A model generated the notes under the pieces. That model had not been told where the DNA came from. It saw only the letters and a list, made by a program, of their open reading frames with translations, and made no database searches. A stretch of DNA of 64,000 nucleotides from Mesorhizobium australicum (GTDB taxonomy: Bacteria; Pseudomonadota; Alphaproteobacteria; Rhizobiales; Rhizobiaceae). Shown here in pieces: positions 1 through 64,000 of the stretch. The translations under genes were made by a program, and so were the position numbers. The stretch covers positions 4,402,001 to 4,466,000 of the forward strand of contig NZ_FXBL01000004.1 of NCBI RefSeq assembly GCF_900177325.1. The letters are read 5' to 3'. Position 1 is the first letter of the stretch. Each line of letters starts with the position of its first letter.

Positions 1-397
1 GATACGAAAACTCGTCCAGCATGCGCCGCATGAGACGGATGCCGTGCCCGCCAATGACCGCGCTCTCGATGGACAAAGGCAATGGTTTTTCTTCGAGCGA
101 CGTCGGATCGAACGGCGTTCCGTTGTCTGTGACATGCAGCAGGATCATGTCCGGCTGCCTGGCGCAGTCTACTGAAAGGACCTGCGCCGAGGACGTCTCC
201 TCGGTAAAACCGTGCATGATCACGTTCGTCAGCGCCTCTTCCAGGCTGAGCTGGAGGGCGAAACGGGTGCGCTCCGGCCAGCCGTCGCGCTCGGAAAGTG
301 CTTCCAGCCAGGCGATCGCCCGCCCGACTTCGTCGAGCTGGACGGCCAGGCTGAGCGTCTCCGTCTCTCCCTCGAAGCCGCTGTCACGGCATGCCAT
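1..397 (-). CDS. RsbW-like anti-sigma serine kinase / HATPase_c_2 protein (3' end cut by window)
   Basis: The minus strand reads an open frame from an ATG at 397 to the window edge (132 codons seen). The protein has the GHKL ATPase signatures of the RsbW/SpoIIAB type: N box EEALTNVIMHG (about 53-63), G1 box VTDNGTPFDP (89-98) and G2 box GGHGIRLMRRMLDE (116-129). Members of this family bind and inactivate a sigma factor, or phosphorylate an anti-anti-sigma protein, in partner-switching stress control. GGAG lies about 9 bases before the ATG. Only a few residues should be missing, since the G2 box is normally close to the C-terminus. The partner (STAS protein, sigma factor or PP2C phosphatase) would lie left of the window. 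The family call is firm; the target is unknown. Confidence 0.85.
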   Translation of the reverse strand, partial: MACRDSGFEGETETLSLAVQLDEVGRAIAWLEALSERDGWPERTRFALQLSLEEALTNVIMHGFTEETSSAQVLSVDCARQPDMILLHVTDNGTPFDPTSLEEKPLPLSIESAVIGGHGIRLMRRMLDEFSY

Positions 398-949
398 TCT
401 GTTGCACTCCGCAGTGTCTTATGGTCCGCCAGCACCAGGTCCGTTCCGTGACCGGGTGTACTTCGCTGCCCGGTGACACAACGATATGAAAAGCCCGCCG
501 ATGGAGTCGACGCCAGCAATCCCATCGGCACCTAGCTTGCACGACAGGCAAACGATTATCACGCTTCATGGTGAACGAACCATCAAGCACGGCGGCCACT
601 CCCTCGTCCGCCGCCACGGAGACCGGTCGCACGACGGTTGATGAGCTGATCGAGGCGCTGGCGGAGATCGAACTGCTCTCCGCCGAACACGACGACCTGA
701 AACTGCGGTACAAAACCACGGTCGAGCAGGGGCGAAGCGGTGGAGGAAGAGTTGGCCGAAAGCAACCTCGCGCTGCAGAAGACATAGGCCCGGTCGGAGG
801 TCGCGCCTAGGGCTGTGACCGGCACGCGTGACGGGGTTTACCGGCATGGAATTGCTGTTGTACTTTCCGGCCAAGGGCAGGCAGTGAGTCATGCGCATTC
901 TCGCGCGGCGGCAATCCACGATGCGCCCGCGGAGTCGTCAAACGGAGCG
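398..949. other. Gene-poor stretch between RsbW-like gene and membrane protein
   Basis: These 552 bases hold no intact gene that I can support. They contain the upstream region of the minus-strand anti-sigma gene, a plus-strand coiled-coil ORF broken by a frameshift (568-787, listed separately), and a 14-codon frame at 846-887. The TGA of that short frame overlaps a possible GTG start (884) for the next gene. No clear terminator or operator was found. Confidence 0.5.
568..787 (+). pseudogene. Frameshifted small coiled-coil ORF
   Basis: From ATG 568 the frame encodes a low-complexity Ser/Thr/Ala start, then a clear amphipathic helix (VDELIEALAEIELLSAEHDD and on to KLRYKTTVEQ). At the G-run 729-732 the frame turns into Gly/Arg-rich nonsense. 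Dropping one G restores GEAVEEELAESNLALQKT and a TAG at 785-787, which keeps the acidic heptad character. One extra G in a four-G run therefore explains the break, either as a real mutation or as a sequencing error. The repaired protein would be about 72 aa. I recognise no family. It lies head-to-head with the anti-sigma gene and could be a remnant of a signalling protein linker. Confidence 0.4.
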
Positions 950-2287
950 ATGCTCAAACTGGCCTTCCTGCTTGTCGGCCCCGAGGCGTTTCGCGCGCGC
1001 TGGTACGTGCTGGCCATTCTCGGCGGCCTCATCATGGCGCTGGCGGCATTGCTCGCCATCGACGCCGTGGATGGTGTGACCGCGGTCACGCAGGAGACGA
1101 TGGGCGGGGTGTTCGTGGTCAACGGCGTGCTCGCCCTCCTGGGGGTGCTGGGCGGCGGCGCGGAAAGTCGGCTGCGCAACCTTACCCTGGCGAAGGCTGC
1201 TGGGCTCATTGTGCTTGGCGGGCTGATCCTGGGATTCCCGTTCAGGACGGACATCGCGCTGGTCGTGCTGTTCAGCCTCACATTCGCTCTCGACGGAGCG
1301 GGGCGCATCACCACCGCCAATCTGGTGCGCTTTTCAGGCTGGCGAATGACCGTCGCGATCGGCATCGCCGAGCTGCTGGTGGCCGTCCTCATACTCACCG
1401 ACTGGCCGCTGCCCGACAACCGCGACATTCCCTTCTGCATCAGCCTGCTGATGGCGCTGACGGGCTGGCTTCTGGTGCGCGTGTCGCTGATGTTCCGAAC
1501 GCTGGAGAGCGAGGCGGCGATCCTGCTGCTGCCCATATTCGGCGGACGCGGCTGGTACGACAATGCGCCGGTGCTGATCGACACGGGCGAGGTCGTGACG
1601 GTCGAAAACCCGATGGTGGTCCATGTCTGGACGCCGGTCGGTTCGGCCTACGAGCCGGAACGACGGCTTCTGGTCGACCGCTACATCGCGGCGGTGGACG
1701 GTAACGGCGTGATCTCCACCGGCCATTCGGCGCTGGAGATGCTGCCGGACGTCTATATCAGCCACTATCCGGCCAATGAGGTGGAGCGCTCCGGCCGCGA
1801 CTTCATCCAGTCGCTGCGCGGCACCGCCGACAACGACCTGCCGGGCCGGTTCCTGCCTTCCTACGCATACGAGCGGGACTGGTGGTGCCCGGCCGATGCC
1901 CATGTGGAGTTACGCAACTTCAATCCGCGCCGGCTGCGGGCTTTCTGGATCGGCTACCGGCAGGACAGCACCTACAACCTGACCAACCGGAACTGCTCGG
2001 TCGTCGTCGCCGCGGCGCTCGACGCGGCGCTGGAAGGCGCGCTGGAAAGCCGCAATCCGTGGCTGCGCCTCGTCCGCCTACTGATTAATCCTGACCTCTG
2101 GCTCGCCGCCATGATCCGCCACCGGGCGGCTTCCATGACCTGGACGCCGGGCATGGTGCTTGACTATGCGCGCACCATGGCGCGGATCGTCGATCGGCGC
2201 GAACTCGCATGGGGGCAGCGCCTGTTGCGCTTCCTTCGCCGTATCCGCCCGCACCAAGCCTCGAGCAGCAAGGCGCACACCACGTGA
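950..2287 (+). CDS. HdeD-like membrane protein fused to permuted NlpC/P60 (LRAT-like) thiol domain
   Basis: This 445-residue protein has two parts. Residues 1 to about 190 form some six hydrophobic segments like the HdeD/DUF308 acid-resistance membrane family. Residues 220-445 are soluble. They carry a His in TGHSALE (H259) and a Cys in LTNRNCSVVV (C349), in the His-then-Cys order of circularly permuted NlpC/P60 enzymes; the NRNC segment resembles the NCEHF nucleophile motif of LRAT-type proteins. The start at ATG 950 has GGAG only two bases upstream. GTG 884 in the same frame (22 more residues, AGGGCAGG upstream) is an alternative. The 3' end overlaps the next gene by GTGA, so they are probably co-translated. 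Substrate and role are unknown; an acyltransferase or amidase acting near the membrane is possible. Confidence 0.72.
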   Translation: MLKLAFLLVGPEAFRARWYVLAILGGLIMALAALLAIDAVDGVTAVTQETMGGVFVVNGVLALLGVLGGGAESRLRNLTLAKAAGLIVLGGLILGFPFRTDIALVVLFSLTFALDGAGRITTANLVRFSGWRMTVAIGIAELLVAVLILTDWPLPDNRDIPFCISLLMALTGWLLVRVSLMFRTLESEAAILLLPIFGGRGWYDNAPVLIDTGEVVTVENPMVVHVWTPVGSAYEPERRLLVDRYIAAVDGNGVISTGHSALEMLPDVYISHYPANEVERSGRDFIQSLRGTADNDLPGRFLPSYAYERDWWCPADAHVELRNFNPRRLRAFWIGYRQDSTYNLTNRNCSVVVAAALDAALEGALESRNPWLRLVRLLINPDLWLAAMIRHRAASMTWTPGMVLDYARTMARIVDRRELAWGQRLLRFLRRIRPHQASSSKAHTT

Positions 2288-3471
2288 GCACCCTTCTCGC
2301 ACCTGAGGCGCGCGCCTCGAACAACTTCTCCCGCGCGGCGGTAATCGCCATGGCGGCCATGTTTGGCCTGACCTACAGCCTGAGCGCCGCGCTGATCGCG
2401 CTCGACCTGTCCGCGCACGGTCTGAGCGAAACGCTGATCGGCGCCAACGCCGCCATGCACGCAGTCGGCGTGTTGGTGACGGCGATGATCCTGCCGCGGA
2501 TCGTGGCCTTGATCGGCATACGGCGTCTGGCGATCCTCGCGCTGGTCACCGCGGCCGCCGTGCTCGCCGCCTTTCCGGCGATCCCCGTGATCTGGCTCTG
2601 GTTCGTGCTTCGGCTCGCGCTGGGCATGGCCTCGGAGATTCTCTTCGTCCTGTCCGAAGCCTGGACCAACAGCCTGAGCACCGAGGAGACTCGCGCGCGG
2701 ACGATGGCGGCCTATACGGCGGCGCTCTCGATCGGCTTCGCGCTCGGGCCACTGATCCTGACCGCGGTCGGCTTTTCCGGCTACGCGCCCTATCTGGTGG
2801 GCGCTGCGATCACCCTGGTGGCAGCGACCTTCATCGCCCTACCGAAAGTGACGGCGCCCGCGTTCGACGGTCCGGCCGGCGGCAATCCGGTGCGCTTCAT
2901 GCGCCTGGCGCCCGTCGCGATCGCCGCGACCGTGCTGAATGCCGCGATAGAGACGGCGGGCCTGTCCTTTCTCGCCATCTACGCCATCAACCTCGGCTGG
3001 CCGGAAGGCGATGCGAGCAGGCTGATGTCGTGCATGATGATCGGCGCGATATTGCTGCAGCTACCGATCGGCTGGCTGGGCGACAAGATGGATCGGACAA
3101 AGCTCGTCCTCGCCCTTGCGACCGTGGCGGCACTCGGAGCGCTGGTTTGGCCCATAGCTCTAAAGAGCCCGCTCGCGACCTATGCCCTGCTGTTCGTCTG
3201 GGGCGGTGCGTTCGTCGGTATCTACACGATCATGCTCACCCTGGTCGGCAGTCGCTTCAAGGGAACGGAGCTGATCGGCATCTATGCCGCGATGGGCTTG
3301 ATGTGGGGCCTCGGCGCCCTGATTGGCCCGCTCGCGGCCGGCCTCGCCATGGAGACATCACGCCACGGCCTCGCCTTTTTCGCCGCCACCGCCTGTGCTG
3401 CCTTCGCAGGCTTCGTGCTGCTGCATCGGCGGGGTGAAAGACGAAAACACGCCGGGCCGGTTCGACGTTGA
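2284..3471 (+). CDS. MFS transporter, YfkF/YcaD-like
   Basis: A 395-residue very hydrophobic protein with about 12 membrane segments in two six-helix halves. The central loop is short (ALPKVTAPAFDGPAGG, about residues 180-200) and GDKMDRTK (around 275-282) is the cytoplasmic loop 8-9 motif common in MFS exporters. I chose the GTG at 2284 because it makes a GTGA overlap with the stop of the preceding gene; an internal ATG at 2350 would remove part of helix 1. Substrate cannot be read from sequence. Linkage with an M20 peptidase downstream might suggest an amino-acid conjugate or drug-like molecule, but this is weak. Confidence 0.8.
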   Translation: MSTLLAPEARASNNFSRAAVIAMAAMFGLTYSLSAALIALDLSAHGLSETLIGANAAMHAVGVLVTAMILPRIVALIGIRRLAILALVTAAAVLAAFPAIPVIWLWFVLRLALGMASEILFVLSEAWTNSLSTEETRARTMAAYTAALSIGFALGPLILTAVGFSGYAPYLVGAAITLVAATFIALPKVTAPAFDGPAGGNPVRFMRLAPVAIAATVLNAAIETAGLSFLAIYAINLGWPEGDASRLMSCMMIGAILLQLPIGWLGDKMDRTKLVLALATVAALGALVWPIALKSPLATYALLFVWGGAFVGIYTIMLTLVGSRFKGTELIGIYAAMGLMWGLGALIGPLAAGLAMETSRHGLAFFAATACAAFAGFVLLHRRGERRKHAGPVRR

Positions 3472-3487
3472 GACGACGGAGCATGAT

Positions 3488-4654
3488 GTGAGCGACGACA
3501 TTACTCGACGCCTTGTCGAAGGCATTCGACGCTGGGCGCTGCTGGAAAGCCCGTCGAATCGTCCCGAACATGTCGAGCGCCTCGTCGGACTGGTTGCAGA
3601 CGACTATGCAGCCATCGGCGCGGAGTGCAGCCGCCCTGATCTCGGCCCCGGCTGCGCCCGTCCGCTGATCGCACGCTTCAACGCACGTGTCTCCGGCAAC
3701 GATCGGCCACGGATTCTCATCGTGGGCCACCTCGACACCGTCCATCCTGTCGGCAGCATCGACGGTCCCATGCCCGTGCACATCGACGGCAATCGCCTTT
3801 ACGGCCCAGGAGTCATGGACATGAAAGGCGGAAACTACCTGGCGCTCGATGCCCTGCGCCGGATGCGGCAGGCAGGCACCATGCCTGCCGTTCCGATCAC
3901 GGTCCTGCTGAACACGGACGAGGAAATCGGCAGCCCCTACAGCCGTGAGCTGATCGAAGCGGAAGCAAGGGCGCATGACTGCGTCCTCGTTCCGGAGCCA
4001 TCCCGTGAAGGTCATGCGGTGATCGGGCGTTTTGCCTTCGCGCGCTTCAGGCTCACGACGCATGGAGCCCCCGCCCATGCCGGCGCCGACAACGCCTCGG
4101 GCCACAGCGCCATCCGGGCGATGGCAAGGCTGGTCGAGCAGATCGAAGGCCTGACTGACATGAAACGCCTCGTCTCATTCAATGTCGGCATCATCCACGG
4201 CGGCGAATTCGTCAACGTCGTGCCGCTATCCTGCTCGGCGGAAGTCCTCGCCGTCGCCGATACGGAAGAGAACCTCGCTTATGTCCGCAGGATCATGTCC
4301 GAGCTGCAAAGTCCTTCGCCAGGCGTGCGACTCGACGTCCAGCCTGGACCGGTCCGCCCTCTGTTCCTGCCCGGCGAGGGTACGATGCGGCTGTTTTCAG
4401 CGGCTCAGGACATCGCGTCCGACCTTGGGCTGACGCTGACCGGGCGCGTGTCGGGCGGCGGCAGCGACGGCAATTTCACCGGCGCCCTCGGCATCCCGAC
4501 CCTGGACGGGATAGGCGTCGCGGGCAAGGGTCCTCACACACTCGGCGAACATCTTGAGACGGACACGCTCGCCGCCCGGTCGGAACTCATCGAAAGGCTG
4601 ATCTCTGCTATCGCCAACGGGCGCGTGCCGCTGACGCGACGCCACGGATCGTAA
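3488..4654 (+). CDS. M20-family metallopeptidase (glutamate carboxypeptidase-like)
   Basis: A 388-residue protein of the M20/CPG2 group, which hydrolyse C-terminal or N-acyl amide bonds with two zinc ions. The family residues are visible: H81 and D83 in GHLDTVHPV, D111 in MDMKGG (bridging ligand), E145/E146 in TDEEIGS (catalytic base and ligand) and a late His in GPHTLGEH. The insert between about 185 and 290 is the dimerisation lid (HGAPAHAGADN). The start is GTG 3488, with GGAG seven bases upstream; starting further left would overlap the MFS gene without a site. It reads in the same direction as the MFS gene, 16 bases after it. Specificity (folate, glutamyl peptide, N-acyl amino acid) is unknown. 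No signal peptide is seen, so it should be cytoplasmic. Confidence 0.85.
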   Translation: MSDDITRRLVEGIRRWALLESPSNRPEHVERLVGLVADDYAAIGAECSRPDLGPGCARPLIARFNARVSGNDRPRILIVGHLDTVHPVGSIDGPMPVHIDGNRLYGPGVMDMKGGNYLALDALRRMRQAGTMPAVPITVLLNTDEEIGSPYSRELIEAEARAHDCVLVPEPSREGHAVIGRFAFARFRLTTHGAPAHAGADNASGHSAIRAMARLVEQIEGLTDMKRLVSFNVGIIHGGEFVNVVPLSCSAEVLAVADTEENLAYVRRIMSELQSPSPGVRLDVQPGPVRPLFLPGEGTMRLFSAAQDIASDLGLTLTGRVSGGGSDGNFTGALGIPTLDGIGVAGKGPHTLGEHLETDTLAARSELIERLISAIANGRVPLTRRHGS

Positions 4655-4713
4655 GCATAGGCCGAGCTTCCGCAGCCGACCGCGGATTCCGGTCGCTCGT
4701 TCCCGATCGCCTC

Positions 4714-5772
4714 TCAAGGAACGATGCGTAGTCCTTCCCCGGCGTCGAACAGGTGGATGTCAGTTTCCGATATTCCCAGGTTGATCCTGTCGCCGGGGCT
4801 CACCCTGGTGCGCGTTCGCAACAGCACGACCAGCGGCTGCCCCGCGACGCGCACGAGAAGCTGCGTGTCGGGACCGGTCGGTTCCACCACCTCCACGACA
4901 CCTTCAAACCCACCGTCCCGCGGCAGGATCGATTCAGGACGCGCGCCCCACAGCACTTCGCGGCCTTCCTGCGCGCCGATGCCTGCTGCAAGCGGGAGCC
5001 TGGTGCCGTCCGCGCTCACCACCGCCCCTTCGCGCACCGTTCCCTTGATGAAGTTCATGGCGGGCGATCCGAGGAAGCCGCCGACGAAGGCGTTGGCGGG
5101 TTGGTCATAGAGATCGAGCGGCGCACCCTCCTGCTCTATTTTCCCGGCCTGCATGACGACGATGCGATCCGCGAGCGTCATCGCCTCGATCTGGTCGTGC
5201 GTGACGTAGATCATCGTGCTGCCGAGACGCTGATGCAGCGCCTTGATTTCGGTGCGCATCTGCACGCGCAGCTTCGCGTCCAGGTTCGACAGCGGCTCGT
5301 CGAAGAGAAACAGCTTCGGATCGCGCACGATGGCGCGGCCGGTTGCGACGCGTTGCCGCTGGCCGCCCGAGAGCTGACCGGGATAGCGGTCGAGCAGATC
5401 TTCTAGCCCAAGGACAGCGGCGGCCTCATCGACCTTGCCATCGATGAATTCCTTCCACTCCCCACGCAGCTTCAGCGAGAAGCCCATATTGGCGCGGACC
5501 GTGAGGTGCGGATAAAGCGCGTAGTTCTGGAACACCATCGCCACGTCGCGCTCCTTCGGCTGGAGGCGTGTCACGTCGCGATCGCCGATGACGATCCTGC
5601 CGGAGGTCGACGCTTCGAGCCCTGCGATCAGCCTCAGCAATGTCGACTTGCCGCAACCGGAAGGACCCACCAAGGCGACGAATTCGCCGTCACGCACGTC
5701 AAGGCTGATCCCGCGCAGGATCTCGGCCTGGCCGAACGTCTTGCGGAGGTTCTCGATCTTCATGGAGGACAT
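4714..5772 (-). CDS. CUT1-type ABC importer ATPase (UgpC/MsmK-like)
   Basis: A 352-residue ATPase that energises the two permeases upstream. Walker A GPSGCGKST is at 36-44, Q loop at FQNYALYPH, signature LSGGQRQRVATGRAI, Walker B LFLFDEPLSNLDA and H loop YVTHDQIEA. The C-terminal 110 residues are the TOBE/OB regulatory domain typical of MalK/UgpC. The start ATG 5772 has AGGGA about eight bases before it; a second ATG at 5763 lacks a site. It is the last gene of the operon 8945 to 4714 and meets the M20 peptidase tail to tail. ATPases of this type are often shared among several sugar importers. Confidence 0.92.
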   Translation of the reverse strand: MSSMKIENLRKTFGQAEILRGISLDVRDGEFVALVGPSGCGKSTLLRLIAGLEASTSGRIVIGDRDVTRLQPKERDVAMVFQNYALYPHLTVRANMGFSLKLRGEWKEFIDGKVDEAAAVLGLEDLLDRYPGQLSGGQRQRVATGRAIVRDPKLFLFDEPLSNLDAKLRVQMRTEIKALHQRLGSTMIYVTHDQIEAMTLADRIVVMQAGKIEQEGAPLDLYDQPANAFVGGFLGSPAMNFIKGTVREGAVVSADGTRLPLAAGIGAQEGREVLWGARPESILPRDGGFEGVVEVVEPTGPDTQLLVRVAGQPLVVLLRTRTRVSPGDRINLGISETDIHLFDAGEGLRIVP

Positions 5773-5799
5773 GGATTGATCCCTACAACTTTCGGGAAG

Positions 5800-6642
5800 T
5801 CACTTGATTCCGCCGGAAATCAACGTGCGCACGTAGAACCGCTGGATCAGCAGGAAGGGTATGGTTCCGAGCAGGATAGCGAGGTTGGTGGAGGCGAATA
5901 GTCCGCCCCAATCGTTCTGCTCGAAGTTGATGTTGCGAGCGATCGCGACCTGCACGACGGCATATTCGGAGTTGCTGGCCGCAACCACCGGCCAGAAGAA
6001 CGAGTCCCACTGCGAGAGGAACAACATCAGGCTCGATGTCGCGATCGTCGGCCAGGAGAGCGGCATGGCGATGCGGGTGAAGATATAAAGCCACGACGCC
6101 CCGTCCACTCTCGCCGCCTCGTAGAAATCACGCGGGATCGAGGCAAAGAACTGCCGGAACAGGAAGATGACCATGCCGTTGGCAATCTCCGGCACGATCA
6201 GCGCCTGGTAGGTGTTCGCCCATCCAAAGGCCCGGATCATCACATAAAGAGGCAGGACGATCGCCTCGAACGGCATCATGAAGGATACAATCACCAGCAG
6301 GAACAACAGGTTCTTGCCGCGAAAACCGAACACCGCGAACGCGAAGCCGGCAAGGGCGTTGACCACGACGCCGAAAAACACGGTGGTCAGCGCCACGAAG
6401 GTCGAGTTCTTCACGGCGAGCGGAAAGTCGCCGTTGAGGAGCGCACGGTAATTGTCGAGCGTGAAGCGCGACGGAATGAACGTGCTCCAGCCGAACTCCG
6501 AGACCGGTTGGAAGATCTCGCTCTGCGGACGCAACGAGGCCAGGGCAAGCCACAGCAGCGGGAACACGACGATGAAGGCGAGTATGGAGAGCAGCCCGTA
6601 GCGGAGCATGACTGCGTGGGGGCTCTGAAACTGACTATCCAT
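5800..6642 (-). CDS. CUT1 ABC importer permease (MalG/UgpE-like)
   Basis: A 280-residue inner-membrane permease with six hydrophobic segments and the EAA loop EAARVDGASWLYIFTRIAMP, the contact site for the ATPase. The start is ATG 6642, sharing one base with the TGA of the upstream permease (TGATG), so the two are translationally coupled. The longer open frame to the left is the neighbour read out of frame. Size and the EAA loop near the C-terminal third fit the MalG position of the CUT1 family. Confidence 0.92.
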   Translation of the reverse strand: MDSQFQSPHAVMLRYGLLSILAFIVVFPLLWLALASLRPQSEIFQPVSEFGWSTFIPSRFTLDNYRALLNGDFPLAVKNSTFVALTTVFFGVVVNALAGFAFAVFGFRGKNLLFLLVIVSFMMPFEAIVLPLYVMIRAFGWANTYQALIVPEIANGMVIFLFRQFFASIPRDFYEAARVDGASWLYIFTRIAMPLSWPTIATSSLMLFLSQWDSFFWPVVAASNSEYAVVQVAIARNINFEQNDWGGLFASTNLAILLGTIPFLLIQRFYVRTLISGGIK

Positions 6643-7508
6643 CAGGTCCGCTCCTCTGGTGAGCGCATCAAGCGGAATTCGAGAACGACGATCAGCAATA
6701 TGATGCCGAGGAGTATGGTCGATATCGCGAGGGACCGGCCGATGTCGGAGAAGGTGAACGCCGCGCGATAGGCCTGGAACATCAGCACAGAGGTCGAGCC
6801 GCTCGGCCCGCCGGAAGTCAGGATGTAGACCGGAGCGAAGAACAGGAAGTTGATCGCCGTGTCGGCGACGAGCACGAAGGCCATCGGCTTGCGCATCAGC
6901 GGCAGCGTCACATAGCGAAAGCGCTGCCAACCGGACGCGCCGTCGATCGTCGCGGCCTCATGCACCGTGGACGGGATGGAGTACAGCCCCGCCAGAAGGA
7001 AGAGCATCCAGTAACCGGCTCCCTTCCACGTAGCGATGCCGATCAAGGTGTAGAGCGCCTGCTCCTGGCTTCTGTGGAATGGCTGCGCACCGATGCCAAT
7101 CCACTCCAGGAAGCCGTTCATCGGCCCCAGATTGCCGTCGAGGAACAGGCCGAACAGCACGGCGCTGATGCCTGTCGAGACCGCCATCGGCAGCACGAGC
7201 AGCGTCCTGTAGAGCCACAGGCCGGGGAGAGGCCGGAACACCAGGAGAGCCAGCGCAAAGGCGACAGCCAACTGGAGCGGATTGATGATGATGTTGAAAA
7301 GCAGCGTGATCTGCAGCGACGACCAGAATTCCGGATCCGTCAGCAGATACTCGAAGTTTTCCAGCCCCACATAGCGCAGGTCTCCCATCAGCGACACGCC
7401 GGTGAGGCTGCCGCCAAGGGCCACCCCGATCGGCGTCAGGCGGAAGATCAGCAATCCGGCGAGAGCCGGAGCAAGAAAAAGGTAGGGCGTCCACCGGGAC
7501 GAAATCAT
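6642..7508 (-). CDS. CUT1 ABC importer permease (MalF/UgpA-like)
   Basis: A 288-residue permease opening with the usual N-terminal helix (PYLFLAPALAGLLIFRLTP). It has six membrane segments and the EAA loop EAATIDGASGWQRFRYVTLP. It partners with the MalG-type permease whose start overlaps its stop. A gap of 180 bases separates it from the binding-protein gene upstream, as is common where the binding protein is made in excess. I found no strong hairpin in that gap. Confidence 0.92.
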   Translation of the reverse strand: MISSRWTPYLFLAPALAGLLIFRLTPIGVALGGSLTGVSLMGDLRYVGLENFEYLLTDPEFWSSLQITLLFNIIINPLQLAVAFALALLVFRPLPGLWLYRTLLVLPMAVSTGISAVLFGLFLDGNLGPMNGFLEWIGIGAQPFHRSQEQALYTLIGIATWKGAGYWMLFLLAGLYSIPSTVHEAATIDGASGWQRFRYVTLPLMRKPMAFVLVADTAINFLFFAPVYILTSGGPSGSTSVLMFQAYRAAFTFSDIGRSLAISTILLGIILLIVVLEFRLMRSPEERT

Positions 7509-7688
7509 GCGCGCTCACTCGCAACGAGAATAGGGCGAAGCAACTGTCGTATCCCGCCCGGCCACCAAGGCCCGACGTGAAACCGCCAATCATGCCGCGC
7601 CTCTGGAACTGTCGTGGCGCGGCAAGCTAGGCCGCTATCCGCCGCCCGGAACAGCCGCTCAGGAAATATGACCTGAACGGATGATCGG

Positions 7689-8945
7689 TCAGCGGTATTT
7701 TCGCATCTCGCGATCGATGTTCTGCGCCGCACGGTTCAGCGCCTCGCGAACATCGGCTCCGGTGTTGATGTCCTGCATCGCCGACTTCAGGAAGTCCTCG
7801 TATTCGCGATAACCAGGCGTAGCCGGGCGCGGTGTCGCGGTGTTCGCAAGCTCGTAGCGAACGATTTCCCAGGCGGGGTCGACGAAGTTGGAACCGGCGC
7901 GTTCCTCCCAGATCTGCTTGAGAGCCGGCGGATACTGGCGCAGGTCGAACCACAGGTTCATCGCGTCACGGGTGGACAGCCAGCGCACGAAAGCCTGCGC
8001 CTGCTCCATATGCGCGGTGCGCGGGTTGATGCCCACGTGCCAGCTGCCCGTCGGCGTGACCGGCTTGCCCTTGGCGAAGTAGGGATGCGGCGCGATGCCG
8101 AAATCGAGATTCTCGAATTTCTTGAACCCGACCAGGTTCCAGGTGCCGCCGATGATCATCGCCAGCTTGCCCGAGCCGAACATCTCCTGGGTAACACCGG
8201 TCTGGAAGGCTCCCGCGGGACCGACGTTATGGGTCTGGTAAAGCTCCTGATACCAGGTCATGGCGTCGACCATCGCATCGCCATTGACGTATCCGTCCGC
8301 AGTCAACCGGTCCGGCCCGATGACCTCGGCGCCCCGGCTCTGCGGCACGCAGAGCAGCTGGTACGGGTTGCAGTTCTCGAAGGAGAAACCGAACTGCCCG
8401 GCTTCCGGCTTGGTGAGCTTCTGGGCAATCGGCAGAAGCTCTTCCCAGGTCATGCGCTTCTCCGGATCCGCGGACGGCTCAGGCAATCCGGCCTCGGCGA
8501 AGAGCCTCTTGTTATAGAACATGATCTGCGACGAGGTGCCGAGCGGCATCGCATAAAGCTTGTCGGCGTAACTGCCCTGAACGAGGGTCGTCGGAACGAA
8601 GCGATCGAGATCATTCGCCAACATCTCGCCGAGATCGAGAAGATGTCCCCTAGCCGCGTAGGACGCCGTCAGCGGGCCATCGACCAGATAGACGTCGGGA
8701 AGCTCGTTGCGTGCCTGAAGCCTGACTTCCAGCGTCTTGAAAAGCTCGGCGATCGGAAGCCGCTCGGCGGCGATCTTGATACCGGTCTCCTTCTCGAAGG
8801 CCGCCATCAAGGGCGTGACCTGTTCTTCCGGCCATCCCATCCACGGAACAGAAAGCGTCGTCGACTGCGCCGAAGCGCGCCCCATCGAACCGAACAGTGC
8901 CGTGCTGGCCACCCCCGCCATGAACTGGCGTCTTCCGATATTCAT
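7689..8945 (-). CDS. CUT1 ABC importer solute-binding protein, family 1, Tat signal
   Basis: A 418-residue periplasmic binding protein. It begins MNIGRRQFMAGVASTALFG and then a cleavage-like ASAQ, a twin-arginine signal, so export of the folded protein is likely. The mature part has the family-1 layout (PLMAAFEKETGIKI near the start; WHVGINPRTAHMEQAQAFVR near residue 310). I chose ATG 8945 because GGGG lies about six bases upstream; an in-frame ATG at 8957 is the alternative. It is the first gene of the operon and is divergent from a LacI regulator and a nucleoside hydrolase. That linkage makes a nucleoside or sugar the likely ligand, but this is inference. Confidence 0.88.
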   Translation of the reverse strand: MNIGRRQFMAGVASTALFGSMGRASAQSTTLSVPWMGWPEEQVTPLMAAFEKETGIKIAAERLPIAELFKTLEVRLQARNELPDVYLVDGPLTASYAARGHLLDLGEMLANDLDRFVPTTLVQGSYADKLYAMPLGTSSQIMFYNKRLFAEAGLPEPSADPEKRMTWEELLPIAQKLTKPEAGQFGFSFENCNPYQLLCVPQSRGAEVIGPDRLTADGYVNGDAMVDAMTWYQELYQTHNVGPAGAFQTGVTQEMFGSGKLAMIIGGTWNLVGFKKFENLDFGIAPHPYFAKGKPVTPTGSWHVGINPRTAHMEQAQAFVRWLSTRDAMNLWFDLRQYPPALKQIWEERAGSNFVDPAWEIVRYELANTATPRPATPGYREYEDFLKSAMQDINTGADVREALNRAAQNIDREMRKYR

Positions 8946-9006
8946 AGCAAACCCCATTGTGAGATTTCCGTTTCGTTCCCATCGGTGCCGCCCGTTTTGG
9001 GTTGTG

Positions 9007-9035
9007 CACACGTGTGAATAGTGCATAGTAACTAT
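9007..9035. promoter_or_regulatory. Candidate LacI-family operators in divergent promoter
   Basis: Between the divergent binding-protein and LacI genes lie two dyads: a perfect 10-base palindrome CACACGTGTG at 9007-9016, and ATAGT-A-ACTAT at 9025-9035. Both are where an operator blocking the importer promoter would sit. The palindrome with a central CG is the usual form of LacI-family sites. The assignment rests on symmetry and position only. Confidence 0.45.
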
Positions 9036-9106
9036 CGCGGCTAGTCAAGACCTAAGTTCGGCTCCATCAATCCCCAAGTGATTGAGGATGGCCTGGAGGT
9101 ACGGGT

Positions 9107-10111
9107 TTGGAGAGAGATGGCAGGAAGGTTCGGTCGTTCGAGGTTGCCGAGCTCGCCCAGATTTCGCGCTCGACCGTGTCGCGCGCGCTTGCCGGAGACC
9201 CACGGATTTCGAATACCACGCGCGAGCGCGTTCTGGCCGCCGCAGCCGAGCTTGGGTATCAGCCGAATCTGATTGCCCGCAGCCTCAAGAACCAGAGCAC
9301 CGGCATTGTGGGCGTCGTCGTCACCGACCTCAACAATCCCTATCATGCCCATGCGCTGCAGCTTCTGATCGAGAAAATGGGGGCCAAGCGGCTCGCACCG
9401 TTGGTCTTCGCGGGCAATACCGCCGAGGGCGCCGAAAAGGCGATCGAGCGCTTGATGAGCTATCAGGTCGACGCCGTGATCGCCCTGGCTGCACCGTTCA
9501 CACAGCATATCATCAACGCCTGTCTTGCCGGCTCCAAGCCGCTCGTCCTCATGAACCGTCACGACGGCGGCGAGCCGGTCAGCGCGATCGGCGGCGACAG
9601 TTTTGCGGCGGGCGCGATGGTTGCGGATCATCTCATTTCGCGGGGGGGCGAACGCTTCGCCTTCTTTGGCGGCGAAGACAACACGACGATCAGCCGCGAG
9701 CGCGAACAGGGATTTTCGCAGCGGCTGCGGGAGCATGGGCGAAGCGTCGACATAACGGTGGCAAGCCCCTACGCCTATGACGCGGCCCGGGAGAAGGCGC
9801 ACGAAATATTGCGTGCAAAACCCGACGCCGTGTTTTGCGCGAACGACACGCTTGCGTTCGCGCTGATGGATGCCGCGCGTCCGACAGTGGGGATGGACGG
9901 CATGCCGATGATCGTCGGCTACGACAATTCGGCGCTGGCCTCCCGGCCTGTCTACAACCTGACCTCGGTGGACCAGAACCTGGAGGACATGACCACCCGC
10001 ACGGTGGACATCGCCCTCGCGCTGGCCGGCGATTCGGTGCGCCAGCCGGTGCGCCTCACGATCGAGCCATTCCTCGTCGAACGCGCATCGACCCGACCCC
10101 GCAATTCCTAG
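9107..10111 (+). CDS. LacI-family transcriptional regulator
   Basis: A 334-residue regulator. The N-terminal helix-turn-helix is VAELAQISRSTVSRALAGDP (about 13-32), followed by the hinge ELGYQPNLIARSLKNQ. The rest is a periplasmic-binding-type ligand domain starting GIVGVVVTDLNNPYH. The start is a TTG at 9107 with GGAGG eight bases upstream; no ATG in frame precedes the helix-turn-helix. It is divergent from the CUT1 importer operon and 18 bases upstream of the nucleoside hydrolase, so it probably represses both until the substrate or a product binds. Confidence 0.92.
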   Translation: MERDGRKVRSFEVAELAQISRSTVSRALAGDPRISNTTRERVLAAAAELGYQPNLIARSLKNQSTGIVGVVVTDLNNPYHAHALQLLIEKMGAKRLAPLVFAGNTAEGAEKAIERLMSYQVDAVIALAAPFTQHIINACLAGSKPLVLMNRHDGGEPVSAIGGDSFAAGAMVADHLISRGGERFAFFGGEDNTTISREREQGFSQRLREHGRSVDITVASPYAYDAAREKAHEILRAKPDAVFCANDTLAFALMDAARPTVGMDGMPMIVGYDNSALASRPVYNLTSVDQNLEDMTTRTVDIALALAGDSVRQPVRLTIEPFLVERASTRPRNS

Positions 10112-10129
10112 ACCCGACTTCAGGAAGAC

Positions 10130-11101
10130 ATGATGAGCAAGGTACTGATCGACTGCGATCCCGGTCACGATGACGCGACCGCCATTCTCTACGCGGCGCG
10201 GCATCTGGAACTCGTCGGCATATCGACGGTCTACGGGAACCAGTCGGTCGAAAAAACGACCAACAACGCCCTGTCACTGAAAGCGCTGCTAGGCTTGGAC
10301 GTGCCGGTGGCGCGCGGGTGCGAGCAGCCTCTCAACCACGTGTTTTCCCATGGCGGCGACGTGCACGGAAAGACGGGCATCGACGGGGCCGAACTGCCGC
10401 CGCCTGAAGGAGAGGCGGAGGACATCCACGCCGTCGACTTCATCATCGAGATGGCCAGCAGGCACCGGGAGGAGTTGGTGCTCTGCCCGATCGGGCCTTT
10501 TACCAATGTCGCCCTGGCGCTTCGCAAGGAACCGCGGCTGAAGCACTGGCTCCGCGGCATCAGCGTCATGGGCGGCACCACGCAGATCGGCAATACAACG
10601 CCTGTCGCAGAGTTCAACATCTGGAGCGATCCCGAGGCGGCCGATATCGTCTACCGCGCCGGCGTGCCGATGTGGATGGTCGGCCTCAACGTCACGCGCC
10701 AGGTGGGAATAGACCTGCAGGACATCGAGAAGCTGGAGAGTGGGAGCACCGTCGCCAGGACCTTCGGCGGACTGTTCCGCTTCTTTCGCGAAAGCCTGCA
10801 GAAAATCCACGGGCTCAGCACCGCATCGATGCATGATCCATGCGCGCTGGTGCCTTTCATCGTGCCGGACCTCATCACCTACCGTGAATGCCCCGTCGAG
10901 ATCGAAACAAGCCACGGTCTCACTCGCGGAATGACAGTCTGCGATTTCCGCAACCTCACCAAGGCAAGACTGGAGAACATCAGAGGCCAGGCAAACGCCA
11001 ACTGCCGCGTCGCGGTCGCGGTTGAGGGACGCGCCTTGGTGGATCACATCGTCGAAACGATCATGGAGTGGCCGGAGCGTTCAGTCCACGTCGTCGCGTG
11101 A
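10130..11101 (+). CDS. Inosine-uridine-type nucleoside hydrolase
   Basis: A 323-residue member of the IUNH family, which hydrolyses the N-glycosidic bond of ribonucleosides to base and ribose. The calcium-binding N-terminal signature DCDPGHDDATAI is at about 8-19. The NPEADI-like segment WSDPEAADIVYRAGVP and a late HDPCALV with the conserved His-Asp are present. There are two adjacent possible starts (ATG ATG, 10130/10133) behind AGGAAG. It lies in the LacI transcript, and its 3' end overlaps the convergent GntR gene by 21 bases. With the importer it suggests uptake and cleavage of nucleosides, though related enzymes act on other ribosides. Confidence 0.9.
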   Translation: MMSKVLIDCDPGHDDATAILYAARHLELVGISTVYGNQSVEKTTNNALSLKALLGLDVPVARGCEQPLNHVFSHGGDVHGKTGIDGAELPPPEGEAEDIHAVDFIIEMASRHREELVLCPIGPFTNVALALRKEPRLKHWLRGISVMGGTTQIGNTTPVAEFNIWSDPEAADIVYRAGVPMWMVGLNVTRQVGIDLQDIEKLESGSTVARTFGGLFRFFRESLQKIHGLSTASMHDPCALVPFIVPDLITYRECPVEIETSHGLTRGMTVCDFRNLTKARLENIRGQANANCRVAVAVEGRALVDHIVETIMEWPERSVHVVA

Positions 11102-11992
11102 TGCTCGTCGGATGTGTCGCCCGAGCAAAGCCGAGGCGAAATTGAAGTCGCCCCGCTCGATTTCCTCGATGATGGCGAGGTGGTCGGCGCAGGCCTCGCG
11201 CAGGCGCCTTTCGCTCAGATGCGAGAAGTCGCTGAACTCCGTCATGCGCCGCAGGCTGTTCTGCCGTCGCACGGCCTGCACCAGAAAGCGGTTTCCTGAC
11301 CAGGAGACGATGGTTTCGTGGAAGTTCGCGTTGGCGCTGAACCAGTCGGCGCGCTCGATGTCGCGTATGGCTCGGCCCGCGATGTCGGTCTGCTCGCGCT
11401 TCAGCGACGCCAGTTGTGCGGCGTCGGGGCTGTAGCTTGGAACAAGCAATGCGCCGCATTCGACGATCAGGCGAAACTCGTAGCTTTCGTCGACGGCGCG
11501 GTCGGTGACGAGACATTCGGCGAACTGCCATCCATGCCCGCGGCGGCGGTCCACCAGTCCTTCGGCAGACAGGCGCATCAGCGTTCGCCGCACGGCTCCC
11601 CGCGTCGCAGAGAAACGTTCGACCAGTTCGGTCTCAGAGACTTCCTCGCCGATCTCGCCACTTGCACGCGCGGACATCATCGCATCGTAGAGCGTCTCAA
11701 GGTCGGAGGCCGGTATGACTTCCTTCAGGTCGTCATCCGGACCAAGCGCTCGAGCAAGGACAAAGCCCCGATTCTCCGCCCCACGAACCAGCCCGCGCAG
11801 TTCCAAGGACTGAAGAACCTGCCGCACGGGCGTGCGCGACACGCCGAGTTCCCTGGCCAGCACAGAATCGGAGAGCTTGTCGCCGGTCTCCCACCGGCCC
11901 GCGTCGATCATCATGATGATCTTGCGGGCGATCTCGGCCTGGAGGCTGCTCAGGCCTGAGGTTTGTCCGTTTGCTGTGATGGCGGTGCCCAT
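11081..11992 (-). CDS. GntR/FadR-family regulator with two winged-helix domains
   Basis: A 303-residue regulator, longer than the usual 220-240 of the FCD group. A first winged helix spans about 17-80 (LSDSVLARELGVSRTPVRQV). A second, also GntR-like, spans about 98-157 (VSETELVERFSATRGAVRRT, then GLVDRRRGHGWQF). The C-terminal part (about 175-295) is the all-helical FCD ligand domain, with FRLIVECGAL and NFHETIVSWSGNRFL. It is divergent from the C45/peptide-importer operon starting at 12200 and is its likely regulator. The ATG at 11992 is the first good start. Confidence 0.88.
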   Translation of the reverse strand: MGTAITANGQTSGLSSLQAEIARKIIMMIDAGRWETGDKLSDSVLARELGVSRTPVRQVLQSLELRGLVRGAENRGFVLARALGPDDDLKEVIPASDLETLYDAMMSARASGEIGEEVSETELVERFSATRGAVRRTLMRLSAEGLVDRRRGHGWQFAECLVTDRAVDESYEFRLIVECGALLVPSYSPDAAQLASLKREQTDIAGRAIRDIERADWFSANANFHETIVSWSGNRFLVQAVRRQNSLRRMTEFSDFSHLSERRLREACADHLAIIEEIERGDFNFASALLGRHIRRASRDDVD

Positions 11993-12199
11993 GCAAGGTC
12001 CATGTTTTTTCTACACGCAAATTACTGCGCGGTTCTGTTCTTCGTCCATCGAAAATACGTCGCCGGCGACGGCGAGGCCCCCCTTCGGAGTGAGAACTTG
12101 GGAATTCAAAATACGCAGAGCGCCCAAAATTAGCTTGAATAAATGTCTTATGTATATAGAAAGAACATTCTGACGAGCCTACGACGGCGTGGAGACAGA
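11993..12199. promoter_or_regulatory. Divergent promoter region, GntR gene / peptide-importer operon
   Basis: These 207 bases are AT-richer than the surroundings in 12105-12170. The AT-rich dyad-like TATGTATATA (12149-12158) is a candidate FCD/GntR site or -10 region; I cannot separate these. A short frame running through here into the C45 gene has no ribosome site of its own. Confidence 0.35.
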
Positions 12200-13372
12200 A
12201 TGCACGTCCAGCCTTTTCCCTTTGCGACCCTGACCGGAGAGCCGCACGAGCGGGGTCGACAATACGGCCTTCTGCTGACCGGTAGGATCCGTCTCAGCGC
12301 ACAGCTGTACGGGGGCACGCTGGAAGCGCTCGGCCTGCCTCTCGAGCGTCGCGAAAGCCTCATTCGGGAATATTCGCAGAAGATCGCCGAGTTTGACGCG
12401 GCCTATCTGGAAGAGATGGAAGGTATCGCCGAAGGGGCAGACGTGTCTCTGGCCGACATCGTCATGATCAATGCACGCACCGAGGTCATCGCGCTTGCAA
12501 GGGCCGAACTGGGCAAGCCAGAGCCGACCGAGGGCGATCCAGATGACGGTTGCACCTGTGCGCTTGTCATGCCGGAGCGCAGCGCAACAGGACGGCTGAT
12601 CCATGGCCAGAACTGGGATTGGCGGCCCGAATGCGCCGAGACCGGCGTCGTCCTACGCGTGCGCCGTGACGATGGACCGGACTTCGTGACGTTCGTAGAA
12701 GCTGGCGGTCTTGCGCGCAGCGGTTTCAACGCCGCCGGCGTGGCGATCACGGCCAACTATCTCGAATGCGACCGCGACTACACTCAGCTCGGCCTTCCGC
12801 TCAGCCTCGTCCGCCGCAAGGTTCTCGAGCAGGAGCACTTCGCCCTCGCAATGAAGGCCGTAGCGACGACGCCTAAATCCTGTTCCAACAACATCATGGT
12901 CTCGACTTCGGCTGGATTCGGTATCGATTTCGAGTGCGCGCCGGACGAGGCGTTCCCGCTCTATCCCGAGGATGGCCTTCTCGTTCATGCCAATCACTGG
13001 GTCAGCCGGGTCGCGCTTTCCAAACTGCGCGACACCGGCCGTGCCTGGGTTCCGGAGAGCTTCTACCGCGACTGGCGCGTCCGCAAGCTGATGGATGAGC
13101 GCGGGCGGAAATTGACGGGTGCCGACATGAAGGCAGCATTGTTTGACGATTTCCTGACGCCCTATTCGGTCTGCCGGCCACCGCGCAAGAGCGAGACGAA
13201 CGGTATTTCGAGCACTGTCGCCATGGTGATCATCGATGCCGGCGCAGGTGTCATGGAAGTGGCTCCCATGCCCTCGCTGAGCCGGGATTTCCTGAGCTAT
13301 CCCCTTGACGACACGGCGGCGCTTCCAGAGGGTTGCGCGCCGCGTGCCACCTCCCTCTCGCTGGATGCGTGA
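12200..13372 (+). CDS. C45-family peptidase / acyl-CoA:6-aminopenicillanate acyltransferase-like Ntn hydrolase
   Basis: A 390-residue Ntn-hydrolase. The predicted autocleavage site is Gly117-Cys118 in DDGCTCALV; cleavage would expose Cys118 as the N-terminal nucleophile. The N-terminal block GEPHERGRQYG and the HGQNWDW segment after the cysteine are family hallmarks. Known relatives transfer or hydrolyse acyl groups on amide bonds (isopenicillin N acyltransferase and bacterial homologues). ATG 12200 has GGAG five bases upstream. It is the first gene of a peptide-type importer operon, so it may process imported N-acyl amino acids or peptides. No signal peptide is seen; it should act in the cytoplasm. 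Confidence 0.85.
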   Translation: MHVQPFPFATLTGEPHERGRQYGLLLTGRIRLSAQLYGGTLEALGLPLERRESLIREYSQKIAEFDAAYLEEMEGIAEGADVSLADIVMINARTEVIALARAELGKPEPTEGDPDDGCTCALVMPERSATGRLIHGQNWDWRPECAETGVVLRVRRDDGPDFVTFVEAGGLARSGFNAAGVAITANYLECDRDYTQLGLPLSLVRRKVLEQEHFALAMKAVATTPKSCSNNIMVSTSAGFGIDFECAPDEAFPLYPEDGLLVHANHWVSRVALSKLRDTGRAWVPESFYRDWRVRKLMDERGRKLTGADMKAALFDDFLTPYSVCRPPRKSETNGISSTVAMVIIDAGAGVMEVAPMPSLSRDFLSYPLDDTAALPEGCAPRATSLSLDA

Positions 13373-13374
13373 CG

Positions 13375-14319
13375 ATGGGCAGCTTCATCCTCCGGCGGTT
13401 CTTCATGGCGTTGCCAACGTTGATCCTGGTGGGTGTCGCTGTCTTTGTGCTCGTTCGGTTGATCCCTGGCGATCCCGCGGCCTTGATGCTTGGCGACTCG
13501 GCAGATGTCCGCGCGCTTGAGGCCCTGCGTCAGCGCATGGGACTCGACCGCAACCTGCCGGAGCAGTTCTTCCTCTGGGCGGGCAACATCCTTCAGGGAG
13601 ATTTCGGCCACTCGATCGTCAACGGACGGCCGGTTCTCGACACTATCCTCTCCCGTTTCCAGATCAGCGCCCAGGTTGTGATCGTCGCCGTGGTCCTTGC
13701 TACGTTCGTCGCGGTGCCACTCGGCATGCTCGCGGCATGGCGGCAGAACAAACTCTCCGATCTGGTACTGGTCAGTTGCGCCACGCTGCTGATGTCGGTG
13801 CCGACATTCTGGTTGGGCATGCTGCTGCTGCTTTTCTTCGGACTGCATCTCGGCTGGCTGCCGATCGTCGGCTACGTCACGCTGGCCGAGGATTTTCGTG
13901 CCGGCGCGCTCTATCTGGTTCTGCCGATCGTCACCCTGTTCCTGCACGAGACCGGCGTCATCCTGCGCATGGCCCGCGCCTCCACGCTGGAGGTCCTGAA
14001 CCTCGACTACATCACCCACGCCCGCTCTAAGGGCCTGCCGGAATCCACGGTGATGTGGCGGCACGCCTTTCGCGCATCGTTCGGCCCCACCTGGACGCTG
14101 CTCGGGCTCATCATGGGCAACCTCCTGGCCGGTGTCGCGGTGATCGAGACCGTGTTCACTATTCCGGGCCTCGGGCGGTTGCTGGTGGAGGCGATCTTCG
14201 CCCGCGACTATCCGGTCATCCAGGGCTGTCTGCTGTTCATCGCGGCCATCTACGTGCTGGTGAACCTGCTGATCGATCTGATGTATCCGCTTTTCGATCC
14301 GAGGGTGACGGCACAATGA
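13375..14319 (+). CDS. Peptide/opine/nickel ABC importer permease, DppB-like
   Basis: A 314-residue permease. It begins FILRRFFMALPTLILVGVAV, the usual N-terminal helix, then FVLVRLIPGDPAALMLGD. The EAA loop is YITHARSKGLPESTVMWRHA, with GNLLAGVAVIETVFTIPGLG near the end, both typical of DppB/OppB. The ATG at 13375 lies two bases after the stop of the C45 gene. It pairs with the DppC-like permease, whose start overlaps its stop by ATGA. Confidence 0.92.
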   Translation: MGSFILRRFFMALPTLILVGVAVFVLVRLIPGDPAALMLGDSADVRALEALRQRMGLDRNLPEQFFLWAGNILQGDFGHSIVNGRPVLDTILSRFQISAQVVIVAVVLATFVAVPLGMLAAWRQNKLSDLVLVSCATLLMSVPTFWLGMLLLLFFGLHLGWLPIVGYVTLAEDFRAGALYLVLPIVTLFLHETGVILRMARASTLEVLNLDYITHARSKGLPESTVMWRHAFRASFGPTWTLLGLIMGNLLAGVAVIETVFTIPGLGRLLVEAIFARDYPVIQGCLLFIAAIYVLVNLLIDLMYPLFDPRVTAQ

Positions 14320-15134
14320 AGCTTCCCCCTCTCAACCTGCTGGTCGGTGGCGCGCTCGCGGGCGCAGTCTTCGTCGTCGCCGTGCTCGGGCTGGTCTGGA
14401 CGCCCTACGATCCGCTGGCGATGGACTTCACTGCCCGGCTCGCCGCTCCGAGCGGCGCGCACTGGATGGGAACCGACGAATTCGGCCGCGACGTCGCCAG
14501 CCGGCTGATGAGCGGCGCGTCGACCAGCGTGCAGATCAGCCTGACGACGGTGTGTCTGGCAGTCGCAGCCGGGACCATCATCGGCGCGCTTTCAGGCTTC
14601 GCGCGCGGTTGGACCGACCGACTGATCATGGCAGCCAACGATGCGCTGCTTGCGTTTCCTGGCATCCTGTTCGCGCTCGGCCTTCTGGCCGTGCTGGGGG
14701 CGAACAAGAACGGCATCATCCTCGCCTTGGCGCTCGTCTACATGTCGTCCGTCGTCCGCGTCGTGCGCGGTACCGTTCTGAGCCTGCGCGAACGGGAGTT
14801 CGTAGAGGCCTCGCAGATCATGGGCAATTCGTTCCTGTTCACGATGCGCCGCCACATCCTGCCGAATTGCCTTGCGCCGATCACAGTGCTGGCGACCTCA
14901 ATGTGCGGCTGGGTGCTTCTGGCGGAGAGCTCGCTGAGCTTCCTCGGGCTGGGTGTCGCGCCGCCCGCGCCGACATGGGGCAACATGCTGGCGGGCAGCC
15001 GCTCCTATCTGGAGCAAGCCGTCTGGCTCGGCATCTTCCCAGGCCTTGCCATCTCGCTCGCCCTTCTGGGCATCAACCTGCTCGGCGATGCCCTGCGTGA
15101 CAGGCTCGATCCACGCATGAGGAGGCGGGGATGA
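14316..15134 (+). CDS. Peptide/opine/nickel ABC importer permease, DppC-like
   Basis: A 272-residue permease with the DppC/OppC hallmarks: HWMGTDEFGRDVASRLMSGA early in the periplasmic part, the EAA loop REFVEASQIMGNSFLFTMRR, and SLSFLGLGVAPPAPTWGNML near the end. It starts at ATG 14316 (ATGA overlap with the DppB stop) and ends in an ATGA overlap with the ATPase gene. Confidence 0.92.
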   Translation: MKLPPLNLLVGGALAGAVFVVAVLGLVWTPYDPLAMDFTARLAAPSGAHWMGTDEFGRDVASRLMSGASTSVQISLTTVCLAVAAGTIIGALSGFARGWTDRLIMAANDALLAFPGILFALGLLAVLGANKNGIILALALVYMSSVVRVVRGTVLSLREREFVEASQIMGNSFLFTMRRHILPNCLAPITVLATSMCGWVLLAESSLSFLGLGVAPPAPTWGNMLAGSRSYLEQAVWLGIFPGLAISLALLGINLLGDALRDRLDPRMRRRG

Positions 15135-16771
15135 CGATGCCGCTTCTTGAGATCGAGGGGCTGACCCTCGGGACGCCAAACAGGTCCGTCATCGCGGTCA
15201 GGGACGCGAGCCTCGGTATCGCGCCGGGGGAAGTGATCGGCATCGTCGGCGAAAGCGGCTCGGGCAAGACCATGCTCGGACGCGCCGTATTGGGGCTCTG
15301 TCCACCGACCATCATCATGCATGGTGGCGAAATCCGCTTTCGCGGCCAGACCCTCTCCACCCTGCCGCCCGAGAGGATGCGCCAGCTTCGCGGCGGGCAG
15401 ATCGGCATGGTTTTCCAGGAGCCAATGACCTCGCTCAACCCGACGCTGACCATCGGCCGCCAGATGGATGAGGGGCTCGAGCTCCATGGGGGCGGCACAA
15501 AGGCCGAGCGCAGGGAAAAGATCCTGTCAATGCTCGAACGGGTCGGAATCACCGACGGCGCATCTGCGCTGACGGCATTTCCGCACCAGTTCTCCGGCGG
15601 CATGCGCCAGCGCATCATGATCGCATCGGTCATGCTGCTGAAGCCGGCGCTGCTTATCGCCGACGAGCCGACGACGGCGCTGGATGCCGTCACGCAGCGC
15701 GAGGTGATGGACCTGCTTGCCACGCTGGCGCGCGAGAGCGGAACGGCCATCATGCTCATCAGCCACGACCTGCCGATGGTCGCACGCTACTGCAGCCGCG
15801 TCGTGGTGATGGAAAAGGGCAACATCGTCGAGCAGGGCGCGACGGTCGATCTGCTGGCAGCGCCGAAACATCCATACACCCGCAAACTTCTCGCCTCGCT
15901 CCCGGTCCGCGGCGCGGCGCGCGACATCGCCGTCGCCGATCCCGTCATTTCCGTGCGCGACCTGCGCGTGAATTTCTCGACGCGGACGGGCATCTTCGGG
16001 CGCAGCGGCCGCAAGGCCGCGGTGAAAGGCGTCAGTTTCGATATCCGTCCCGGAGAGGTGCTGGCGGTGGTCGGCGGTTCCGGTTCGGGCAAGACTACGG
16101 TGGCGCGCGTCGTTGCTGGGCTCAACAGCGAGTTCAGCGGAACCGTGCTGTTCAACGGCCAGCCGCCGCGGCACGACATGACGTCCTTCCGGCGCGAATG
16201 CCAGATGGTTTTCCAGGACCCGTTCTCCTCGCTTGATCCGCGCATGAAGGTCGGAGCGCTGATCACCGAAGGACTGCACGCGGTTCCGGACGTGCCGCGC
16301 TCGCAATACCGCGCCCGACTTGCCGAAGTGCTCGAGCAGGTCTCGCTGGACATCGGCCTCGCCGATCGTTTCCCCCATGAATTGTCGGGAGGCCAGAGGC
16401 AACGTATCGCGATTGCGCGCGCCCTGATCCGACGCCCCTCCTTCATCATTGCCGACGAGGCAGTGTCAGCACTGGACGTAACGGTGAGAGCACAAATTCT
16501 GGCGCTGCTTGCGCAGCTCCAGTCACGACTTGGCTTCGCCTGCCTCTTCATCACGCATGACCTCGCCGTCGTCGAACAGATCGCCGACCGCGTCATCGTC
16601 ATGCATCAGGGAGAGATCGTTGAGGAAGGCGCCCGCGACGACGTGCTCGACCATCCGAGCCATGCTTACACGCGGCGCCTGCTGAGCGCCATTCCCGTGC
16701 TCGATCCCACTGGGAACGGCGGGTTGCGCCTGCGCTGGCGTAACGAATCCGAAGCCGGCCCCGCCAACTGA
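15131..16771 (+). CDS. Fused double ATPase of peptide-type ABC importer (DppD-DppF fusion)
   Basis: A 546-residue protein holding two complete ABC ATPase domains, so one gene replaces dppD and dppF. First domain: Walker A GESGSGKT, signature FSGGMRQRIMIAS, Walker B LLIADEPTTALDA. Second domain, from about residue 275: Walker A GGSGSGKTT, signature LSGGQRQRIAIARAL, Walker B FIIADEAVSALDV. In the second Walker B the usual DEP is DEA. The oligopeptide C-terminal extension follows each domain (HPYTRKLL, HAYTRRLL). Start 15131 overlaps the permease stop by ATGA. The fused layout resembles the YejF/GsiA type. Confidence 0.93.
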   Translation: MTMPLLEIEGLTLGTPNRSVIAVRDASLGIAPGEVIGIVGESGSGKTMLGRAVLGLCPPTIIMHGGEIRFRGQTLSTLPPERMRQLRGGQIGMVFQEPMTSLNPTLTIGRQMDEGLELHGGGTKAERREKILSMLERVGITDGASALTAFPHQFSGGMRQRIMIASVMLLKPALLIADEPTTALDAVTQREVMDLLATLARESGTAIMLISHDLPMVARYCSRVVVMEKGNIVEQGATVDLLAAPKHPYTRKLLASLPVRGAARDIAVADPVISVRDLRVNFSTRTGIFGRSGRKAAVKGVSFDIRPGEVLAVVGGSGSGKTTVARVVAGLNSEFSGTVLFNGQPPRHDMTSFRRECQMVFQDPFSSLDPRMKVGALITEGLHAVPDVPRSQYRARLAEVLEQVSLDIGLADRFPHELSGGQRQRIAIARALIRRPSFIIADEAVSALDVTVRAQILALLAQLQSRLGFACLFITHDLAVVEQIADRVIVMHQGEIVEEGARDDVLDHPSHAYTRRLLSAIPVLDPTGNGGLRLRWRNESEAGPAN

Positions 16772-16781
16772 GGAAGCCCAG

Positions 16782-17645
16782 ATGAGTGCGATCTCCACTC
16801 CCACGACACGCCGCGAGGGCCACGGAATTCGCCTCAGCTTCTATGATTTCGGTGCGACGCCCTACTTTGCCAGCCAGATGGATCAACGGTGCAGCTACTG
16901 CCTGTACGTGCCACAGGACTACGATGAGGCGGCAAGCGACGAATACGATCTTGCCGTCATCGTCCATGGAACGGGCCGCACAGCGACGCAGTACCGCGAC
17001 CGCTTTGCTGCCTTCGCCGAGGCGCATCGCTGCATCATCCTCGCGCCGCTGTTTCCGGTCGGGCTGGTCGTTCCAGGCGACCTGACCAACTACAAGCGTA
17101 TCGAGTTCCACGGCATGCGCTTCGACCTCATCCTTCTTTCAATGGTCGAGGAGGTGCGCGCCAAATACCGTGTGCGCCCAGGCGGCTTCCTGATGTACGG
17201 CTATTCCGGCGGCGGGCAGTTCGCACAGCGCTTCTTCATGCTCCATCCACAGCATCTGCGCGCGGTGTCCATCGGGGCGCCGGGCATCGTGACACTGCTC
17301 AACCCGGACTACGACTGGTGGGTGGGCGTGCGCGATCTCGAAGCGCGCTTCGGCATCCGGCCCGATATCGCTGCCATGCGCGCTGTCGACGTGCAGACGG
17401 TCATCGGCAGCGAGGACAATGCGACGTGGGAGATCACCATCCCGCGCGAGAGCCCGTTGTGGATGGACGGCGCCGACCTTCAGGGCGTCAACCGCCTCGA
17501 TCGCATCGAGGCCCTGGCGAAGTCCTTCGAAGCCTATGGCATCCGCGTGCGCCGAGATGTTGTGCCGGGTGTAGCCCATTCGCCGTTCGAGATGGTCGGG
17601 CCGGCAGAACAATTCTTCACCGAAATGGCCTCGAAGGCTCTCTGA
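16782..17645 (+). CDS. Alpha/beta hydrolase
   Basis: A 287-residue cytoplasmic alpha/beta hydrolase. HGTGRTA (about 62-68) gives the oxyanion region, YGYSGGGQ (around 143-150) is the nucleophile elbow with Ser in GYSGG, and VAHSPFE near residue 268 supplies the late His. AGGAAG lies six bases before the ATG. It sits between the ATPase and the binding protein of the importer operon, so it likely acts on the imported compound or on a product of the C45 enzyme. Ester or amide specificity cannot be told. Confidence 0.78.
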   Translation: MSAISTPTTRREGHGIRLSFYDFGATPYFASQMDQRCSYCLYVPQDYDEAASDEYDLAVIVHGTGRTATQYRDRFAAFAEAHRCIILAPLFPVGLVVPGDLTNYKRIEFHGMRFDLILLSMVEEVRAKYRVRPGGFLMYGYSGGGQFAQRFFMLHPQHLRAVSIGAPGIVTLLNPDYDWWVGVRDLEARFGIRPDIAAMRAVDVQTVIGSEDNATWEITIPRESPLWMDGADLQGVNRLDRIEALAKSFEAYGIRVRRDVVPGVAHSPFEMVGPAEQFFTEMASKAL

Positions 17646-17691
17646 GAAGAGCCGTGGGACCGCAATCTCAACCTGAATGGGAGTAACAGCA

Positions 17692-19227
17692 ATGCACCTG
17701 AAACTGATAGCGGCCACGTTGGCCGCGATGTCACTCACCGCGGCGGCTTCGCATGCGCAGGAAAAGCCCTTGCGCATAGCGCTTCATTCCGACGTCGCCA
17801 GCATCGAGCCCGGCGTCAACCGCGACGGCAATTCCGACATGGTCCTCGCCCATGTCGTGGAAGGGTTGGTGGCGTTTGGAGACGACCTCTCCGTCAAGCC
17901 GATGCTGGCGGAAAGCTGGACCGTCAGCCAAGATGGCAAGGCGTACGATTTCAAGCTTCGCGAGGGTGTTGCCTTTCATGATGGAACGCCGCTAACCGGC
18001 AAAATCGTGAGCTGGAATTTCGAGCGCTATCTCGATCCGGCATCCAACTTCCAATGCCGCGGCCGATATGACGGCAGCATCGGCCCCGCGATCGAGAGCG
18101 TCGAGGCGACCGGAGAGCATTCCGTGCGTGTCACGTTCTCAAGTGCCGCGCCTAACTTCCTCATCACCATGGCCACCGTCCAGTGCACGCCATGGATTAT
18201 CGCGCCATCGTCGCTGGACGCCGCCGGCAAATTCCAGAAGCCGGTCGGCACCGGTCCCTACGTCTTCGCCGGGCAGGAACAGGGTCGCTATCTCGACCTG
18301 ACCCGCTTCGCGAACTATGCAGCCCTTCCGGGAGACCGCGACGGCTATGCCGGCAACAAGACGTCAAGCATCGAAACGCTGCGTTTCATGACAGTTCCCG
18401 ATGCGAGCACCCGCAGCAACGGTATTCAGGCCGGCGAGATCGACGTTATCGACGAGGTCGAGCCAAGCCTCGTGGACAGCCTCAAAGCGCGTGGGCTCAC
18501 CGTCGACATAACCCCGACGCCCGCCACGATGGTGCTTCAGTTGCAAACCCGCAAGATCGAGGATGTTCGCATTCGCCAGGCGATCGCCCATGCGCTCGAC
18601 CTGCCGCAGCTGACGGCCGCATTGGGCGGCGATCTCTTCCATCCGAACCCTTCGCTTCTGGCCGACGGCACCTACTACTACGACAATTCGGCCGCCGCCT
18701 GGCCGCAGCCCGATCTCGCGAAGGCCAAAGCCTTGCTCGCGGAAGCCGGCTACGACGGCCGCCCGATCAGCATCCTCGTCGCGAACCGCCAGAACCGTGT
18801 CCAGGTCGCCACCATCATCCAGGCGATGCTGGGCCAGGCCGGTATCAATACCACGCTCGACGTGCGCGACTGGGCGACCCAGCTCGACTACTATCGTCGC
18901 GGTGACTATGAGCTCGCCGTGTTCGCCTATTCGGCACGTCTCGATCCGCTGCTGTCGTTCCAATCGATGATCGGCAGCAAGGACGAGGAGCCGACCCGCA
19001 TGTGGGAATCGAAGGAGGCCGAAGCGTTGCTCGCCAAGGTCAGCGTTCTCAGCGATCCCCAAGCCCGTAAGCCCATCTTCTCGGAACTCAACGCCTTGAT
19101 GGGCAAGGATGTGCCGATATTGGGCCTGTTCAACCTCACGGTCGTCACAGCACTTGGCGCCGACATCGAAGGCTACAAAGGCTGGCCGGCGGGGATGCAC
19201 CGCTTCTGGGGCGTAACGCGCAAGTGA
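17692..19227 (+). CDS. Peptide/opine/nickel ABC importer solute-binding protein (family 5)
   Basis: A 511-residue periplasmic binding protein with a Sec signal (MHLKLIAATLAAMSLTAAAS, cleavage after SHAQ). It has the family-5 marks: PMLAESWTVSQDGKAYDFKL, REGVAFHDGTPL, and the later RIRQAIAHALDLPQL. I start at 17692 because GGGAG lies ten bases upstream; an ATG at 17677 would overlap that site. It is sixth in the operon, behind the hydrolase. The ligand is unknown. Confidence 0.9.
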   Translation: MHLKLIAATLAAMSLTAAASHAQEKPLRIALHSDVASIEPGVNRDGNSDMVLAHVVEGLVAFGDDLSVKPMLAESWTVSQDGKAYDFKLREGVAFHDGTPLTGKIVSWNFERYLDPASNFQCRGRYDGSIGPAIESVEATGEHSVRVTFSSAAPNFLITMATVQCTPWIIAPSSLDAAGKFQKPVGTGPYVFAGQEQGRYLDLTRFANYAALPGDRDGYAGNKTSSIETLRFMTVPDASTRSNGIQAGEIDVIDEVEPSLVDSLKARGLTVDITPTPATMVLQLQTRKIEDVRIRQAIAHALDLPQLTAALGGDLFHPNPSLLADGTYYYDNSAAAWPQPDLAKAKALLAEAGYDGRPISILVANRQNRVQVATIIQAMLGQAGINTTLDVRDWATQLDYYRRGDYELAVFAYSARLDPLLSFQSMIGSKDEEPTRMWESKEAEALLAKVSVLSDPQARKPIFSELNALMGKDVPILGLFNLTVVTALGADIEGYKGWPAGMHRFWGVTRK

Positions 19228-19381
19228 GGGCCAGCAAGCCCGCCTTCGACATAACGAACAAGGGCCTCGACCGCACGACGACCAACCAGGCGACGCTTGC
19301 GAAGTAGTCGCCGCGGAGGCATCCCGAGCCCCCGGAAGCGATGGCAACGGCTGCCAGGCAGGACGAGGGACACGAGACATG

Positions 19382-19430
19382 GCGGTGGCTCGCGCCACCG
19401 CGAGCTGGAGGGCGCGATGCGCCTTCCAGC
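19382..19430. repeat. Two adjacent GC-rich hairpins in the gap 19228-19478
   Basis: In the 251-base gap after the binding-protein gene, two stem-loops stand side by side. The first is GCGGTGGC-TCGC-GCCACCGC (19382-19401). The second has 12-base arms GCTGGAGGGCGC/GCGCCTTCCAGC (19404-19415 and 19419-19430) with one G-T pair and a GAT loop. No T-run follows, so they look more like an mRNA-processing or palindromic repeat unit than a simple terminator. The rest of the gap holds nothing I recognise. Confidence 0.5.
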
Positions 19431-19478
19431 CGCATGGGTAGCGCTGCCGCTTTACCACGACACCGAGGATTGACCGAT

Positions 19479-20399
19479 ATGAGCACCAAAACGCTGAGAG
19501 CGCTGGTCGCCGACCCGAACGTCTCCATTCCCGACATCGGCCTCGCGCTGTCGCGGCAACTGGAGACATGGTCCGATCGTGAAGCGCTGGCGCTCCTCGA
19601 TAGCCTGTCGGTCGGCACGCCGCTGGCGGATCGGCTCGCCACGATCGCGCCGGAAATGCTGACGGCTGTTCTGCGATCAGGCGCGGGTCTTCCCGCCAGT
19701 CCGCATTCGGCGGCGATCGCAGCATGGATCGCCGCCAACCCTGCCCGCTGGAGCAAGGTGCTGTCGCCCGACGCGCGCGAATGGAGCAGGCTCGTCGTAT
19801 CGCTCGGCGGCGCGCAGTCGGACATCGCTTTCGCCTCGGCGCGACAGGATCGCGAAACCTCGCAGCGCCTTTACGACGCCACCATGGCAAACGCCGGCGC
19901 AACGCTCGCCATCGGCACATGGATGGAGCATCGTACGGTCTACTCCACCGACAACTACCTGTCGGTGCTGGTGCCAGGCACGCGCCGCGACCACCACCTG
20001 GGATATGACCTCTTTGCCCCCGCCCTGACGCCGCTCTACATGCCGATGCCGGGCACGGTCGTGCAGGCGGGCATCATCGATGAACGCCTCGACTATGGCG
20101 GCTTTCTCGTCACGCGCCACGAAATCGCGCCCAGTGTGGCGTTTTTCGCGCTATGGGGACATCTGTCGCATGACTCCGCCCGCCGCTGGTCGCCCGGCGA
20201 CAACGTACCGGAAGATGCAGAACTCGCGCGGATGGGCGATTTCGAAGAAAACGGCTGGTGGCTGCCCCATCTCCACCTGCAGCTGTCAACACTCGAATTC
20301 TCCGACTTCAGAAAGATGCCCGGCGTCGGCGAGGCAGCATGCAGGCCCCTTTGGACCGAGATTTTCCCGAATCCCTGGCACTTGGTTCTCGGCGATTGA
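19479..20399 (+). CDS. M23-like (LytM-fold) metallopeptidase-type protein
   Basis: A 306-residue protein without a signal peptide. The C-terminal half carries an M23/LytM pattern: HHLGYDLFAP (His and Asp zinc ligands, about 171-180), LWGHLSHD, and WLPHLHLQLS (HxH). The block ENGWWLPHLHLQ closely resembles the M23 module found between kinase-like and class-III aminotransferase domains in some large cytoplasmic proteins. Here it stands alone with a helical N-terminal part of about 150 residues. Start ATG 19479 has only GAGG 13 bases upstream. It is the last gene of the importer operon or a separate unit behind two hairpins. A peptide-cleaving role is possible. Confidence 0.65.
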   Translation: MSTKTLRALVADPNVSIPDIGLALSRQLETWSDREALALLDSLSVGTPLADRLATIAPEMLTAVLRSGAGLPASPHSAAIAAWIAANPARWSKVLSPDAREWSRLVVSLGGAQSDIAFASARQDRETSQRLYDATMANAGATLAIGTWMEHRTVYSTDNYLSVLVPGTRRDHHLGYDLFAPALTPLYMPMPGTVVQAGIIDERLDYGGFLVTRHEIAPSVAFFALWGHLSHDSARRWSPGDNVPEDAELARMGDFEENGWWLPHLHLQLSTLEFSDFRKMPGVGEAACRPLWTEIFPNPWHLVLGD

Positions 20400-20525
20400 C
20401 GAATGCGCCATCACAACAACTTGCGCTGACAGAGCCGAGGCGCCGCTCATTACCCTAAGACATGCAAGTCCCTTCCACGGCGCGCTCCAACTCCTGTGCG
20501 CTGACGCGCCCGTGCAGTTAAGGCT

Positions 20526-21845
20526 CTATTTCCAGTGGCGGGCAATGTCCGATGCCGCGCGCTCGCCGCTTGCCGCAGCCCCCGTTATCAGTGACTGCGC
20601 AAGGTAGTCGCCGCAGAAATAGACCCTGCGCCGCGCCACCGATTGACGGTTCCGGAAATCGGCGACGGCGCGGGCATAGCCGGGATAGAAGACCGGCAGC
20701 TTTCGCGCGATCCACTGGTTGTGGACGTCGACGCAGTCACGATCCAGCGTCGGATAAAGCGAGCGCACCCTTTCTCCGACGAGTTCGTCCAACCTGTCGG
20801 TCATGCCGCGCTCCAATGCCTGCTCGACCGCCTCCGGCGACAGCTGCGCATAGAGCTGGGGAACCTGTCCCGTCGCCTCGTTGCCCGGAACCTGCTGCCA
20901 TGTGGCGATTGGACCGGAAGCGGCGCGCGTGAAGAAACTCATCGCCGGAGCAAGCTGGCGGTTGAGCCGGTAGTGGACGATGCCCAGCGCATTGTAACGC
21001 ACGCCGGAAAAGAAGCTGCGGTCCTCGGCGGAAAGGCCCGGAAAGAGCGCCGCCGCGAGCGAGCCTTCGGTCGCGCAGACGACGAGGTCGGCCTCGTACG
21101 TCACCGCCTCGCCTTGCCGCTCGGCATGGATAAGGCAAGGACCGTTCTCGCGCGTCTCGACCGAAACGACCCGTGTGCCGAGCGCAAGATCCACTCCTGC
21201 AGCTAGAGCTTCCGGTAGCTTGCCCATTCCTCCGGCCAGCACATGAACCGTGTCGCGTCCGACGAGGTGCGGCGTGACCGACGCGAAGAACGCCGCCGAA
21301 ATGTCCTCGGCGTTCCAGCTGCGGGTGCCGCGGAACACGGGCTCGATCATCCGCTCGAGAACGCGGGGCCCGAGCGCATCGCGGATATGGTCGGCCAGCG
21401 TGACTCCATCGGCAGCCAGGGCAGAGGCCGCATCGTCCGGATCGGTCCGATTGCGCGCGGCCAGCATCTTCAGCCCGAACGGCAGGAAGCGGAGCCGCTC
21501 CATGACCGAAAGCCCGGGCGTGAAGAGGCTCTTGACGCCGGGCATCAGCTCCACGGTCCATTTCCCGTCGACGTCGCGGCATTCGGCCGAGAGACCGCGC
21601 ACCGGGATCAGAGCCGATGCAAGACCGATTTCCTTGAGCAGCGCATTGAACGGGCGGCTGAAGGCGTAAAGGAGACGAGCGCCGGCATTGAAGCGGATAC
21701 CGCGAACCTCCCGGTCGCCCACACGTCCCCCCACGGTTTCCGCTGCTTCCAGCACACGCACGGAATGCCCCGCCTGCACCAGTCTGCGTGCGGCGACGAG
21801 CCCTGAAATGCCCGCCCCGATGACGACTATGGTCCTTGCGCTCAC
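20526..21845 (-). CDS. FAD-dependent amine oxidase / protoporphyrinogen-oxidase-like oxidoreductase
   Basis: A 439-residue flavoprotein. The Rossmann motif is VVIGAGISGLVAARRL (about 7-22), followed by GGRVG and NAGARLLY, the FAD-binding signature of the amine oxidase/PPOX/desaturase superfamily. RRRVYFCGDYLAQSLITGAA near the C-terminus is the second FAD site. Its start overlaps the stop of the ThDP enzyme gene by four bases, so the two are co-translated. True HemY is unlikely because the partner is not a haem gene. The substrate is unknown; an amine or a saturated ring compound is plausible. Confidence 0.78.
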   Translation of the reverse strand: MSARTIVVIGAGISGLVAARRLVQAGHSVRVLEAAETVGGRVGDREVRGIRFNAGARLLYAFSRPFNALLKEIGLASALIPVRGLSAECRDVDGKWTVELMPGVKSLFTPGLSVMERLRFLPFGLKMLAARNRTDPDDAASALAADGVTLADHIRDALGPRVLERMIEPVFRGTRSWNAEDISAAFFASVTPHLVGRDTVHVLAGGMGKLPEALAAGVDLALGTRVVSVETRENGPCLIHAERQGEAVTYEADLVVCATEGSLAAALFPGLSAEDRSFFSGVRYNALGIVHYRLNRQLAPAMSFFTRAASGPIATWQQVPGNEATGQVPQLYAQLSPEAVEQALERGMTDRLDELVGERVRSLYPTLDRDCVDVHNQWIARKLPVFYPGYARAVADFRNRQSVARRRVYFCGDYLAQSLITGAAASGERAASDIARHWK

Positions 21846-23488
21846 GGCCGCAACGCCTCCGGTCCAGTCACGAGTTCAATCAGCGCCGGTCCGTTCTGAT
21901 CCAGGGCTGCCACCAGCGCGGCGGGAAACTGCTCCGTCTGCTCGACCCGGATTCCCAACGCGCCGAAGGAGCGCGCATAAGCGGCGAAATCGATCGCCGG
22001 CAGGTCCGTTCCAACCGTGCGGCCGAACTGTCTCGACTGGCTGGCCGCGATGGCTCCGTAGCGGCTGTTGTTGACGACAATCATCGTCACCGGCAGTTGG
22101 TAAAGTACCGCAGTGGCGAGTTCCTCGCCATGCATCAGGAAACAGCCATCGCCTGCCATACCGACCACGTGCCGGCCGGGAAAGGCGGCCTGAACACCGA
22201 TAGCCGCCGGCAGCCCGTACCCCATGGCTCCGCTCTTGGGGCCGAGCTGGGTGCCGTAAAGAGCGTGCGGGAAATACCGCTGTGGCCAATGCGCATAGGC
22301 GCCGGCGCCCACGGTCAGAACGGCATCCGGCGGCAACGCCGCCCGCAGAGTTCGACAGATCTCATGCATATCCAGCGGACCTTTGCCCGGCTGCCCGGTC
22401 GTAAACGTCTCGCGCATGGCGCGCAGCGGCCCACTCCAGGACGTCCAGTTCGGCATCTCATGAGAGCCAAGCGCGCGCATCAGAGGCTCGAACAGGGTTT
22501 CGGCAACGGCGCAGACTGGCATGGTCGGCCGATAGACGCGGTTGAGTTCACCTGCGTCGGGATGGACGTGGATCAGCTTCTGCGTCGGCTGAGGCGCGTC
22601 CAGCAGCCGAAAGCCTTCAAAGATGCCGGCACCGAACGTGTTGATCTCGCCCAGGCGCATTCCGGCCACCACGACGACGTCCGCGCGAGCAACCGCCTCG
22701 AGAATGGCGGGATCGGCCCCGATGCCCAGTTCGCCCACGAAATAGGGATGGTCCGCCGGCATCAGGTCCCGTCGCCGATAGGAGGTCACAACGGGGATTC
22801 CGACACTCATGGAGAACGCCGAAAGCGCCGCGACCCCATTCTGCGACCATCCTGTACCGCCGACGATCAGGATCGGGTTCTCCGAAGCCGCGAGCATGGA
22901 GGCGACAGCTTCGGCCTGCGCGGTCGATACCTCTGCCCGAGGCACGAACGGCGGCAGCAGTACCGGCGCGGTGGTCGTCTGGCTCCAGACATCCTCCGTG
23001 ACAGCAAGGACGACGGGCCCGCGCTGTCCCGTCATGGCGGTCGCCCATGCACGCGACAGAAGCTCGGGGAGACGTCTGGCATCGGTGCAGGTTCCGATCC
23101 ATTTCGCAACGGGAGCGAATGCGATTGAAAAGTCATTGTCGAGAAATGCCTCGCGACCCGCCTGCCTCAAGGGAGGCTGGCCCACGATCAGGATCATGGG
23201 TGCAGCGTCGGTGAAGGCGGTGTGCAAGGCCAGCGAGGTATTCAGCGCGCCGGGCGCTCGTCCGGCAAGACAGATGCCTGGCCGGTTGCGCAACTGCCCC
23301 GCAGCCTGCGCCATATAGGCCATCCCGCCCTCGTGGCGGCAGGAGATCAGCTGAATGCCCGCACCGTCGGCGGCATCGAGCGCCTCCAATATCCCCTCGC
23401 CGGGAACGTGAAAGACCGGGCCGCAATCCCATGCCTTGAGCGTCTGCGCAAAGAGCTGCGCTCCCGTGATGTCGGCAAGTCCAGTCAT
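21842..23488 (-). CDS. Thiamine-diphosphate-dependent enzyme (acetolactate synthase/benzoylformate decarboxylase superfamily)
   Basis: A 548-residue three-domain ThDP protein. The catalytic Glu lies in CRHEGGMAYMAQ (about E53). The central domain runs about 190-330. The cofactor motif GDGCFLMHGEELAT through IVVNN lies near 435-465. It is shorter than biosynthetic acetolactate synthase and has no small subunit beside it, so a catabolic decarboxylase or carboligase is more likely. It is first in a two-gene unit with an FAD oxidoreductase and divergent from the second importer operon (211-base gap, no clear operator). Reaction unknown. Confidence 0.82.
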   Translation of the reverse strand: MTGLADITGAQLFAQTLKAWDCGPVFHVPGEGILEALDAADGAGIQLISCRHEGGMAYMAQAAGQLRNRPGICLAGRAPGALNTSLALHTAFTDAAPMILIVGQPPLRQAGREAFLDNDFSIAFAPVAKWIGTCTDARRLPELLSRAWATAMTGQRGPVVLAVTEDVWSQTTTAPVLLPPFVPRAEVSTAQAEAVASMLAASENPILIVGGTGWSQNGVAALSAFSMSVGIPVVTSYRRRDLMPADHPYFVGELGIGADPAILEAVARADVVVVAGMRLGEINTFGAGIFEGFRLLDAPQPTQKLIHVHPDAGELNRVYRPTMPVCAVAETLFEPLMRALGSHEMPNWTSWSGPLRAMRETFTTGQPGKGPLDMHEICRTLRAALPPDAVLTVGAGAYAHWPQRYFPHALYGTQLGPKSGAMGYGLPAAIGVQAAFPGRHVVGMAGDGCFLMHGEELATAVLYQLPVTMIVVNNSRYGAIAASQSRQFGRTVGTDLPAIDFAAYARSFGALGIRVEQTEQFPAALVAALDQNGPALIELVTGPEALRP

Positions 23489-23698
23489 AGCGGCGTCCTT
23501 TCATCTCCGATCAATGCAGCAAGCCGAAGGCGAGCCGCAACACGGTGCAGCGCCGGCATTGTCCGGAATGGGCGGATTTCGAAAAAACGAGACCCATAAG
23601 AGAAAGCCGCGGCCCTAGCGAGATCGAGCCGGCTATCGATACTGCGACCCAGCGAAAGCTACGCATGAAACGTTTGCCCGACTGGATTGGAGCGCGAG

Positions 23699-25303
23699 AT
23701 GAGTGACGTTAGCACGACCGCCATGACGATAAATCGCCGCTACCTGCTGGCCGGCTCAGCGGCCCTGCTGGCCGGAAGCCTCATGCCACTCGCCGCGTCT
23801 GCCGCGGGCGGCAGCCTGGTCATGACCATCAATCCCGAGCCGAACGCCATGTTGAGCGCCTTCAACACTGCCTCTCCGGTAGCGGTCATCTCAGGCAAGA
23901 TGACCGAGGGTCTGATCAGTTACGATTTCGACCTCAAGCCGCAGCCGGAGCTGGCGACCTCGTGGGAAGTGGCGCCGGACGGCCTGTCCATGACCTTCAA
24001 GCTGCGCGACGGAGTCAATTGGCATGACGGCAAGCCATTCAGTTCGGCCGACGTGGCCTATTCAATCATGGAAATCCTCAAGCAGCACCATCCGCGCGGC
24101 CGCGGCACCTTCGCCAAGGTGACCGCCGTAGAGACGCCGGACCCGCTGACCGCCATCGTCAAACTCAGCCAGGCGACCCCTGCCCTGCTATATGCGCTGG
24201 CCGGATGGGAGTCGCCGATGGTGCCGAAACATGTCTACGAAGGCACCGATATTCTGAAGAACCCCGCGAACAATGCGCCAATCGGCACAGGCCCTTTCAA
24301 GTTCGTCGAATGGCAGCGCGGCAGCCATATCGTTCTGGAAAAGAACCCCGACTACTGAGACGCCGGCAAGCCGCTCCTCGACAAGCTGGTGGTGCGGATC
24401 TACTCCGACCCGAGCGCCCGCGTCGCCGCTTTCGAGGCGGGCGAATTGAACCTGGGCGGCGATGGTCCGATCCCCCTCAACGAAGTCAAGCGTTTCCAGG
24501 ACAATCCGGCGTTCAAGGTCGAGACGCGCGGCACGGAAATGAACAACAGCCTCGACGTGCTGGAAACCAACCTGCGCAACGAGCACCTCGCCAAGCTCGA
24601 CGTTCGCAAGGCGATGATGCACGCCATCGACCGCGACGCCATGATGAGGATCGTCTGGTACGGCCTCGCCGAGCCGCTGTCCGGACCGATTCCGCAGACG
24701 TTGCCACATTTCTACAGCGCCGATGTTCCGTCTTATCCGTTCGACACCGCCAGGGCGGAGGAACTGCTCGATGGTGCAGGCTATGCAAAAGACGCGGATG
24801 GAACCCGCTTCAAGCTCCGCCTGGTCTACCCGACGACCGGCGACACCTATGAGCGGGCTGGACAGTTCCTGCGCCAGCAGCTGCGCAAGGTAGGTATCGA
24901 ACTGGAGCTGCAGGCGGCGGATGTGCCATCCTTCATCCGGAAGGTCTATGGCGAATACGATTTCGACCTCTCGATGTTCCCGGCATCGGTGACTGCGGAC
25001 CCCTCGATCGGTTTGCAGCGGTTCTACCATTCCGCCGCGATCAAGCAGGGCACGCCCTTCGTCAACGCGTCGAGCTACAGCAACCCGGAGATGGACGACG
25101 TGCTGTCCAAGGCGGCGGTCGAGCCGGACGTGGCCAAGCGCGCGGACCTGTTCAAACGGTTCCAGCAGATCGCCATGACGGATCTCCCGATCCTTCCTCT
25201 GGCAAGGCCGGTCTACGTGACGGTCGCCAGCGCCAATGTGCGCGACTTCGTCACCGGACCGGAAGGTGTCCGCAGCCGTTATGCGACGCTGACGCTGGGG
25301 TGA
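23699..25303 (+). pseudogene. Peptide/opine/nickel ABC solute-binding protein interrupted by one in-frame TGA
   Basis: From ATG 23699 (GGAG seven bases upstream) the frame encodes a twin-arginine-like signal (INRRYLLAGSAALLAG) and a family-5 binding protein, with ELATSWEVAPDGLSMTFKL and RDGVNWHDGKPF. It stops at TGA 24356-24358 in KNPDY-stop-DAGKPLLDKL. Homologues have Trp there (NPDYW), so TGG to TGA is the simplest change. The same frame then runs intact to 25303 with all C-terminal family blocks. Read through, the protein is 534 residues. The rest of the operon is open and its GTGA junction is kept, so the mutation is recent, is read through, or is a sequence error. If real, the importer lacks its own binding protein. 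Confidence 0.85.
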
Positions 25304-26001
25304 TCGAACAACTGCCCATCGTCGGAGTGATAATGCTCCGCACGGCATTTCCGCGCCCTCCTGGCGACATCGGGAACCCGAAAACTTTCGGGTCCCGCGT
25401 CGTGTATGAGGTCGTGGAGGGTGCGACTGTGGCCCGCGTTTTGGATGAGGACACTTGGGACGGTGCACTTTCGGCTTCGTTCGCCGAGGCCCGCGACGGC
25501 CTAATCGCCCGGGGCGCCGGGATTGTCACTACATCCTGCGGCGCTCTCGCGGTGCACCAGCAATGGCTGGCAAGGGATTGCCCCGTCCCGCTAACAACGT
25601 CCGCTTTGCTGCAACTGCCGCGGCGCATCGCCGAGTTCGGCTCGGTCGGTGTGATGGCAATGGACAGCAGAAGCATCGGCCCGCGCCATCTCGCGGCCGC
25701 CAATGCGCCGGCCGACATTCCTCTGATCGGGCTGGAGCAAGGTGCTGAGCTTTACCCGGTGCTGCGTGCGAACAGGCCGGACGTGCCGTTGGATTCAGCC
25801 CGCGCAGAGGCCGACGTGGTGGAGGCCGGACGTCGGCTGCTCGCTGAAAATCCCGGGCTGCGCGCCATCGTCCTCGAGTGCACGAACCTACCTCCCTATC
25901 GCGCCGCGCTGTCGCAAGCGCTCGGCATACCGGTCTTCGACATACTCACCTGGCTGGAGGAGGTCTGGCACGAGGCTGAAACCTCGCACCTAAAGCACTG
26001 A
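25300..26001 (+). CDS. Aspartate/glutamate racemase-like protein
   Basis: A 233-residue protein of the Asp/Glu/hydantoin racemase superfamily. It shows the paired cysteines of the two-base mechanism, one in VTTSCGAL (about residue 80) and one in LECTNLPPY (about 193). It starts with GTG at 25300, overlapping the binding-protein stop by GTGA, and ends sharing one base with the next permease start. Being inside an importer operon it probably acts on the imported amino acid or derivative (racemase, hydantoin racemase or maleate-isomerase-like). Exact function is not readable. Confidence 0.72.
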   Translation: MIEQLPIVGVIMLRTAFPRPPGDIGNPKTFGSRVVYEVVEGATVARVLDEDTWDGALSASFAEARDGLIARGAGIVTTSCGALAVHQQWLARDCPVPLTTSALLQLPRRIAEFGSVGVMAMDSRSIGPRHLAAANAPADIPLIGLEQGAELYPVLRANRPDVPLDSARAEADVVEAGRRLLAENPGLRAIVLECTNLPPYRAALSQALGIPVFDILTWLEEVWHEAETSHLKH

Positions 26002-27008
26002 TGGACAGAAACGACATGTCAGCAAGGCGACGAAAACTGCCACTTCGCTTCATCGGCAAGAGAATTCTGCAGGCGACGCTGACTATCCTCGGCATCGCGA
26101 TCATTAATTTCCTTCTGCTTCAGCTGGCGCCCGGAGACGCGGCCGACGCCCTGGCCGGAGAAGCCGGCACCGCGGATGCCGAGTACCTGGCCAATCTCAG
26201 GCGGGAGTTCGGTCTCGACCGTCCATTGTGGGAGCAACTCGCCGCCTTCCTGATGCGGATCGCCACGTTCGACCTCGGCTATTCCTTTCGCTATGGCGAG
26301 AATGTCTCGACGCTGATCTGGGACAGGCTGCCGGCGACGCTGCTGCTGATGGCCACCAGCATCGTCCTCGCCCTCGTGCTGGGAATCCTCTTCGGCGTAA
26401 CCGCGGCTCGGCACTTCAACCGGCTGCCGGACAGGCTGATTTCACTTGGAGCCCTCCTGTTCTATGCCACGCCGCCATTCTGGATCGGACTGATGATGAT
26501 CCTCGTATTCTCGGTCTGGCTCGGCTTAACGCCCACTGGTGGCATGCACGACATTACTGCCGAAGGCTCCGGCATCGCCGGCGCGCTCGACGTGGCTTGG
26601 CATCTCTTACTGCCGGCACTGACGCAGGCTTTCTTCTATCTGGCAATCTACACTCGGCTGGTCCGGGCAGGCATGCTCGATGTGCTGAACCTCGACTACA
26701 TGAGGGTGGCTCGCGCCAAAGGCATCTCGGAGCGGCGGATTGCGTATCGCCACGCCTTGCGCAATGCCGTGCTGCCGCTGATCACCGTGGTGGGAACCAA
26801 TATCGGCGGCTTTCTGGGCGGCGCCGTCCTGACCGAGACGGTGTTCTCATGGCCTGGCATCGGTCGACTCATGTTCGACGCCATGTTCCAGCGGGACCTC
26901 AATCTGCTGCTGTCGATCCTGGTGCTCAGCTCGATCTTCGTCGTTCTGGCAAACCTGATCGTGGACCTTCTCTATCCGGTCATAAATCCAACGGTCGAAC
27001 TGCGTTGA
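26001..27008 (+). CDS. Second peptide-type ABC importer permease, DppB-like
   Basis: A 335-residue permease. After a basic start it has FIGKRILQATLTILGIAIIN, then LLLQLAPGDAADALAGEAG (DppB signature). The EAA loop is YMRVARAKGISERRIAYRHA, with GAVLTETVFSWPGIGRLMFD near the end. The ATG at 26001 shares a base with the upstream TGA; an internal ATG six codons later is possible. Confidence 0.92.
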   Translation: MDRNDMSARRRKLPLRFIGKRILQATLTILGIAIINFLLLQLAPGDAADALAGEAGTADAEYLANLRREFGLDRPLWEQLAAFLMRIATFDLGYSFRYGENVSTLIWDRLPATLLLMATSIVLALVLGILFGVTAARHFNRLPDRLISLGALLFYATPPFWIGLMMILVFSVWLGLTPTGGMHDITAEGSGIAGALDVAWHLLLPALTQAFFYLAIYTRLVRAGMLDVLNLDYMRVARAKGISERRIAYRHALRNAVLPLITVVGTNIGGFLGGAVLTETVFSWPGIGRLMFDAMFQRDLNLLLSILVLSSIFVVLANLIVDLLYPVINPTVELR

Positions 27009-27844
27009 TGCGTTATCTTCAACTCGTTCTGCACAACTGGACGACCGCCCTGGGTGTGCTGTTGCTGGGCGCGGTCCTTGCTATGGCTCTGACGGCCCAT
27101 CTGATCTTCCCGGGCGACCCCTACGACATGGTCGGCGCACCGCTGACCTGGCCCGGAGAATATGCCGAGACGCCGCTCGGCACGGACAGCCTCGGGCGCG
27201 ACATGGCCGCAGGCCTCTTCTACGGCGCGCGCGTGTCCCTGCTGGTCGGCTTCTCTTCAGCCTTCGTGGCGGCGATGATGGGCATATTGGTCGGCGCCTT
27301 CGCCGGCTATTACGGCGGCTGGACCGACGACGTGCTCATGCGAGTCACCGAGCTGTTCCAGACGATCCCGCAGTTCATGCTCGCCATCGCGGTCGTGGCC
27401 GTGCTCGGGCCTTCGGTGACGGTGATCATCGTGTCTTTGGCCGCCGTGTCCTGGCCGGCCGTCGCGCGTCTGGTCAGGGGCGAATTCATGATCATGCGCG
27501 AACGCGCCTTCGTGCACGGCTGCATCGTCGCCGGCATGAGCGACATGCGCATCATCTTCGCCCAGATCCTGCCCAACGTGATGCCTGTCATCATCGTCAT
27601 GTCGACCATCCTCGTCGCGACCTCGATCCTGATGGAATCAGCGCTTTCCTTCCTCGGTTTCGGCGACCCGAACGTCCTGACCTGGGGCACGATGATCGGC
27701 ATGGGGCGCGGCCAGCTCCGCGACGCATGGTACATCATCGCCATCCCGGGCCTGGCGCTGCTGCTTACCGCGCTTGCACTCAACCTGGTTGGAGAAGGGC
27801 TCAATGACGCTCTGAACCCGCGCCTGCGGCAGAGGAAGGGATGA
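27008..27844 (+). CDS. Second peptide-type ABC importer permease, DppC-like
   Basis: A 278-residue permease with ETPLGTDSLGRDMAAGLFYG, the EAA loop RAFVHGCIVAGMSDMRIIFA and ALSFLGFGDPNVLTWGTMIG, all DppC marks. Its start at 27008 shares one base with the DppB stop (TGATG), and its stop overlaps the ATPase start by ATGA. Confidence 0.92.
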   Translation: MRYLQLVLHNWTTALGVLLLGAVLAMALTAHLIFPGDPYDMVGAPLTWPGEYAETPLGTDSLGRDMAAGLFYGARVSLLVGFSSAFVAAMMGILVGAFAGYYGGWTDDVLMRVTELFQTIPQFMLAIAVVAVLGPSVTVIIVSLAAVSWPAVARLVRGEFMIMRERAFVHGCIVAGMSDMRIIFAQILPNVMPVIIVMSTILVATSILMESALSFLGFGDPNVLTWGTMIGMGRGQLRDAWYIIAIPGLALLLTALALNLVGEGLNDALNPRLRQRKG

Positions 27845-28812
27845 TGGCCACGCCATTGCTGAGCATCAACGACCTGCAGGTCCGCATCCGCGCAAATCCG
27901 CGGGCGCAGCTCCTGCGCGGCGTGTCGCTGTCCGTCGGTCGTGGCGAGACGCTGGCCGTGGTTGGCGAAAGCGGATGCGGCAAGTCGCTCACCTCGCTTT
28001 CGGTCATGGGCCTTCTTCCCGACGGACTCGAGAAGCATGCCGGAACAATTCAGTTCGATGGTACCGACCTTCCGGTCACCGACAACGACGCAATGCGCAA
28101 GATCCGCGGCAGGCGCATCGGCATGGTCTTCCAGGAGCCGATGGCGGCCCTCAATCCTGTCTACTCCATCGGCGACCAGGTCGCTGAAGTGATCCACGAA
28201 CACGAGACGGTGAGCAAGGCCGAAGCCATGGCGCGCGTCGTGGAATTGCTGACGCAGGTGCAACTGCCGGACCCCGCCCGCATCGTGCACGAATATCCGC
28301 ACCGACTGTCGGGCGGGCAACGGCAGCGCGTGGTCATCGCGATGGCGCTTGCCTGCCGTCCCGACCTGCTGATCGCCGACGAGCCGACGACGGCGCTCGA
28401 CGTCACCGTGCAGGCGCAGATCATGCGCCTTCTGCGCGATCTTCAGGAAGAGATGGGCATCGCAATCCTGCTGATCACGCACAATCTGGGTCTGGTGGCG
28501 CAGATGGCCGACCGGGTCGCCGTGATGTATGCCGGAAGCAAGGTCGAGGAAGCCGCGACGCGCGAGCTGTTCGCCCGGCCGCGCCATCCATATACGCGCG
28601 GGCTGCTTGCCGCCACGCCGCGCCCCGGACGGCGACGTCCTGGCGAGCCGCCGTTGACCGAGATACCCGGTGTCGTGCCCTCGGCTACCGACATGCTCGA
28701 TGGTTGCCGTTTCCGGCCACGCTGTTCGGTCGCCGTCGATCTTTGCACCCGGCAAGATCCGTCTTTTGCCGACAGCGTCGCCTGCCATCTGTCCACCCGG
28801 GAGCATGCGTGA
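27841..28812 (+). CDS. Second peptide-type ABC importer ATPase, DppD-like
   Basis: A 323-residue ATPase: Walker A GESGCGKS (about 42-49), signature LSGGQRQRVVIAMAL, Walker B LLIADEPTTALDV, H loop LLITHNLGLV. The C-terminal oligopeptide extension (HPYTRGLLAATPRPG, then CRFRPRCSVAVDLC with a Cys pattern) marks it as DppD/OppD. Unlike the first importer, the two ATPases are separate genes here. Confidence 0.93.
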   Translation: MMATPLLSINDLQVRIRANPRAQLLRGVSLSVGRGETLAVVGESGCGKSLTSLSVMGLLPDGLEKHAGTIQFDGTDLPVTDNDAMRKIRGRRIGMVFQEPMAALNPVYSIGDQVAEVIHEHETVSKAEAMARVVELLTQVQLPDPARIVHEYPHRLSGGQRQRVVIAMALACRPDLLIADEPTTALDVTVQAQIMRLLRDLQEEMGIAILLITHNLGLVAQMADRVAVMYAGSKVEEAATRELFARPRHPYTRGLLAATPRPGRRRPGEPPLTEIPGVVPSATDMLDGCRFRPRCSVAVDLCTRQDPSFADSVACHLSTREHA

Positions 28813-29621
28813 TGACCCCGCTCCTTTCCGTGCGCGATCTCCATTGCAGTTTCGAAACGACGCGCGGGCATGTGCACGCCGTGCAGGGCGTGAGCCTTGA
28901 TCTTAACGTCGGTGAGACGCTCGCTCTGGTCGGTGAATCCGGATGCGGCAAGACCACGTTGGCCCGCTGTATCCTCGGCTTGCAGCGGGCCACTTCGGGC
29001 GAGGTTCTTCTCGACGGCGAGAATTTGGTCGGCTTGTCGCGGCGCGAGGCGCGGCGGCACCGACCGCGCATGCAGTGCGTGTTTCAGGATCCCTTCGCCT
29101 CGCTCAATTCGCGAAAGCGTGTGGAAGATCTGATCCGGGAGCCGCTCGACGTGCATCGCATCGGCACGGCGGCGGAACGGCGCCGCCAGGTTCAGGAACT
29201 GATGGAACGTGTCGGCCTGCGCCCCGACTGGGGCAAGCGCTTCCCACACGAGTTTTCCGGCGGCCAGCGGCAGCGCATCAGCATTGCGCGAGCCCTGGCG
29301 CTTCGGCCCGCGGTGCTGATCTGCGATGAACCCGTCTCCGCCCTCGACGTCTCCGTGCAGGCCCAGATTGTCAATCTGCTATGGGAGCTGCAGCGCGATC
29401 TCGGCATGAGCTATCTCTTCATCACGCACGACCTGATGCTGGTGGAGAACTTCGCCGACCGCGTGGCCATGATGTACAAGGGAAGGATCGTCGAGGAAGG
29501 CCGCGCCGTCGACGTCTGGCGCTCACCGCGGCACGAATTCACAAAGACACTGATCGACGCGATCCCGATACCGGATCCAGACGTGCGCATGGGATCGGGG
29601 TCGTCGGTTTTCGGACGATAG
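28812..29621 (+). CDS. Second peptide-type ABC importer ATPase, DppF-like
   Basis: A 269-residue ATPase: Walker A GESGCGKTT, signature FSGGQRQRISIARAL, Walker B LICDEPVSALDV, H loop FITHDLMLV. It starts at 28812, sharing a base with the DppD stop, and is the last gene of the operon. The C-terminus is shorter than usual for DppF. It ends 37 bases before the convergent AraC gene, with no clear terminator between them. Confidence 0.92.
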   Translation: MTPLLSVRDLHCSFETTRGHVHAVQGVSLDLNVGETLALVGESGCGKTTLARCILGLQRATSGEVLLDGENLVGLSRREARRHRPRMQCVFQDPFASLNSRKRVEDLIREPLDVHRIGTAAERRRQVQELMERVGLRPDWGKRFPHEFSGGQRQRISIARALALRPAVLICDEPVSALDVSVQAQIVNLLWELQRDLGMSYLFITHDLMLVENFADRVAMMYKGRIVEEGRAVDVWRSPRHEFTKTLIDAIPIPDPDVRMGSGSSVFGR

Positions 29622-29658
29622 AAGTCTTCTGGCAAGCGTCGCTGGCGCCCGGACTCCA

Positions 29659-30720
29659 TCAGGACGCGTTGCTTGACGCCAACCGGTAGCGCGCCTGTTT
29701 AGGCGTCATGCCGAAATGTGCACGGAAAGCCGAGGTGAAGCTCGCCTGATGACGAAAGCCGACCGCATACGCCACAACCGCGATCGATGTTTCGTCTTTC
29801 GCCAGAAGCTCCATCGCACGATCCATTCGATGACGATTTCGATAGGCGAAGATCGTAGTCCCATAGAGCAGGCGAAAGCCGCTCTTCAGCTTGGTCGCGT
29901 TCGTGCCCAGTCGTCTGGCGAGCCTTGGAATGGTGAGTGATTCCGAAAAGTCGTTTGCCAGAATCTGTCGCGCCTGGTCGAACATCGTGAGTTCGCGCGC
30001 AGTGAAAACGATCGACTGCTCCTCGGCACTGCCCACCCGATGCAGGGCTTCGACCGCAAGGACGAGGAGTTCAATGACCCGAGCGGCGGCAAGCGGCAGA
30101 TCCCGCTGGGCAGTGAACCTGATCTCGAACAGATTCCGCAACCGGCGCAGGAACTCTGGATCGATCTTCTGTTCTGTCATGGCGACGGTCTCTTCGCCCG
30201 GTGACAGCAATTGTCTGACCACGCTCTGGCCAACGTCCATGCCGAAACTGTCTCTGAGCAGAGCGGGGCGGACATAAAAGCTCGCCATCCTGTACCTGCC
30301 GGGCTGGCAGACGACATCGTAGGCCATGCCCGTAGCTTGCTGGCAGACGATCAGCGAGACGTTGGACGTTGCAGTCGCGTCCCGCTCCTGAGGCAGCGAC
30401 AGTTCTACCGGCCCCTCGAGCAAAAGATGAAACTCGAGCAGCCCCTCGGCCACGACATGTTCCTGGCGGACCGCATAGTATTCGCAATCTGTAAGAACCA
30501 CGAATATGCCGTCCGCCGGCGAAAGAAACCGCCAGGATCCCTTGCCGTCGCTCGGCGGCAGATCGAAACACGAATAGCGCAGGCTGAGATGCGTATCGAC
30601 CTGCTGGGACGCTTCCGCGGAGGAGGCAAGATTCCGGAAGGCCGCCGCGACCGTTCCCTCCCGTCCCCCGAAATAGGCGCGGAACAATCCTCCTCTGCCT
30701 GCCACAGCCTCGCGGTCCAT
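29659..30720 (-). CDS. AraC-family transcriptional regulator
   Basis: A 353-residue regulator. The C-terminal 100 residues hold two helix-turn-helices: TIPRLARRLGTNATKLKSGF, then AVGFRHQASFTSAFRAHFGM followed by TPKQARYR, the AraC/XylS signature. The N-terminal 240 residues would be the effector domain and resemble no sugar-binding cupin I can name. The start is ATG 30720 with GGAG seven bases upstream; 31 more codons to the left have no site. It is the last gene downstream of ubiX-like, kynA, kynU and the aldehyde dehydrogenase, so it likely controls this operon. The effector may be kynurenine, anthranilate or tryptophan. Confidence 0.88.
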   Translation of the reverse strand: MDREAVAGRGGLFRAYFGGREGTVAAAFRNLASSAEASQQVDTHLSLRYSCFDLPPSDGKGSWRFLSPADGIFVVLTDCEYYAVRQEHVVAEGLLEFHLLLEGPVELSLPQERDATATSNVSLIVCQQATGMAYDVVCQPGRYRMASFYVRPALLRDSFGMDVGQSVVRQLLSPGEETVAMTEQKIDPEFLRRLRNLFEIRFTAQRDLPLAAARVIELLVLAVEALHRVGSAEEQSIVFTARELTMFDQARQILANDFSESLTIPRLARRLGTNATKLKSGFRLLYGTTIFAYRNRHRMDRAMELLAKDETSIAVVAYAVGFRHQASFTSAFRAHFGMTPKQARYRLASSNAS

Positions 30721-30820
30721 CGTCTTCTCCAGCCCGTTCTCACGGCCAGGCCAACGTATCACCGTTTGGGCTTGCTTTGCATCGCGGACAAGAGTGGCCG
30801 GTCTTCCGGACAAGATCGGC

Positions 30821-31408
30821 TCAGACAGAGTCTTTCCATCGGCGCGTCAGGCCGTTTTCGATGCCGAAGATATCGAGCACCCGACCTATCGAGTGATCGA
30901 TCATCTCGGCAAGGCTGTCCGGCCGGGCGTAGAAAGCGGGCAGCGGCGGCGCGATGATGGCGCCGATTTCGGCAAGTTGCACCATGGTCCTGAGATGGCC
31001 GAGGTGGAGCGGCGTCTCCCGCACCATGAGCACGAGCGGTCGGCGCTCCTTCAGCGTCACGTCGGCGGCGCGTGTCAGCAGACCCGAGGTCACGCCGGTG
31101 GAAATCTCCGACATGGAACGAACCGAACATGGCGCGACGACCATGCCCATGGTTCGGAAGGAGCCCGAGGATATCCCGGCGCCGATGTCGGTCTGCTGAT
31201 ACCAACGGCCCGCAAGCGCCCGCACCTCGGCCACCTTGTAGTCCGTCTCGTGCGCAAGCGTGATTTCGGCCGAGCGCGACATGACCAGATGCGTCTCGAT
31301 TCCGGCATCACGCAACGCTTCCAGCATCCGCACGCCATAGATAACGCCAGAGGCGCCCGAGATTCCGACGACGATGCGCCCTGCCCGCACGGAAGTGCCT
31401 TCGCTCAC
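30821..31408 (-). CDS. UbiX/Pad1-like flavin prenyltransferase
   Basis: A 195-residue flavoprotein-fold protein: [20 protein letters not shown] at the N-terminus, [17 protein letters not shown] in the middle and [20 protein letters not shown] near residue 130-150, all UbiX signatures. UbiX makes prenylated FMN, the cofactor of UbiD decarboxylases. A UbiD-family gene lies on the opposite strand at 35005. Its start overlaps the kynA stop by ATGA, so it is made with tryptophan dioxygenase. A housekeeping role in ubiquinone synthesis is less likely in this setting. Confidence 0.9.
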
Positions 31409-32238
31409 AGGTCGGTCCTGACGTGCCAGAGCTCGGGAAACAGCTCGACGTCGAGCATCCGTCGCAGATAGGACACGCCGCCGGTGCCGCCGGTGCCGCG
31501 CTTGAAACCGATGATGCGCTCCACTGTCGTCACGTGATTGAAGCGCCAGCGGCGAAAATAGTCCTCGAAATCGACGAGCTTCTCGGCCAGTTCGTAGAGC
31601 GGCCAGTAGCGCTGCGGATCGCCGTAGACCTGTCGCCAGGCTTCCTGAACCTTCGGATTGTTCGTTCTCGCCTGCCTGATGTCCGCACGCGGTTCGTCGC
31701 CCACATCGAAGCCGTTGCGCTTCAAAAGCGCGATCGCCTCGTCATAGATGGAATTCTCTGACAGGATGACTTCCAGTTGCGCGGAGATCTCGGGCCTGTG
31801 CTCGTGAGGTTTCAGCATCGCCAGATTGCGGTTTCCCGCAAGGTACTCGATGGCGCGATACTGCCAGGACTGGAACCCCGAGGACTGGCCGAGTGAGGGC
31901 CGCATGATGTTGTATTCCGACGGCGTCATGGTCCTGAGCACGTCCCACGCGGAATTCAGCTGATCAAAGATGCGAGCCACACGCGTCAGCATCTTGAAGG
32001 CCGGCTGCAGGCGGTCTTCGCGCACCGCCTTCGCGGCCGATCTCATTTCATGGATGGCGAGCATCATCCACAGCTCCGAGGTCTGGTGCTGGATGATGAA
32101 CAGCAGTTCGTCATGCGCATCGGACAAGGGTTCCTGCGCACCTAGAATTCTGTCGAGATGCAGATAATCACCGTAGGACATCTTGCGGGCGAAGGACATC
32201 TCCGCGCCCTCGGCCGAGGGATCATACTGTTTCGTCAT
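31405..32238 (-). CDS. kynA: Tryptophan 2,3-dioxygenase
   Basis: A 277-residue haem enzyme that opens the indole ring of L-Trp to N-formylkynurenine. The family blocks are clear: [18 protein letters not shown] near the start, [18 protein letters not shown] with the substrate-contact His, [16 protein letters not shown], and [20 protein letters not shown] followed by GGTGGVSYL with the axial His. ATG 32238 overlaps the kynU stop by ATGA; a longer start has no site. This is the first pathway step, in the order ALDH-kynU-kynA-ubiX-AraC. Confidence 0.96.
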
Positions 32239-33428
32239 GTCACGGAGGCCTTGCGATGGTATTCGGGTCTGTCCCACAGTCGCTTGTCCAGCACGTCGGC
32301 GAGCACTCCAATTGCCCGATCGATATCGGCGGCGCCGAGATAAAGCGGCGTAAAGCCAAAACGCATGGAATCCGGCGCCCGGAAATCGCCGATGACGCCC
32401 CGCGCGATCAGCGCCTGCATGACGGCATAGGCATGCGGATGTCTGAACGAGACCTGGCTGCCGCGCACAGCCGGGTTGCGCGGACTGCCGAGTTCGAGTC
32501 CGGGACAGGCGGTCTCCACGCCGGCGATGAAGCGTTCGCTCAGTTCGATGGACTTCGCCCTCACATCGCGCATCTCGACGCCCTCCCAGACATCCAGAGC
32601 GGCCTCCAGCACCGTGAGCGCAATGACAGGAGGCGTGCCTACGCGCATCCTCTCGATGCCCGGCGCCGGGCGGTAGTCAAGATCGAAGGCAAAGGGCGCT
32701 TCGTGCCCCATCCAGCCTGAAAGGCTGGGACGCGCGCGGTCGGCGTGGCGCGGCGCGACATAGATGAATGCCGGCGCGCCGGGACCGCCGTTCAGATATT
32801 TGTAGGTGCAGCCGACGGCGAAATCGACGTCCGCCGCCGTAAGGTCGACATCGACCGCGCCGACGGAATGCGCCAGGTCCCAGATCGCGAGCGCGCCAGC
32901 CCGATGCGCCTTGGCGGTGATGGCCTTCATGTCGTGCCGGCGGCCGGTGCGATAGTCGACTTCGGTGATCATCGTCGCCGCGACCGTCTCGTCTATGCTC
33001 TTCTCCACCTCTTCGGGGCCGACCACCTTCAGTTCGTAGCCGCGTCCAAGCGAGGTCAGGAGACCTTGGGCGATGTAGAGGTCGGATGGGAAATTGCCAT
33101 CGTCAGAGAGCACCACGCGACGATCGGGGTTGAGCTCCAGCGCAGCGGAAAGCGCCTGGTAGACCTTGATGGACAGTGTATCTCCCATCACCACGGTTCC
33201 CGGCGCGGCGCCGATCAGTTTTGCAACTCGGTCGCCGACCTTGCGCGGCTGCACATACCAGCCAGCGGTGTTCCAACCGCGGATGAGCTGTTCGCCCCAC
33301 TCCTGCATCAACATGGCTGACAGCCTCTCGCGAGCAGCAAGCGGAAGCGGCCCGAGCGAGTTGCCGTCCAGATAGACGACACCCTCCGGCAGATGGAACG
33401 CTGCGCGCGTCTCGTCAAAATCAGTCAT
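32235..33428 (-). CDS. kynU: Kynureninase
   Basis: A 397-residue PLP enzyme cleaving kynurenine to anthranilate and alanine. [10 protein letters not shown] is at 20-29, Asp184 and His187 in [10 protein letters not shown], and the Schiff-base Lys210 in [13 protein letters not shown]. It is 15 bases after the aldehyde dehydrogenase stop and overlaps kynA by four bases. Making anthranilate here connects directly to the anthranilate-CoA ligase at 43760. Confidence 0.96.
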
Positions 33429-33443
33429 GCCGACCCCTTCCGA

Positions 33444-34835
33444 TCAAGCTGCGGCCGAGCGTATCACGATCGCCTTCTTGCGCAGGAAACGTCGGAAGCC
33501 GCCATAGCCGTAGCGGCTGCCGCCGAGGCCGGAATAGCCAAACGCGTTCTTCTCTGCCAGGGCGCCGACCCCACCCATGGTATCGAAATCGTTGATCCAC
33601 ATGCCGCCCGCATTGATGCGGCTGCCGAGTTCGATCGCCTTTGCCTCGTCGCCGATCACCGCCGCCGACAGGCCGAACTCCGTGTCATTGGCAAGCCTTA
33701 CCGCTTCCTCCTCGGTGTCGAATGCCATGATCGGCACAATCGGGCCGAAGGTCTCGTCGTGCATCACGGCCATGTCCTGCGTCACGTTTGTCAAGACCGT
33801 CGGCTCGCACCAGAGCCCGCCACTGTGTTCGACGATATTGCCACCGGTCAACACCTTGGCCCCTTTGGCGATTGCGTCGTCAAGCTGGCCGCGCAGGATA
33901 TCCGCCTGGCGTGCGAAGATGATCGGGCCGAGCTCGCCATTGCGGATGTCCTCGATGTTCATGGCAAGCGCCTTCATGCGGGCGACGACACGTTCGCACA
34001 CCGCGTCGTAGACGCCCCGCTGCACATAGACGCGTTCTATCGCGCAGCAGAGCTGGCCCGAATTCTCTACCGCTCCTCGCACCAGAATCTCGGCGGCGAA
34101 GTCCGGCTCCGCGCTGTCCAGCACCACGGCCGGATCGCTGCCGCCCAGTTCGAGGAAGACGGGCTTGAACTGCGACGCCGCTCGTTCCTGGACCTTGCGG
34201 CCGGTGCGCACAGATCCGGTGAAGACAAGCGTGTCCGTGGCATCGACGATCATCGCGCCTGTCTCGCCGTCACCTTCGAACACGTCGAGCACGTCGCGCA
34301 GATGCTCCACCTCCGCGATGGCCGCACGGAAGGGCTTGATGAAGCGCGGCGTCACCTCCGACGGCTTGATCGCCACCGCAGAGCCGGCAAGCAGGGCCGT
34401 GATGGCATCGATCATGCACAGGATGAGCGGGTAGTTCCACGGCGAGATGATACCCACGAGTTCGTAGGGCACATGCTGTTGCTGGAAGCGCAGCGTCGGG
34501 TCGGACGAGTTGCCGCTCGCTTCGGCCAGCGCTTCGGCCGCCGTGGCGCAACGCATGCGCGTGATGCCCTTCAGTCCCTCTATTTCATTGACCGACCATT
34601 CGTAGCGGCCGGTGTCCGCGCAGAGGGCCTGGAGGATGGCATCGTAGTGCCTGTCTACCGCGTCGCACAGCTCCAGCATCGCCTTGACCCGGCCATCGAT
34701 GCCCAGCGCCAGCCATGCCGGCTGGGCAGCGCGAAGCTCCATGCAGCGCGCCATCAGTTCCTCACGGGAAAGCGGAGTAATCGCATAGTCGTTCGCGCCG
34801 GTGCGCGGATTGCGAATCTCAAGCATGCGGGTCAT
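33444..34835 (-). CDS. Aldehyde dehydrogenase
   Basis: A 463-residue NAD(P)-dependent aldehyde dehydrogenase. Asn134 is in SPWNYPLIL, the base Glu229 in LELGGSDP, and the nucleophile Cys263 or 264 in ENSGQLCCAIE. GAGG lies seven bases before ATG 34835. It is first in the kyn operon. The anthranilate-CoA route needs no aldehyde dehydrogenase that I know of. The 2-aminomuconate semialdehyde role of ALDH in the meta-cleavage kynurenine route would need a 3-hydroxyanthranilate dioxygenase, which is not seen. The substrate is therefore open. Confidence 0.9.
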   Translation of the reverse strand: MTRMLEIRNPRTGANDYAITPLSREELMARCMELRAAQPAWLALGIDGRVKAMLELCDAVDRHYDAILQALCADTGRYEWSVNEIEGLKGITRMRCATAAEALAEASGNSSDPTLRFQQQHVPYELVGIISPWNYPLILCMIDAITALLAGSAVAIKPSEVTPRFIKPFRAAIAEVEHLRDVLDVFEGDGETGAMIVDATDTLVFTGSVRTGRKVQERAASQFKPVFLELGGSDPAVVLDSAEPDFAAEILVRGAVENSGQLCCAIERVYVQRGVYDAVCERVVARMKALAMNIEDIRNGELGPIIFARQADILRGQLDDAIAKGAKVLTGGNIVEHSGGLWCEPTVLTNVTQDMAVMHDETFGPIVPIMAFDTEEEAVRLANDTEFGLSAAVIGDEAKAIELGSRINAGGMWINDFDTMGGVGALAEKNAFGYSGLGGSRYGYGGFRRFLRKKAIVIRSAAA

Positions 34836-34890
34836 CGTTGGTCCTCTTCAGTTGGCCGGAGGATGGCCGAGCGTTCCAATCCTGCAAAGA

Positions 34891-34910
34891 GGCACAATTC
34901 GCGTTGTGCC
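34891..34910. promoter_or_regulatory. Candidate operator between kyn operon and ubiD operon
   Basis: The 169-base divergent region contains a perfect inverted repeat, GGCACAA-TTCGCG-TTGTGCC, with 7-base arms and a 6-base spacer. It lies about 55 bases from the aldehyde dehydrogenase start and 95 from the ubiD start, well placed to control both. AraC proteins usually bind direct repeats, so an Lrp/AsnC or other regulator may be the partner. Confidence 0.5.
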
Positions 34911-35004
34911 GAATTCCAAAAAGTTTGGGCTGGCGCGACAAAAGCGCGGACTATTGCCCGCCGCGGCAAAACGATTAACTGGCAGGCTCGAACCGGAGAC
35001 GATC

Positions 35005-36333
35005 ATGCGGCCATTTGTCGATACCCTTGCCCAGCAGGGCGAACTCTCGGTGGTACGCAGACCCGTCGATCCGCGCCATCAGCTTGCCGCCGTCACCAAG
35101 GCAGTCCAGAAGGCGGGTGACCAAGCCGTCCTGTTCGAAAGGGTCGAGGGCACGAGTTTTCCGGTCGTCTCCAACCTCTACGGCAGCCATGAGCGCCTCC
35201 GCCGCCTGATCGGAGCCGGTGACAAGACATTCTGCCAAAGGTGGATCGAACTGACGGATGCCTGCATCGCCGGCCGCGACGCCGACGTGCTGGAGCGGGC
35301 TCCCATCTCCATAGAATCCGAATTCGTGAGCGGAACGCTCTCGGACCTCCCCGCCGTCACCTATCACGAGCGCGATGCCGGACCTTATTTCACCTCGGCG
35401 ATCTTCCTGGCGCGCGAGCCGGACAGCGGCGTGCCCAATCTGTCGTTCCACCGCTCCATGTATGTGTCGGACGCTGAACTGAGGGTGAGGCTCGGCTCCA
35501 CCCACGACCTGGCTCGCTATCAGGTCAAGGCAGAATCGCGCGGAGAGGCGCTGCCCGCCGCACTGCTTCTGTCCTGTCCGCCGGAAATCTTCCTCGCCGC
35601 CTGTGCCTCTCTCCCCTACGACGCGTCGGAACTGGTGATGGCTGCACAGGTCAGCGGCGGAAAGATTCCGATGCGGCGCTGCAAGACGATCGATCTCGAG
35701 GTTCCGGCCTCGGTCGACATCGTCGTGGAAGGCCGCTTCCTGCCCAACGTGAAACGGCCGGAAGGTCCGTTCGGCGAATTCATGGGCAACTATGTTGGCG
35801 TAGGCGACAACCACGTCTTCGAGATCAGCCACGTGAGCTACAGGCCCGATGCGATCTTCCACGCGCTCGTCTGCGGCTCGCCGGAAGACCTTCGGCCTCT
35901 CGAGGCCGTCACGGCGGCGCGTGTCTATCGTCACGTCGCGGCACAGGTGCCGGGCGTGATCGACGTCTGCTGCCGGCCGAACGTGATGATCTCCATCATC
36001 AAGATTCGTAAGACCTACGAGGGCCAGGGCAAACACGCGATCCTCGCGGCGCTCGGCTCCTATCTCGACTACAACAAGGTTGTGATCGTGGTCGACGAAG
36101 ACGTGGATATCTACGATCTTGATGATGTCATGTGGGCTTATATGACGCGCGGAAGGGCGGATACTCGCGCCATGATTCTCAACGACATTCCGGGCTTCTA
36201 CCGTGACCCGCACAAGGACCATTGGGGGCGGCTCTGCATCGACGCGACCATGCCGTTCGGACGCGAAGCGGAATTCGCGCGCAAAACCATCCCCGGCGAG
36301 GACGCGATAGATTTGCGCGAATGGCTCGCGTGA
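35005..36333 (+). CDS. UbiD-family prenylated-FMN-dependent decarboxylase
   Basis: A 442-residue member of the UbiD family of reversible decarboxylases. The conserved block RPEGPFGEFMGNYVG holds E253 and E258, and VVDEDVDIYDLDDVMWA near 365-380 is the second hallmark. ATG 35005 has GGAG about six bases upstream. It is divergent from an operon that contains its cofactor enzyme UbiX, so the pair is meant to work together. Nearby genes make and use anthranilate and not 4-hydroxybenzoate; ubiquinone synthesis is unlikely. Possible substrates are aromatic or unsaturated acids arising from tryptophan. Family firm, reaction unknown. Confidence 0.9.
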   Translation: MRPFVDTLAQQGELSVVRRPVDPRHQLAAVTKAVQKAGDQAVLFERVEGTSFPVVSNLYGSHERLRRLIGAGDKTFCQRWIELTDACIAGRDADVLERAPISIESEFVSGTLSDLPAVTYHERDAGPYFTSAIFLAREPDSGVPNLSFHRSMYVSDAELRVRLGSTHDLARYQVKAESRGEALPAALLLSCPPEIFLAACASLPYDASELVMAAQVSGGKIPMRRCKTIDLEVPASVDIVVEGRFLPNVKRPEGPFGEFMGNYVGVGDNHVFEISHVSYRPDAIFHALVCGSPEDLRPLEAVTAARVYRHVAAQVPGVIDVCCRPNVMISIIKIRKTYEGQGKHAILAALGSYLDYNKVVIVVDEDVDIYDLDDVMWAYMTRGRADTRAMILNDIPGFYRDPHKDHWGRLCIDATMPFGREAEFARKTIPGEDAIDLREWLA

Positions 36334-36373
36334 TGCCTTCCGTTGGGAAACGCATCGTGTCCGGCCGCGGCGC

Positions 36374-36913
36374 ATGAGCGCTTTTCCCGCTCACCCGGCC
36401 TGGGACTTCGTCGTCGGCCTCTACGGCCAGCCGGAGGTCGCGCCAGCCTGCCTCGAATTGCAGGAGCGGCATGGGATCGATGTGACGATGATGCTGTTCT
36501 GCCTTTGGCGCGGCTCGATCGACGGGCAGCCGCTCGGTGCCCGGATGGCGCCGCTCGCTCAGGCAGCTCGAACATGGCACATGTCGGCGGTCTTGCCGAT
36601 GCGCGCAGCCCGACGCTGGCTGAAGGAAGACGCGAAACGTCTCGACGATCGGGCGGGGACATCGCTCTATAAGACCGTGCTCTCCGCCGAGATCGACTGC
36701 GAGCACGGAGAACTGCTGATGCTCGCGCGGCTTGCCGAGTTGCAGTGCGACACACCTGACGCAGGCTCGCCGCAAGCAATGGCCGAAAACCTTGCCACCT
36801 TCTTCAAAGAGACGGGAACCAGCCTCGCCGAGGGCGACCGGGCTGCCATCACGGCAATCCTCTACGGGGCCGGTGCGGCAGAGGAAATCCGGCGCGTTCT
36901 GCCGGTCGCATAA
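36374..36913 (+). CDS. TIGR02444-family protein of unknown function
   Basis: A 179-residue soluble, mostly helical protein. The N-terminal block AWDFVVGLYGQPEVAPACLE and then MLFCLWRGSIDG matches the TIGR02444 (DUF2390) family. The family is widespread in proteobacteria and has no established reaction that I know of. It follows the UbiD gene by 40 bases on the same strand and precedes a RidA gene, so all three may share a transcript. Confidence 0.75.
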   Translation: MSAFPAHPAWDFVVGLYGQPEVAPACLELQERHGIDVTMMLFCLWRGSIDGQPLGARMAPLAQAARTWHMSAVLPMRAARRWLKEDAKRLDDRAGTSLYKTVLSAEIDCEHGELLMLARLAELQCDTPDAGSPQAMAENLATFFKETGTSLAEGDRAAITAILYGAGAAEEIRRVLPVA

Positions 36914-36973
36914 AAGGTCCGCCCGATCGCACAAGTAGGCCGCGTTTCGTACTCACAGGCCTTCGCTAATGTC

Positions 36974-36995
36974 GCTCCTCATCAACATGAGGAGC
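36974..36995 (+). promoter_or_regulatory. Hairpin that buries the ribosome site of the RidA gene
   Basis: A perfect 9-base stem GCTCCTCAT-CAAC-ATGAGGAGC (36974-36982 with 36987-36995) lies just before the TTG start at 37003. The right arm contains the GAGGAG ribosome site. Folding would block initiation, so translation may depend on opening by an upstream ribosome, a protein or temperature. No ligand-sensing structure is visible beyond this stem. Confidence 0.55.
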
Positions 36996-37002
36996 CTGCC
37001 AC

Positions 37003-37383
37003 TTGAAGAACCGCATCTTTTCCGGAGCGCCGTCGGAAGACTTCGCCGGCTACGCCAAGGCGGTGATCGACGGTTCGACGATCTATGTCTCGGGCACCAT
37101 GGGACAGGACCCGGCAACCGGCGCCATGCCGGAAAGCGCGTCGGACCAGGCGCGCAATGCGTTGGCCTCGATCGGCTCGGCGCTGGCCAAGGCCGGAGCC
37201 AGCCTGAAGAATGCCGTGGCCTGCCGCGTGTATATTACCGATGCGAGCTATCTAAAGGACATCGCGCCCGTGCTGGGCGAAGTTTTCCGAGACATACGCC
37301 CTACGAACACGCTGCTGATCTGCCAGTTGCCCGCACCAGGCGCCAAGGTCGAGATCGAGGTGACCGCCTCGACACGAGCCTAG
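37003..37383 (+). CDS. RidA/YjgF/YER057c-family protein (lacks the usual catalytic Arg)
   Basis: A 126-residue single-domain Rid protein. IYVSGTMGQDPATG and AVACRVYITDASY are family blocks. In deaminating RidA proteins the motif before the last strand is PAR; here it reads RPTNTLL, so the Arg that holds the substrate carboxylate is replaced. By that rule it belongs to the Rid groups without proven enamine deaminase activity. The start is TTG 37003 behind GAGGAG. It is last in the ubiD group and converges on livM-like. A role on an imine or enamine intermediate is still possible. Confidence 0.85.
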   Translation: MKNRIFSGAPSEDFAGYAKAVIDGSTIYVSGTMGQDPATGAMPESASDQARNALASIGSALAKAGASLKNAVACRVYITDASYLKDIAPVLGEVFRDIRPTNTLLICQLPAPGAKVEIEVTASTRA

Positions 37384-37395
37384 CGGGCGGCGCTT

Positions 37396-37429
37396 ATACC
37401 CGGAAAGAGAGATCTCACTTTCCGGGTAT
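37396..37429. terminator. Bidirectional hairpin between RidA and LivM-like genes
   Basis: Perfect 12-base arms ATACCCGGAAAG (37396-37407) and CTTTCCGGGTAT (37418-37429) flank a 10-base loop holding the palindrome GAGATCTC. It lies between convergent genes, where a shared terminator is expected. The stop codon and last codons of the LivM-like gene lie inside it. There is no long T-run on either side, so its efficiency is uncertain. Confidence 0.65.
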
Positions 37430-38719
37430 CAGGCCTTGCGGCCTGAATCGCAGCATCACGATCAGGATCACGCCCATCACCACCAGCCGCATGTGCGCGG
37501 CGCTTTCGATCAGGTGCTGCTTCAGCGGTCCATCGGTCATACCGGACGTGGCCAGAGCCATCAGGCTGTTGCCCCATGGCTCGACCTGTACCCATAGATA
37601 CCAGATCAGGAAGCCGCCCAGCACCGCGCCCAGGTTGCTGCCCGAGCCACCGACAACGACCATGACCCAGATCAGGAACGTATAGCGCAAGGGCTGGAAT
37701 GCGCCGGGCGTCAACTGGCCTTCCAGGGTGGCGAGCATAGCGCCCGAGATACCCAGAACGGCGCAGCCGAGAACGAATATCTGCAAGTGCCGGCGGGTGA
37801 CGTCCTTGCCCATTGCGGCTGCCGCGACCTCGTTGTCGCGGATCGCCCGCATCATTCGCCCCCAGGGCGAATGCAATGCCGCCTCCGACAGCCAGATCAG
37901 CACCAGCAGCACCGCCAGGAACATCGCCGCATAGAGCAGCTTCACCACCACCGCCGAAGCGGCGACCGGGTCCGCCCCGATGCTCGAGGCAAAAGCCAGG
38001 AAGCTCTGGCTTGCCTGGAGATCGACTTCGAACGGCACCGGCCGCGGAATGTCGACGATGTTCTTGACGCCGCGGTCCAGCCAGTCTTCGTTCTTCATCA
38101 CTGCGATGACGATTTCGGCAATGCCGAGCGTGGCGATCGCCAGATAATCCGAGCGCAGCCCGAGCGCCGTCTTGCCGATCAGCCAGCCCGCGCCGGCGGC
38201 AAGAAGAGCACCGACCGGCCAGGACAAAAGAACCGGAAGACCAAGGCCCCCAATATTACCCTGGAGGGCCGGATTGATTGCCTCTACGGCGGTGACCGCA
38301 GGATCGAGAACCCACCGATAGGCGAAGAAGCCGATCCCGAGAGCGATGGCGAGCAAAAGAATCCGCCAGCCGCTTTTCTTCGGCATTCGTCTGTAGAACA
38401 GCGCTCCGGCTGCGATGACGGCAGCGCCGAACAGAAGAGCCGCGGCGATCCTGAAGCCGCCGGCCTGCCAGGCACCGGAAACCGGATCGAGCGCCACCAG
38501 GACGGCCGCAAGGCCGCCAAGCGCCACGAAACCCATGGTTCCGACATTGTAGAGCCCGGCATAGCCCCACTGAATATTGACGCCGAGCGCCATGACCGCC
38601 GAAATCAGGCCCATATTGACGATGGTAAGCGCCGCGTTCCAGCTCTGCGTGAGGCCGGTGATGACGATCAATGCGCCGACCGCGAGGAACAGCAGCGTGT
38701 TGCGACCCGCCACGCTCAT
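37415..38719 (-). CDS. Branched-chain-type ABC importer permease, LivM-like
   Basis: A 434-residue permease with about ten membrane segments. ALGVNIQWGYAGLYNVGTMG (about 45-64) and GLRSDYLAIATLGIAEIVIA are LivM hallmarks, and RAIRDNEVAAAAMGKDVTRR is the cytoplasmic loop that meets the ATPase. The start ATG 38719 overlaps the LivH stop by ATGA; the frame continues left only as the neighbour out of frame. It is the last gene of the Liv-type set. Length exceeds the usual 330-420 owing to an insert at about 85-145. Confidence 0.92.
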   Translation of the reverse strand: MSVAGRNTLLFLAVGALIVITGLTQSWNAALTIVNMGLISAVMALGVNIQWGYAGLYNVGTMGFVALGGLAAVLVALDPVSGAWQAGGFRIAAALLFGAAVIAAGALFYRRMPKKSGWRILLLAIALGIGFFAYRWVLDPAVTAVEAINPALQGNIGGLGLPVLLSWPVGALLAAGAGWLIGKTALGLRSDYLAIATLGIAEIVIAVMKNEDWLDRGVKNIVDIPRPVPFEVDLQASQSFLAFASSIGADPVAASAVVVKLLYAAMFLAVLLVLIWLSEAALHSPWGRMMRAIRDNEVAAAAMGKDVTRRHLQIFVLGCAVLGISGAMLATLEGQLTPGAFQPLRYTFLIWVMVVVGGSGSNLGAVLGGFLIWYLWVQVEPWGNSLMALATSGMTDGPLKQHLIESAAHMRLVVMGVILIVMLRFRPQGLIPGK

Positions 38720-39726
38720 GCCGCCTTGCCTCGGAAAATGCCGGTCGGCCTGAACAGGAGGACGAGGATGAGAACGATAAAACTTACCGCCACCTTGTAG
38801 TCGGTTGAGAGGAGCTGCAGCAGGCCTTCGGGTTGCCATTCGGTCGGAAGCAGGTAGCTGGCCAGTTTCTTGAAGCTGTAGGTGACCAGGATCTCCGAAA
38901 AGGCGACCACGAAGCCGCCCGCCACCGCGCCGATCGGATTTCCAAGACCGCCCACCACGGCCGCGGCGAAAACCGGAAGGAGGAGCTGAAAGTAGGTGAT
39001 CGGTCGAAACGACTTGTCGAGGCCGTAGAGGACGCCCGCGAGCGTGGCGAGTGCAGCCGACAGCACCCAGACGATGGTCACCACACGCTCCGGATTGATG
39101 CCTGAAAGCAGCGCCAGGTTTTCGTTGTCGGAGAAGGCCCGCATCGATTTGCCGGTGCGGGTGCGCTTCAGGAACCAGTGGAGCCAGCTGACGACGACGA
39201 TCGTCGTGACCAGCGTGATGGCCTGCGCCGTGCGCAGGGCCATCGTCTCTGTCAGTCCGGTCCACTGGCGGAATTGCGCCGCGGTGAAAATGAAGCGCTC
39301 ACCATCGGCGAACTGCCTGTCTTCGACGCCGATGAGGATGCGCACCAGACCACCCATGACGAACATGACCCCCAGCGACGCCATGACCAGCGTGATCGAA
39401 GGAACCTTCCGGGTCCGATAGGGTCGGTAGACCAGCCGGTCCGTCAGGAGCACGACGGCTATCGTGGCGATCATGCCGGCCGGCAGCGCGAGCAAGGCAG
39501 TCGGCAACGGTGCGATGCTTATGCCGGCCGCCTGGATCCCCCACATTGCCAGGATCGTCGCCATGGTGCCGAAGGACATCGTGTCGCCATGGCCAAAATT
39601 GGAGAAGCGCAGGATGCCGTAGACCAGCGTGGCGCCCAGCGCGCCGAGCGCGAGCTGCGAGCCGTAGGTCATCGCCGGGAGGAGCACGAAATTCGCAAAT
39701 ACGACGAGCGCGTTGAGCACATCCAT
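38716..39726 (-). CDS. Branched-chain-type ABC importer permease, LivH-like
   Basis: A 336-residue permease. GALGATLVYGILRFSNFGHG (30-49) and RAFSDNENLALLSGINPERV (about 195-214) are LivH signatures, and FVAAAVVGGLGNPIGAVAGG-like residues near 250-270 complete the family pattern. It lies four bases after the LivF-like stop and overlaps LivM by ATGA. Confidence 0.92.
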   Translation of the reverse strand: MDVLNALVVFANFVLLPAMTYGSQLALGALGATLVYGILRFSNFGHGDTMSFGTMATILAMWGIQAAGISIAPLPTALLALPAGMIATIAVVLLTDRLVYRPYRTRKVPSITLVMASLGVMFVMGGLVRILIGVEDRQFADGERFIFTAAQFRQWTGLTETMALRTAQAITLVTTIVVVSWLHWFLKRTRTGKSMRAFSDNENLALLSGINPERVVTIVWVLSAALATLAGVLYGLDKSFRPITYFQLLLPVFAAAVVGGLGNPIGAVAGGFVVAFSEILVTYSFKKLASYLLPTEWQPEGLLQLLSTDYKVAVSFIVLILVLLFRPTGIFRGKAA

Positions 39727-39730
39727 GCCG

Positions 39731-40453
39731 TCACCCTCCCAGGAAGGTGCTGCGCACCTCGGGATCGGTCAGCAATTCCTTACCGCTTCCGGTGAAGCGG
39801 TTTGCCCCCTGCACCAGCACGTATCCGCGATCGGCGATCTCGAGCGCCTGCCGGGCGTTCTGCTCCACCATCAGTACCGTGACGCCCGTGCGGGCGACGT
39901 CGATGATACGGTCGAAGAGCTCGTCCATGACGATCGGGCTGACGCCCGCCGTCGGCTCGTCGAGCAGCAAGACGGAGGGTTCCGTCATCAATGCGCGGCC
40001 GACCGCGACCTGCTGGCGCTGTCCGCCGGAAAGCTCGCCAGCCGGCTGGCGCCTCTTGTCCTTCAATACCGGAAACAGCGAATAGACCTGCTCCATTGTC
40101 GGGCTGAAATCGTCCCGGCGCAGGAAGGCGCCCATTTCGAGGTTTTCTTCCACCGTCATGGACGGGAACACGTTTTCAGTCTGCGGCACGAAGGCCATGC
40201 CCTTGGCGACGCGCTCCTGCGGGCGTAGCCGGGTGATATCTTCGCCCCCCAGCCGCACTCCTCCGGTCCGCAGATCCAGCATACCGAACATGGCCTTCAT
40301 CGCCGTCGACTTGCCCGCGCCGTTGGGACCGACGATGACGGCGATCTCGCCCTTCTCGACGGCGATCGTGCAGCCGTTGAGGATGTCTGCGCCACCATAG
40401 CCGCCGACCATGGCTTCACCGATCAGGAAAGGAGGCGCGCCTGTGGACGTCAC
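39731..40453 (-). CDS. Branched-chain-type ABC importer ATPase, LivF-like
   Basis: A 240-residue ATPase: Walker A GPNGAGKST, signature LSGGQRQQVAVGRAL, Walker B LLLDEPTAGVSP, and H loop VLMVEQNARQAL with the EQN typical of LivF. The likely start is GTG 40453, which makes a GTGA overlap with the LivG stop; the internal ATG 14 codons later is the alternative. Confidence 0.92.
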   Translation of the reverse strand: MTSTGAPPFLIGEAMVGGYGGADILNGCTIAVEKGEIAVIVGPNGAGKSTAMKAMFGMLDLRTGGVRLGGEDITRLRPQERVAKGMAFVPQTENVFPSMTVEENLEMGAFLRRDDFSPTMEQVYSLFPVLKDKRRQPAGELSGGQRQQVAVGRALMTEPSVLLLDEPTAGVSPIVMDELFDRIIDVARTGVTVLMVEQNARQALEIADRGYVLVQGANRFTGSGKELLTDPEVRSTFLGG

Positions 40454-41265
40454 GGTGCCGCCACCCCGATCATGGCCTCGCCGGCCCCCTTGCCAAGAAC
40501 CTTGTTCTTGAGGCCGGTGCCGAGATAAGCCTCGATCACCCGCTCGTCGCGCACGATGTCGGCCGGCGCGCCCTGGGCCAGCACTTTTCCCTGCGCCATC
40601 ACGATGACGCTGTCGCACAGCCTCGCGATGAAATCCATGTCGTGCTCGATGACGCAGAATGTGTAGCCGCGTTCCTTGTTCAGCCGCACGATCGCGTCGC
40701 CGATCGTCCTGAGCAACGTGCGATTCACGCCAGCGCCGACTTCGTCGAGAAAGACGATCCGCGCATCCACCATCATGGTGCGGCCGAGTTCGAGCAGCTT
40801 CTTCTGCCCACCCGACAGGTTGCCGGCCCGCTCCTCACGCACATGGGCAAGGCCGAGGAATTCCAGAACGTCTTGCGCCTTGGCGCGAAGGCCCTCCTCC
40901 TCGCGCTCGATCCGGCGACGGTGCACCCATGTGTTCCAGAGCGTCTCGCCGCTCTGTCCGCCCGGCACCATCATCAGGTTTTCCAGCACGCTCATCGAGG
41001 AGAATTCATGAGCGATCTGGAATGTCCTGAGCAGGCCCCTTGCGAAGAGCTGGTGCGGCGGCAGGCCGGTAATGTCTTCGCCCGCCATCGTCACCGTGCC
41101 GGAAGTTGGCCTGTGGACGCCTGCGATGACGTTGAAAAGGGTCGACTTCCCGGCGCCGTTCGGCCCGATCAGTCCGGTAATCGCGCCGGCGGGAATCGTC
41201 AGAGAAACGCCGTCCACAGCGTGGAAGCCGCCGAAATGCTTATGGATGTCGTGACAGACAATCAT
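40450..41265 (-). CDS. Branched-chain-type ABC importer ATPase, LivG-like
   Basis: A 271-residue ATPase. Walker A is GPNGAGKST, and FQIAHEFSSMSVLENLMM is the LivG Q-loop region. The signature is NLSGGQKKLLELGRTMM, the Walker B site FLDEVGAGVN and the H loop VIEHDMDFI. The Walker B Glu is followed by Val where most have Pro. I start at ATG 41265. A GTG at 41301 in the same frame lies in the loop of a strong hairpin and is unlikely to be used. Confidence 0.9.
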   Translation of the reverse strand: MIVCHDIHKHFGGFHAVDGVSLTIPAGAITGLIGPNGAGKSTLFNVIAGVHRPTSGTVTMAGEDITGLPPHQLFARGLLRTFQIAHEFSSMSVLENLMMVPGGQSGETLWNTWVHRRRIEREEEGLRAKAQDVLEFLGLAHVREERAGNLSGGQKKLLELGRTMMVDARIVFLDEVGAGVNRTLLRTIGDAIVRLNKERGYTFCVIEHDMDFIARLCDSVIVMAQGKVLAQGAPADIVRDERVIEAYLGTGLKNKVLGKGAGEAMIGVAAP

Positions 41266-41285
41266 CAGCTCAAGACTGTTCCGGC

Positions 41286-41316
41286 GCGACCCGTCGCCCA
41301 CCTAGCGACGGGTCGC
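41286..41316 (-). terminator. Hairpin between LivJ-like and LivG-like genes (attenuator)
   Basis: Perfect 12-base arms GCGACCCGTCGC (41286-41297) and GCGACGGGTCGC (41305-41316) enclose a 7-base loop. It stands 10 bases after the binding-protein stop and 20 before the ATPase start. Such a stem without a T-run usually stabilises or partly ends the message, so the binding protein is made in excess over the membrane parts. Confidence 0.65.
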
Positions 41317-41326
41317 ACTCGATACG

Positions 41327-42511
41327 TCAGTGAAACTTCACCGTCTTCATCGCGCCGCCCTCGATCTCCACCTCGCGGTAGGATCCGGCGCTTTCGCCCT
41401 TGCCGATAAATTCCACGTTGGACGCGCCGACATAATCGACATCGCCGCCAGCCTTGAGGATTTCCAGCGCCTTGGCGAGATCGCCCGGGAAGATCTTCTC
41501 GCCCGGAGCATTCACGACGTCCATGATCTTGCCCTTGTAGTCTGCCGGCTTTGCCGAATTCGCGGCCTGCATCGCAAGCAGCATGATCGCCGCCGCGTCA
41601 TAGGTCTCCGGGACGAAGGTGGCCGTGCCGTTGATGCCAGCCGCCTTCGTCATTTCCAGAAGCTTCGCCGCGCCGGGGCTGTCGGACCCCGGCAGGTCGC
41701 CAAACGCGCCATCGATCTGCGAGCCGAACTTCTTGATCAGGCTTTCGCCCCACATGCCGTTCGGAAACACGAACTTCGAGAACGCGCCCGTGTCGAGAAC
41801 CGTCTGGACGACGCCGGCTCCGCCCTGGTCTGCATAGCCGGCCACGACGATGGCATCACCACCGGCCGAAGCCAGGGCGCCGACTTCCGCCGAGTAGTCG
41901 CTCTTGCCGTCCTCGTGCGGGGCGCTCAGCGTGATCTTGCCGCCGAGCTTTTCGAACGCCGACTGGATGGAGGCGGCGATGCCCTTGCCGTAGTCGTTGT
42001 TGGTATAGCTGATCGCCGCGGACTTCACGCCACGCTCGGTCATGATCTGGGCGAGGATCTCTCCTTCGCGGGCATCCGACGGAGCCGTGCGGAAGAACAG
42101 TCCCTTGCTGTCGATGGTGGACAGGCCAGGCGACGTGGCCGAAGGCGAGATGAGAACCATGCCGTTCGGGATGGCGACATTGGTCAGGACCGCGCTCGTC
42201 GCGCCCGAGCAGGTCGGGCCAATGATGCCGGCCACCTTGTCGGACGTCACGAGCCGTTCAGCGGCCGCGGTGGCGGCGCCTGCATCGATGCAGGTCTCGT
42301 CGCCGCGGACCGGAACCACCTTGGCGCCGCCCAGGAACAGTCCGGAATCGCTGACCTCCTTCATTGCCAGCTCAGCGGCCTGGGCCATCGGCGGCGTGAG
42401 GCTTTCGATCGGACCGGTGAAGCCCATTTCGATACCCACCTTGACGTCTTCGGCGCTGGCAGCGGCCGAAAGCGCGAGGCATGCCGCGGACGCGATCAGA
42501 AACTTTTTCAT
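41327..42511 (-). CDS. Branched-chain-type ABC importer solute-binding protein, LivJ-like
   Basis: A 394-residue periplasmic binding protein (Peripla_BP_6 type). The Sec signal is MKKFLIASAACLALSAAASA. Mature blocks are KVGIEMGFTGPIESL near the start, IIGPTCSGATSAVL and AAISYTNNDYGKGIAASIQS. Two ATGs (42523 and 42511) each have a ribosome site; I chose 42511 because the signal peptide then begins at its charged end. Position inside the kynurenine/anthranilate island suggests an aromatic amino acid or aromatic acid as ligand. Confidence 0.9.
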   Translation of the reverse strand: MKKFLIASAACLALSAAASAEDVKVGIEMGFTGPIESLTPPMAQAAELAMKEVSDSGLFLGGAKVVPVRGDETCIDAGAATAAAERLVTSDKVAGIIGPTCSGATSAVLTNVAIPNGMVLISPSATSPGLSTIDSKGLFFRTAPSDAREGEILAQIMTERGVKSAAISYTNNDYGKGIAASIQSAFEKLGGKITLSAPHEDGKSDYSAEVGALASAGGDAIVVAGYADQGGAGVVQTVLDTGAFSKFVFPNGMWGESLIKKFGSQIDGAFGDLPGSDSPGAAKLLEMTKAAGINGTATFVPETYDAAAIMLLAMQAANSAKPADYKGKIMDVVNAPGEKIFPGDLAKALEILKAGGDVDYVGASNVEFIGKGESAGSYREVEIEGGAMKTVKFH

Positions 42512-42693
42512 ACTGGCTCCCATAACTTCCCTCTCAGTATTTGCAGGATGGCAAGGACGACCGTCCGGTGCATCCAGTTCTGGCTTGCACTACTCTATGT
42601 CGACGCCATTTGGGATGGCAAAACACCAGTTCCCGAAAACGGTCGTCAGTTTTTGTGATTTCGGTCCTTTGCTTTCATTCGTGGATCGTCGCC

Positions 42694-43521
42694 TCAGCTC
42701 AAAAGCGTCTTCGTCAGCGGGTGATCGGCGCTCGCCAGCCCGTCGACGATGCTGAAGTGATGACGATCCGGCTCGACTACTTCCGCAGTCGTCGCGCCCA
42801 GTCCGGTCCACATGTTGGCAAGCAGGGCAGATTGGCGAAGAAATTCCTGGCGCTCCCCGCCGCCGACCCAGCAGGTGATCCGCGCATCGGCCATCGGCCG
42901 CAGCAGCGCCGGACTTTCGGCCAATGCTTCCGCCTCGTCGATCCGCAGCTTCGCGTTCATCCCTGTTCTCATGAGCGGGCGCAGATCGTGCAGGCCCGAA
43001 ATGGAAACGACGTTGCGAATGCGGACGCGAACCGCGTCCGCAAGAGGCGACGGTGATGAAATCATGCGGCTGGCGAGATGCCCTCCGGCCGAATGGCCAG
43101 TCAGCGCGATCGGACCCTCGACCAATTCCGCCGCCTTGCCGATGGCCGACGCGACCTCGCCCACGATGTCGGTAATTCGTGCCTCCGGGCACAGCGTATA
43201 GGTCGGCATGGCCACGGCATAGCCGGCGTCCACCGACCCGGCGGCGAGATGCGACCAGGCGCGCTGGTCGAACGCCATCCAGTAGCCCCCGTGAATGAAC
43301 ACCACGAGCCCCGTCGGCCGACCTTCCGGCAGGAAGAGATCGAGGCGATGCCGGGCACCACTGCCATAGGCAATGTCCAATCTAGAGCGCCCCTGTGCGG
43401 CAAGGCGGTCGCGGAACGATTGCGCAGCCTCGAACCACGCCGCGGGCCACCGCTCGCTTCCGGCAATATTGGCCGAGTTGGCGTAGGCGTTGTCCCAATC
43501 CTGGATACGGTATTCGAGCAA
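42694..43521 (-). CDS. Alpha/beta hydrolase, arylformamidase (kynurenine formamidase) type
   Basis: A 275-residue alpha/beta hydrolase. HGGYW (77-81) and GHSAGGH (142-148, Ser144) are the oxyanion and nucleophile motifs of the animal/yeast AFMID type of kynurenine formamidase. The late His is in RHHFSIVDG. The start TTG 43521 has GGGAGG five bases upstream; a GTG at 43575 is possible but has no site. No cyclase-type KynB is present, and this gene would fill the missing step, N-formylkynurenine to kynurenine. It lies upstream of the LivJ-like gene on the same strand, divergent from anthranilate-CoA ligase. Confidence 0.82.
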   Translation of the reverse strand: MLEYRIQDWDNAYANSANIAGSERWPAAWFEAAQSFRDRLAAQGRSRLDIAYGSGARHRLDLFLPEGRPTGLVVFIHGGYWMAFDQRAWSHLAAGSVDAGYAVAMPTYTLCPEARITDIVGEVASAIGKAAELVEGPIALTGHSAGGHLASRMISSPSPLADAVRVRIRNVVSISGLHDLRPLMRTGMNAKLRIDEAEALAESPALLRPMADARITCWVGGGERQEFLRQSALLANMWTGLGATTAEVVEPDRHHFSIVDGLASADHPLTKTLLS

Positions 43522-43599
43522 GGGGCCCTCCCTTTCGGCAACGTGCAATAGCAATGGCCGGACATCCCCGGCCACGTCAACAGAACTCTCAAAAAAACT

Positions 43600-43614
43600 T
43601 TATGCTTGAAATAA
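43600..43614. promoter_or_regulatory. Candidate MarR-type site upstream of anthranilate-CoA ligase
   Basis: TTATGCTTGAAATAA lies in the 238-base divergent gap. Its outer parts TTTAT/ATAAA (43599-43615) are inverted. The core GCTTGAA recurs upstream of the monooxygenase gene (46085-46091), so both may bind the MarR protein encoded between them. Evidence is sequence similarity of two sites only. Confidence 0.4.
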
Positions 43615-43759
43615 ATTCGGCCCCATGAGAGCCTTCGTGGTGAGTGGAACAACTGGCGCGGACACAACGCGTGCGAAAGAGCCGAACCTCGATCGAGGTA
43701 GAACGGCCACGCATCAAGCGACGCTGCCGTTCGCGCGGCCGTGGGCTCATGGAGAACAA

Positions 43760-45379
43760 ATGCTCGGGCAATCTGCACACATCGACACGTTCGCTCGGGA
43801 CAATCTCCCGCCCCAGGACCAATGGCCGGATTTCCTGCTCGACGGCTTCGACTATCCCGAACAGATGAACGCCGCGGTCGAGTTGACCGACCGGATGGTC
43901 GAAAAGGGTTTCGGCGACCGGACGGCGCTGATCGGCAACGGACGGCGGCGCACCTACAAGGAGCTTTCCGACTGGACCAGCCGCATCGCGCATACGCTCG
44001 TAGAGGACTACGGCGTGAAACCCGGCAACCGGGTGCTGATACGTTCGGCCAACAATCCGGCGATGGTCGCCTGCTGGCTCGCGGCTACCAAGGCCGGCGC
44101 GGTGGTGGTCAACACCATGCCCCTGCTCCGCGCAGGAGAATTGGCCCAGATCGTCGACAAGGCCGAAATCTCCCTGGCGCTGTGCGACACCCGTCTGATG
44201 GACGAGATGCTCGCCTGCGCGAAGGACAGTGCCTTCCTGAAACGCGTGGTCGGGTTCGATGGCACCGCCAACCACGATGCGGAGCTCGACCGCGCGGCTC
44301 TCGACAAGCCGGTACGGTTCGATCCCGTGGACACAGGGCGCGATGACGTGGCGCTCCTCGGCTTTACCTCCGGCACGACGGGGATACCCAAGGCCACGAT
44401 GCATTTCCACCGCGACCTGCTCATCATCGCGGACGCCTATGCGAAGGAAGTGCTCAAGGTCACACCCGAGGACATCTTCGTCGGCTCACCGCCGCTCGCC
44501 TTCACCTTCGGCCTGGGCGGCCTCGCGATCTTTCCGCTTCGCTTCGGGGCGGCGGCGACATTGCTCGAGCAGGCGACGCCGCCGAACATGATCTCGATCA
44601 TCGAGAACTACCGTGCCACCATCTCCTTCACTGCGCCGACGGCCTACAAGGCGATGCTGAAGGCGATGGACGGCGGAGCGGATCTGTCATCGCTGCGCAT
44701 CGCCGTGTCGGCCGGCGAAACCTTGCCCGGGCCGGTCTTCGAGGAGTGGACACGCAAGACAGGCAAGCCGATCCTCGACGGGATCGGCGCGACGGAAATG
44801 CTGCACATCTTCATTTCCAACCATCTCGACGACTGCAAGCCCGCATGCACCGGCAAGCCGGTCGGCGGCTACGAGGCGATCATCGTGGACGAGAACATGA
44901 ATGAAGCGCCGCGGGGCACGGTCGGAAGGCTGGCGGTGCGAGGGCCAACCGGTTGCCGCTACATGGCGGACGAACGCCAGCGCGACTACGTGCGCAACGG
45001 CTGGAATCTCACCGGCGACAGCTTCTTTCAGGACGAGGACGGCTTCTTCCATTTCGCCGCGCGATCGGACGACATGATCGTCAGCGCCGGCTACAACATC
45101 GCCGGACCGGAAGTCGAGGCGGCGCTGCTGTCGCACCCGGATGTCGCCGAATGTGCGGTCATCGGCGTGCCGGATCCGGAGCGCGGCCAGATCGTGGAAG
45201 CGCATGTCGTACCGGCCGAAGGCGTGGAACGCGACGCTCGGACGATCAAGCGGCTGCAGGATCACATCAAGGCGACGATCGCTCCCTACAAATATCCCCG
45301 CTCCATCAAATTTACCGATTCTCTTCCGAAAACGCAGACCGGAAAGATCCAGCGTTTCCGCCTTGCCGCGGAAGTCTGA
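43760..45379 (+). CDS. Anthranilate (2-aminobenzoate)-CoA ligase
   Basis: A 539-residue AMP-forming acyl-CoA synthetase. The P-loop-like motif is GFTSGTTGIPKATMHFH (about 200-216), LDGIGATEMLH is the A5-type motif and the catalytic Lys is in KTQTGKIQRF at the C-terminus. It resembles benzoate/anthranilate ligases over the DGFDYPEQMNAAVELTDRM start. ATG 43760 has GGAG five bases upstream. The downstream anthraniloyl-CoA monooxygenase and upstream kynureninase fix anthranilate as the most likely substrate; benzoate or salicylate remain possible by sequence alone. Confidence 0.9.
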   Translation: MLGQSAHIDTFARDNLPPQDQWPDFLLDGFDYPEQMNAAVELTDRMVEKGFGDRTALIGNGRRRTYKELSDWTSRIAHTLVEDYGVKPGNRVLIRSANNPAMVACWLAATKAGAVVVNTMPLLRAGELAQIVDKAEISLALCDTRLMDEMLACAKDSAFLKRVVGFDGTANHDAELDRAALDKPVRFDPVDTGRDDVALLGFTSGTTGIPKATMHFHRDLLIIADAYAKEVLKVTPEDIFVGSPPLAFTFGLGGLAIFPLRFGAAATLLEQATPPNMISIIENYRATISFTAPTAYKAMLKAMDGGADLSSLRIAVSAGETLPGPVFEEWTRKTGKPILDGIGATEMLHIFISNHLDDCKPACTGKPVGGYEAIIVDENMNEAPRGTVGRLAVRGPTGCRYMADERQRDYVRNGWNLTGDSFFQDEDGFFHFAARSDDMIVSAGYNIAGPEVEAALLSHPDVAECAVIGVPDPERGQIVEAHVVPAEGVERDARTIKRLQDHIKATIAPYKYPRSIKFTDSLPKTQTGKIQRFRLAAEV

Positions 45380-45426
45380 GCGCCGAGGCCGGCGAGCCTG
45401 TTCATGATCGCCGGCCGGCACTACAA

Positions 45427-45448
45427 GGCTGCGATGCGCATCGCAGCC
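45427..45448. repeat. Perfect 22-base palindrome between ligase and MarR genes
   Basis: Two 11-base arms, GGCTGCGATGC and GCATCGCAGCC, abut with no spacer. It lies 48 bases after the ligase stop and 27 before the MarR start. It may be an autoregulatory operator or, as RNA, a hairpin ending the ligase message. The lack of a loop favours a DNA-binding site. Confidence 0.55.
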
Positions 45449-45474
45449 AACCTTGGCAGGAGTGAACTTTCATC

Positions 45475-45999
45475 GTGAGCCGTGACAGCACGATCAAGAC
45501 AATCTCGCCTGACTGGGTGGACGGCGAGACAAAGGTGCTGGAAGCGCCCGCCGACCACGGCCGGGAACTGCGCCTGTGGCTCAGGCTGCTGACCTGCTCG
45601 ACGCTGGTCGAGACCGAGATCCGCCGCCGTCTGCGCGAGCAGTTCGACTGCACGCTGCCGCGTTTCGATCTCATGGCACAGCTCGAACGCGCCAGGGCCG
45701 GCATGGTGCTCGGCGAACTTTCCAAGCGCATGATGGTGTCGCCCGGCAACATGACCGCCCTGGTCGAGCGGCTTGCCGAAAGCGGCCATGTCAGCCGCAC
45801 TGTCTCGCCGACCGACAGACGTGTCCAGATCATCGCGCTGACCCCTTTCGGCCGCGCCGAGTTCAAGAAGATGGCGGCCGCGCACGGCGATTGGATCGCC
45901 GAACTTTTTGGCGATCTGGCCGCACGGGACAGCGAAACGCTGTTCGACAAACTCGGCAAGCTCAAGAGCTCCGTCGTCACGGCGCTGGGGCGGAGCTGA
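45475..45999 (+). CDS. MarR-family transcriptional regulator
   Basis: A 174-residue winged-helix regulator. The recognition region is LGELSKRMMVSPGNMTALVE (about 79-98) and the wing is VSPTDRRVQIIALTPFGRAE, the MarR signature. GTG 45475 has AGGAG 12 bases upstream, a long spacing. It stands between the ligase and the monooxygenase genes, reading the same way. MarR proteins of aromatic-CoA clusters often sense the CoA thioester, which would fit anthraniloyl-CoA; this is inference. Confidence 0.9.
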   Translation: MSRDSTIKTISPDWVDGETKVLEAPADHGRELRLWLRLLTCSTLVETEIRRRLREQFDCTLPRFDLMAQLERARAGMVLGELSKRMMVSPGNMTALVERLAESGHVSRTVSPTDRRVQIIALTPFGRAEFKKMAAAHGDWIAELFGDLAARDSETLFDKLGKLKSSVVTALGRS

Positions 46000-46039
46000 G
46001 CCGCATCCCGGGCTGTCAGCCGTAGTCGATCCTGCCAAT

Positions 46040-46091
46040 CGTTCGAACGTTCAAGTATCGCGAGCCGATGGCCAATTATTTTAAGCTTGAA
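46040..46091. promoter_or_regulatory. Candidate operator region before monooxygenase operon
   Basis: Two overlapping palindromes, CGTTCGAACG (46040-46049) and GAACGTTC (46045-46052), are followed by an AT-rich stretch. That stretch contains TTTTAAGCTTGAAG, around 46079-46092, which shares GCTTGAA with the site at 43600. The monooxygenase start is at 46168. Probably the promoter/operator of the ring-degradation operon. Confidence 0.45.
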
Positions 46092-46167
46092 GTTTTTTTC
46101 GGCCTGATCCATGGTCCGGTATGACCAGGCTGGGCTTCGGTCCGGTGATGAAGCGGCGGAGGACGGC

Positions 46168-48495
46168 ATGCGCATTGTTTGCATCGGCGGCGGACCGGCC
46201 GGGCTCTATTTCGCACTGCTGATGAAGAAGCAGCACCCTGCACACCAGGTCACCGTGGTCGAGCGCAACCGTCCCTTCGATACCTTCGGCTGGGGTGTCG
46301 TGTTTTCCGACGCGACCATGCAGTCGATGCGGCAATGGGATCCGCAGACGGCGCAGGCCATCGAAATCGCCTTCAACCATTGGGACGACATCGAGCTGGT
46401 GTTCAAGGGGCGCAGGATCCGCACCACCGGCCATGGCTTTGTCGGCATCGGCCGCAAGAAGATGCTGAACATCCTGCAGGAACGCTGCATCGAGCTTGGT
46501 GTCGAACTGGTCTTCGAACGCGACGTGCAAAGCGACGAGGAATTCGCGGATGCTGACCTCGTCATTTCGTCCGACGGTGTCAATTCGCGCATCCGGGCAA
46601 AGTATGCCGAGGTCTTCAAGCCGGACATGCTGATGCGGCCGAACCGCTATATCTGGCTCGGCACGGACAAGCGCTTCGACGCCTTCACCTTCGATTTCCG
46701 CCGCACCGAGCATGGCTGGTTCCAAGCTCACATCTACCGCTTCGACGACACGACCTCGACGTTCATCGTCGAGACCACCGACGAGGTGTTCAAGGCGCAC
46801 GGCATCGACAAGATGGATCAGGACCAGTCCGTCGCATTCTGCGAGAACCTGTTCGCCGAAACGCTCGACGGCCACCGCCTGATGACGAATGCGCAGCATC
46901 TGCGCGGCTCGGCCTGGCTGAACTTCGGGCGCCTGATCTGCGAGAAGTGGAGCCACTTCAACGGCAACAGTCACGTCGTCCTGATGGGCGACAGCGCCCA
47001 TACCGCCCATTTCGCGATCGGTTCCGGCACCAAGCTCGCCATTGACGACGCGATCGAGCTGACGCGGCAGTTTGATCTCATCGGCCACGACAAGGCCAGC
47101 ATTCCGGCCGTGCTGGCGGCCTATGAAGAGATCCGGCGCGTCGACGTCGCGCGCATCCAGAACGCGGCGCGGAACGCGATGGAGTGGTTCGAGGTCGTTG
47201 GCACACGCTACGCCGACACGCTCGAGCCCGAACAGTTCATGTATTCCATGCTGACGCGTTCCCAGCGCATCAGCCATGAAAACCTGCGCCTCCGCGACAG
47301 GGACTGGCTCGAAGGATACGAGCGCTGGTTCGCGGCGCGCGCCGGCGTCGACCCGGCCCCGAACGGCGCCGTGCCTTCGCCCATGTTCACGCCGTTCCGG
47401 ATCAGGGGCCTGACGTTGAAGAACCGCATCGTCGTCTCGCCGATGGCGATGTATTCGGCGACGGACGGCGTGCCCGATGATTTTCACCTGGTTCATCTCG
47501 GCTCCCGGGCCATGGGCGGCGCGGCACTCGTCTTTCCCGAAATGACCTGCGTGTCGCCCGACGCCCGCATCACACCCGGCTGCCTGGGTCTTTGGAACGA
47601 TGCCCAGTCTGCCGCCTTCAGGCGTCTGGTGGATTTCATCCATACACAGACGCCGGCCAAGATCGGCCTCCAGCTCGGCCATGCCGGCCGCAAGGGCGCC
47701 ACCAAGGTCGCCTGGGAAGGCATCGACCAGCCGCTGGAGCATGGCGGCTGGCCACTGATCTCCGCATCCGCACTGCCCTATCTGAAGACGTCCGTCGTTC
47801 CGCGCGCCATGACGCGCGACGACATGGACCGGGTGCTGGCCGATTTCATCGCTGCGACGGAACGTGCGCGCGACATCGGCTTTGACATGCTCGAACTACA
47901 CGCGGCGCATGGATATCTTCTGTCCAGCTTCCTTTCGCCGCTCACCAATCTGCGCGACGACGAATATGGCGGCAGCCACGAGAACCGCGCCCGGTTTCCG
48001 CTGGAAGTGTTCCGCGCCGTTCGCGCTGTCTGGCCGCAGGACCGGCCGATGTCCGTGCGCTTGTCTGCCCATGACTGGTACGAAGGCGGCAACACGCCGG
48101 AAGACGCGGCCATCTTCGCGCAGATGTTCAAAGACGCCGGTGCCGATATGATAGATTGCTCCTCCGGCCAGGTGGTGAAGGAAGAGCGGCCGGTCTACGG
48201 GCGCCTGTTCCAGACGCCTTTTTCGGACAAGATCCGCAATGAGATTCAGGTGCCCACGATCGCTGTCGGCGCCATTTCGGAGGCGGACCATGCCAATTCG
48301 ATCATTGCCGCCGGACGGGCGGATCTCTGCGCCGTTGCCCGCCCGCATCTCGCAGATCCGTTCTTCGTCATGCACGAAGCAGCCAGGATCGGATATGCCG
48401 AGCAACCTTGGCCGAAGCAGTATCATTCGGCACGCGCGCAATATGTGAACAATCTGGCACGTGCTGCAGCTCCCGCCATAGTGAGCAAACCATGA
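46168..48495 (+). CDS. Anthraniloyl-CoA monooxygenase/reductase (two-domain; salicylyl-CoA 5-hydroxylase-like)
   Basis: A 775-residue fusion. Residues 1 to about 390 are a class-A flavin monooxygenase ([38 protein letters not shown] is the second FAD motif). From about 405 it is an Old Yellow Enzyme/NADH:flavin oxidoreductase domain ([53 protein letters not shown]). This is the layout of 2-aminobenzoyl-CoA monooxygenase/reductase (EC 1.14.13.40), which hydroxylates and reduces the ring without cleaving it. GGAGG lies five bases before ATG 46168. Salicylyl-CoA hydroxylases share the fold, but the anthranilate genes around it favour anthraniloyl-CoA. It heads a five-gene operon. Confidence 0.93.
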
Positions 48496-49268
48496 CAGCG
48501 CGCCATGCTTTGGTTACCGGCGCCGGCAGCGGCATCGGCAAGGCCATCGCGATCGCGCTGGCCGCCAGGGGCCACCGCGTCAGCCTCGCCGGCCGACGCG
48601 AGACGCCACTCAAAGCCGTGCAGTCAGAGATCGCCGCGGCCGGCGGCGAGGCCCTGGTTCTCGACGGCTTCGACGTCACCGACGCGTCTCTCGTCGAGGG
48701 CGGTGTCGCCAGAGCTGTAGGCCGTTTCGGGGACATCGCCGTGCTGGTCAACTGCGCAGGCGAAGCGCCTTCCGCGCCCTTCGACAAGACGGATCCCGCA
48801 TTGTGGAGCCGGGTGATCTCGATCAACCTTACCGGCGTCTACCTGGTTACCCACGCAGCGATCGCTTCCGTGAGGCGCGCCGGCAGCGGGCGCATTGTCA
48901 ACGTGGCGAGCACGGCGGGCCTCACTGGCTATCCTTATGTCTCGGCCTATTGCGCGGCCAAGCATGGCGTCGTCGGGCTGACGCGCGCGCTGGCGCTGGA
49001 ACTGGCCCGCAGCGACGTCACCGTCAACGCGGTATGCCCCGGCTTTACCGATACGCCGCTGCTGGACAACGCGGTCGAGACCATCATCGGCGCGACGGGC
49101 CGCTCGGCGGCTGAGGCCCGAACGAGCCTCACCCGCGCCAACCCGCAGGGGCGGCTGGTCACGCCGCAGGAAGTCGCCGACGCGGTGCTCTGGCTCACGT
49201 CGGAAAACGCGACCGCGATCACCGGTCAGGCGATTGCCGTCGCCGGCGGCGAAGTTCTGGGAGGATGA
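48492..49268 (+). CDS. Short-chain dehydrogenase/reductase
   Basis: A 258-residue classical SDR. The cofactor motif is [13 protein letters not shown] (8-20), NCAG is at about 87-90 and the catalytic YCAAK (Tyr-x-x-x-Lys) at about 153-157, with Ser in VASTAGL. ATGA overlap with the monooxygenase stop ties it to the pathway. It probably acts on the oxo group of 2-amino-5-oxocyclohexene-carbonyl-CoA or on a later 3-hydroxyacyl-CoA. Confidence 0.9.
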
Positions 49269-49270
49269 CA

Positions 49271-50113
49271 ATGACCAATCCGATGCAAGACAAGAAGCGA
49301 CCCTTTCGGAGCCACCGGCCGAAGCACTTCCTGCTCGAAACCGACGATGATGGCCGCGTCGCCACCATTACGCTCAACCGACCCGAAAAAAAGAACCCGC
49401 TCACGTTCGAGAGCTACGAGGAGCTGACCGACCTGTTCCGGGCGCTTGGCCGCGCCGACGATGTGCGGGTGGTGGTGCTGACCGGCGCGGAGAACAATTT
49501 CTCCTCGGGCGGCGATGTCTTCGACATCATCGAGCCACTGACCAGGATGTCGATGCCGGACCTGCTCGACTTCACGCGCATGACCGGCGACCTCGTGCGC
49601 CAGATGCGCGCCTGTCCGCAACCGATCATCGCTGCCGTCGACGGAATCTGCGCCGGGGCGGGCGCCATTCTTGCGATGGCCGCGGACCATCGCATTGCCA
49701 CGCCGGAGGCAAAGACAGCCTTTCTGTTCACGCGTGTCGGCCTCGCCGGCGCCGACATGGGCGCCTGCGGCATCCTTCCGCGCATCATCGGCCAGGGCCG
49801 CGCGGCAGAACTCTTGTTCACCGGCCGAGTGATGACCGCTGCCGAAGGCCATGCCTGGGGCTTCTACAACGCGCTGCACGACCGAGCCGCCCTCCTCGGC
49901 GCAGCACAGGCATTTGCGCGCAACCTCGCCGACGGCCCGTGGTTCGCGCACGCGATGACGAAGAAGATGCTGGACCAGGAGTGGGCCATGGGCATCGACC
50001 AGCTCATCGAGTCGGAGGCGCAGGCACAGGCGATCTGCATGGCCACCGGCGACTTCCGCCGCGCCTTCGAGGCTTTCGCCGCCAAGACTAAGCCCGTTTT
50101 CGAGGGACGCTAG
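49271..50113 (+). CDS. Enoyl-CoA hydratase/isomerase-family protein
   Basis: A 280-residue crotonase-fold protein. [12 protein letters not shown] and [17 protein letters not shown] build the two oxyanion loops, and [20 protein letters not shown] is the family block where hydratases carry the second acid. I start at ATG 49271, which has GGAGG six bases upstream; ATG 49265 overlaps that site. It lies between the SDR and the acyl-CoA dehydrogenase, so ring hydrolysis or hydration of an unsaturated CoA ester is likely. Confidence 0.9.
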
Positions 50114-50116
50114 ATC

Positions 50117-51340
50117 ATGGCGTCGTCTTCCGCACCGGCCCGCACCCCAGCTCGCGATCATCTGGACTGGCCCTTTTTCGCTGACGACCATCGCGTGCTG
50201 GCCGGCGAACTGGACGCCTTCGTCGCCAGAGGTGGGCTGGGCGAGATCGACCATGCCGACGCAGACGGTGCCTGCAGGAGCCTGGTCATAAGGTTGGGCG
50301 ACGCCGGCTTCCTGCGCCACTGCGTGCCGGCCGCCTTCGGTGGCGCGTCCGAGGCGATCGACAGCCGCTCGCTGTGCCTCATCCGCGAGACGCTTGCATT
50401 CCACGACGGCCTCGCCGACTTCGCCTTCGCCATGCAGGGGCTCGGCACCGGTGCCATCAGCCTGTCGGCCTCCGAGGAACTCAAGCGGGCGATCCTGCCG
50501 AAAATCGCCAGGGGCGAACTGATCTCCGCCTTCGCGCTGACCGAACCCGAAGCCGGTTCAGACGTGGCGGCGATGAGCAGCAGCGCCCGCCGAGCCGGCG
50601 ACCATTATGTGCTCGACGGCGAAAAGATCTTCATCTCCAACGGCGGCATTGCCGACGTCTATAGCGTCTTCGCCCGCACCGGCGAGGCTCCCGGAACACG
50701 TGGCATCTCGGCCTTCGTCGTCTTTGCCGACACGCCCGGCTTCGAGATTGCCGAGCGCATCGAGACCATCGCGCCGCATCCGCTCGCCCGCATCCGCTTC
50801 GACAATTGCCGCATCCCTGTTTCGCAGCTTCTCGGACAGCCCGGTGAAGGCTTCAAGATCGCCATGCGCACGCTCGACATCTTTCGTCCCTCGGTCGCGG
50901 CCGCGGCGATCGGCTTTGCCCGGCGCGCCCTCGACGAGGCCGTGGCACATGCCAGATCGCGCAGGATGTTCGGGGCAACGCTGGCGGACCTGCCCACTGC
51001 GCAGAGCACCCTTGGCGAAATGGCGACGGCGATCGACACGGCCTCGCTGCTCACGGTGCGTACGGCCTGGCGACGCGACGTCCAGAAGCTGCCGATCACC
51101 CGTGAAGCTGCAATGGCCAAGATGACGGCGACGGAAAACGCGCAATGGGTCATCGACCAGGCGCTACAGATGTTCGGCGGACGCGGCGTGCGCGTGGGCG
51201 AAATCACGGAACGCCTCTACCGCGAAATCCGCGCGTTGCGCATCTACGAAGGCGCCACGGAGGTGCAAAAGCTCATCATCGGTCGTGAGCTGATGAAAGC
51301 GGCATCGCCGCGCTCCCCCGCAGAAAAGGACCGCGTATGA
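50117..51340 (+). CDS. Acyl-CoA dehydrogenase
   Basis: A 407-residue FAD enzyme. [18 protein letters not shown] (about 135-152) binds flavin, [17 protein letters not shown] lies mid-protein, and the catalytic Glu is kept in [17 protein letters not shown]. It follows the hydratase by three bases and overlaps the RidA gene by ATGA. It would form the alpha,beta double bond on a ring or opened-ring CoA ester. Confidence 0.92.
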
Positions 51341-51771
51341 CCGCCCCTCCCCGCAAGGCCGAGACGCCGAGCAACATACACCGTGTTCTGCAACCCGAGG
51401 GCTGGAAGCAGCCGCTGGGATACGCGAACGGCATTGAAGCCCGGGGCCGCATCCTCTTCATCGGTGGTCAGATCGGCTGGAATGCGCGCTGCGAATTCGA
51501 AACCGACGACTTCGTGGCACAGGTGCGTCAGACCCTGCTGAACATCGTCGACGTGTTGAAAGCGGGCGGCGCTGGGCCGCATCATATCACTTCGATGACC
51601 TGGTATTTCACCGACAAGAAGGAGTATGTCGACAACCTGCGCGCGATCGGCCAAGCCTATCGTGAGGTCATCGGCCGCCATTTCCCCGCCATGGCTGCCA
51701 TGCAGGTCGTCGCGCTGGTCGAGGACCGTGCGAAGATCGAGATCCAGGCGACCGCGGTCGTGCCGGAGTAG
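51337..51771 (+). CDS. RidA/YjgF/YER057c-family protein (lacks the usual catalytic Arg)
   Basis: A 144-residue Rid protein. [16 protein letters not shown] and [10 protein letters not shown] are family blocks. The segment that reads PAR in deaminating RidA is [10 protein letters not shown] here, so the Arg is Met. It differs strongly from the copy at 37003, so it is not a recent duplicate. Last in the anthraniloyl-CoA operon, coupled by ATGA. The ring amino group must leave as ammonia through an enamine/imine, which is where a Rid protein could act, if this type can. Confidence 0.88.
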
Positions 51772-51792
51772 CGTCGGCCTTCAGTTGACTTG

Positions 51793-52701
51793 TCACAGCG
51801 CGCGCGGTGCGATCCTGGCGCGTGCCGTCAGTGCAAGAGCCAGAAGCGTCATGGCGTAGGGCAGGATCGAGAAGAGTTCCGTCGGCACGAAGCTCATCCC
51901 GCCTTGGGCCCGAAGGCCCAGGCTCTCGAAGAATGAGAAGAGGAGCGCTCCCGCGAAGGCTCCGGGCACCGACCAGCGACCGATGATGACGACGGCGAGC
52001 GCGACATAGCCGCGGCCGTTGGTGAGCCCGTCATTGAAGGCGCCGAGCACACCGAGCGTGATCGCGGCGCCCGCGAGCCCCATCAGCGCACCGCCGAGTA
52101 TCAATGCCACATAGCGCACCAGCGCCGTGTTGACGCCTCGCATCTCCGCCCCTGCCGGATCGTCGCCCACCGCCTTCAGGATAATACCGATGCGGGTCCT
52201 CGCCAGCACCAGAATGCCCACGACCATCGCGGCGAACGCCGCGTAGGTCATCAGGTTCTGCCGGAACAGTATGGGACCGATGAACGGGAGATCGCTCAGG
52301 AAGGGCACCTTCCATGTTGGCGTCAGCGGCACGAAGATCGCCATCTGGCCCGAAGGCTGCCAGAGCTGGAAGAGATAGGAAGTCAACCCCGCGCCGATGA
52401 GCGAGATGGCGATGCCGATGATGATCTGGTTGGCCCTGAGCCGGATGACGGAGACGGCAAGGATCGCCCCATAGCAGCCGCCCACGACGGCCGCGCCGAG
52501 AAGTCCCGCCGGCCACCCGGCCATGTGTGCGAAAACGACGGCTGCGAAAGCGCCGGCGGTCATGATCCCGTCGATGCCGAGATTGAGCGTCCCTGCCCGC
52601 TCGGTGATCATCTCGCCAAGTGCGGCCAGGAAGATCGGCGCAGCGAGCCTCAGCATGCCTCCAAGCACGATCTGCCAGAAAACGATATCGGTCCAGGTCA
52701 T
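51793..52701 (-). CDS. Nucleoside-type ABC importer permease (NupQ/YufQ-like)
   Basis: A 302-residue permease with about eight helices. AALGEMITERAGTLNLGIDG (about 25-44) is the signature of the BMP-linked permeases of the RbsC superfamily, and YVALAVVIIGRWSVPGAFAG is near residue 240. It is the last gene of the operon starting at 60953 and meets the RidA gene tail to tail with only 21 bases between. Confidence 0.9.
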   Translation of the reverse strand: MTWTDIVFWQIVLGGMLRLAAPIFLAALGEMITERAGTLNLGIDGIMTAGAFAAVVFAHMAGWPAGLLGAAVVGGCYGAILAVSVIRLRANQIIIGIAISLIGAGLTSYLFQLWQPSGQMAIFVPLTPTWKVPFLSDLPFIGPILFRQNLMTYAAFAAMVVGILVLARTRIGIILKAVGDDPAGAEMRGVNTALVRYVALILGGALMGLAGAAITLGVLGAFNDGLTNGRGYVALAVVIIGRWSVPGAFAGALLFSFFESLGLRAQGGMSFVPTELFSILPYAMTLLALALTARARIAPRAL

Positions 52702-52705
52702 GGGG

Positions 52706-53734
52706 TCACGCCGTCCGTTTTCGCTGCAGGCCGATCGCGACGATCAGCAGCACCAGTCCCTGCGCGACGATCGCGATCGCAGCCGGCACGGACGTTCCCA
52801 TCTGCATTCCCTGGGCACCGGTGGTGAGAGCTGCAAACAACAGGGAGGCGAGCACGATGCCGAGTGGCGTCAGACCGCCCAGCACGGCGACAAGGATGCC
52901 TGCGAAGCCGAGCCCACCGTCGACGCTGGGGTAGAGCGTGTGGGCGACGCCGGCGACCTGCAGCCAGCCGGCGAGACCGGCGGTCGCCCCGGCAAAGAGG
53001 AAGCTCGTCACCACCGCCCGAGGCTGCGACAGGCCGAGCCGCGCGGCGAGCCCTTCATTGCTGGCGAAAACCCGGTAGAGGAGCCCGGACCGCGTGCGCG
53101 TCCACATCATCAGCCCGGCGGCGAGCAGGATCACGAAAGCCGCGCCCCAATGAAGACGCGTGCCTTCGAGCAGGCTCGGCACCAGCGAAGTCTCCGGCAA
53201 AGGTGCGCTTCGCGGTGTTGCCGTCTGCGCACCTGCGGCGAGCGGTCCCTTGAGAAGCCAGAGCAGCGCGAAGCCCGCAATGTAGTTCAGGAGCAGCGTA
53301 GAGAGGATCTCGTTGACCTGAACATAGGCGCGCAGAAAGCCAGGCAGCAGAGCATACAGCATGCCGCCCAGCACACCGCCGACAAAGCCGACGGTCAGCA
53401 GGACGAGCGGCTCCTCGGCCGGCACGGAAAAGATGAACGCCGTCGAAAGCGCTGCGCCCGCAATCAGTTGCCCTTGGCTTCCGATGGTGAACACGCCGGC
53501 TCGAAGCGCCGGCATGACGCCGAGCCCGACGATCGCCAGCGGCACGGCGGTGACGAGCGTTTCGGCCACAAGGTAACGTTCACCGAATGCACCATGGACA
53601 AGCGCCCGCAGCGCGGCCAAAGGGTTGGCGCCGGCCAGCGACACCAGCGCTGCAATGACGGCCACCAACACCGCCGCGCCGATCAGGACCCGCGCAAGCG
53701 CGGTCGCCAACGCTTTCGTCATGCGCTCTGTCAC
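52706..53734 (-). CDS. Nucleoside-type ABC importer permease (NupP/YufP-like)
   Basis: A 342-residue permease with about nine helices. LVTAVPLAIVGLGVMPALRA and GVFTIGSQGQLIAGAALSTA (60-97) and VNEILSTLLLNYIAGF match the first permease of Nup/Yuf nucleoside importers. It lies four bases before the second permease. Its start overlaps the stop of the DszC-like gene by four bases. Confidence 0.9.
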   Translation of the reverse strand: MTERMTKALATALARVLIGAAVLVAVIAALVSLAGANPLAALRALVHGAFGERYLVAETLVTAVPLAIVGLGVMPALRAGVFTIGSQGQLIAGAALSTAFIFSVPAEEPLVLLTVGFVGGVLGGMLYALLPGFLRAYVQVNEILSTLLLNYIAGFALLWLLKGPLAAGAQTATPRSAPLPETSLVPSLLEGTRLHWGAAFVILLAAGLMMWTRTRSGLLYRVFASNEGLAARLGLSQPRAVVTSFLFAGATAGLAGWLQVAGVAHTLYPSVDGGLGFAGILVAVLGGLTPLGIVLASLLFAALTTGAQGMQMGTSVPAAIAIVAQGLVLLIVAIGLQRKRTA

Positions 53735-54996
53735 TGATAGAGGCCCGGTTCCGGCTGCCAGCCCGTAAGGACATGGCGACCGATCTCGGCCTGCTTCCAG
53801 TTGACCGGATCGTGAAGGGTGAGAACGCGGATGTTGCGCCAGTAGCGATCGAAACCATTGGACCGCGCGACCGAGCGGGTGCCCATCAGCGTGTAGATTT
53901 CCGAGGCTGCCGCGAGCGACGCCTTGTGGGCGGCGACCTTGGCGGCATACACCGGGATGGCGAGCCCCGTGCGATCGATCTCGCCGCGCTCATAGACGTC
54001 CAGCAGATCGGCTGCGCTCAGCATCAGCGTATAGGCGGCAACGAGATCCGCCACGAGCTCGCCGGTCGACCTCTGCGTCAGCGGGTCGTCGGCGGCATTC
54101 GCCACCTTGGCCGACGGCCATGGGCGGCTCTTCGACGGAACGAAATCGGCCGCCTGGCGCAGAGCACCGATCGCCGTGCCGATCAAGATGGCGCAGAAGC
54201 CGACCTGATAGCGCAACGAGGCGTGCGGCGGCGAGAATTGTCCCGGGATCGTCGCGTTCCACATCGGATCGGTCTGCACCTGGTCGAAGGTGATCGTTCC
54301 GGAATCCGTCGCCCGCTGCCCGATCGGATCCCAGTCGCGGTGCACGGTGACGCCCTTGGCCGTCGGCGGGATGAGATTGAGCTGCATGCCTGCCAGCGCA
54401 TTCTCGGACACGCCGGGCGCCTCAGGATTGAAGGCCCAGGTGGCGATGTAGTCGGCTTCGGCGGCTGCGGTCGTGTAGATCTTGCGGCCGTTGACGACGA
54501 AGCCGCCATCGGGACGGGCGAGCGCCGTTGTCGTCATGGGCGCATCGACCGTGCGGCCGGACTCGGCAACCGCAAGGCCGATGATGGCCCTGTCCTCGAC
54601 GATCGCGCGTGCCAGACGCGGCTTGAGATCCTGCGGGCAATAGGTCAGGATCTCGCGCACGATCTCGTCATGAACCTTGTAGATCTGTGCGACCGAGCTG
54701 TCGGCGATGGCGAGCCGCAGTTGTGCCTCCATCGACACGCGGTGTGAGATGCCAGGCCCGCCCAGCGATGTCGGCAGGATCGCGCGCAGAAATCCGCTTC
54801 GCTTGATGGCTGCGATCGACTCCGTCGGATAGCGCCCCGTCGCATCGTTTTCGACGGCCCGCGGTGCGATCTCGCTGTCGATCGCCTTCTGCAGGTTCAG
54901 CATCAGTGGTGCGACCTCCGCCGGCAGCGCAAACGGTGGAAACGCCGAGCCGAGAAGGGGAGAAAGCGCAGTCTCTGTCATTCTGTCATCCAGCAT
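53731..54996 (-). CDS. Acyl-CoA-dehydrogenase-fold flavoprotein, DszC/SfnB-like
   Basis: A protein of 421 residues (416 from the second ATG, 54981). It has the acyl-CoA dehydrogenase fold, but the end reads FDRYWRNIRVLTLHDPVNWK and then AEIGRHVLTG. This end is typical of DszC/SfnB-type reduced-flavin monooxygenases, not of beta-oxidation enzymes, and there is no YEG-type Glu near the C-terminus. Known relatives oxygenate S or N atoms. The start at 54996 makes a TGATG junction with the deaminase gene. It is embedded in a nucleoside uptake operon, which suggests a modified purine or nucleoside as substrate. No flavin reductase gene is seen in the window. Confidence 0.78.
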   Translation of the reverse strand: MLDDRMTETALSPLLGSAFPPFALPAEVAPLMLNLQKAIDSEIAPRAVENDATGRYPTESIAAIKRSGFLRAILPTSLGGPGISHRVSMEAQLRLAIADSSVAQIYKVHDEIVREILTYCPQDLKPRLARAIVEDRAIIGLAVAESGRTVDAPMTTTALARPDGGFVVNGRKIYTTAAAEADYIATWAFNPEAPGVSENALAGMQLNLIPPTAKGVTVHRDWDPIGQRATDSGTITFDQVQTDPMWNATIPGQFSPPHASLRYQVGFCAILIGTAIGALRQAADFVPSKSRPWPSAKVANAADDPLTQRSTGELVADLVAAYTLMLSAADLLDVYERGEIDRTGLAIPVYAAKVAAHKASLAAASEIYTLMGTRSVARSNGFDRYWRNIRVLTLHDPVNWKQAEIGRHVLTGWQPEPGLYQ

Positions 54997-56870
54997 CAGA
55001 CGGCGACGGCCTCGAAACGAGCGGGATCCATCGCCTTGTGAATATCGTGGGCGTGGCTGGGGCATCGACAGCAGACGAGGCCGCCTTTCATGCCGAGCAC
55101 GAGGTCCGTGAAACTTTGCGTCTTGGTTTCGACAAGCCCGCGTTCGGTGAGACCGAGATCCGGCACACCCACCAACCCGATGAAAGACATGATCAGGAAG
55201 GGCGCATGCATCGTACAACCGATTTTGCGGGTGGCTGCATCGCAGGCGAGCGACTGGTCGCGCACCGTCTCCCATGGCTGGTCGCTCATGCAGCCCGCGA
55301 CAGGCAGAGGAACGGTCGACAGCACCTCGCCGTCGGCAACCGTGACATATCCGCCGCCGAGTGCCTCGATGGCTCGGGTCGCAAAGGCCATGTCCGCGTC
55401 CGACGTGCCGACGATCACCAGGTTCTGGTTCTCGCAATTGGTGGTCGCGGCGATCGCGCCGCGCTTCAGGCCGAAGCCCTTGACGAAGCCTATGCCGACA
55501 TTGAGCGTTGCGTGATGGCGGTCGACGATGGCGACCTTGAGCACATCCCTCTCGGTGTCGCAGGCAACCAACCCGTCACGAACCTCGAGTTCGGTGTGGA
55601 AGGCGCGCTTGAAGTAGCCGTCGTACATCTCCATCGCCTGCACCCAGGCGGTGTCGCCTTGCGCTTTCACCGAGAAGAAGGCCTCGTCGATATCGGGGTG
55701 AAGATGCATCGTGTTGCGCGTGAACGCCGGGACTTCGTCGGTGTTCGCAAAAAGCGCCACGCCGTCGCGGGCAACGACCTTGCCGTCGACCAGCACGAGA
55801 TGCGGACGCGCTTCGGCGAGATCTTCGACCAGTTGCAGATCGGCGATCTTGTTGGGCGTCACCGAACCGACCAGATGATCGATCCGGTAGTACGAGGCGG
55901 CGTTGAGCGTCGCCATGCGCCAGGCCTTGAGCGGCTCGACGCCGCACTCGATCGCCTTGCGCACCTGGTGGTCGATATGGCCCTGGCGGTCGAGATCCTC
56001 CACCAGCTTGTCGTCGGCACAAAAGGCTATGTGGCCGAGCCCGTCCTTCAGCGCGGGAATGTCTGCGAAGACCTCGGGCGTGTTGTCGTTCATGCTTCCG
56101 GCCATGACGGTCAGCATGGCGCCAAGTCGCAGCCGCTCGACGACGTCCCTTGTCTTGTGGGCGTTGTGGTCGTCTGAGATACCACCAGCGAGATAGCTCC
56201 ACAGCGGCTCGTTCTCGAGCAGCGCAGTGTGGCCGGTGATGCGCTTGCCCGCTGCGATCGCCGCAACCTGCTTGCGGGCGGAGGACTCGTCCAGATTGAA
56301 AGGGTTGGATTCGCCCAGCGTGGCGGCGTCCGGGCGCTGCACGCGTGCGGCGATCTGCTGAGTGGTCAGATGCGCGCCGCCGAGTTCCAGTTCGGGAGCC
56401 TGCGGCACCTTGTGCGACACCTGGCGCAGGATACGCAGCGGCGTGGTCGTCGTGCCCATGAAATCGAGCCCCTCCTCGCCCAGCACATTGGCGATGCAGT
56501 TGGCGTCGGCGAGCACGGTCGTCGTGCCCTTCGGCACGGACAGCCGCGCGAGTTCGCCAGGCACGAGCTTGGTGTATTCGATATGCAGGTGGACATCGAT
56601 GAAGGTCGGGGCGACGAAGTAGCCGGTCGCGTCTACGACGTTGTCGCAGTCGAAATGCCCCACCGGCGTGATCGCCGCGATATGGCGTCCGCTGATGACG
56701 ACGTCGCGCTCGAGAATCTCGCCGATATGGAGCGCCAGCACCTTGCCGCCGCGCAGGATCAGATCCGGCTTTTCCTTGCCCGCTGCGACGAAGCGCATGC
56801 GCATCAGCTCGGCGACGGACGGCGCCCAGGTGGCGCCGGTCGCGGGATAGGTGAGCGGCTCGTCGGTCAT
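54996..56870 (-). CDS. Adenine-deaminase-family amidohydrolase with altered motifs
   Basis: A 624-residue amidohydrolase matching adenine deaminase over its length: FIDVHLHIE (H94, H96), TGHTALL (about 212-218) and C-terminal LGGGYVTVADGEV. Two motifs that I recall as fixed in E. coli-type Ade differ. DPHEI is DANCI (122-126), and the SHDSHN block is NCENQN (478-483). This removes several His/Glu side chains near the metal site. It is also longer than usual (about 570-590). Substrate may therefore not be adenine. It overlaps both neighbours (ATPase upstream, DszC-like downstream). Confidence 0.8.
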   Translation of the reverse strand: MTDEPLTYPATGATWAPSVAELMRMRFVAAGKEKPDLILRGGKVLALHIGEILERDVVISGRHIAAITPVGHFDCDNVVDATGYFVAPTFIDVHLHIEYTKLVPGELARLSVPKGTTTVLADANCIANVLGEEGLDFMGTTTTPLRILRQVSHKVPQAPELELGGAHLTTQQIAARVQRPDAATLGESNPFNLDESSARKQVAAIAAGKRITGHTALLENEPLWSYLAGGISDDHNAHKTRDVVERLRLGAMLTVMAGSMNDNTPEVFADIPALKDGLGHIAFCADDKLVEDLDRQGHIDHQVRKAIECGVEPLKAWRMATLNAASYYRIDHLVGSVTPNKIADLQLVEDLAEARPHLVLVDGKVVARDGVALFANTDEVPAFTRNTMHLHPDIDEAFFSVKAQGDTAWVQAMEMYDGYFKRAFHTELEVRDGLVACDTERDVLKVAIVDRHHATLNVGIGFVKGFGLKRGAIAATTNCENQNLVIVGTSDADMAFATRAIEALGGGYVTVADGEVLSTVPLPVAGCMSDQPWETVRDQSLACDAATRKIGCTMHAPFLIMSFIGLVGVPDLGLTERGLVETKTQSFTDLVLGMKGGLVCCRCPSHAHDIHKAMDPARFEAVAV

Positions 56871-58381
56871 TGGGCTGTCTCCATAGTATTCAGACCCATC
56901 ATCGCCTGACCGAGCAGGGTCATGTCGACGGGTCGGGCAAGATCGAACTCCGCCACGACGCGGCCGTTGGTGAGGACGATCATGCGATGTCCAAGCTCCA
57001 GCAGCTCGTCGAGGTCAGCCGAGATGACCACGACCGCCGCTCCGTCGGCTGCAGCTTTTGTCAGCGCGGCGCGGATGCTGGCGGCCGCGGCAAGATCGAG
57101 CCCTTGCGTTGGGCCGTGGGCGACGATGACACCGGGAGCACGGGCGAGTTCGCGGCCGACGAGAAGCTTCTGCTGATTGCCGCCGGAAAGACCGCCGGAG
57201 ATCGCCTCCGGATCGGGCGGCCGAACATCGAAATCCGCGATGATGCGCTTGCCGTGGTCATGTTCCGCCGATCGGTCGCGCGTGCCCAGGAACCGCCGGA
57301 ACGCCTTGCCTCTCATCTCGAAGAGGCTGGCATTCTCGGAGATCGTTAGATCTGAGACGATCCCATCGGCTCGATTCTCGGGGATGAAGGCGAGGCCCAG
57401 GCGCGTCGAACGTGCAGGATCGCCGGTCACGTCGGCTCCATCGACATCCACGCGTCCGCTGTCCATGCCCCGCAGCCCCGCCAGGGCTTCCGCCAGCGCC
57501 GGCTGGCTGACGCCGGCCACGCCCGCGATCGCCAGGATTTCACCCTGCCGCACCGCCAGCGAGATGTCGTCGAGCACCAATTGGTCCTTGTCCCGGAGCG
57601 TCAGGCTGGAGACCTTCAGGCGCTGCCAGTCGCTGGTCGCTGCCAAGCGCGTCGCCCTGCCCCGATCGCGATCGCCCACCATAAGTCGCGCCACTTCATT
57701 TGCATCGAGCCCTGCGGTCGCGCCGTCCAGGATCACCTTGCCGCCGCGCAGCACGGTAATGTCGTCGGCACCCTCCATGACCTCGGCAATGCGATGGGTG
57801 ACCAGTGCCACCGAGGTTCCGCCTGACGCCAGACGGCGAATTGTCCTGATGAGACGTTCGATCTCGACCGGCCCCAGCGCCGAGGTCGGTTCGTCAAGCA
57901 GCAGGATGCGCGCCCCGGCGGCGACCGCCGAGACGATTTCGCCGAGCTGGCGGCCGGCCAGGCTAAGGCGTTCCACCGGAGAGGTCATATCGAGCGAGAC
58001 GTCCATGTCCGCGGCCACCTTCTGCAGCTGTGAAAGCGCGCCATCGCGGTCGAGCTTCAGCCCGCCCCCGGCCAGAAGATGGTTGTCGACGATCGACAGC
58101 GTCGCCACGAAGGAAAGCGCCTGCGGCACGAAGCCTATCCCGGCCGCGATCGCCTGGCGTCTCGACCATGGTCCGACCGCCGCCCCATCCAGGACGAATT
58201 CGCCGGCATCGCGCGGAAGAATGCCGGCGATGATCTTCGCCAGCGTGGATTTGCCCGCCCCGTTCTCGCCGACGATCGCGCGGATGCGCCCGCGCTCCAG
58301 GTCGATCGCAGCTCCCGAAAGAGCCGCGACCGACCCGAAGCGCTTGTCCACGCCCTTGACTCTGACGAGCGTATCCGACAC
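56867..58381 (-). CDS. Nucleoside-type ABC importer ATPase (NupO/YufO-like, two domains)
   Basis: A 504-residue protein with two ABC domains. First: Walker A GENGAGKST and Walker B ILLLDEPTSALGP; its signature LSLAGRQLGEIVSAV lacks the SGG. Second, from about 265: a degenerate Walker A (AGVAGVSQPALAEAL) and a complete signature LSGGNQQKLLVGREL. One full and one degenerate site is usual for the RbsA/YufO group. It follows the binding protein by 12 bases. Confidence 0.92.
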   Translation of the reverse strand: MSDTLVRVKGVDKRFGSVAALSGAAIDLERGRIRAIVGENGAGKSTLAKIIAGILPRDAGEFVLDGAAVGPWSRRQAIAAGIGFVPQALSFVATLSIVDNHLLAGGGLKLDRDGALSQLQKVAADMDVSLDMTSPVERLSLAGRQLGEIVSAVAAGARILLLDEPTSALGPVEIERLIRTIRRLASGGTSVALVTHRIAEVMEGADDITVLRGGKVILDGATAGLDANEVARLMVGDRDRGRATRLAATSDWQRLKVSSLTLRDKDQLVLDDISLAVRQGEILAIAGVAGVSQPALAEALAGLRGMDSGRVDVDGADVTGDPARSTRLGLAFIPENRADGIVSDLTISENASLFEMRGKAFRRFLGTRDRSAEHDHGKRIIADFDVRPPDPEAISGGLSGGNQQKLLVGRELARAPGVIVAHGPTQGLDLAAAASIRAALTKAAADGAAVVVISADLDELLELGHRMIVLTNGRVVAEFDLARPVDMTLLGQAMMGLNTMETAQ

Positions 58382-58393
58382 GTCGCTGCGCTC

Positions 58394-59383
58394 TTACTCG
58401 AAGAAATTGGGCAGCGTCTTCTTGCCGCTTTCGAGATCGGCGATCAGTGCCTCGACCTGGCTCTTCAGATCGGCAGGCAGGCTTTCGCCGACCTCGCGGA
58501 CTTCGGTCATCACAAGGCCCTTGTTGGCGATGCCGGACACGAAGAACTTCTTGCCGAACGTGCCGGCCTTGATGTCGTCGACATAGGCCTTGTAGGTCGG
58601 GTACATGTCGAGCACGACGGATGCGATGTTGACCTTCTCGGCAAAGCCGCCGGCCTCGCCGGTCACGCCGATCGTCAGCGCGCCTTCCTGGCCAGCCGCG
58701 GCGGCGACGCCGTTGCCGATGCCGTCCCCCGAGGTCCAGACGACTCCGGCACCCTGCGCGATCATGCCCCGGGTCACTTCGGCGGCCTTCTGGGCATCGT
58801 CGAAGGAGCCAGTATATGTTTCAATGAACGTGGCCGATGCGTTGCCTTCCTTCAAACCCGCCTTGAAGCCGTTGTGGGAAGCCTTGACGAAGGGAAGATC
58901 CGGGCCGCCGACCATGCCGAACGTGGTGATGCCGGCAAGCTTGCCGGCGATAAAGCCACCCAGATAGCCCTGCTGTCCGAAGTCGTAGGTCCAGCCATCG
59001 ACATTGGCGATCAGGCGCTCTGCGAGATCCGGCCCGCCGGATGCGGCGAAATGCACCTTGGGAAAGTCGGGCGCGATTTTCAGGATCGGGTCTGAGAGTT
59101 CGATACCGTGACCGATGACGAGGTCATAGCCCTGCGACGCGTACTGGCGGATAATCGGCTCTGACTTCGACGGATCGGCCATCGCCTCGCGGATCTCGAA
59201 CGTGATCTCGCCATCCTTGGCGAGCTTCTCGGCAGCTTCGCGGGCGACCTGGTTGAACGAGCCGTCATTGGCATGGCCCGGCACGAGGAGCGCGACCTTC
59301 AGGGGATCGGCAAATGCGGCGCCGGCGGAAAGGCTGGCGAACGCGACGGTGGCGGCAAGACTGATCTGACGCAGTGTCTTCAT
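58394..59383 (-). CDS. BMP-family (basic membrane protein) nucleoside-binding protein
   Basis: A 329-residue periplasmic binding protein. The Sec signal MKTLRQISLAATVAFASLS ends near AAFADP; the mature part begins KVALLVPGHANDGSFNQVA, a BMP/PnrA-type start. GHGIELSDPILKIAPDFP and GFIAGKLAGITTFGMVGG are further family blocks. Relatives bind purine nucleosides. ATG 59383 overlaps the stop of the preceding unknown gene by ATGA. Confidence 0.9.
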   Translation of the reverse strand: MKTLRQISLAATVAFASLSAGAAFADPLKVALLVPGHANDGSFNQVAREAAEKLAKDGEITFEIREAMADPSKSEPIIRQYASQGYDLVIGHGIELSDPILKIAPDFPKVHFAASGGPDLAERLIANVDGWTYDFGQQGYLGGFIAGKLAGITTFGMVGGPDLPFVKASHNGFKAGLKEGNASATFIETYTGSFDDAQKAAEVTRGMIAQGAGVVWTSGDGIGNGVAAAAGQEGALTIGVTGEAGGFAEKVNIASVVLDMYPTYKAYVDDIKAGTFGKKFFVSGIANKGLVMTEVREVGESLPADLKSQVEALIADLESGKKTLPNFFE

Positions 59384-59976
59384 GGGGCCTGCTCCTTCGG
59401 AGACTTGGTTGCGGTGTCGATAGCGAATGTGAGGGTCACCGGATCGAGGCTGGGGCCGTCGAAGCGGTTGCTGAACCTGTTCTTCTGGGCGATCGCTGCC
59501 CCCGTCGTGATCTCGAAGCATGGGTCGAGGATCGGCCGAGAAATCCCGAGCATTTCCGCCGGCACGCACAGGACCGAGAAGCGGCCGTAGGGCTCAGCCT
59601 CGATGGAAGCGTGCAGCGCGCCGGTCCGGCTTTTCGAGATCAGCGCGGCCGTCGACAGAAAGCCGGCGGGTGTTGGCGGGCTGTCGCAGGTCATCCCGCT
59701 GGGGCAGACAACGTGCCGCATCGCGCCGCCGGCATCGATGGCGACCGTCTCGCGTGAACGCTCCGCCCAGGCCGGCGCGCCGCCGAGGATGGACACGACA
59801 TCGCCATCGCGGCTGATGTCGATCGCCGACACATAGGTCGGCTCTACCTTGGAGCCGGACAGCGCAAAACGTTCCGGAAGGCCCCTCGCCCACTGCAACA
59901 GATCGGTGCCGGCCGCCCCGGCGGGCGCACCGGCGAATGCGAGAGCGGCGACTGCCATTGCGAGGTGCCTCACCAT
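59380..59976 (-). CDS. Unknown secreted protein in nucleoside operon
   Basis: A 198-residue protein with a Sec signal (MVRHLAMAVAALAFAGAPAG, cleavage near AAG). The mature part is beta-rich and has three cysteines (HVVCPSGMTCDSPP; later VLCVPAE and LDPCFEIT gives two more), which could form disulfides. I recognise no family. It overlaps both the ADA-family gene (7 bases) and the binding-protein gene (4 bases), so it belongs to the operon. A periplasmic accessory for substrate capture or hydrolysis is a guess. Confidence 0.7.
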   Translation of the reverse strand: MVRHLAMAVAALAFAGAPAGAAGTDLLQWARGLPERFALSGSKVEPTYVSAIDISRDGDVVSILGGAPAWAERSRETVAIDAGGAMRHVVCPSGMTCDSPPTPAGFLSTAALISKSRTGALHASIEAEPYGRFSVLCVPAEMLGISRPILDPCFEITTGAAIAQKNRFSNRFDGPSLDPVTLTFAIDTATKSPKEQAP

Positions 59977-60953
59977 GTCGCGAGAGCCTCAAGCAGGGAG
60001 GCTTTCAGCCCGTCGTGAGCAAAGGACGCGCGGATTGAGGTTTCAGCAACCGTCCTGCACGTCTCCTTGTCCCATGCGAAAGCGTCGGCCGTACGGGCAT
60101 ATTCCGCGGCGAGATCGGTGCGCAGCAAAGCGGGATCGTCGGTATTGACCGACACCGGCACGCCGGCGCGCCGCAGAAAGTCGATCGGATGCTCGCCCAG
60201 CGTCTGGTAAAGACCGAGCACGAGGTTGGAACTCGGGCAGATGCCGAGTGCGATTTGACGGTCGGCCAGGATGTCGACAAGCGCGGGATCCTCGATCGCG
60301 CGAACGCCGTGGTCGATGCGGTCCGCGCCGAGCAGGAAGATCGCGTCGCGAACCCCATCCGGCCCGCTGGATTCGCCGGCATGCGCAGTGCGCTTGAGAC
60401 CGCCACGCCCGGCGAGCTGAAACGCCTCCGCGAATTTCTCGCCCGTGCGGCCGGACGCGGCCTCGTTGCCGTCGACGGAAAGTGCCACGACCCGCGGATG
60501 CTTAAGGCGAAGCAGTTCCTCGACCAGTTCCACGGCTTCGGCGGAGGACTGCTGCCGCAGAAGCGATACGCACAGACCGGCCGGCGGCAACCCATCCGCC
60601 TCGGCGGCGCGAAACCCCTCGTCGAGCCCCTCCACCAGTCCTGACAGGTTGCCCCGCCAGCCTGACCAGTGTGTGGGATTAACGATGACGTCGGCGTAGC
60701 CAACACCGGAATCCGCCATCCGCTGGGAAAAGGCATAGGCCGATTTGGCGAGCTGATCCCTGGTGCGCGACAGGCCGCAGATGAAATCGAGGAATTCGAG
60801 AAAGTCCGCCAGACCTTGGAATTCCAGCAACCGGTCCTCCGGGCGGGGCAGAGGCGTGCCGTTCTCGCGCGCGAGCTCCACGATCGTCTCGGTGGAGAAG
60901 CAGCCCTCGAGATGCACATGGATTTCTGCCTTTGGCAGCGATTTGAAATCCAT
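59970..60953 (-). CDS. Adenosine/adenine deaminase-family protein (ADA fold)
   Basis: A 327-residue zinc hydrolase. KAEIHVHLEGCFS (HxH ligands) is at the start, followed by HAGESSGPDG, then RIDHGVRAIED and SVNTDDPALL with the metal Asp. The segment before the catalytic His reads RIDHG, as in adenine-type members; adenosine deaminases usually have RIGHG. The base specificity is therefore open. Start ATG 60953, or GTG 60959 two codons earlier; neither has a good ribosome site. It is the first gene of the eight-gene nucleoside operon. An 8-base GCACGTGC palindrome (61015-61022) lies in the 112-base upstream gap. Confidence 0.85.
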   Translation of the reverse strand: MDFKSLPKAEIHVHLEGCFSTETIVELARENGTPLPRPEDRLLEFQGLADFLEFLDFICGLSRTRDQLAKSAYAFSQRMADSGVGYADVIVNPTHWSGWRGNLSGLVEGLDEGFRAAEADGLPPAGLCVSLLRQQSSAEAVELVEELLRLKHPRVVALSVDGNEAASGRTGEKFAEAFQLAGRGGLKRTAHAGESSGPDGVRDAIFLLGADRIDHGVRAIEDPALVDILADRQIALGICPSSNLVLGLYQTLGEHPIDFLRRAGVPVSVNTDDPALLRTDLAAEYARTADAFAWDKETCRTVAETSIRASFAHDGLKASLLEALATW

Positions 60954-61065
60954 CGACACGTGTGCTGAAGCCCTGGTTCTTCCTTGGTTCCACGCAGGAG
61001 CTTCCAGCTTTTTCGCACGTGCACAAGAACAATTTGACGTTTCAAGCGTGCGATAGAACGCAACG

Positions 61066-61998
61066 CTAGCTGACGTTGTCCGTCGTCGAATGCGTCGACG
61101 CTATGTCGGTGAGTGCAGCGCGCAAAAGCGTGATCGCGGCCTGTGTGGCCGGCGATGGACGGCGGTTCGACGGCACCGCGATGACCAGTTCTTCCTTCTC
61201 GAGCTTGCTGTCCTCGATCTTGAGGAAGACGAGGCTGCCCTGCGCGAGTTCGGTATGCACGTCGAAGATCGACAGGATCGCCATCATCTCGGCGTTGGAG
61301 AGCATCGATTTCATCATCGCGATCGAGTTGGATTTTAGGGGCGACAAGACCTCGATATGAGCTTCTCGGAAAGCGCTCTCGATGAATTCGTGGATGCGCA
61401 CCGAACTGTCCGGAAGCACGAAGCCGTAGCGCAGGCAGTTGGCCAGCCGCAGATTACGAGAACCCGCCAGGGGATGGTTCGTCGCCATCACGAGGCCGGG
61501 ACGCAATTTGAGCCGGAAAACGATGTCGGCGGCGAAGCGCGCCGGAGGATTGAAGATCAGCGCCAGATCGAGCTCCTTGGCGACGAGTTTGCGCACAAGC
61601 TCTTCGGTCGAGGCGAACTGGGTCGATACCTCCAGCCCGGAATGGTACTGCCAGAGAGACCTGATGACATCCGGCAGCACGGCTGTGCTGAAGCATTCGG
61701 TAGCTCCGATAGAGACCGCTCCACGCCTCTGTCCGGTGAGTTCGCGCAATTGCCCTTCGGCCAGCGCCTGCTCGCGCCGCCACCGCCTGATGTCGGCCAG
61801 CAGCCGCTCTCCGACAGGTGTCGGACGCACTCCTCGGGGAAGACGCTCGAGCAGGGGCAGGCCAATCTCGGCTTCCATGTTGAGGATCTGCCGGTTGATT
61901 GCCGAGGCGGACATGTTGAGCGCTTCCGCTGCGCGGCGGAACGACCCCGCCCGCGCCACGGCGTCCAGCAGGATTGCGGAGGAAGACAGCAGTTGCAT
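61066..61998 (-). CDS. LysR-family transcriptional regulator
   Basis: A 310-residue LysR protein. The N-terminal helix-turn-helix is AGSFRRAAEALNMSASAINR (about 16-35), followed by LERLPRGVRPTPVGERLL; the effector domain starts near GAVSIGATECFST. I chose ATG 61998, which puts the helix-turn-helix at the usual place; an ATG at 62064 would add 22 residues. Divergent from the deaminase at 62116 and 112 bases upstream of the nucleoside operon on the same strand, so it may control both. Confidence 0.9.
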   Translation of the reverse strand: MQLLSSSAILLDAVARAGSFRRAAEALNMSASAINRQILNMEAEIGLPLLERLPRGVRPTPVGERLLADIRRWRREQALAEGQLRELTGQRRGAVSIGATECFSTAVLPDVIRSLWQYHSGLEVSTQFASTEELVRKLVAKELDLALIFNPPARFAADIVFRLKLRPGLVMATNHPLAGSRNLRLANCLRYGFVLPDSSVRIHEFIESAFREAHIEVLSPLKSNSIAMMKSMLSNAEMMAILSIFDVHTELAQGSLVFLKIEDSKLEKEELVIAVPSNRRPSPATQAAITLLRAALTDIASTHSTTDNVS

Positions 61999-62115
61999 GG
62001 TTTCCAGCACCCACGGAGCGTTGCATCTTCTCGAACGGTAGCGCCGCGAATTGTCGCTTGTCATTCATTTTCCGATTCCGCACCCTGCTGCGATGCACAT
62101 AAGGGTAGGCATGCA

Positions 62116-62610
62116 ATGAAGGACGACCGGACGCTCTCCGAGCACGAGTATTTCCTGCGCAAGACGTTTGAGGTGGCAGAGCGCGCGCAGATGGCGGGCA
62201 ATCACCCGTTCGGCGCCATACTTGTGTCACCCGATGGCGAGGTGCTGATGGAACAGGAGAACGCCTTCCAGCCGCTGCAGGACATGACCGGCCACGCCGA
62301 ACGCGTGTTGATGACGCGCGCATCACAGGCCTACCGCCCGCAGTTCCTCGCCGAATGCACGATGTACACGTCCGCCGAACCCTGCGCCATGTGCTCCGGG
62401 GCCGTCTATTGGGCCGGCGTCGGCCGGGTCGTCTACGGCCTCGACGAAAGTCGGCTCAAGCAGATCACCGGCAATCACGATGAGAATCCGACACTCGACC
62501 TGCCCTGCCGAACGGTATTCGAGGCGGGCCAGCGCGCCATCGAGGTGATCGGCCCGCTACTCGCCGACGAAGCCGCCAAGCAGCACGAGACGTTCTGGCA
62601 GAAAAGCTAG
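62116..62610 (+). CDS. Nucleoside/base deaminase of the CMP/dCMP (guanine deaminase-like) family
   Basis: A 164-residue zinc deaminase. TGHAERVLM (HAE) and SAEPCAMCSGAVYWAGVGR (PCxxC) carry the ligands and proton shuttle. Size and the PCAMCSGA block fit the guanine deaminase/TadA-like group. It has an AGG-type site before ATG 62116. The nucleoside importer and other deaminases nearby suggest a purine or nucleoside substrate, not tRNA. A frame continuing upstream is antisense to the LysR gene and not a real extension. Confidence 0.88.
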   Translation: MKDDRTLSEHEYFLRKTFEVAERAQMAGNHPFGAILVSPDGEVLMEQENAFQPLQDMTGHAERVLMTRASQAYRPQFLAECTMYTSAEPCAMCSGAVYWAGVGRVVYGLDESRLKQITGNHDENPTLDLPCRTVFEAGQRAIEVIGPLLADEAAKQHETFWQKS

Positions 62611-62744
62611 GGCGAGCAACCACGCAGATGCTCCGGCATTCGCATAGAATGACCGGGATTTTCTAGAGTTGCTCGCGTTTGGCTCTAGCCGATTGACGAG
62701 AAATCGTTTGGCCGTGTCTCAGCGACCGTCCAACGGCTGTGACG

Positions 62745-63347
62745 TCAGGCCAGCGCCTCCAGGCAGTGCGTCCGATAAGCGGGCCGCGCGTTCAATTCCT
62801 GGAAATAGCGCTCGAGGTTCGGATAGGGCAGATGTCCGGCGGCAAGCCGGAACAGGCGGCCGAGATGGATGGCGACGGGGATATCGCCGATGCTGAGCTC
62901 ATCGCCGGCAAGAAAGCGGCTGTCGGCCAGCGCACCGTCGAGAATGGCGCAGGGAGCCGCTACGTCGGCGATCGCCTTGTCGAGCGCCTCCGGCGCCTTC
63001 GCTGTCATGAGCGCGATCACCTTCGGATAGAGATAGATCGTTCCCCAGTCCATCCATCGGTCCGACAACGACCGCGCAGCCGCATCGACGGGCCAGAACG
63101 TGCCGGCTCCGTAGGTCGCGCCGAGATAACGGACAATGGCATTGGACTCCCATATCCGCGCAGGTCCGTCGACCAACAAAGGGATGAGGCCGTTGGGGTT
63201 CATGCCGAGGTAGGCCGCATCCTTGTTGCCACCGAACGGACCGCCGACATCGAGGCGCCGATGCTCGACGCCGAGTTCGGCGAGGGTCCACATCACCTTG
63301 GCAACGTTGGAGGAGTTCGGACGGCCGTGAACGGTGATCATGGGCAT
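62745..63347 (-). CDS. Glutathione S-transferase
   Basis: A 200-residue GST. N-terminal thioredoxin-like domain: RPNSSNVAKVMWTLAEL with a Ser/Asn active region, NPNGLIPLLVDG with the cis-Pro, and WESNAIVRYLG. The helical C-terminal domain starts near residue 88 (FLAGDELSIGDIPVAI is the N-capping motif). It runs in the same direction as the MFS gene upstream with six bases between. The substrate is unknown. Confidence 0.92.
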   Translation of the reverse strand: MPMITVHGRPNSSNVAKVMWTLAELGVEHRRLDVGGPFGGNKDAAYLGMNPNGLIPLLVDGPARIWESNAIVRYLGATYGAGTFWPVDAAARSLSDRWMDWGTIYLYPKVIALMTAKAPEALDKAIADVAAPCAILDGALADSRFLAGDELSIGDIPVAIHLGRLFRLAAGHLPYPNLERYFQELNARPAYRTHCLEALA

Positions 63348-63353
63348 GCTTTC

Positions 63354-64000
63354 TCAGGTGGATAATGAACTCTTGGCATCGAAGCGGCGGCCAATGAGGA
63401 TGACGAGCGTGGCCAGCGTGACCACGGGAAGGACGACGAGATTGACGGCGGGCCATCCGGCCGCCGACAGCAGGGCTCCCGACGACACCGATCCCACCGC
63501 CACCACACCGAACATGGAGAAGTCGTGGAGCGCCTGGACCTTCGGCCCCTCCTCGGGAGCGTGGCAGCTCGCCAGCATGGTGGTTGCGCCGAAGAAGGCA
63601 AAGTTCCATCCCACGCCGAGAAGGCACAGCGCGATCCAGAAGTTGTAGAGATCGATGCCGGAGAGCCCGCTACAGGCGCCTGCTGCCATGATCATCAGTC
63701 CCAGGATCATCACCGGTCGTTCTCCGAACGTTTTGATGAGCCTGCCCGTTACGAAGCTCGGCGCGAACATGCCGAGCACGTGCCACTGGATGCCGAGTGC
63801 TGCCTCTGACGGGGAGAAGCCGCAGATCACCATCGCCACCGGCCCGGCCGTCATCATGAAGTTCATCATCGAGTAGGAGGCGATCGAGGTAGCGAGCGCG
63901 ATACGGAATCGTGGCAGGCGGGCGATCTCGCCGAGCGGACGGCCGGTCGAGCCGTCAAGCCGCTGCACCGGCGGCAGCCGCAATGCCGACAGCACCGGAA
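63354..64000 (-). CDS. MFS transporter (3' part; 5' end beyond window)
   Basis: The last 215 or so codons of an MFS gene that continues past 64000. Six helices of the C-terminal half are seen: FRIALATSIASYSMMNFMM, IQWHVLGMFAPSFVTGRLIK, MILGLMIMAAGA, FWIALCLLGVGWNFAFFGAT, FSMFGVVAVGSVSSGALL and VVLPVVTLATLVILIG. KTFGERPV is the usual cytoplasmic loop. The visible GTG at 63995 is an internal codon. Its substrate is unknown. Confidence 0.85.
   Translation of the reverse strand, partial: PVLSALRLPPVQRLDGSTGRPLGEIARLPRFRIALATSIASYSMMNFMMTAGPVAMVICGFSPSEAALGIQWHVLGMFAPSFVTGRLIKTFGERPVMILGLMIMAAGACSGLSGIDLYNFWIALCLLGVGWNFAFFGATTMLASCHAPEEGPKVQALHDFSMFGVVAVGSVSSGALLSAAGWPAVNLVVLPVVTLATLVILIGRRFDAKSSLST

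Follow-up and report, generated by a model that had tools for sequence, protein, structure and literature searches.

A UbiD decarboxylase module and a tryptophan-to-anthraniloyl-CoA gene set probably form a composite catabolic island in Mesorhizobium australicum

The window analyzed here, the whole stretch of 64,000 nucleotides from contig NZ_FXBL01000004.1 of Mesorhizobium australicum (positions 4,402,001 to 4,466,000), probably carries a two-module composite island for catabolism, made up of a UbiD module (module A) and an anthraniloyl-CoA module (module B), with the genes for tryptophan 2,3-dioxygenase (TDO) and kynureninase (KYNU) inserted into the operon of module A (Table 1). A probability of roughly 0.7 is assigned to this reading. 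The initial annotation had described the region 29659..51771 as an island for tryptophan breakdown to anthraniloyl-CoA with its own importer. Profile and solved-structure matches locate every gene type that it named: TDO, KYNU, an AFMID-type hydrolase, a CoA ligase, the two-domain 2-aminobenzoyl-CoA monooxygenase/reductase (ABM), a short-chain dehydrogenase (SDR), an enoyl-CoA hydratase (ECH), an acyl-CoA dehydrogenase (ACD), RidA, AraC and MarR regulators, and five Liv subunits. The gene list itself was incomplete: UbiX, an aldehyde dehydrogenase (ALDH), UbiD, a DUF2390 protein and a second RidA lying between the named genes had been missed, as had a flavin oxidase (AOX) and a thiamine-diphosphate (ThDP) enzyme just outside this region. 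Model-based gene identities, gene order, conservation and positions in trees are reported as observed. A tRNA scan of the whole window and an Rfam scan of the window at gathering scores were both empty.

Table 1. Features of the island and its flank, with positions in the window, strand and supporting matches.
Feature	Position	Strand	Match or remark
Flavin oxidase (AOX), amine-oxidase/protoporphyrinogen-oxidase superfamily, UbiD-module member	20526..21845	-	
ThDP enzyme	21842..23488	-	NF006052 605 bits, cut-off 539
Opp-type importer and Asp/Glu-racemase-like gene (25300-26001)	23687..29621	+	module membership uncertain
AraC-type regulator	29659..30813	-	PF12833
UbiX flavin prenyltransferase	30821..31408	-	TIGR00421 249 bits, cut-off 109
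TDO	31405..32277	-	TIGR03036 412 bits, cut-off 391
KYNU	32235..33428	-	TIGR01814 281 bits, cut-off 246
ALDH	33444..34835	-	PF00171; closest solved chain 4h7n, 435 bits
UbiD prFMN-dependent decarboxylase	34801..36333, start probably near 34990	+	TIGR00148 308 bits, cut-off 245
DUF2390/TIGR02444 protein	36374..36913	+	domain matches
RidA-type enamine/imine deaminase 1 (RidA1)	37003..37383	+	PF01042
LivM permease	37415..38716, start provisional	-	
LivH permease	38716..39726	-	PF02653
LivF ATPase	39731..40618, start provisional	-	PF00005; best models UrtE and LivF, both below cut-off
LivG ATPase	40450..41301	-	PF12399
Liv-type periplasmic binding protein	41327..42523	-	PF13458
AFMID-type alpha/beta hydrolase	42694..43575	-	solved-chain matches, motifs, relatives in TDO loci
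Aryl-CoA ligase, probable 2-aminobenzoate-CoA ligase	43625..45379, start probably further in	+	4wv3 best solved match
MarR-type regulator	45475..45999	+	PF01047
ABM	46111..48495	+	NF006101 1356 bits, cut-off 1078
SDR	48408..49268, start uncertain	+	PF00106
ECH	49265..50113	+	NF006107 470 bits, cut-off 330
ACD	50117..51340	+	PF00441
RidA-type enamine/imine deaminase 2 (RidA2)	51337..51771	+	PF01042

The kynurenine route to anthranilate is represented by TDO and KYNU, both over their curated cut-offs, and this TDO is the only TDO match in its genome. The AFMID-type hydrolase is a probable N-formylkynurenine formamidase, judging by its HGGYW and GHSAGG motifs and its relatives in 11 of the 16 TDO-bearing stretches examined and in a kynU-kynA-hydrolase run in Azospirillum. 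Kynurenine formamidase 4e11 is its third solved match (59 bits), behind a putative esterase (283 bits) and a lipase (108 bits). A KynB-type formamidase (TIGR03035) over cut-off was not found in the genome, where the best match reaches 53.6 bits against a cut-off of 223. The genome is likewise without a TIGR03037 match for 3-hydroxyanthranilate 3,4-dioxygenase, and none of its four Rieske alpha subunits is near a cut-off for the anthranilate dioxygenase large subunit (best scores 113.5 bits against 672 for TIGR03228 and 96.6 against 750 for AndAc). No rival anthranilate route was thus detected in the genome, which supports the join of the kynurenine route to the 2-aminobenzoyl-CoA route.

Module B begins with a CoA ligase that, among solved chains, comes closest to the anthranilate-CoA ligase 4wv3 (284 bits; benzoate-CoA ligase scores 248 bits). 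The ABM combines FAD-binding and Oxidored_FMN domains, and no other copy in the genome exceeds the cut-off. Relatives of its neighbors recur across 80 ABM loci: RidA2 in 77, the SDR in 74 (at least 50% identity), the ACD in 66, the ECH in 62 and the MarR regulator in 43 (at least 40% identity). Among 151 genomes of the family, TDO and ABM occur together in 72 (76 with TDO, including fragment matches in G102, G009 and G084; 89 with ABM, 80 above the curated cut-off and 9 below it), with a Fisher p of 2.5e-21 that ignores kinship and genome size. TDO lies within 25 kb of ABM in 41 of these 72 genomes, or 40 if G102 with its fragmentary TDO match is set aside, and in 23 the two are on different contigs. 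Four loci (L026, L085, L144 and L155) combine TDO, KYNU, ligase, hydrolase and ABM, and the TDO-KYNU-ABM set is a common arrangement in relatives. The join proposed by the initial annotation from gene neighbors is therefore well supported: the genes repeatedly lie together in the family, and no rival route was detected in this genome. Its further claim of a complete path to central metabolism is only partly borne out: neither a thiolase nor a CoA transferase was found among the genes scanned (most genes at ∼10–55 kb of the window). A second acyl-CoA-dehydrogenase-like gene, downstream in L012, L019, L023, L155 and L174, was not seen in the window.

The aerobic 2-aminobenzoyl-CoA (abm) pathway was described in Azoarcus evansii (Schuhle et al., 2001, as presented in the review PMC4539516), which by that description shares with the window a CoA ligase, a monooxygenase/reductase flavoenzyme and later steps of beta-oxidation type; in the window, in contrast, the set is joined to TDO, KYNU, formamidase and the UbiD module. 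Pairs of anthranilate-CoA ligase and ABM genes are also reported from Arthrobacter sp. Rue61a, where two of these ligases were confirmed as anthranilate-CoA ligases and cells grown on anthranilate contained anthraniloyl-CoA (PMC3534580, as excerpted); anthranilate comes there from quinaldine, whereas in the window it would come from tryptophan. The genome of Cupriavidus metallidurans CH34 holds kyn, kynU and abm genes, and abm is also present in C. necator JMP134, but the available passages of the two reports (PMC8879955, PMC2842291) describe no joined kyn-abm locus. Titles and abstract openings in the open-licence literature, where broad searches returned best-ranked matches mostly on kynurenine medicine, yielded neither a joined kyn-abm locus nor a UbiD-TDO operon. 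A plasmid of Ensifer sp. PDNC004 (NZ_CP070354.1, L155) resembles the window in its hydrolase, ligase, kynA, Liv importer, kynU, MarR, ABM, SDR, ECH and ACD genes; its Liv importer is a different one, its kynU belongs to another lineage (54% identity), and UbiD, UbiX, ALDH and AraC are absent from the stretch.

Module A is defined by gene content that recurs elsewhere. The window UbiD carries EGPFGE, a motif of the EGPxGE type that we take to be catalytic in UbiD, and its closest solved chain is 6h6v, presumably an HmfF-type enzyme, which shares family and motif with it and matches at 212.7 bits only. UbiD and AOX homologues share 23 contig sizes (best 120 of 1338 UbiD and best 120 of 177 AOX homologues), against 0.6 when the sizes are shifted. 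In L133 the Liv importer adjoins UbiD, UbiX, ALDH, RidA, flavin oxidase and AraC, and neither TDO nor KYNU is present. The genes of this locus and of L158 are close to those of the window: ALDH at 90% and 88% identity, respectively, RidA1 at 83% and 87%, and AraC at 67% in both; DUF2390 occurs in both and also near UbiD in L157. The AraC regulator that had been credited to the tryptophan island is thus present but goes with the UbiD module. The ThDP enzyme, probably a 2-oxo-acid decarboxylase, has 44–47% identity to ThDP enzymes of the UbiD loci L153, L154, L157 and L136, and no relative was seen in L158 or L133. In the adjacent Opp-type cluster the binding-protein gene carries an in-frame stop, and relatives of the racemase-like gene (39–40%) lie near UbiD in L136 and L157.

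In the window, TDO and KYNU lie inside the UbiD-module operon, between ALDH and UbiX. The same composite island is found in the Shinella-like genome G543 (contig C16, L158/L178), where 15 of 22 genes show 84–91% identity. Its hydrolase, unlike that of the window, is beside AOX, and a second, ordinary TDO-KYNU-ABM set is on another contig. In trees of selected loci, filtered by identity and coverage, the TDOs of the two composites are sisters (100/99), as are the KYNUs (100/100), whereas the ABMs are not (p-AU 0.023), that of G543 belonging to the Shinella/Ensifer lineage.

These observations are consistent with the following scheme, in which all substrates, the regulation, the sequence of reactions and which way the insertion went are our inference. 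Module B (43.6–51.8 kb, MarR) with TDO, KYNU and the AFMID-type hydrolase would convert tryptophan via N-formylkynurenine and kynurenine to anthranilate plus alanine, and anthranilate to anthraniloyl-CoA; the monooxygenase/reductase would then yield 2-amino-5-oxocyclohex-1-ene-1-carbonyl-CoA for steps resembling beta-oxidation, with RidA2 assisting deamination. Module A (∼20.5–42.5 kb, AraC), the set of UbiD/UbiX, ALDH, flavin oxidase, RidA1 and DUF2390 with the Liv importer, would probably oxidize an amine or amino-acid side chain via an aldehyde to an aromatic acid, which would undergo prFMN-dependent decarboxylation. TDO and KYNU would have entered the module A operon between ALDH and UbiX, and this position makes it probable that induction of module A also switches on opening of the tryptophan ring. 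The Liv importer would serve the substrate of module A.

The importer bears on the view of the initial annotation that the locus is a single tryptophan unit with Liv as its tryptophan or kynurenine importer. It is complete by Pfam domains, with two permeases, two ATPases and one binding protein, the NCBI Liv models being below cut-off, and it lies between the two halves in both the window and L158; the Ensifer TDO-ABM island also has a Liv-type importer beside kynA. However, the ATPases of that Ensifer importer are only 33–37% identical, and its other subunits have no listed match. The window importer is 81–87% identical to that of L133, beside UbiD without TDO/KYNU (binding protein 87%, and 91% to the L158 copy), while among the 80 ABM loci a close LivH, LivF or binding protein (50% identity) or LivM (45%) occurs in none and LivG (50%) in one. 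The importer is therefore conserved with the UbiD module and not with ABM loci, contrary to the idea that the tryptophan island has its own, and its conservation points to a substrate of the UbiD module rather than tryptophan or kynurenine. We consider the tryptophan-importer view unlikely, although it is compatible, and overlaps in probability, with a second alternative in which the whole locus is one pathway: module A would turn a Liv-imported indolic or tryptophan-derived compound into the substrate of a specialized TDO-KYNU pair, and the anthraniloyl-CoA module would finish. The window and G543, which keeps its ordinary set besides, both have TDO-KYNU within the UbiD operon; the pair lies beside UbiD genes in Paracoccus, and probably likewise in Sinorhizobium sp. 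GL2, as locus-tag spacing suggests. UbiD at least 80% identical is found in four stretches (window, L133, L152, L158), three of which have TDO-KYNU alongside, in two gene orders; and TDO is present in every one of the 13 genomes with a class-level UbiD (own included), compared with 55 of 385 overall, kinship and genome size ignored, or in 7/7 against 41/277 by genus. These associations tell against the two-module reading, since what looks like a pair of neighboring modules may be a single pathway. Conversely, 21 of the 24 UbiD-bearing stretches, each 5 to 21 kb long and assessed within that range, have no adjoining TDO or KYNU (the exceptions being the window, L152 and L158), among them the module-bearing L133, L153, L154 and L160; G042 has UbiD but no TDO, G279 has fragmentary TDO matches only, and no intermediate can be named. 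Relatives of ALDH, AOX and UbiX are absent in 11 of 12 class-level UbiD stretches (L161–L171), so that the co-occurrence of UbiD and TDO may reflect lifestyle or genome size. We hold the one-pathway alternative as a tentative possibility. Its more specific form is doubtful: that a prFMN (UbiD/UbiX) decarboxylation branch works as part of tryptophan-family catabolism, with importer, flavin oxidase, ALDH and UbiD generating, from an indolic or kynurenine-like precursor, the substrate for a dedicated TDO-KYNU pair that feeds anthraniloyl-CoA ring reduction.

Other objections concern the anthranilate assignment within the two-module reading. NF006101 is named bifunctional salicylyl-CoA 5-hydroxylase/oxidoreductase, and the ligase and oxygenase might accordingly act on salicylate and salicylyl-CoA; this seems very improbable given the strong co-location of ABM in the family with TDO, the first step towards anthranilate, the best solved match of the ligase, the activity of the Arthrobacter ligases in the excerpted report (PMC3534580), and the failure to see a gentisate gene among the window genes scanned. 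The NCBI model for the hydrolase is similarly discordant ('hormone-sensitive lipase', NF058665, 369 bits against a cut-off of 320), and the ligase is below its own family cut-off (TIGR02262, 358 against 375 bits). Anthranilate for ABM could also originate elsewhere, for instance from indole-3-acetate (iad loci, as outlined in PMC9613470), and C. metallidurans CH34, with abm and kyn genes, is described in the available part of PMC8879955 as not growing on anthranilate.

What had been a guess from gene neighbors is now a repeated pattern in the family: the 2-aminobenzoyl-CoA route seems to be where many Rhizobiaceae finish degrading tryptophan, although its key enzyme bears the database name salicylyl-CoA hydroxylase. 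The analysis also exposes a conserved, little-studied UbiD module; in a few genomes TDO and kynureninase lie within its operon or next to it, and this link offers a concrete handle for finding the substrate of the module.

Gene calling and family scans of the window recover every gene that the initial annotation had named, together with UbiX, UbiD, ALDH, DUF2390, RidA1, a flavin oxidase (AOX) and a thiamine-diphosphate (ThDP) enzyme, which it had left unnamed. In the run from AraC to ALDH, which includes tryptophan 2,3-dioxygenase (TDO) and kynureninase (KYNU), intergenic gaps are at most 15 bases and two are overlaps. The Opp-type binding-protein gene (23687–25303) has an in-frame TGA at 24356–24358 beyond which the frame runs on, indicating a pseudogene or a sequencing error. 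At 12143–19227 an acyltransferase/amidase-type gene (AAT, PF03417), which may process conjugated substrates, adjoins another importer of the Opp type, which has a separate binding protein. Permeases resembling a putative B6 ABC importer and an SfnB/DszC-like flavin monooxygenase, both below cut-off, follow the island at 51793–55437.

Gene groups of the island and its flank in the window (ABM, two-domain 2-aminobenzoyl-CoA monooxygenase/reductase).
Feature	Position	Strand
AOX, then ThDP enzyme	20526–23488	minus
Opp-type importer with racemase-like gene	23687–29621	
AraC, UbiX, TDO, KYNU, ALDH	29659–34835	minus
UbiD, DUF2390, RidA1	between ALDH and Liv importer	divergent from AraC–ALDH run
Liv importer, five genes	37415–42523	minus
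Alpha/beta hydrolase	between Liv importer and ligase	
Ligase, MarR, ABM, SDR, ECH, ACD, RidA2	43625–51771	plus

The reading favored here, with a probability of about 0.72, is that two modules are co-located, and that TDO and KYNU are co-regulated with the UbiD module. The proposed join of the kynurenine and anthraniloyl-CoA routes is borne out, since TDO and ABM lie within 25 kb of each other in 41 of the 72 same-family genomes having both; in one of the 41 (G102) the TDO matches are fragmentary. TDO occurs in 76 of 151 family genomes and ABM in 89 (E ≤ 1e-150; 80 exceed the curated cut-off), and their joint presence in 72 gives a Fisher p of 2.5e-21 with genomes counted irrespective of kinship. 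The two genes share a contig in 49 genomes, at most 25 kb apart in 41 and at most 10 kb apart in 32, and occupy separate contigs in 23; for a pair of unrelated genes and a genome size of 5 Mb, simple geometry gives an estimated chance of ∼1% for such closeness. KYNU is found in 16 and TDO in three of 80 fetched ABM loci, each taken with flanks of up to 10 kb; in the window both lie more than 10 kb from ABM, beyond that flank. The whole set occurs together, for example, in two Mesorhizobium loci (L026, L085) and on an Ensifer plasmid (L155). The join from tryptophan to anthraniloyl-CoA is real, occurs often within the family and involves no unusual chemistry; the more interesting question is why TDO and KYNU sit in a UbiD operon. 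Two genomes of the same genus as the window (G030, G129) have no match to TDO, ABM (E ≤ 1e-150) or UbiD (E ≤ 1e-40), and the island is therefore accessory in its genus.

The evidence that anthranilate is the substrate is indirect. TDO and KYNU of the window are both above curated cut-offs, and among solved chains the ligase is closest to anthranilate-CoA ligase, with a score below its own family cut-off. Searches of the window's genome return no match to 3-hydroxyanthranilate dioxygenase, no KynB above cut-off, and, among four Rieske alpha subunits examined, none near an anthranilate dioxygenase cut-off. The AFMID-like alpha/beta hydrolase, named hormone-sensitive lipase by the NCBI model, contains the motifs HGGYW and GHSAGG, and HGGxW is presumably a mark of the AFMID family; relatives occur in 11 of 16 fetched TDO-bearing stretches, and in Azospirillum one directly follows kynU and kynA. 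In Arthrobacter Rue61a, ligases encoded in pairs with ABM proved to be anthranilate-CoA ligases (PMC3534580). In Rhizobium leguminosarum, expression of an N-formylkynurenine formamidase gene rose six- to ten-fold in the pea rhizosphere (PMC3333776), which makes tryptophan breakdown plausible in this habitat. Other observations speak against it: salicylyl-CoA is the compound in NCBI's name for the ABM family, the iad loci offer indole-3-acetate as an alternative source of anthranilate (PMC9613470), and Cupriavidus CH34 has the genes yet did not grow on anthranilate (PMC8879955).

The suggestion that the island has its own importer should be dropped. In a relative (G106, stretch L133), importer subunits 81–87% identical to those of the window stand beside UbiD without TDO or KYNU. 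This stretch contains the binding protein, LivG, LivF, LivH, LivM, RidA1, DUF2390, AOX, UbiD, ALDH, UbiX and AraC; ALDH adjoins UbiX with neither TDO nor KYNU between them, and TDO-KYNU-ligase and ABM of the same genome sit on two other contigs (L137, L138). The binding protein is 91% identical to that of the window in L158 (genome G543) and 87% in L133. Close LivH, LivF, LivM or binding protein is found in none of the 80 ABM loci (up to 10 kb per flank), and LivG at ≥50% identity in one. The Ensifer island has a Liv importer of its own, with ATPases only 33–37% identical to those of the window. Conserved with the UbiD module and nearly absent from ABM loci, the importer most likely belongs, as judged from these comparisons, to the UbiD module.

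TDO and KYNU sit within the UbiD operon in G543 also, where the composite comprises hydrolase, AOX, AraC, UbiX, TDO, KYNU, ALDH, UbiD, DUF2390, RidA1, Liv and the ABM half (ligase through RidA2). Fifteen of 22 genes are 84–91% identical to those of the window; the remainder are AOX (73%), AraC (67%), hydrolase (58%), DUF2390 (57%) and, in the ABM half, SDR (75%), MarR (76%) and RidA2 (78%). A second set on another contig of G543 has different KYNU (54%) and TDO (75%). In trees, the two composites group as sisters by TDO (support 100/99) and by KYNU (100/100), but ABM of the G543 composite falls inside a Shinella/Ensifer clade (100/100); forcing the composites together gives a p-AU of 0.023 for ABM and 0.36 for the ligase. 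On these trees, the half with UbiD, TDO and KYNU thus seems to have a history partly different from that of the ABM half. In the ligase tree, a record titled Bacillus subtilis SK6B4 (L075) pairs with Pseudochrobactrum (L080; 100/100), and is therefore probably mistitled or from a contaminated assembly.

Across 24 UbiD stretches (the window, L133–L136, L151–L154 and L157–L171), TDO or KYNU adjoins UbiD in three: the window, L158 and a Paracoccus plasmid (L152). Among the four with UbiD at ≥80% identity, three have this adjacency, the exception being L133. In L152 a KYNU piece and TDO adjoin AraC, ALDH, UbiD, AOX, RidA1 and UbiX in a different order; the record has several of the genes in fragments, and TDO falls outside the clade of the two composites. 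In Sinorhizobium sp. GL2, N182_27765 (AOX) and N182_27795 (UbiD) share a contig, with space between them for the same number of genes (five) that the G543 composite has there, and this locus-tag spacing suggests that TDO-KYNU lies between them. UbiD relatives in L151 (G279) and L169 (G841) directly adjoin genes for hydantoinase/oxoprolinase A and B, which makes a second kind of neighborhood for UbiD.

That the UbiD module and TDO-KYNU form one joint pathway is considered rather unlikely. The best 120 of 1338 UbiD and best 120 of 177 AOX homologues have 23 size-matched contigs in common versus a mean of 0.6 at shifted sizes. The UbiD clade is rare, present in 13 of 385 class genomes and 5 of 151 family genomes at E ≤ 1e-140 and in 2 of 397 order genomes at 1e-170 (window's own genome included in all three counts), and in 1 of 21 genomes in the genus of G075. 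TDO is found in all 13 class carriers versus 55/385 overall (hypergeometric 2.7e-12; 12/12 and 1.9e-11 with the window's own genome left out), in 7/7 UbiD-carrying genera versus 41/277 (9.8e-7), and in 4/5 family carriers versus 76/151. Re-searching 18 other carriers gives a TDO match in 17 (fragmentary in G279) and none in G042. The sole close pair is in G543, 2.7 kb apart; G911 has a TDO-like gene ∼31 kb from UbiD on the same contig, and the remaining matches are on separate contigs. Because 10 of the 13 class carriers fall within three families, and 11 of 12 class-level UbiD stretches lack any ALDH, AOX or UbiX relative, the joint presence of UbiD and TDO could be due to lifestyle or to genome size.
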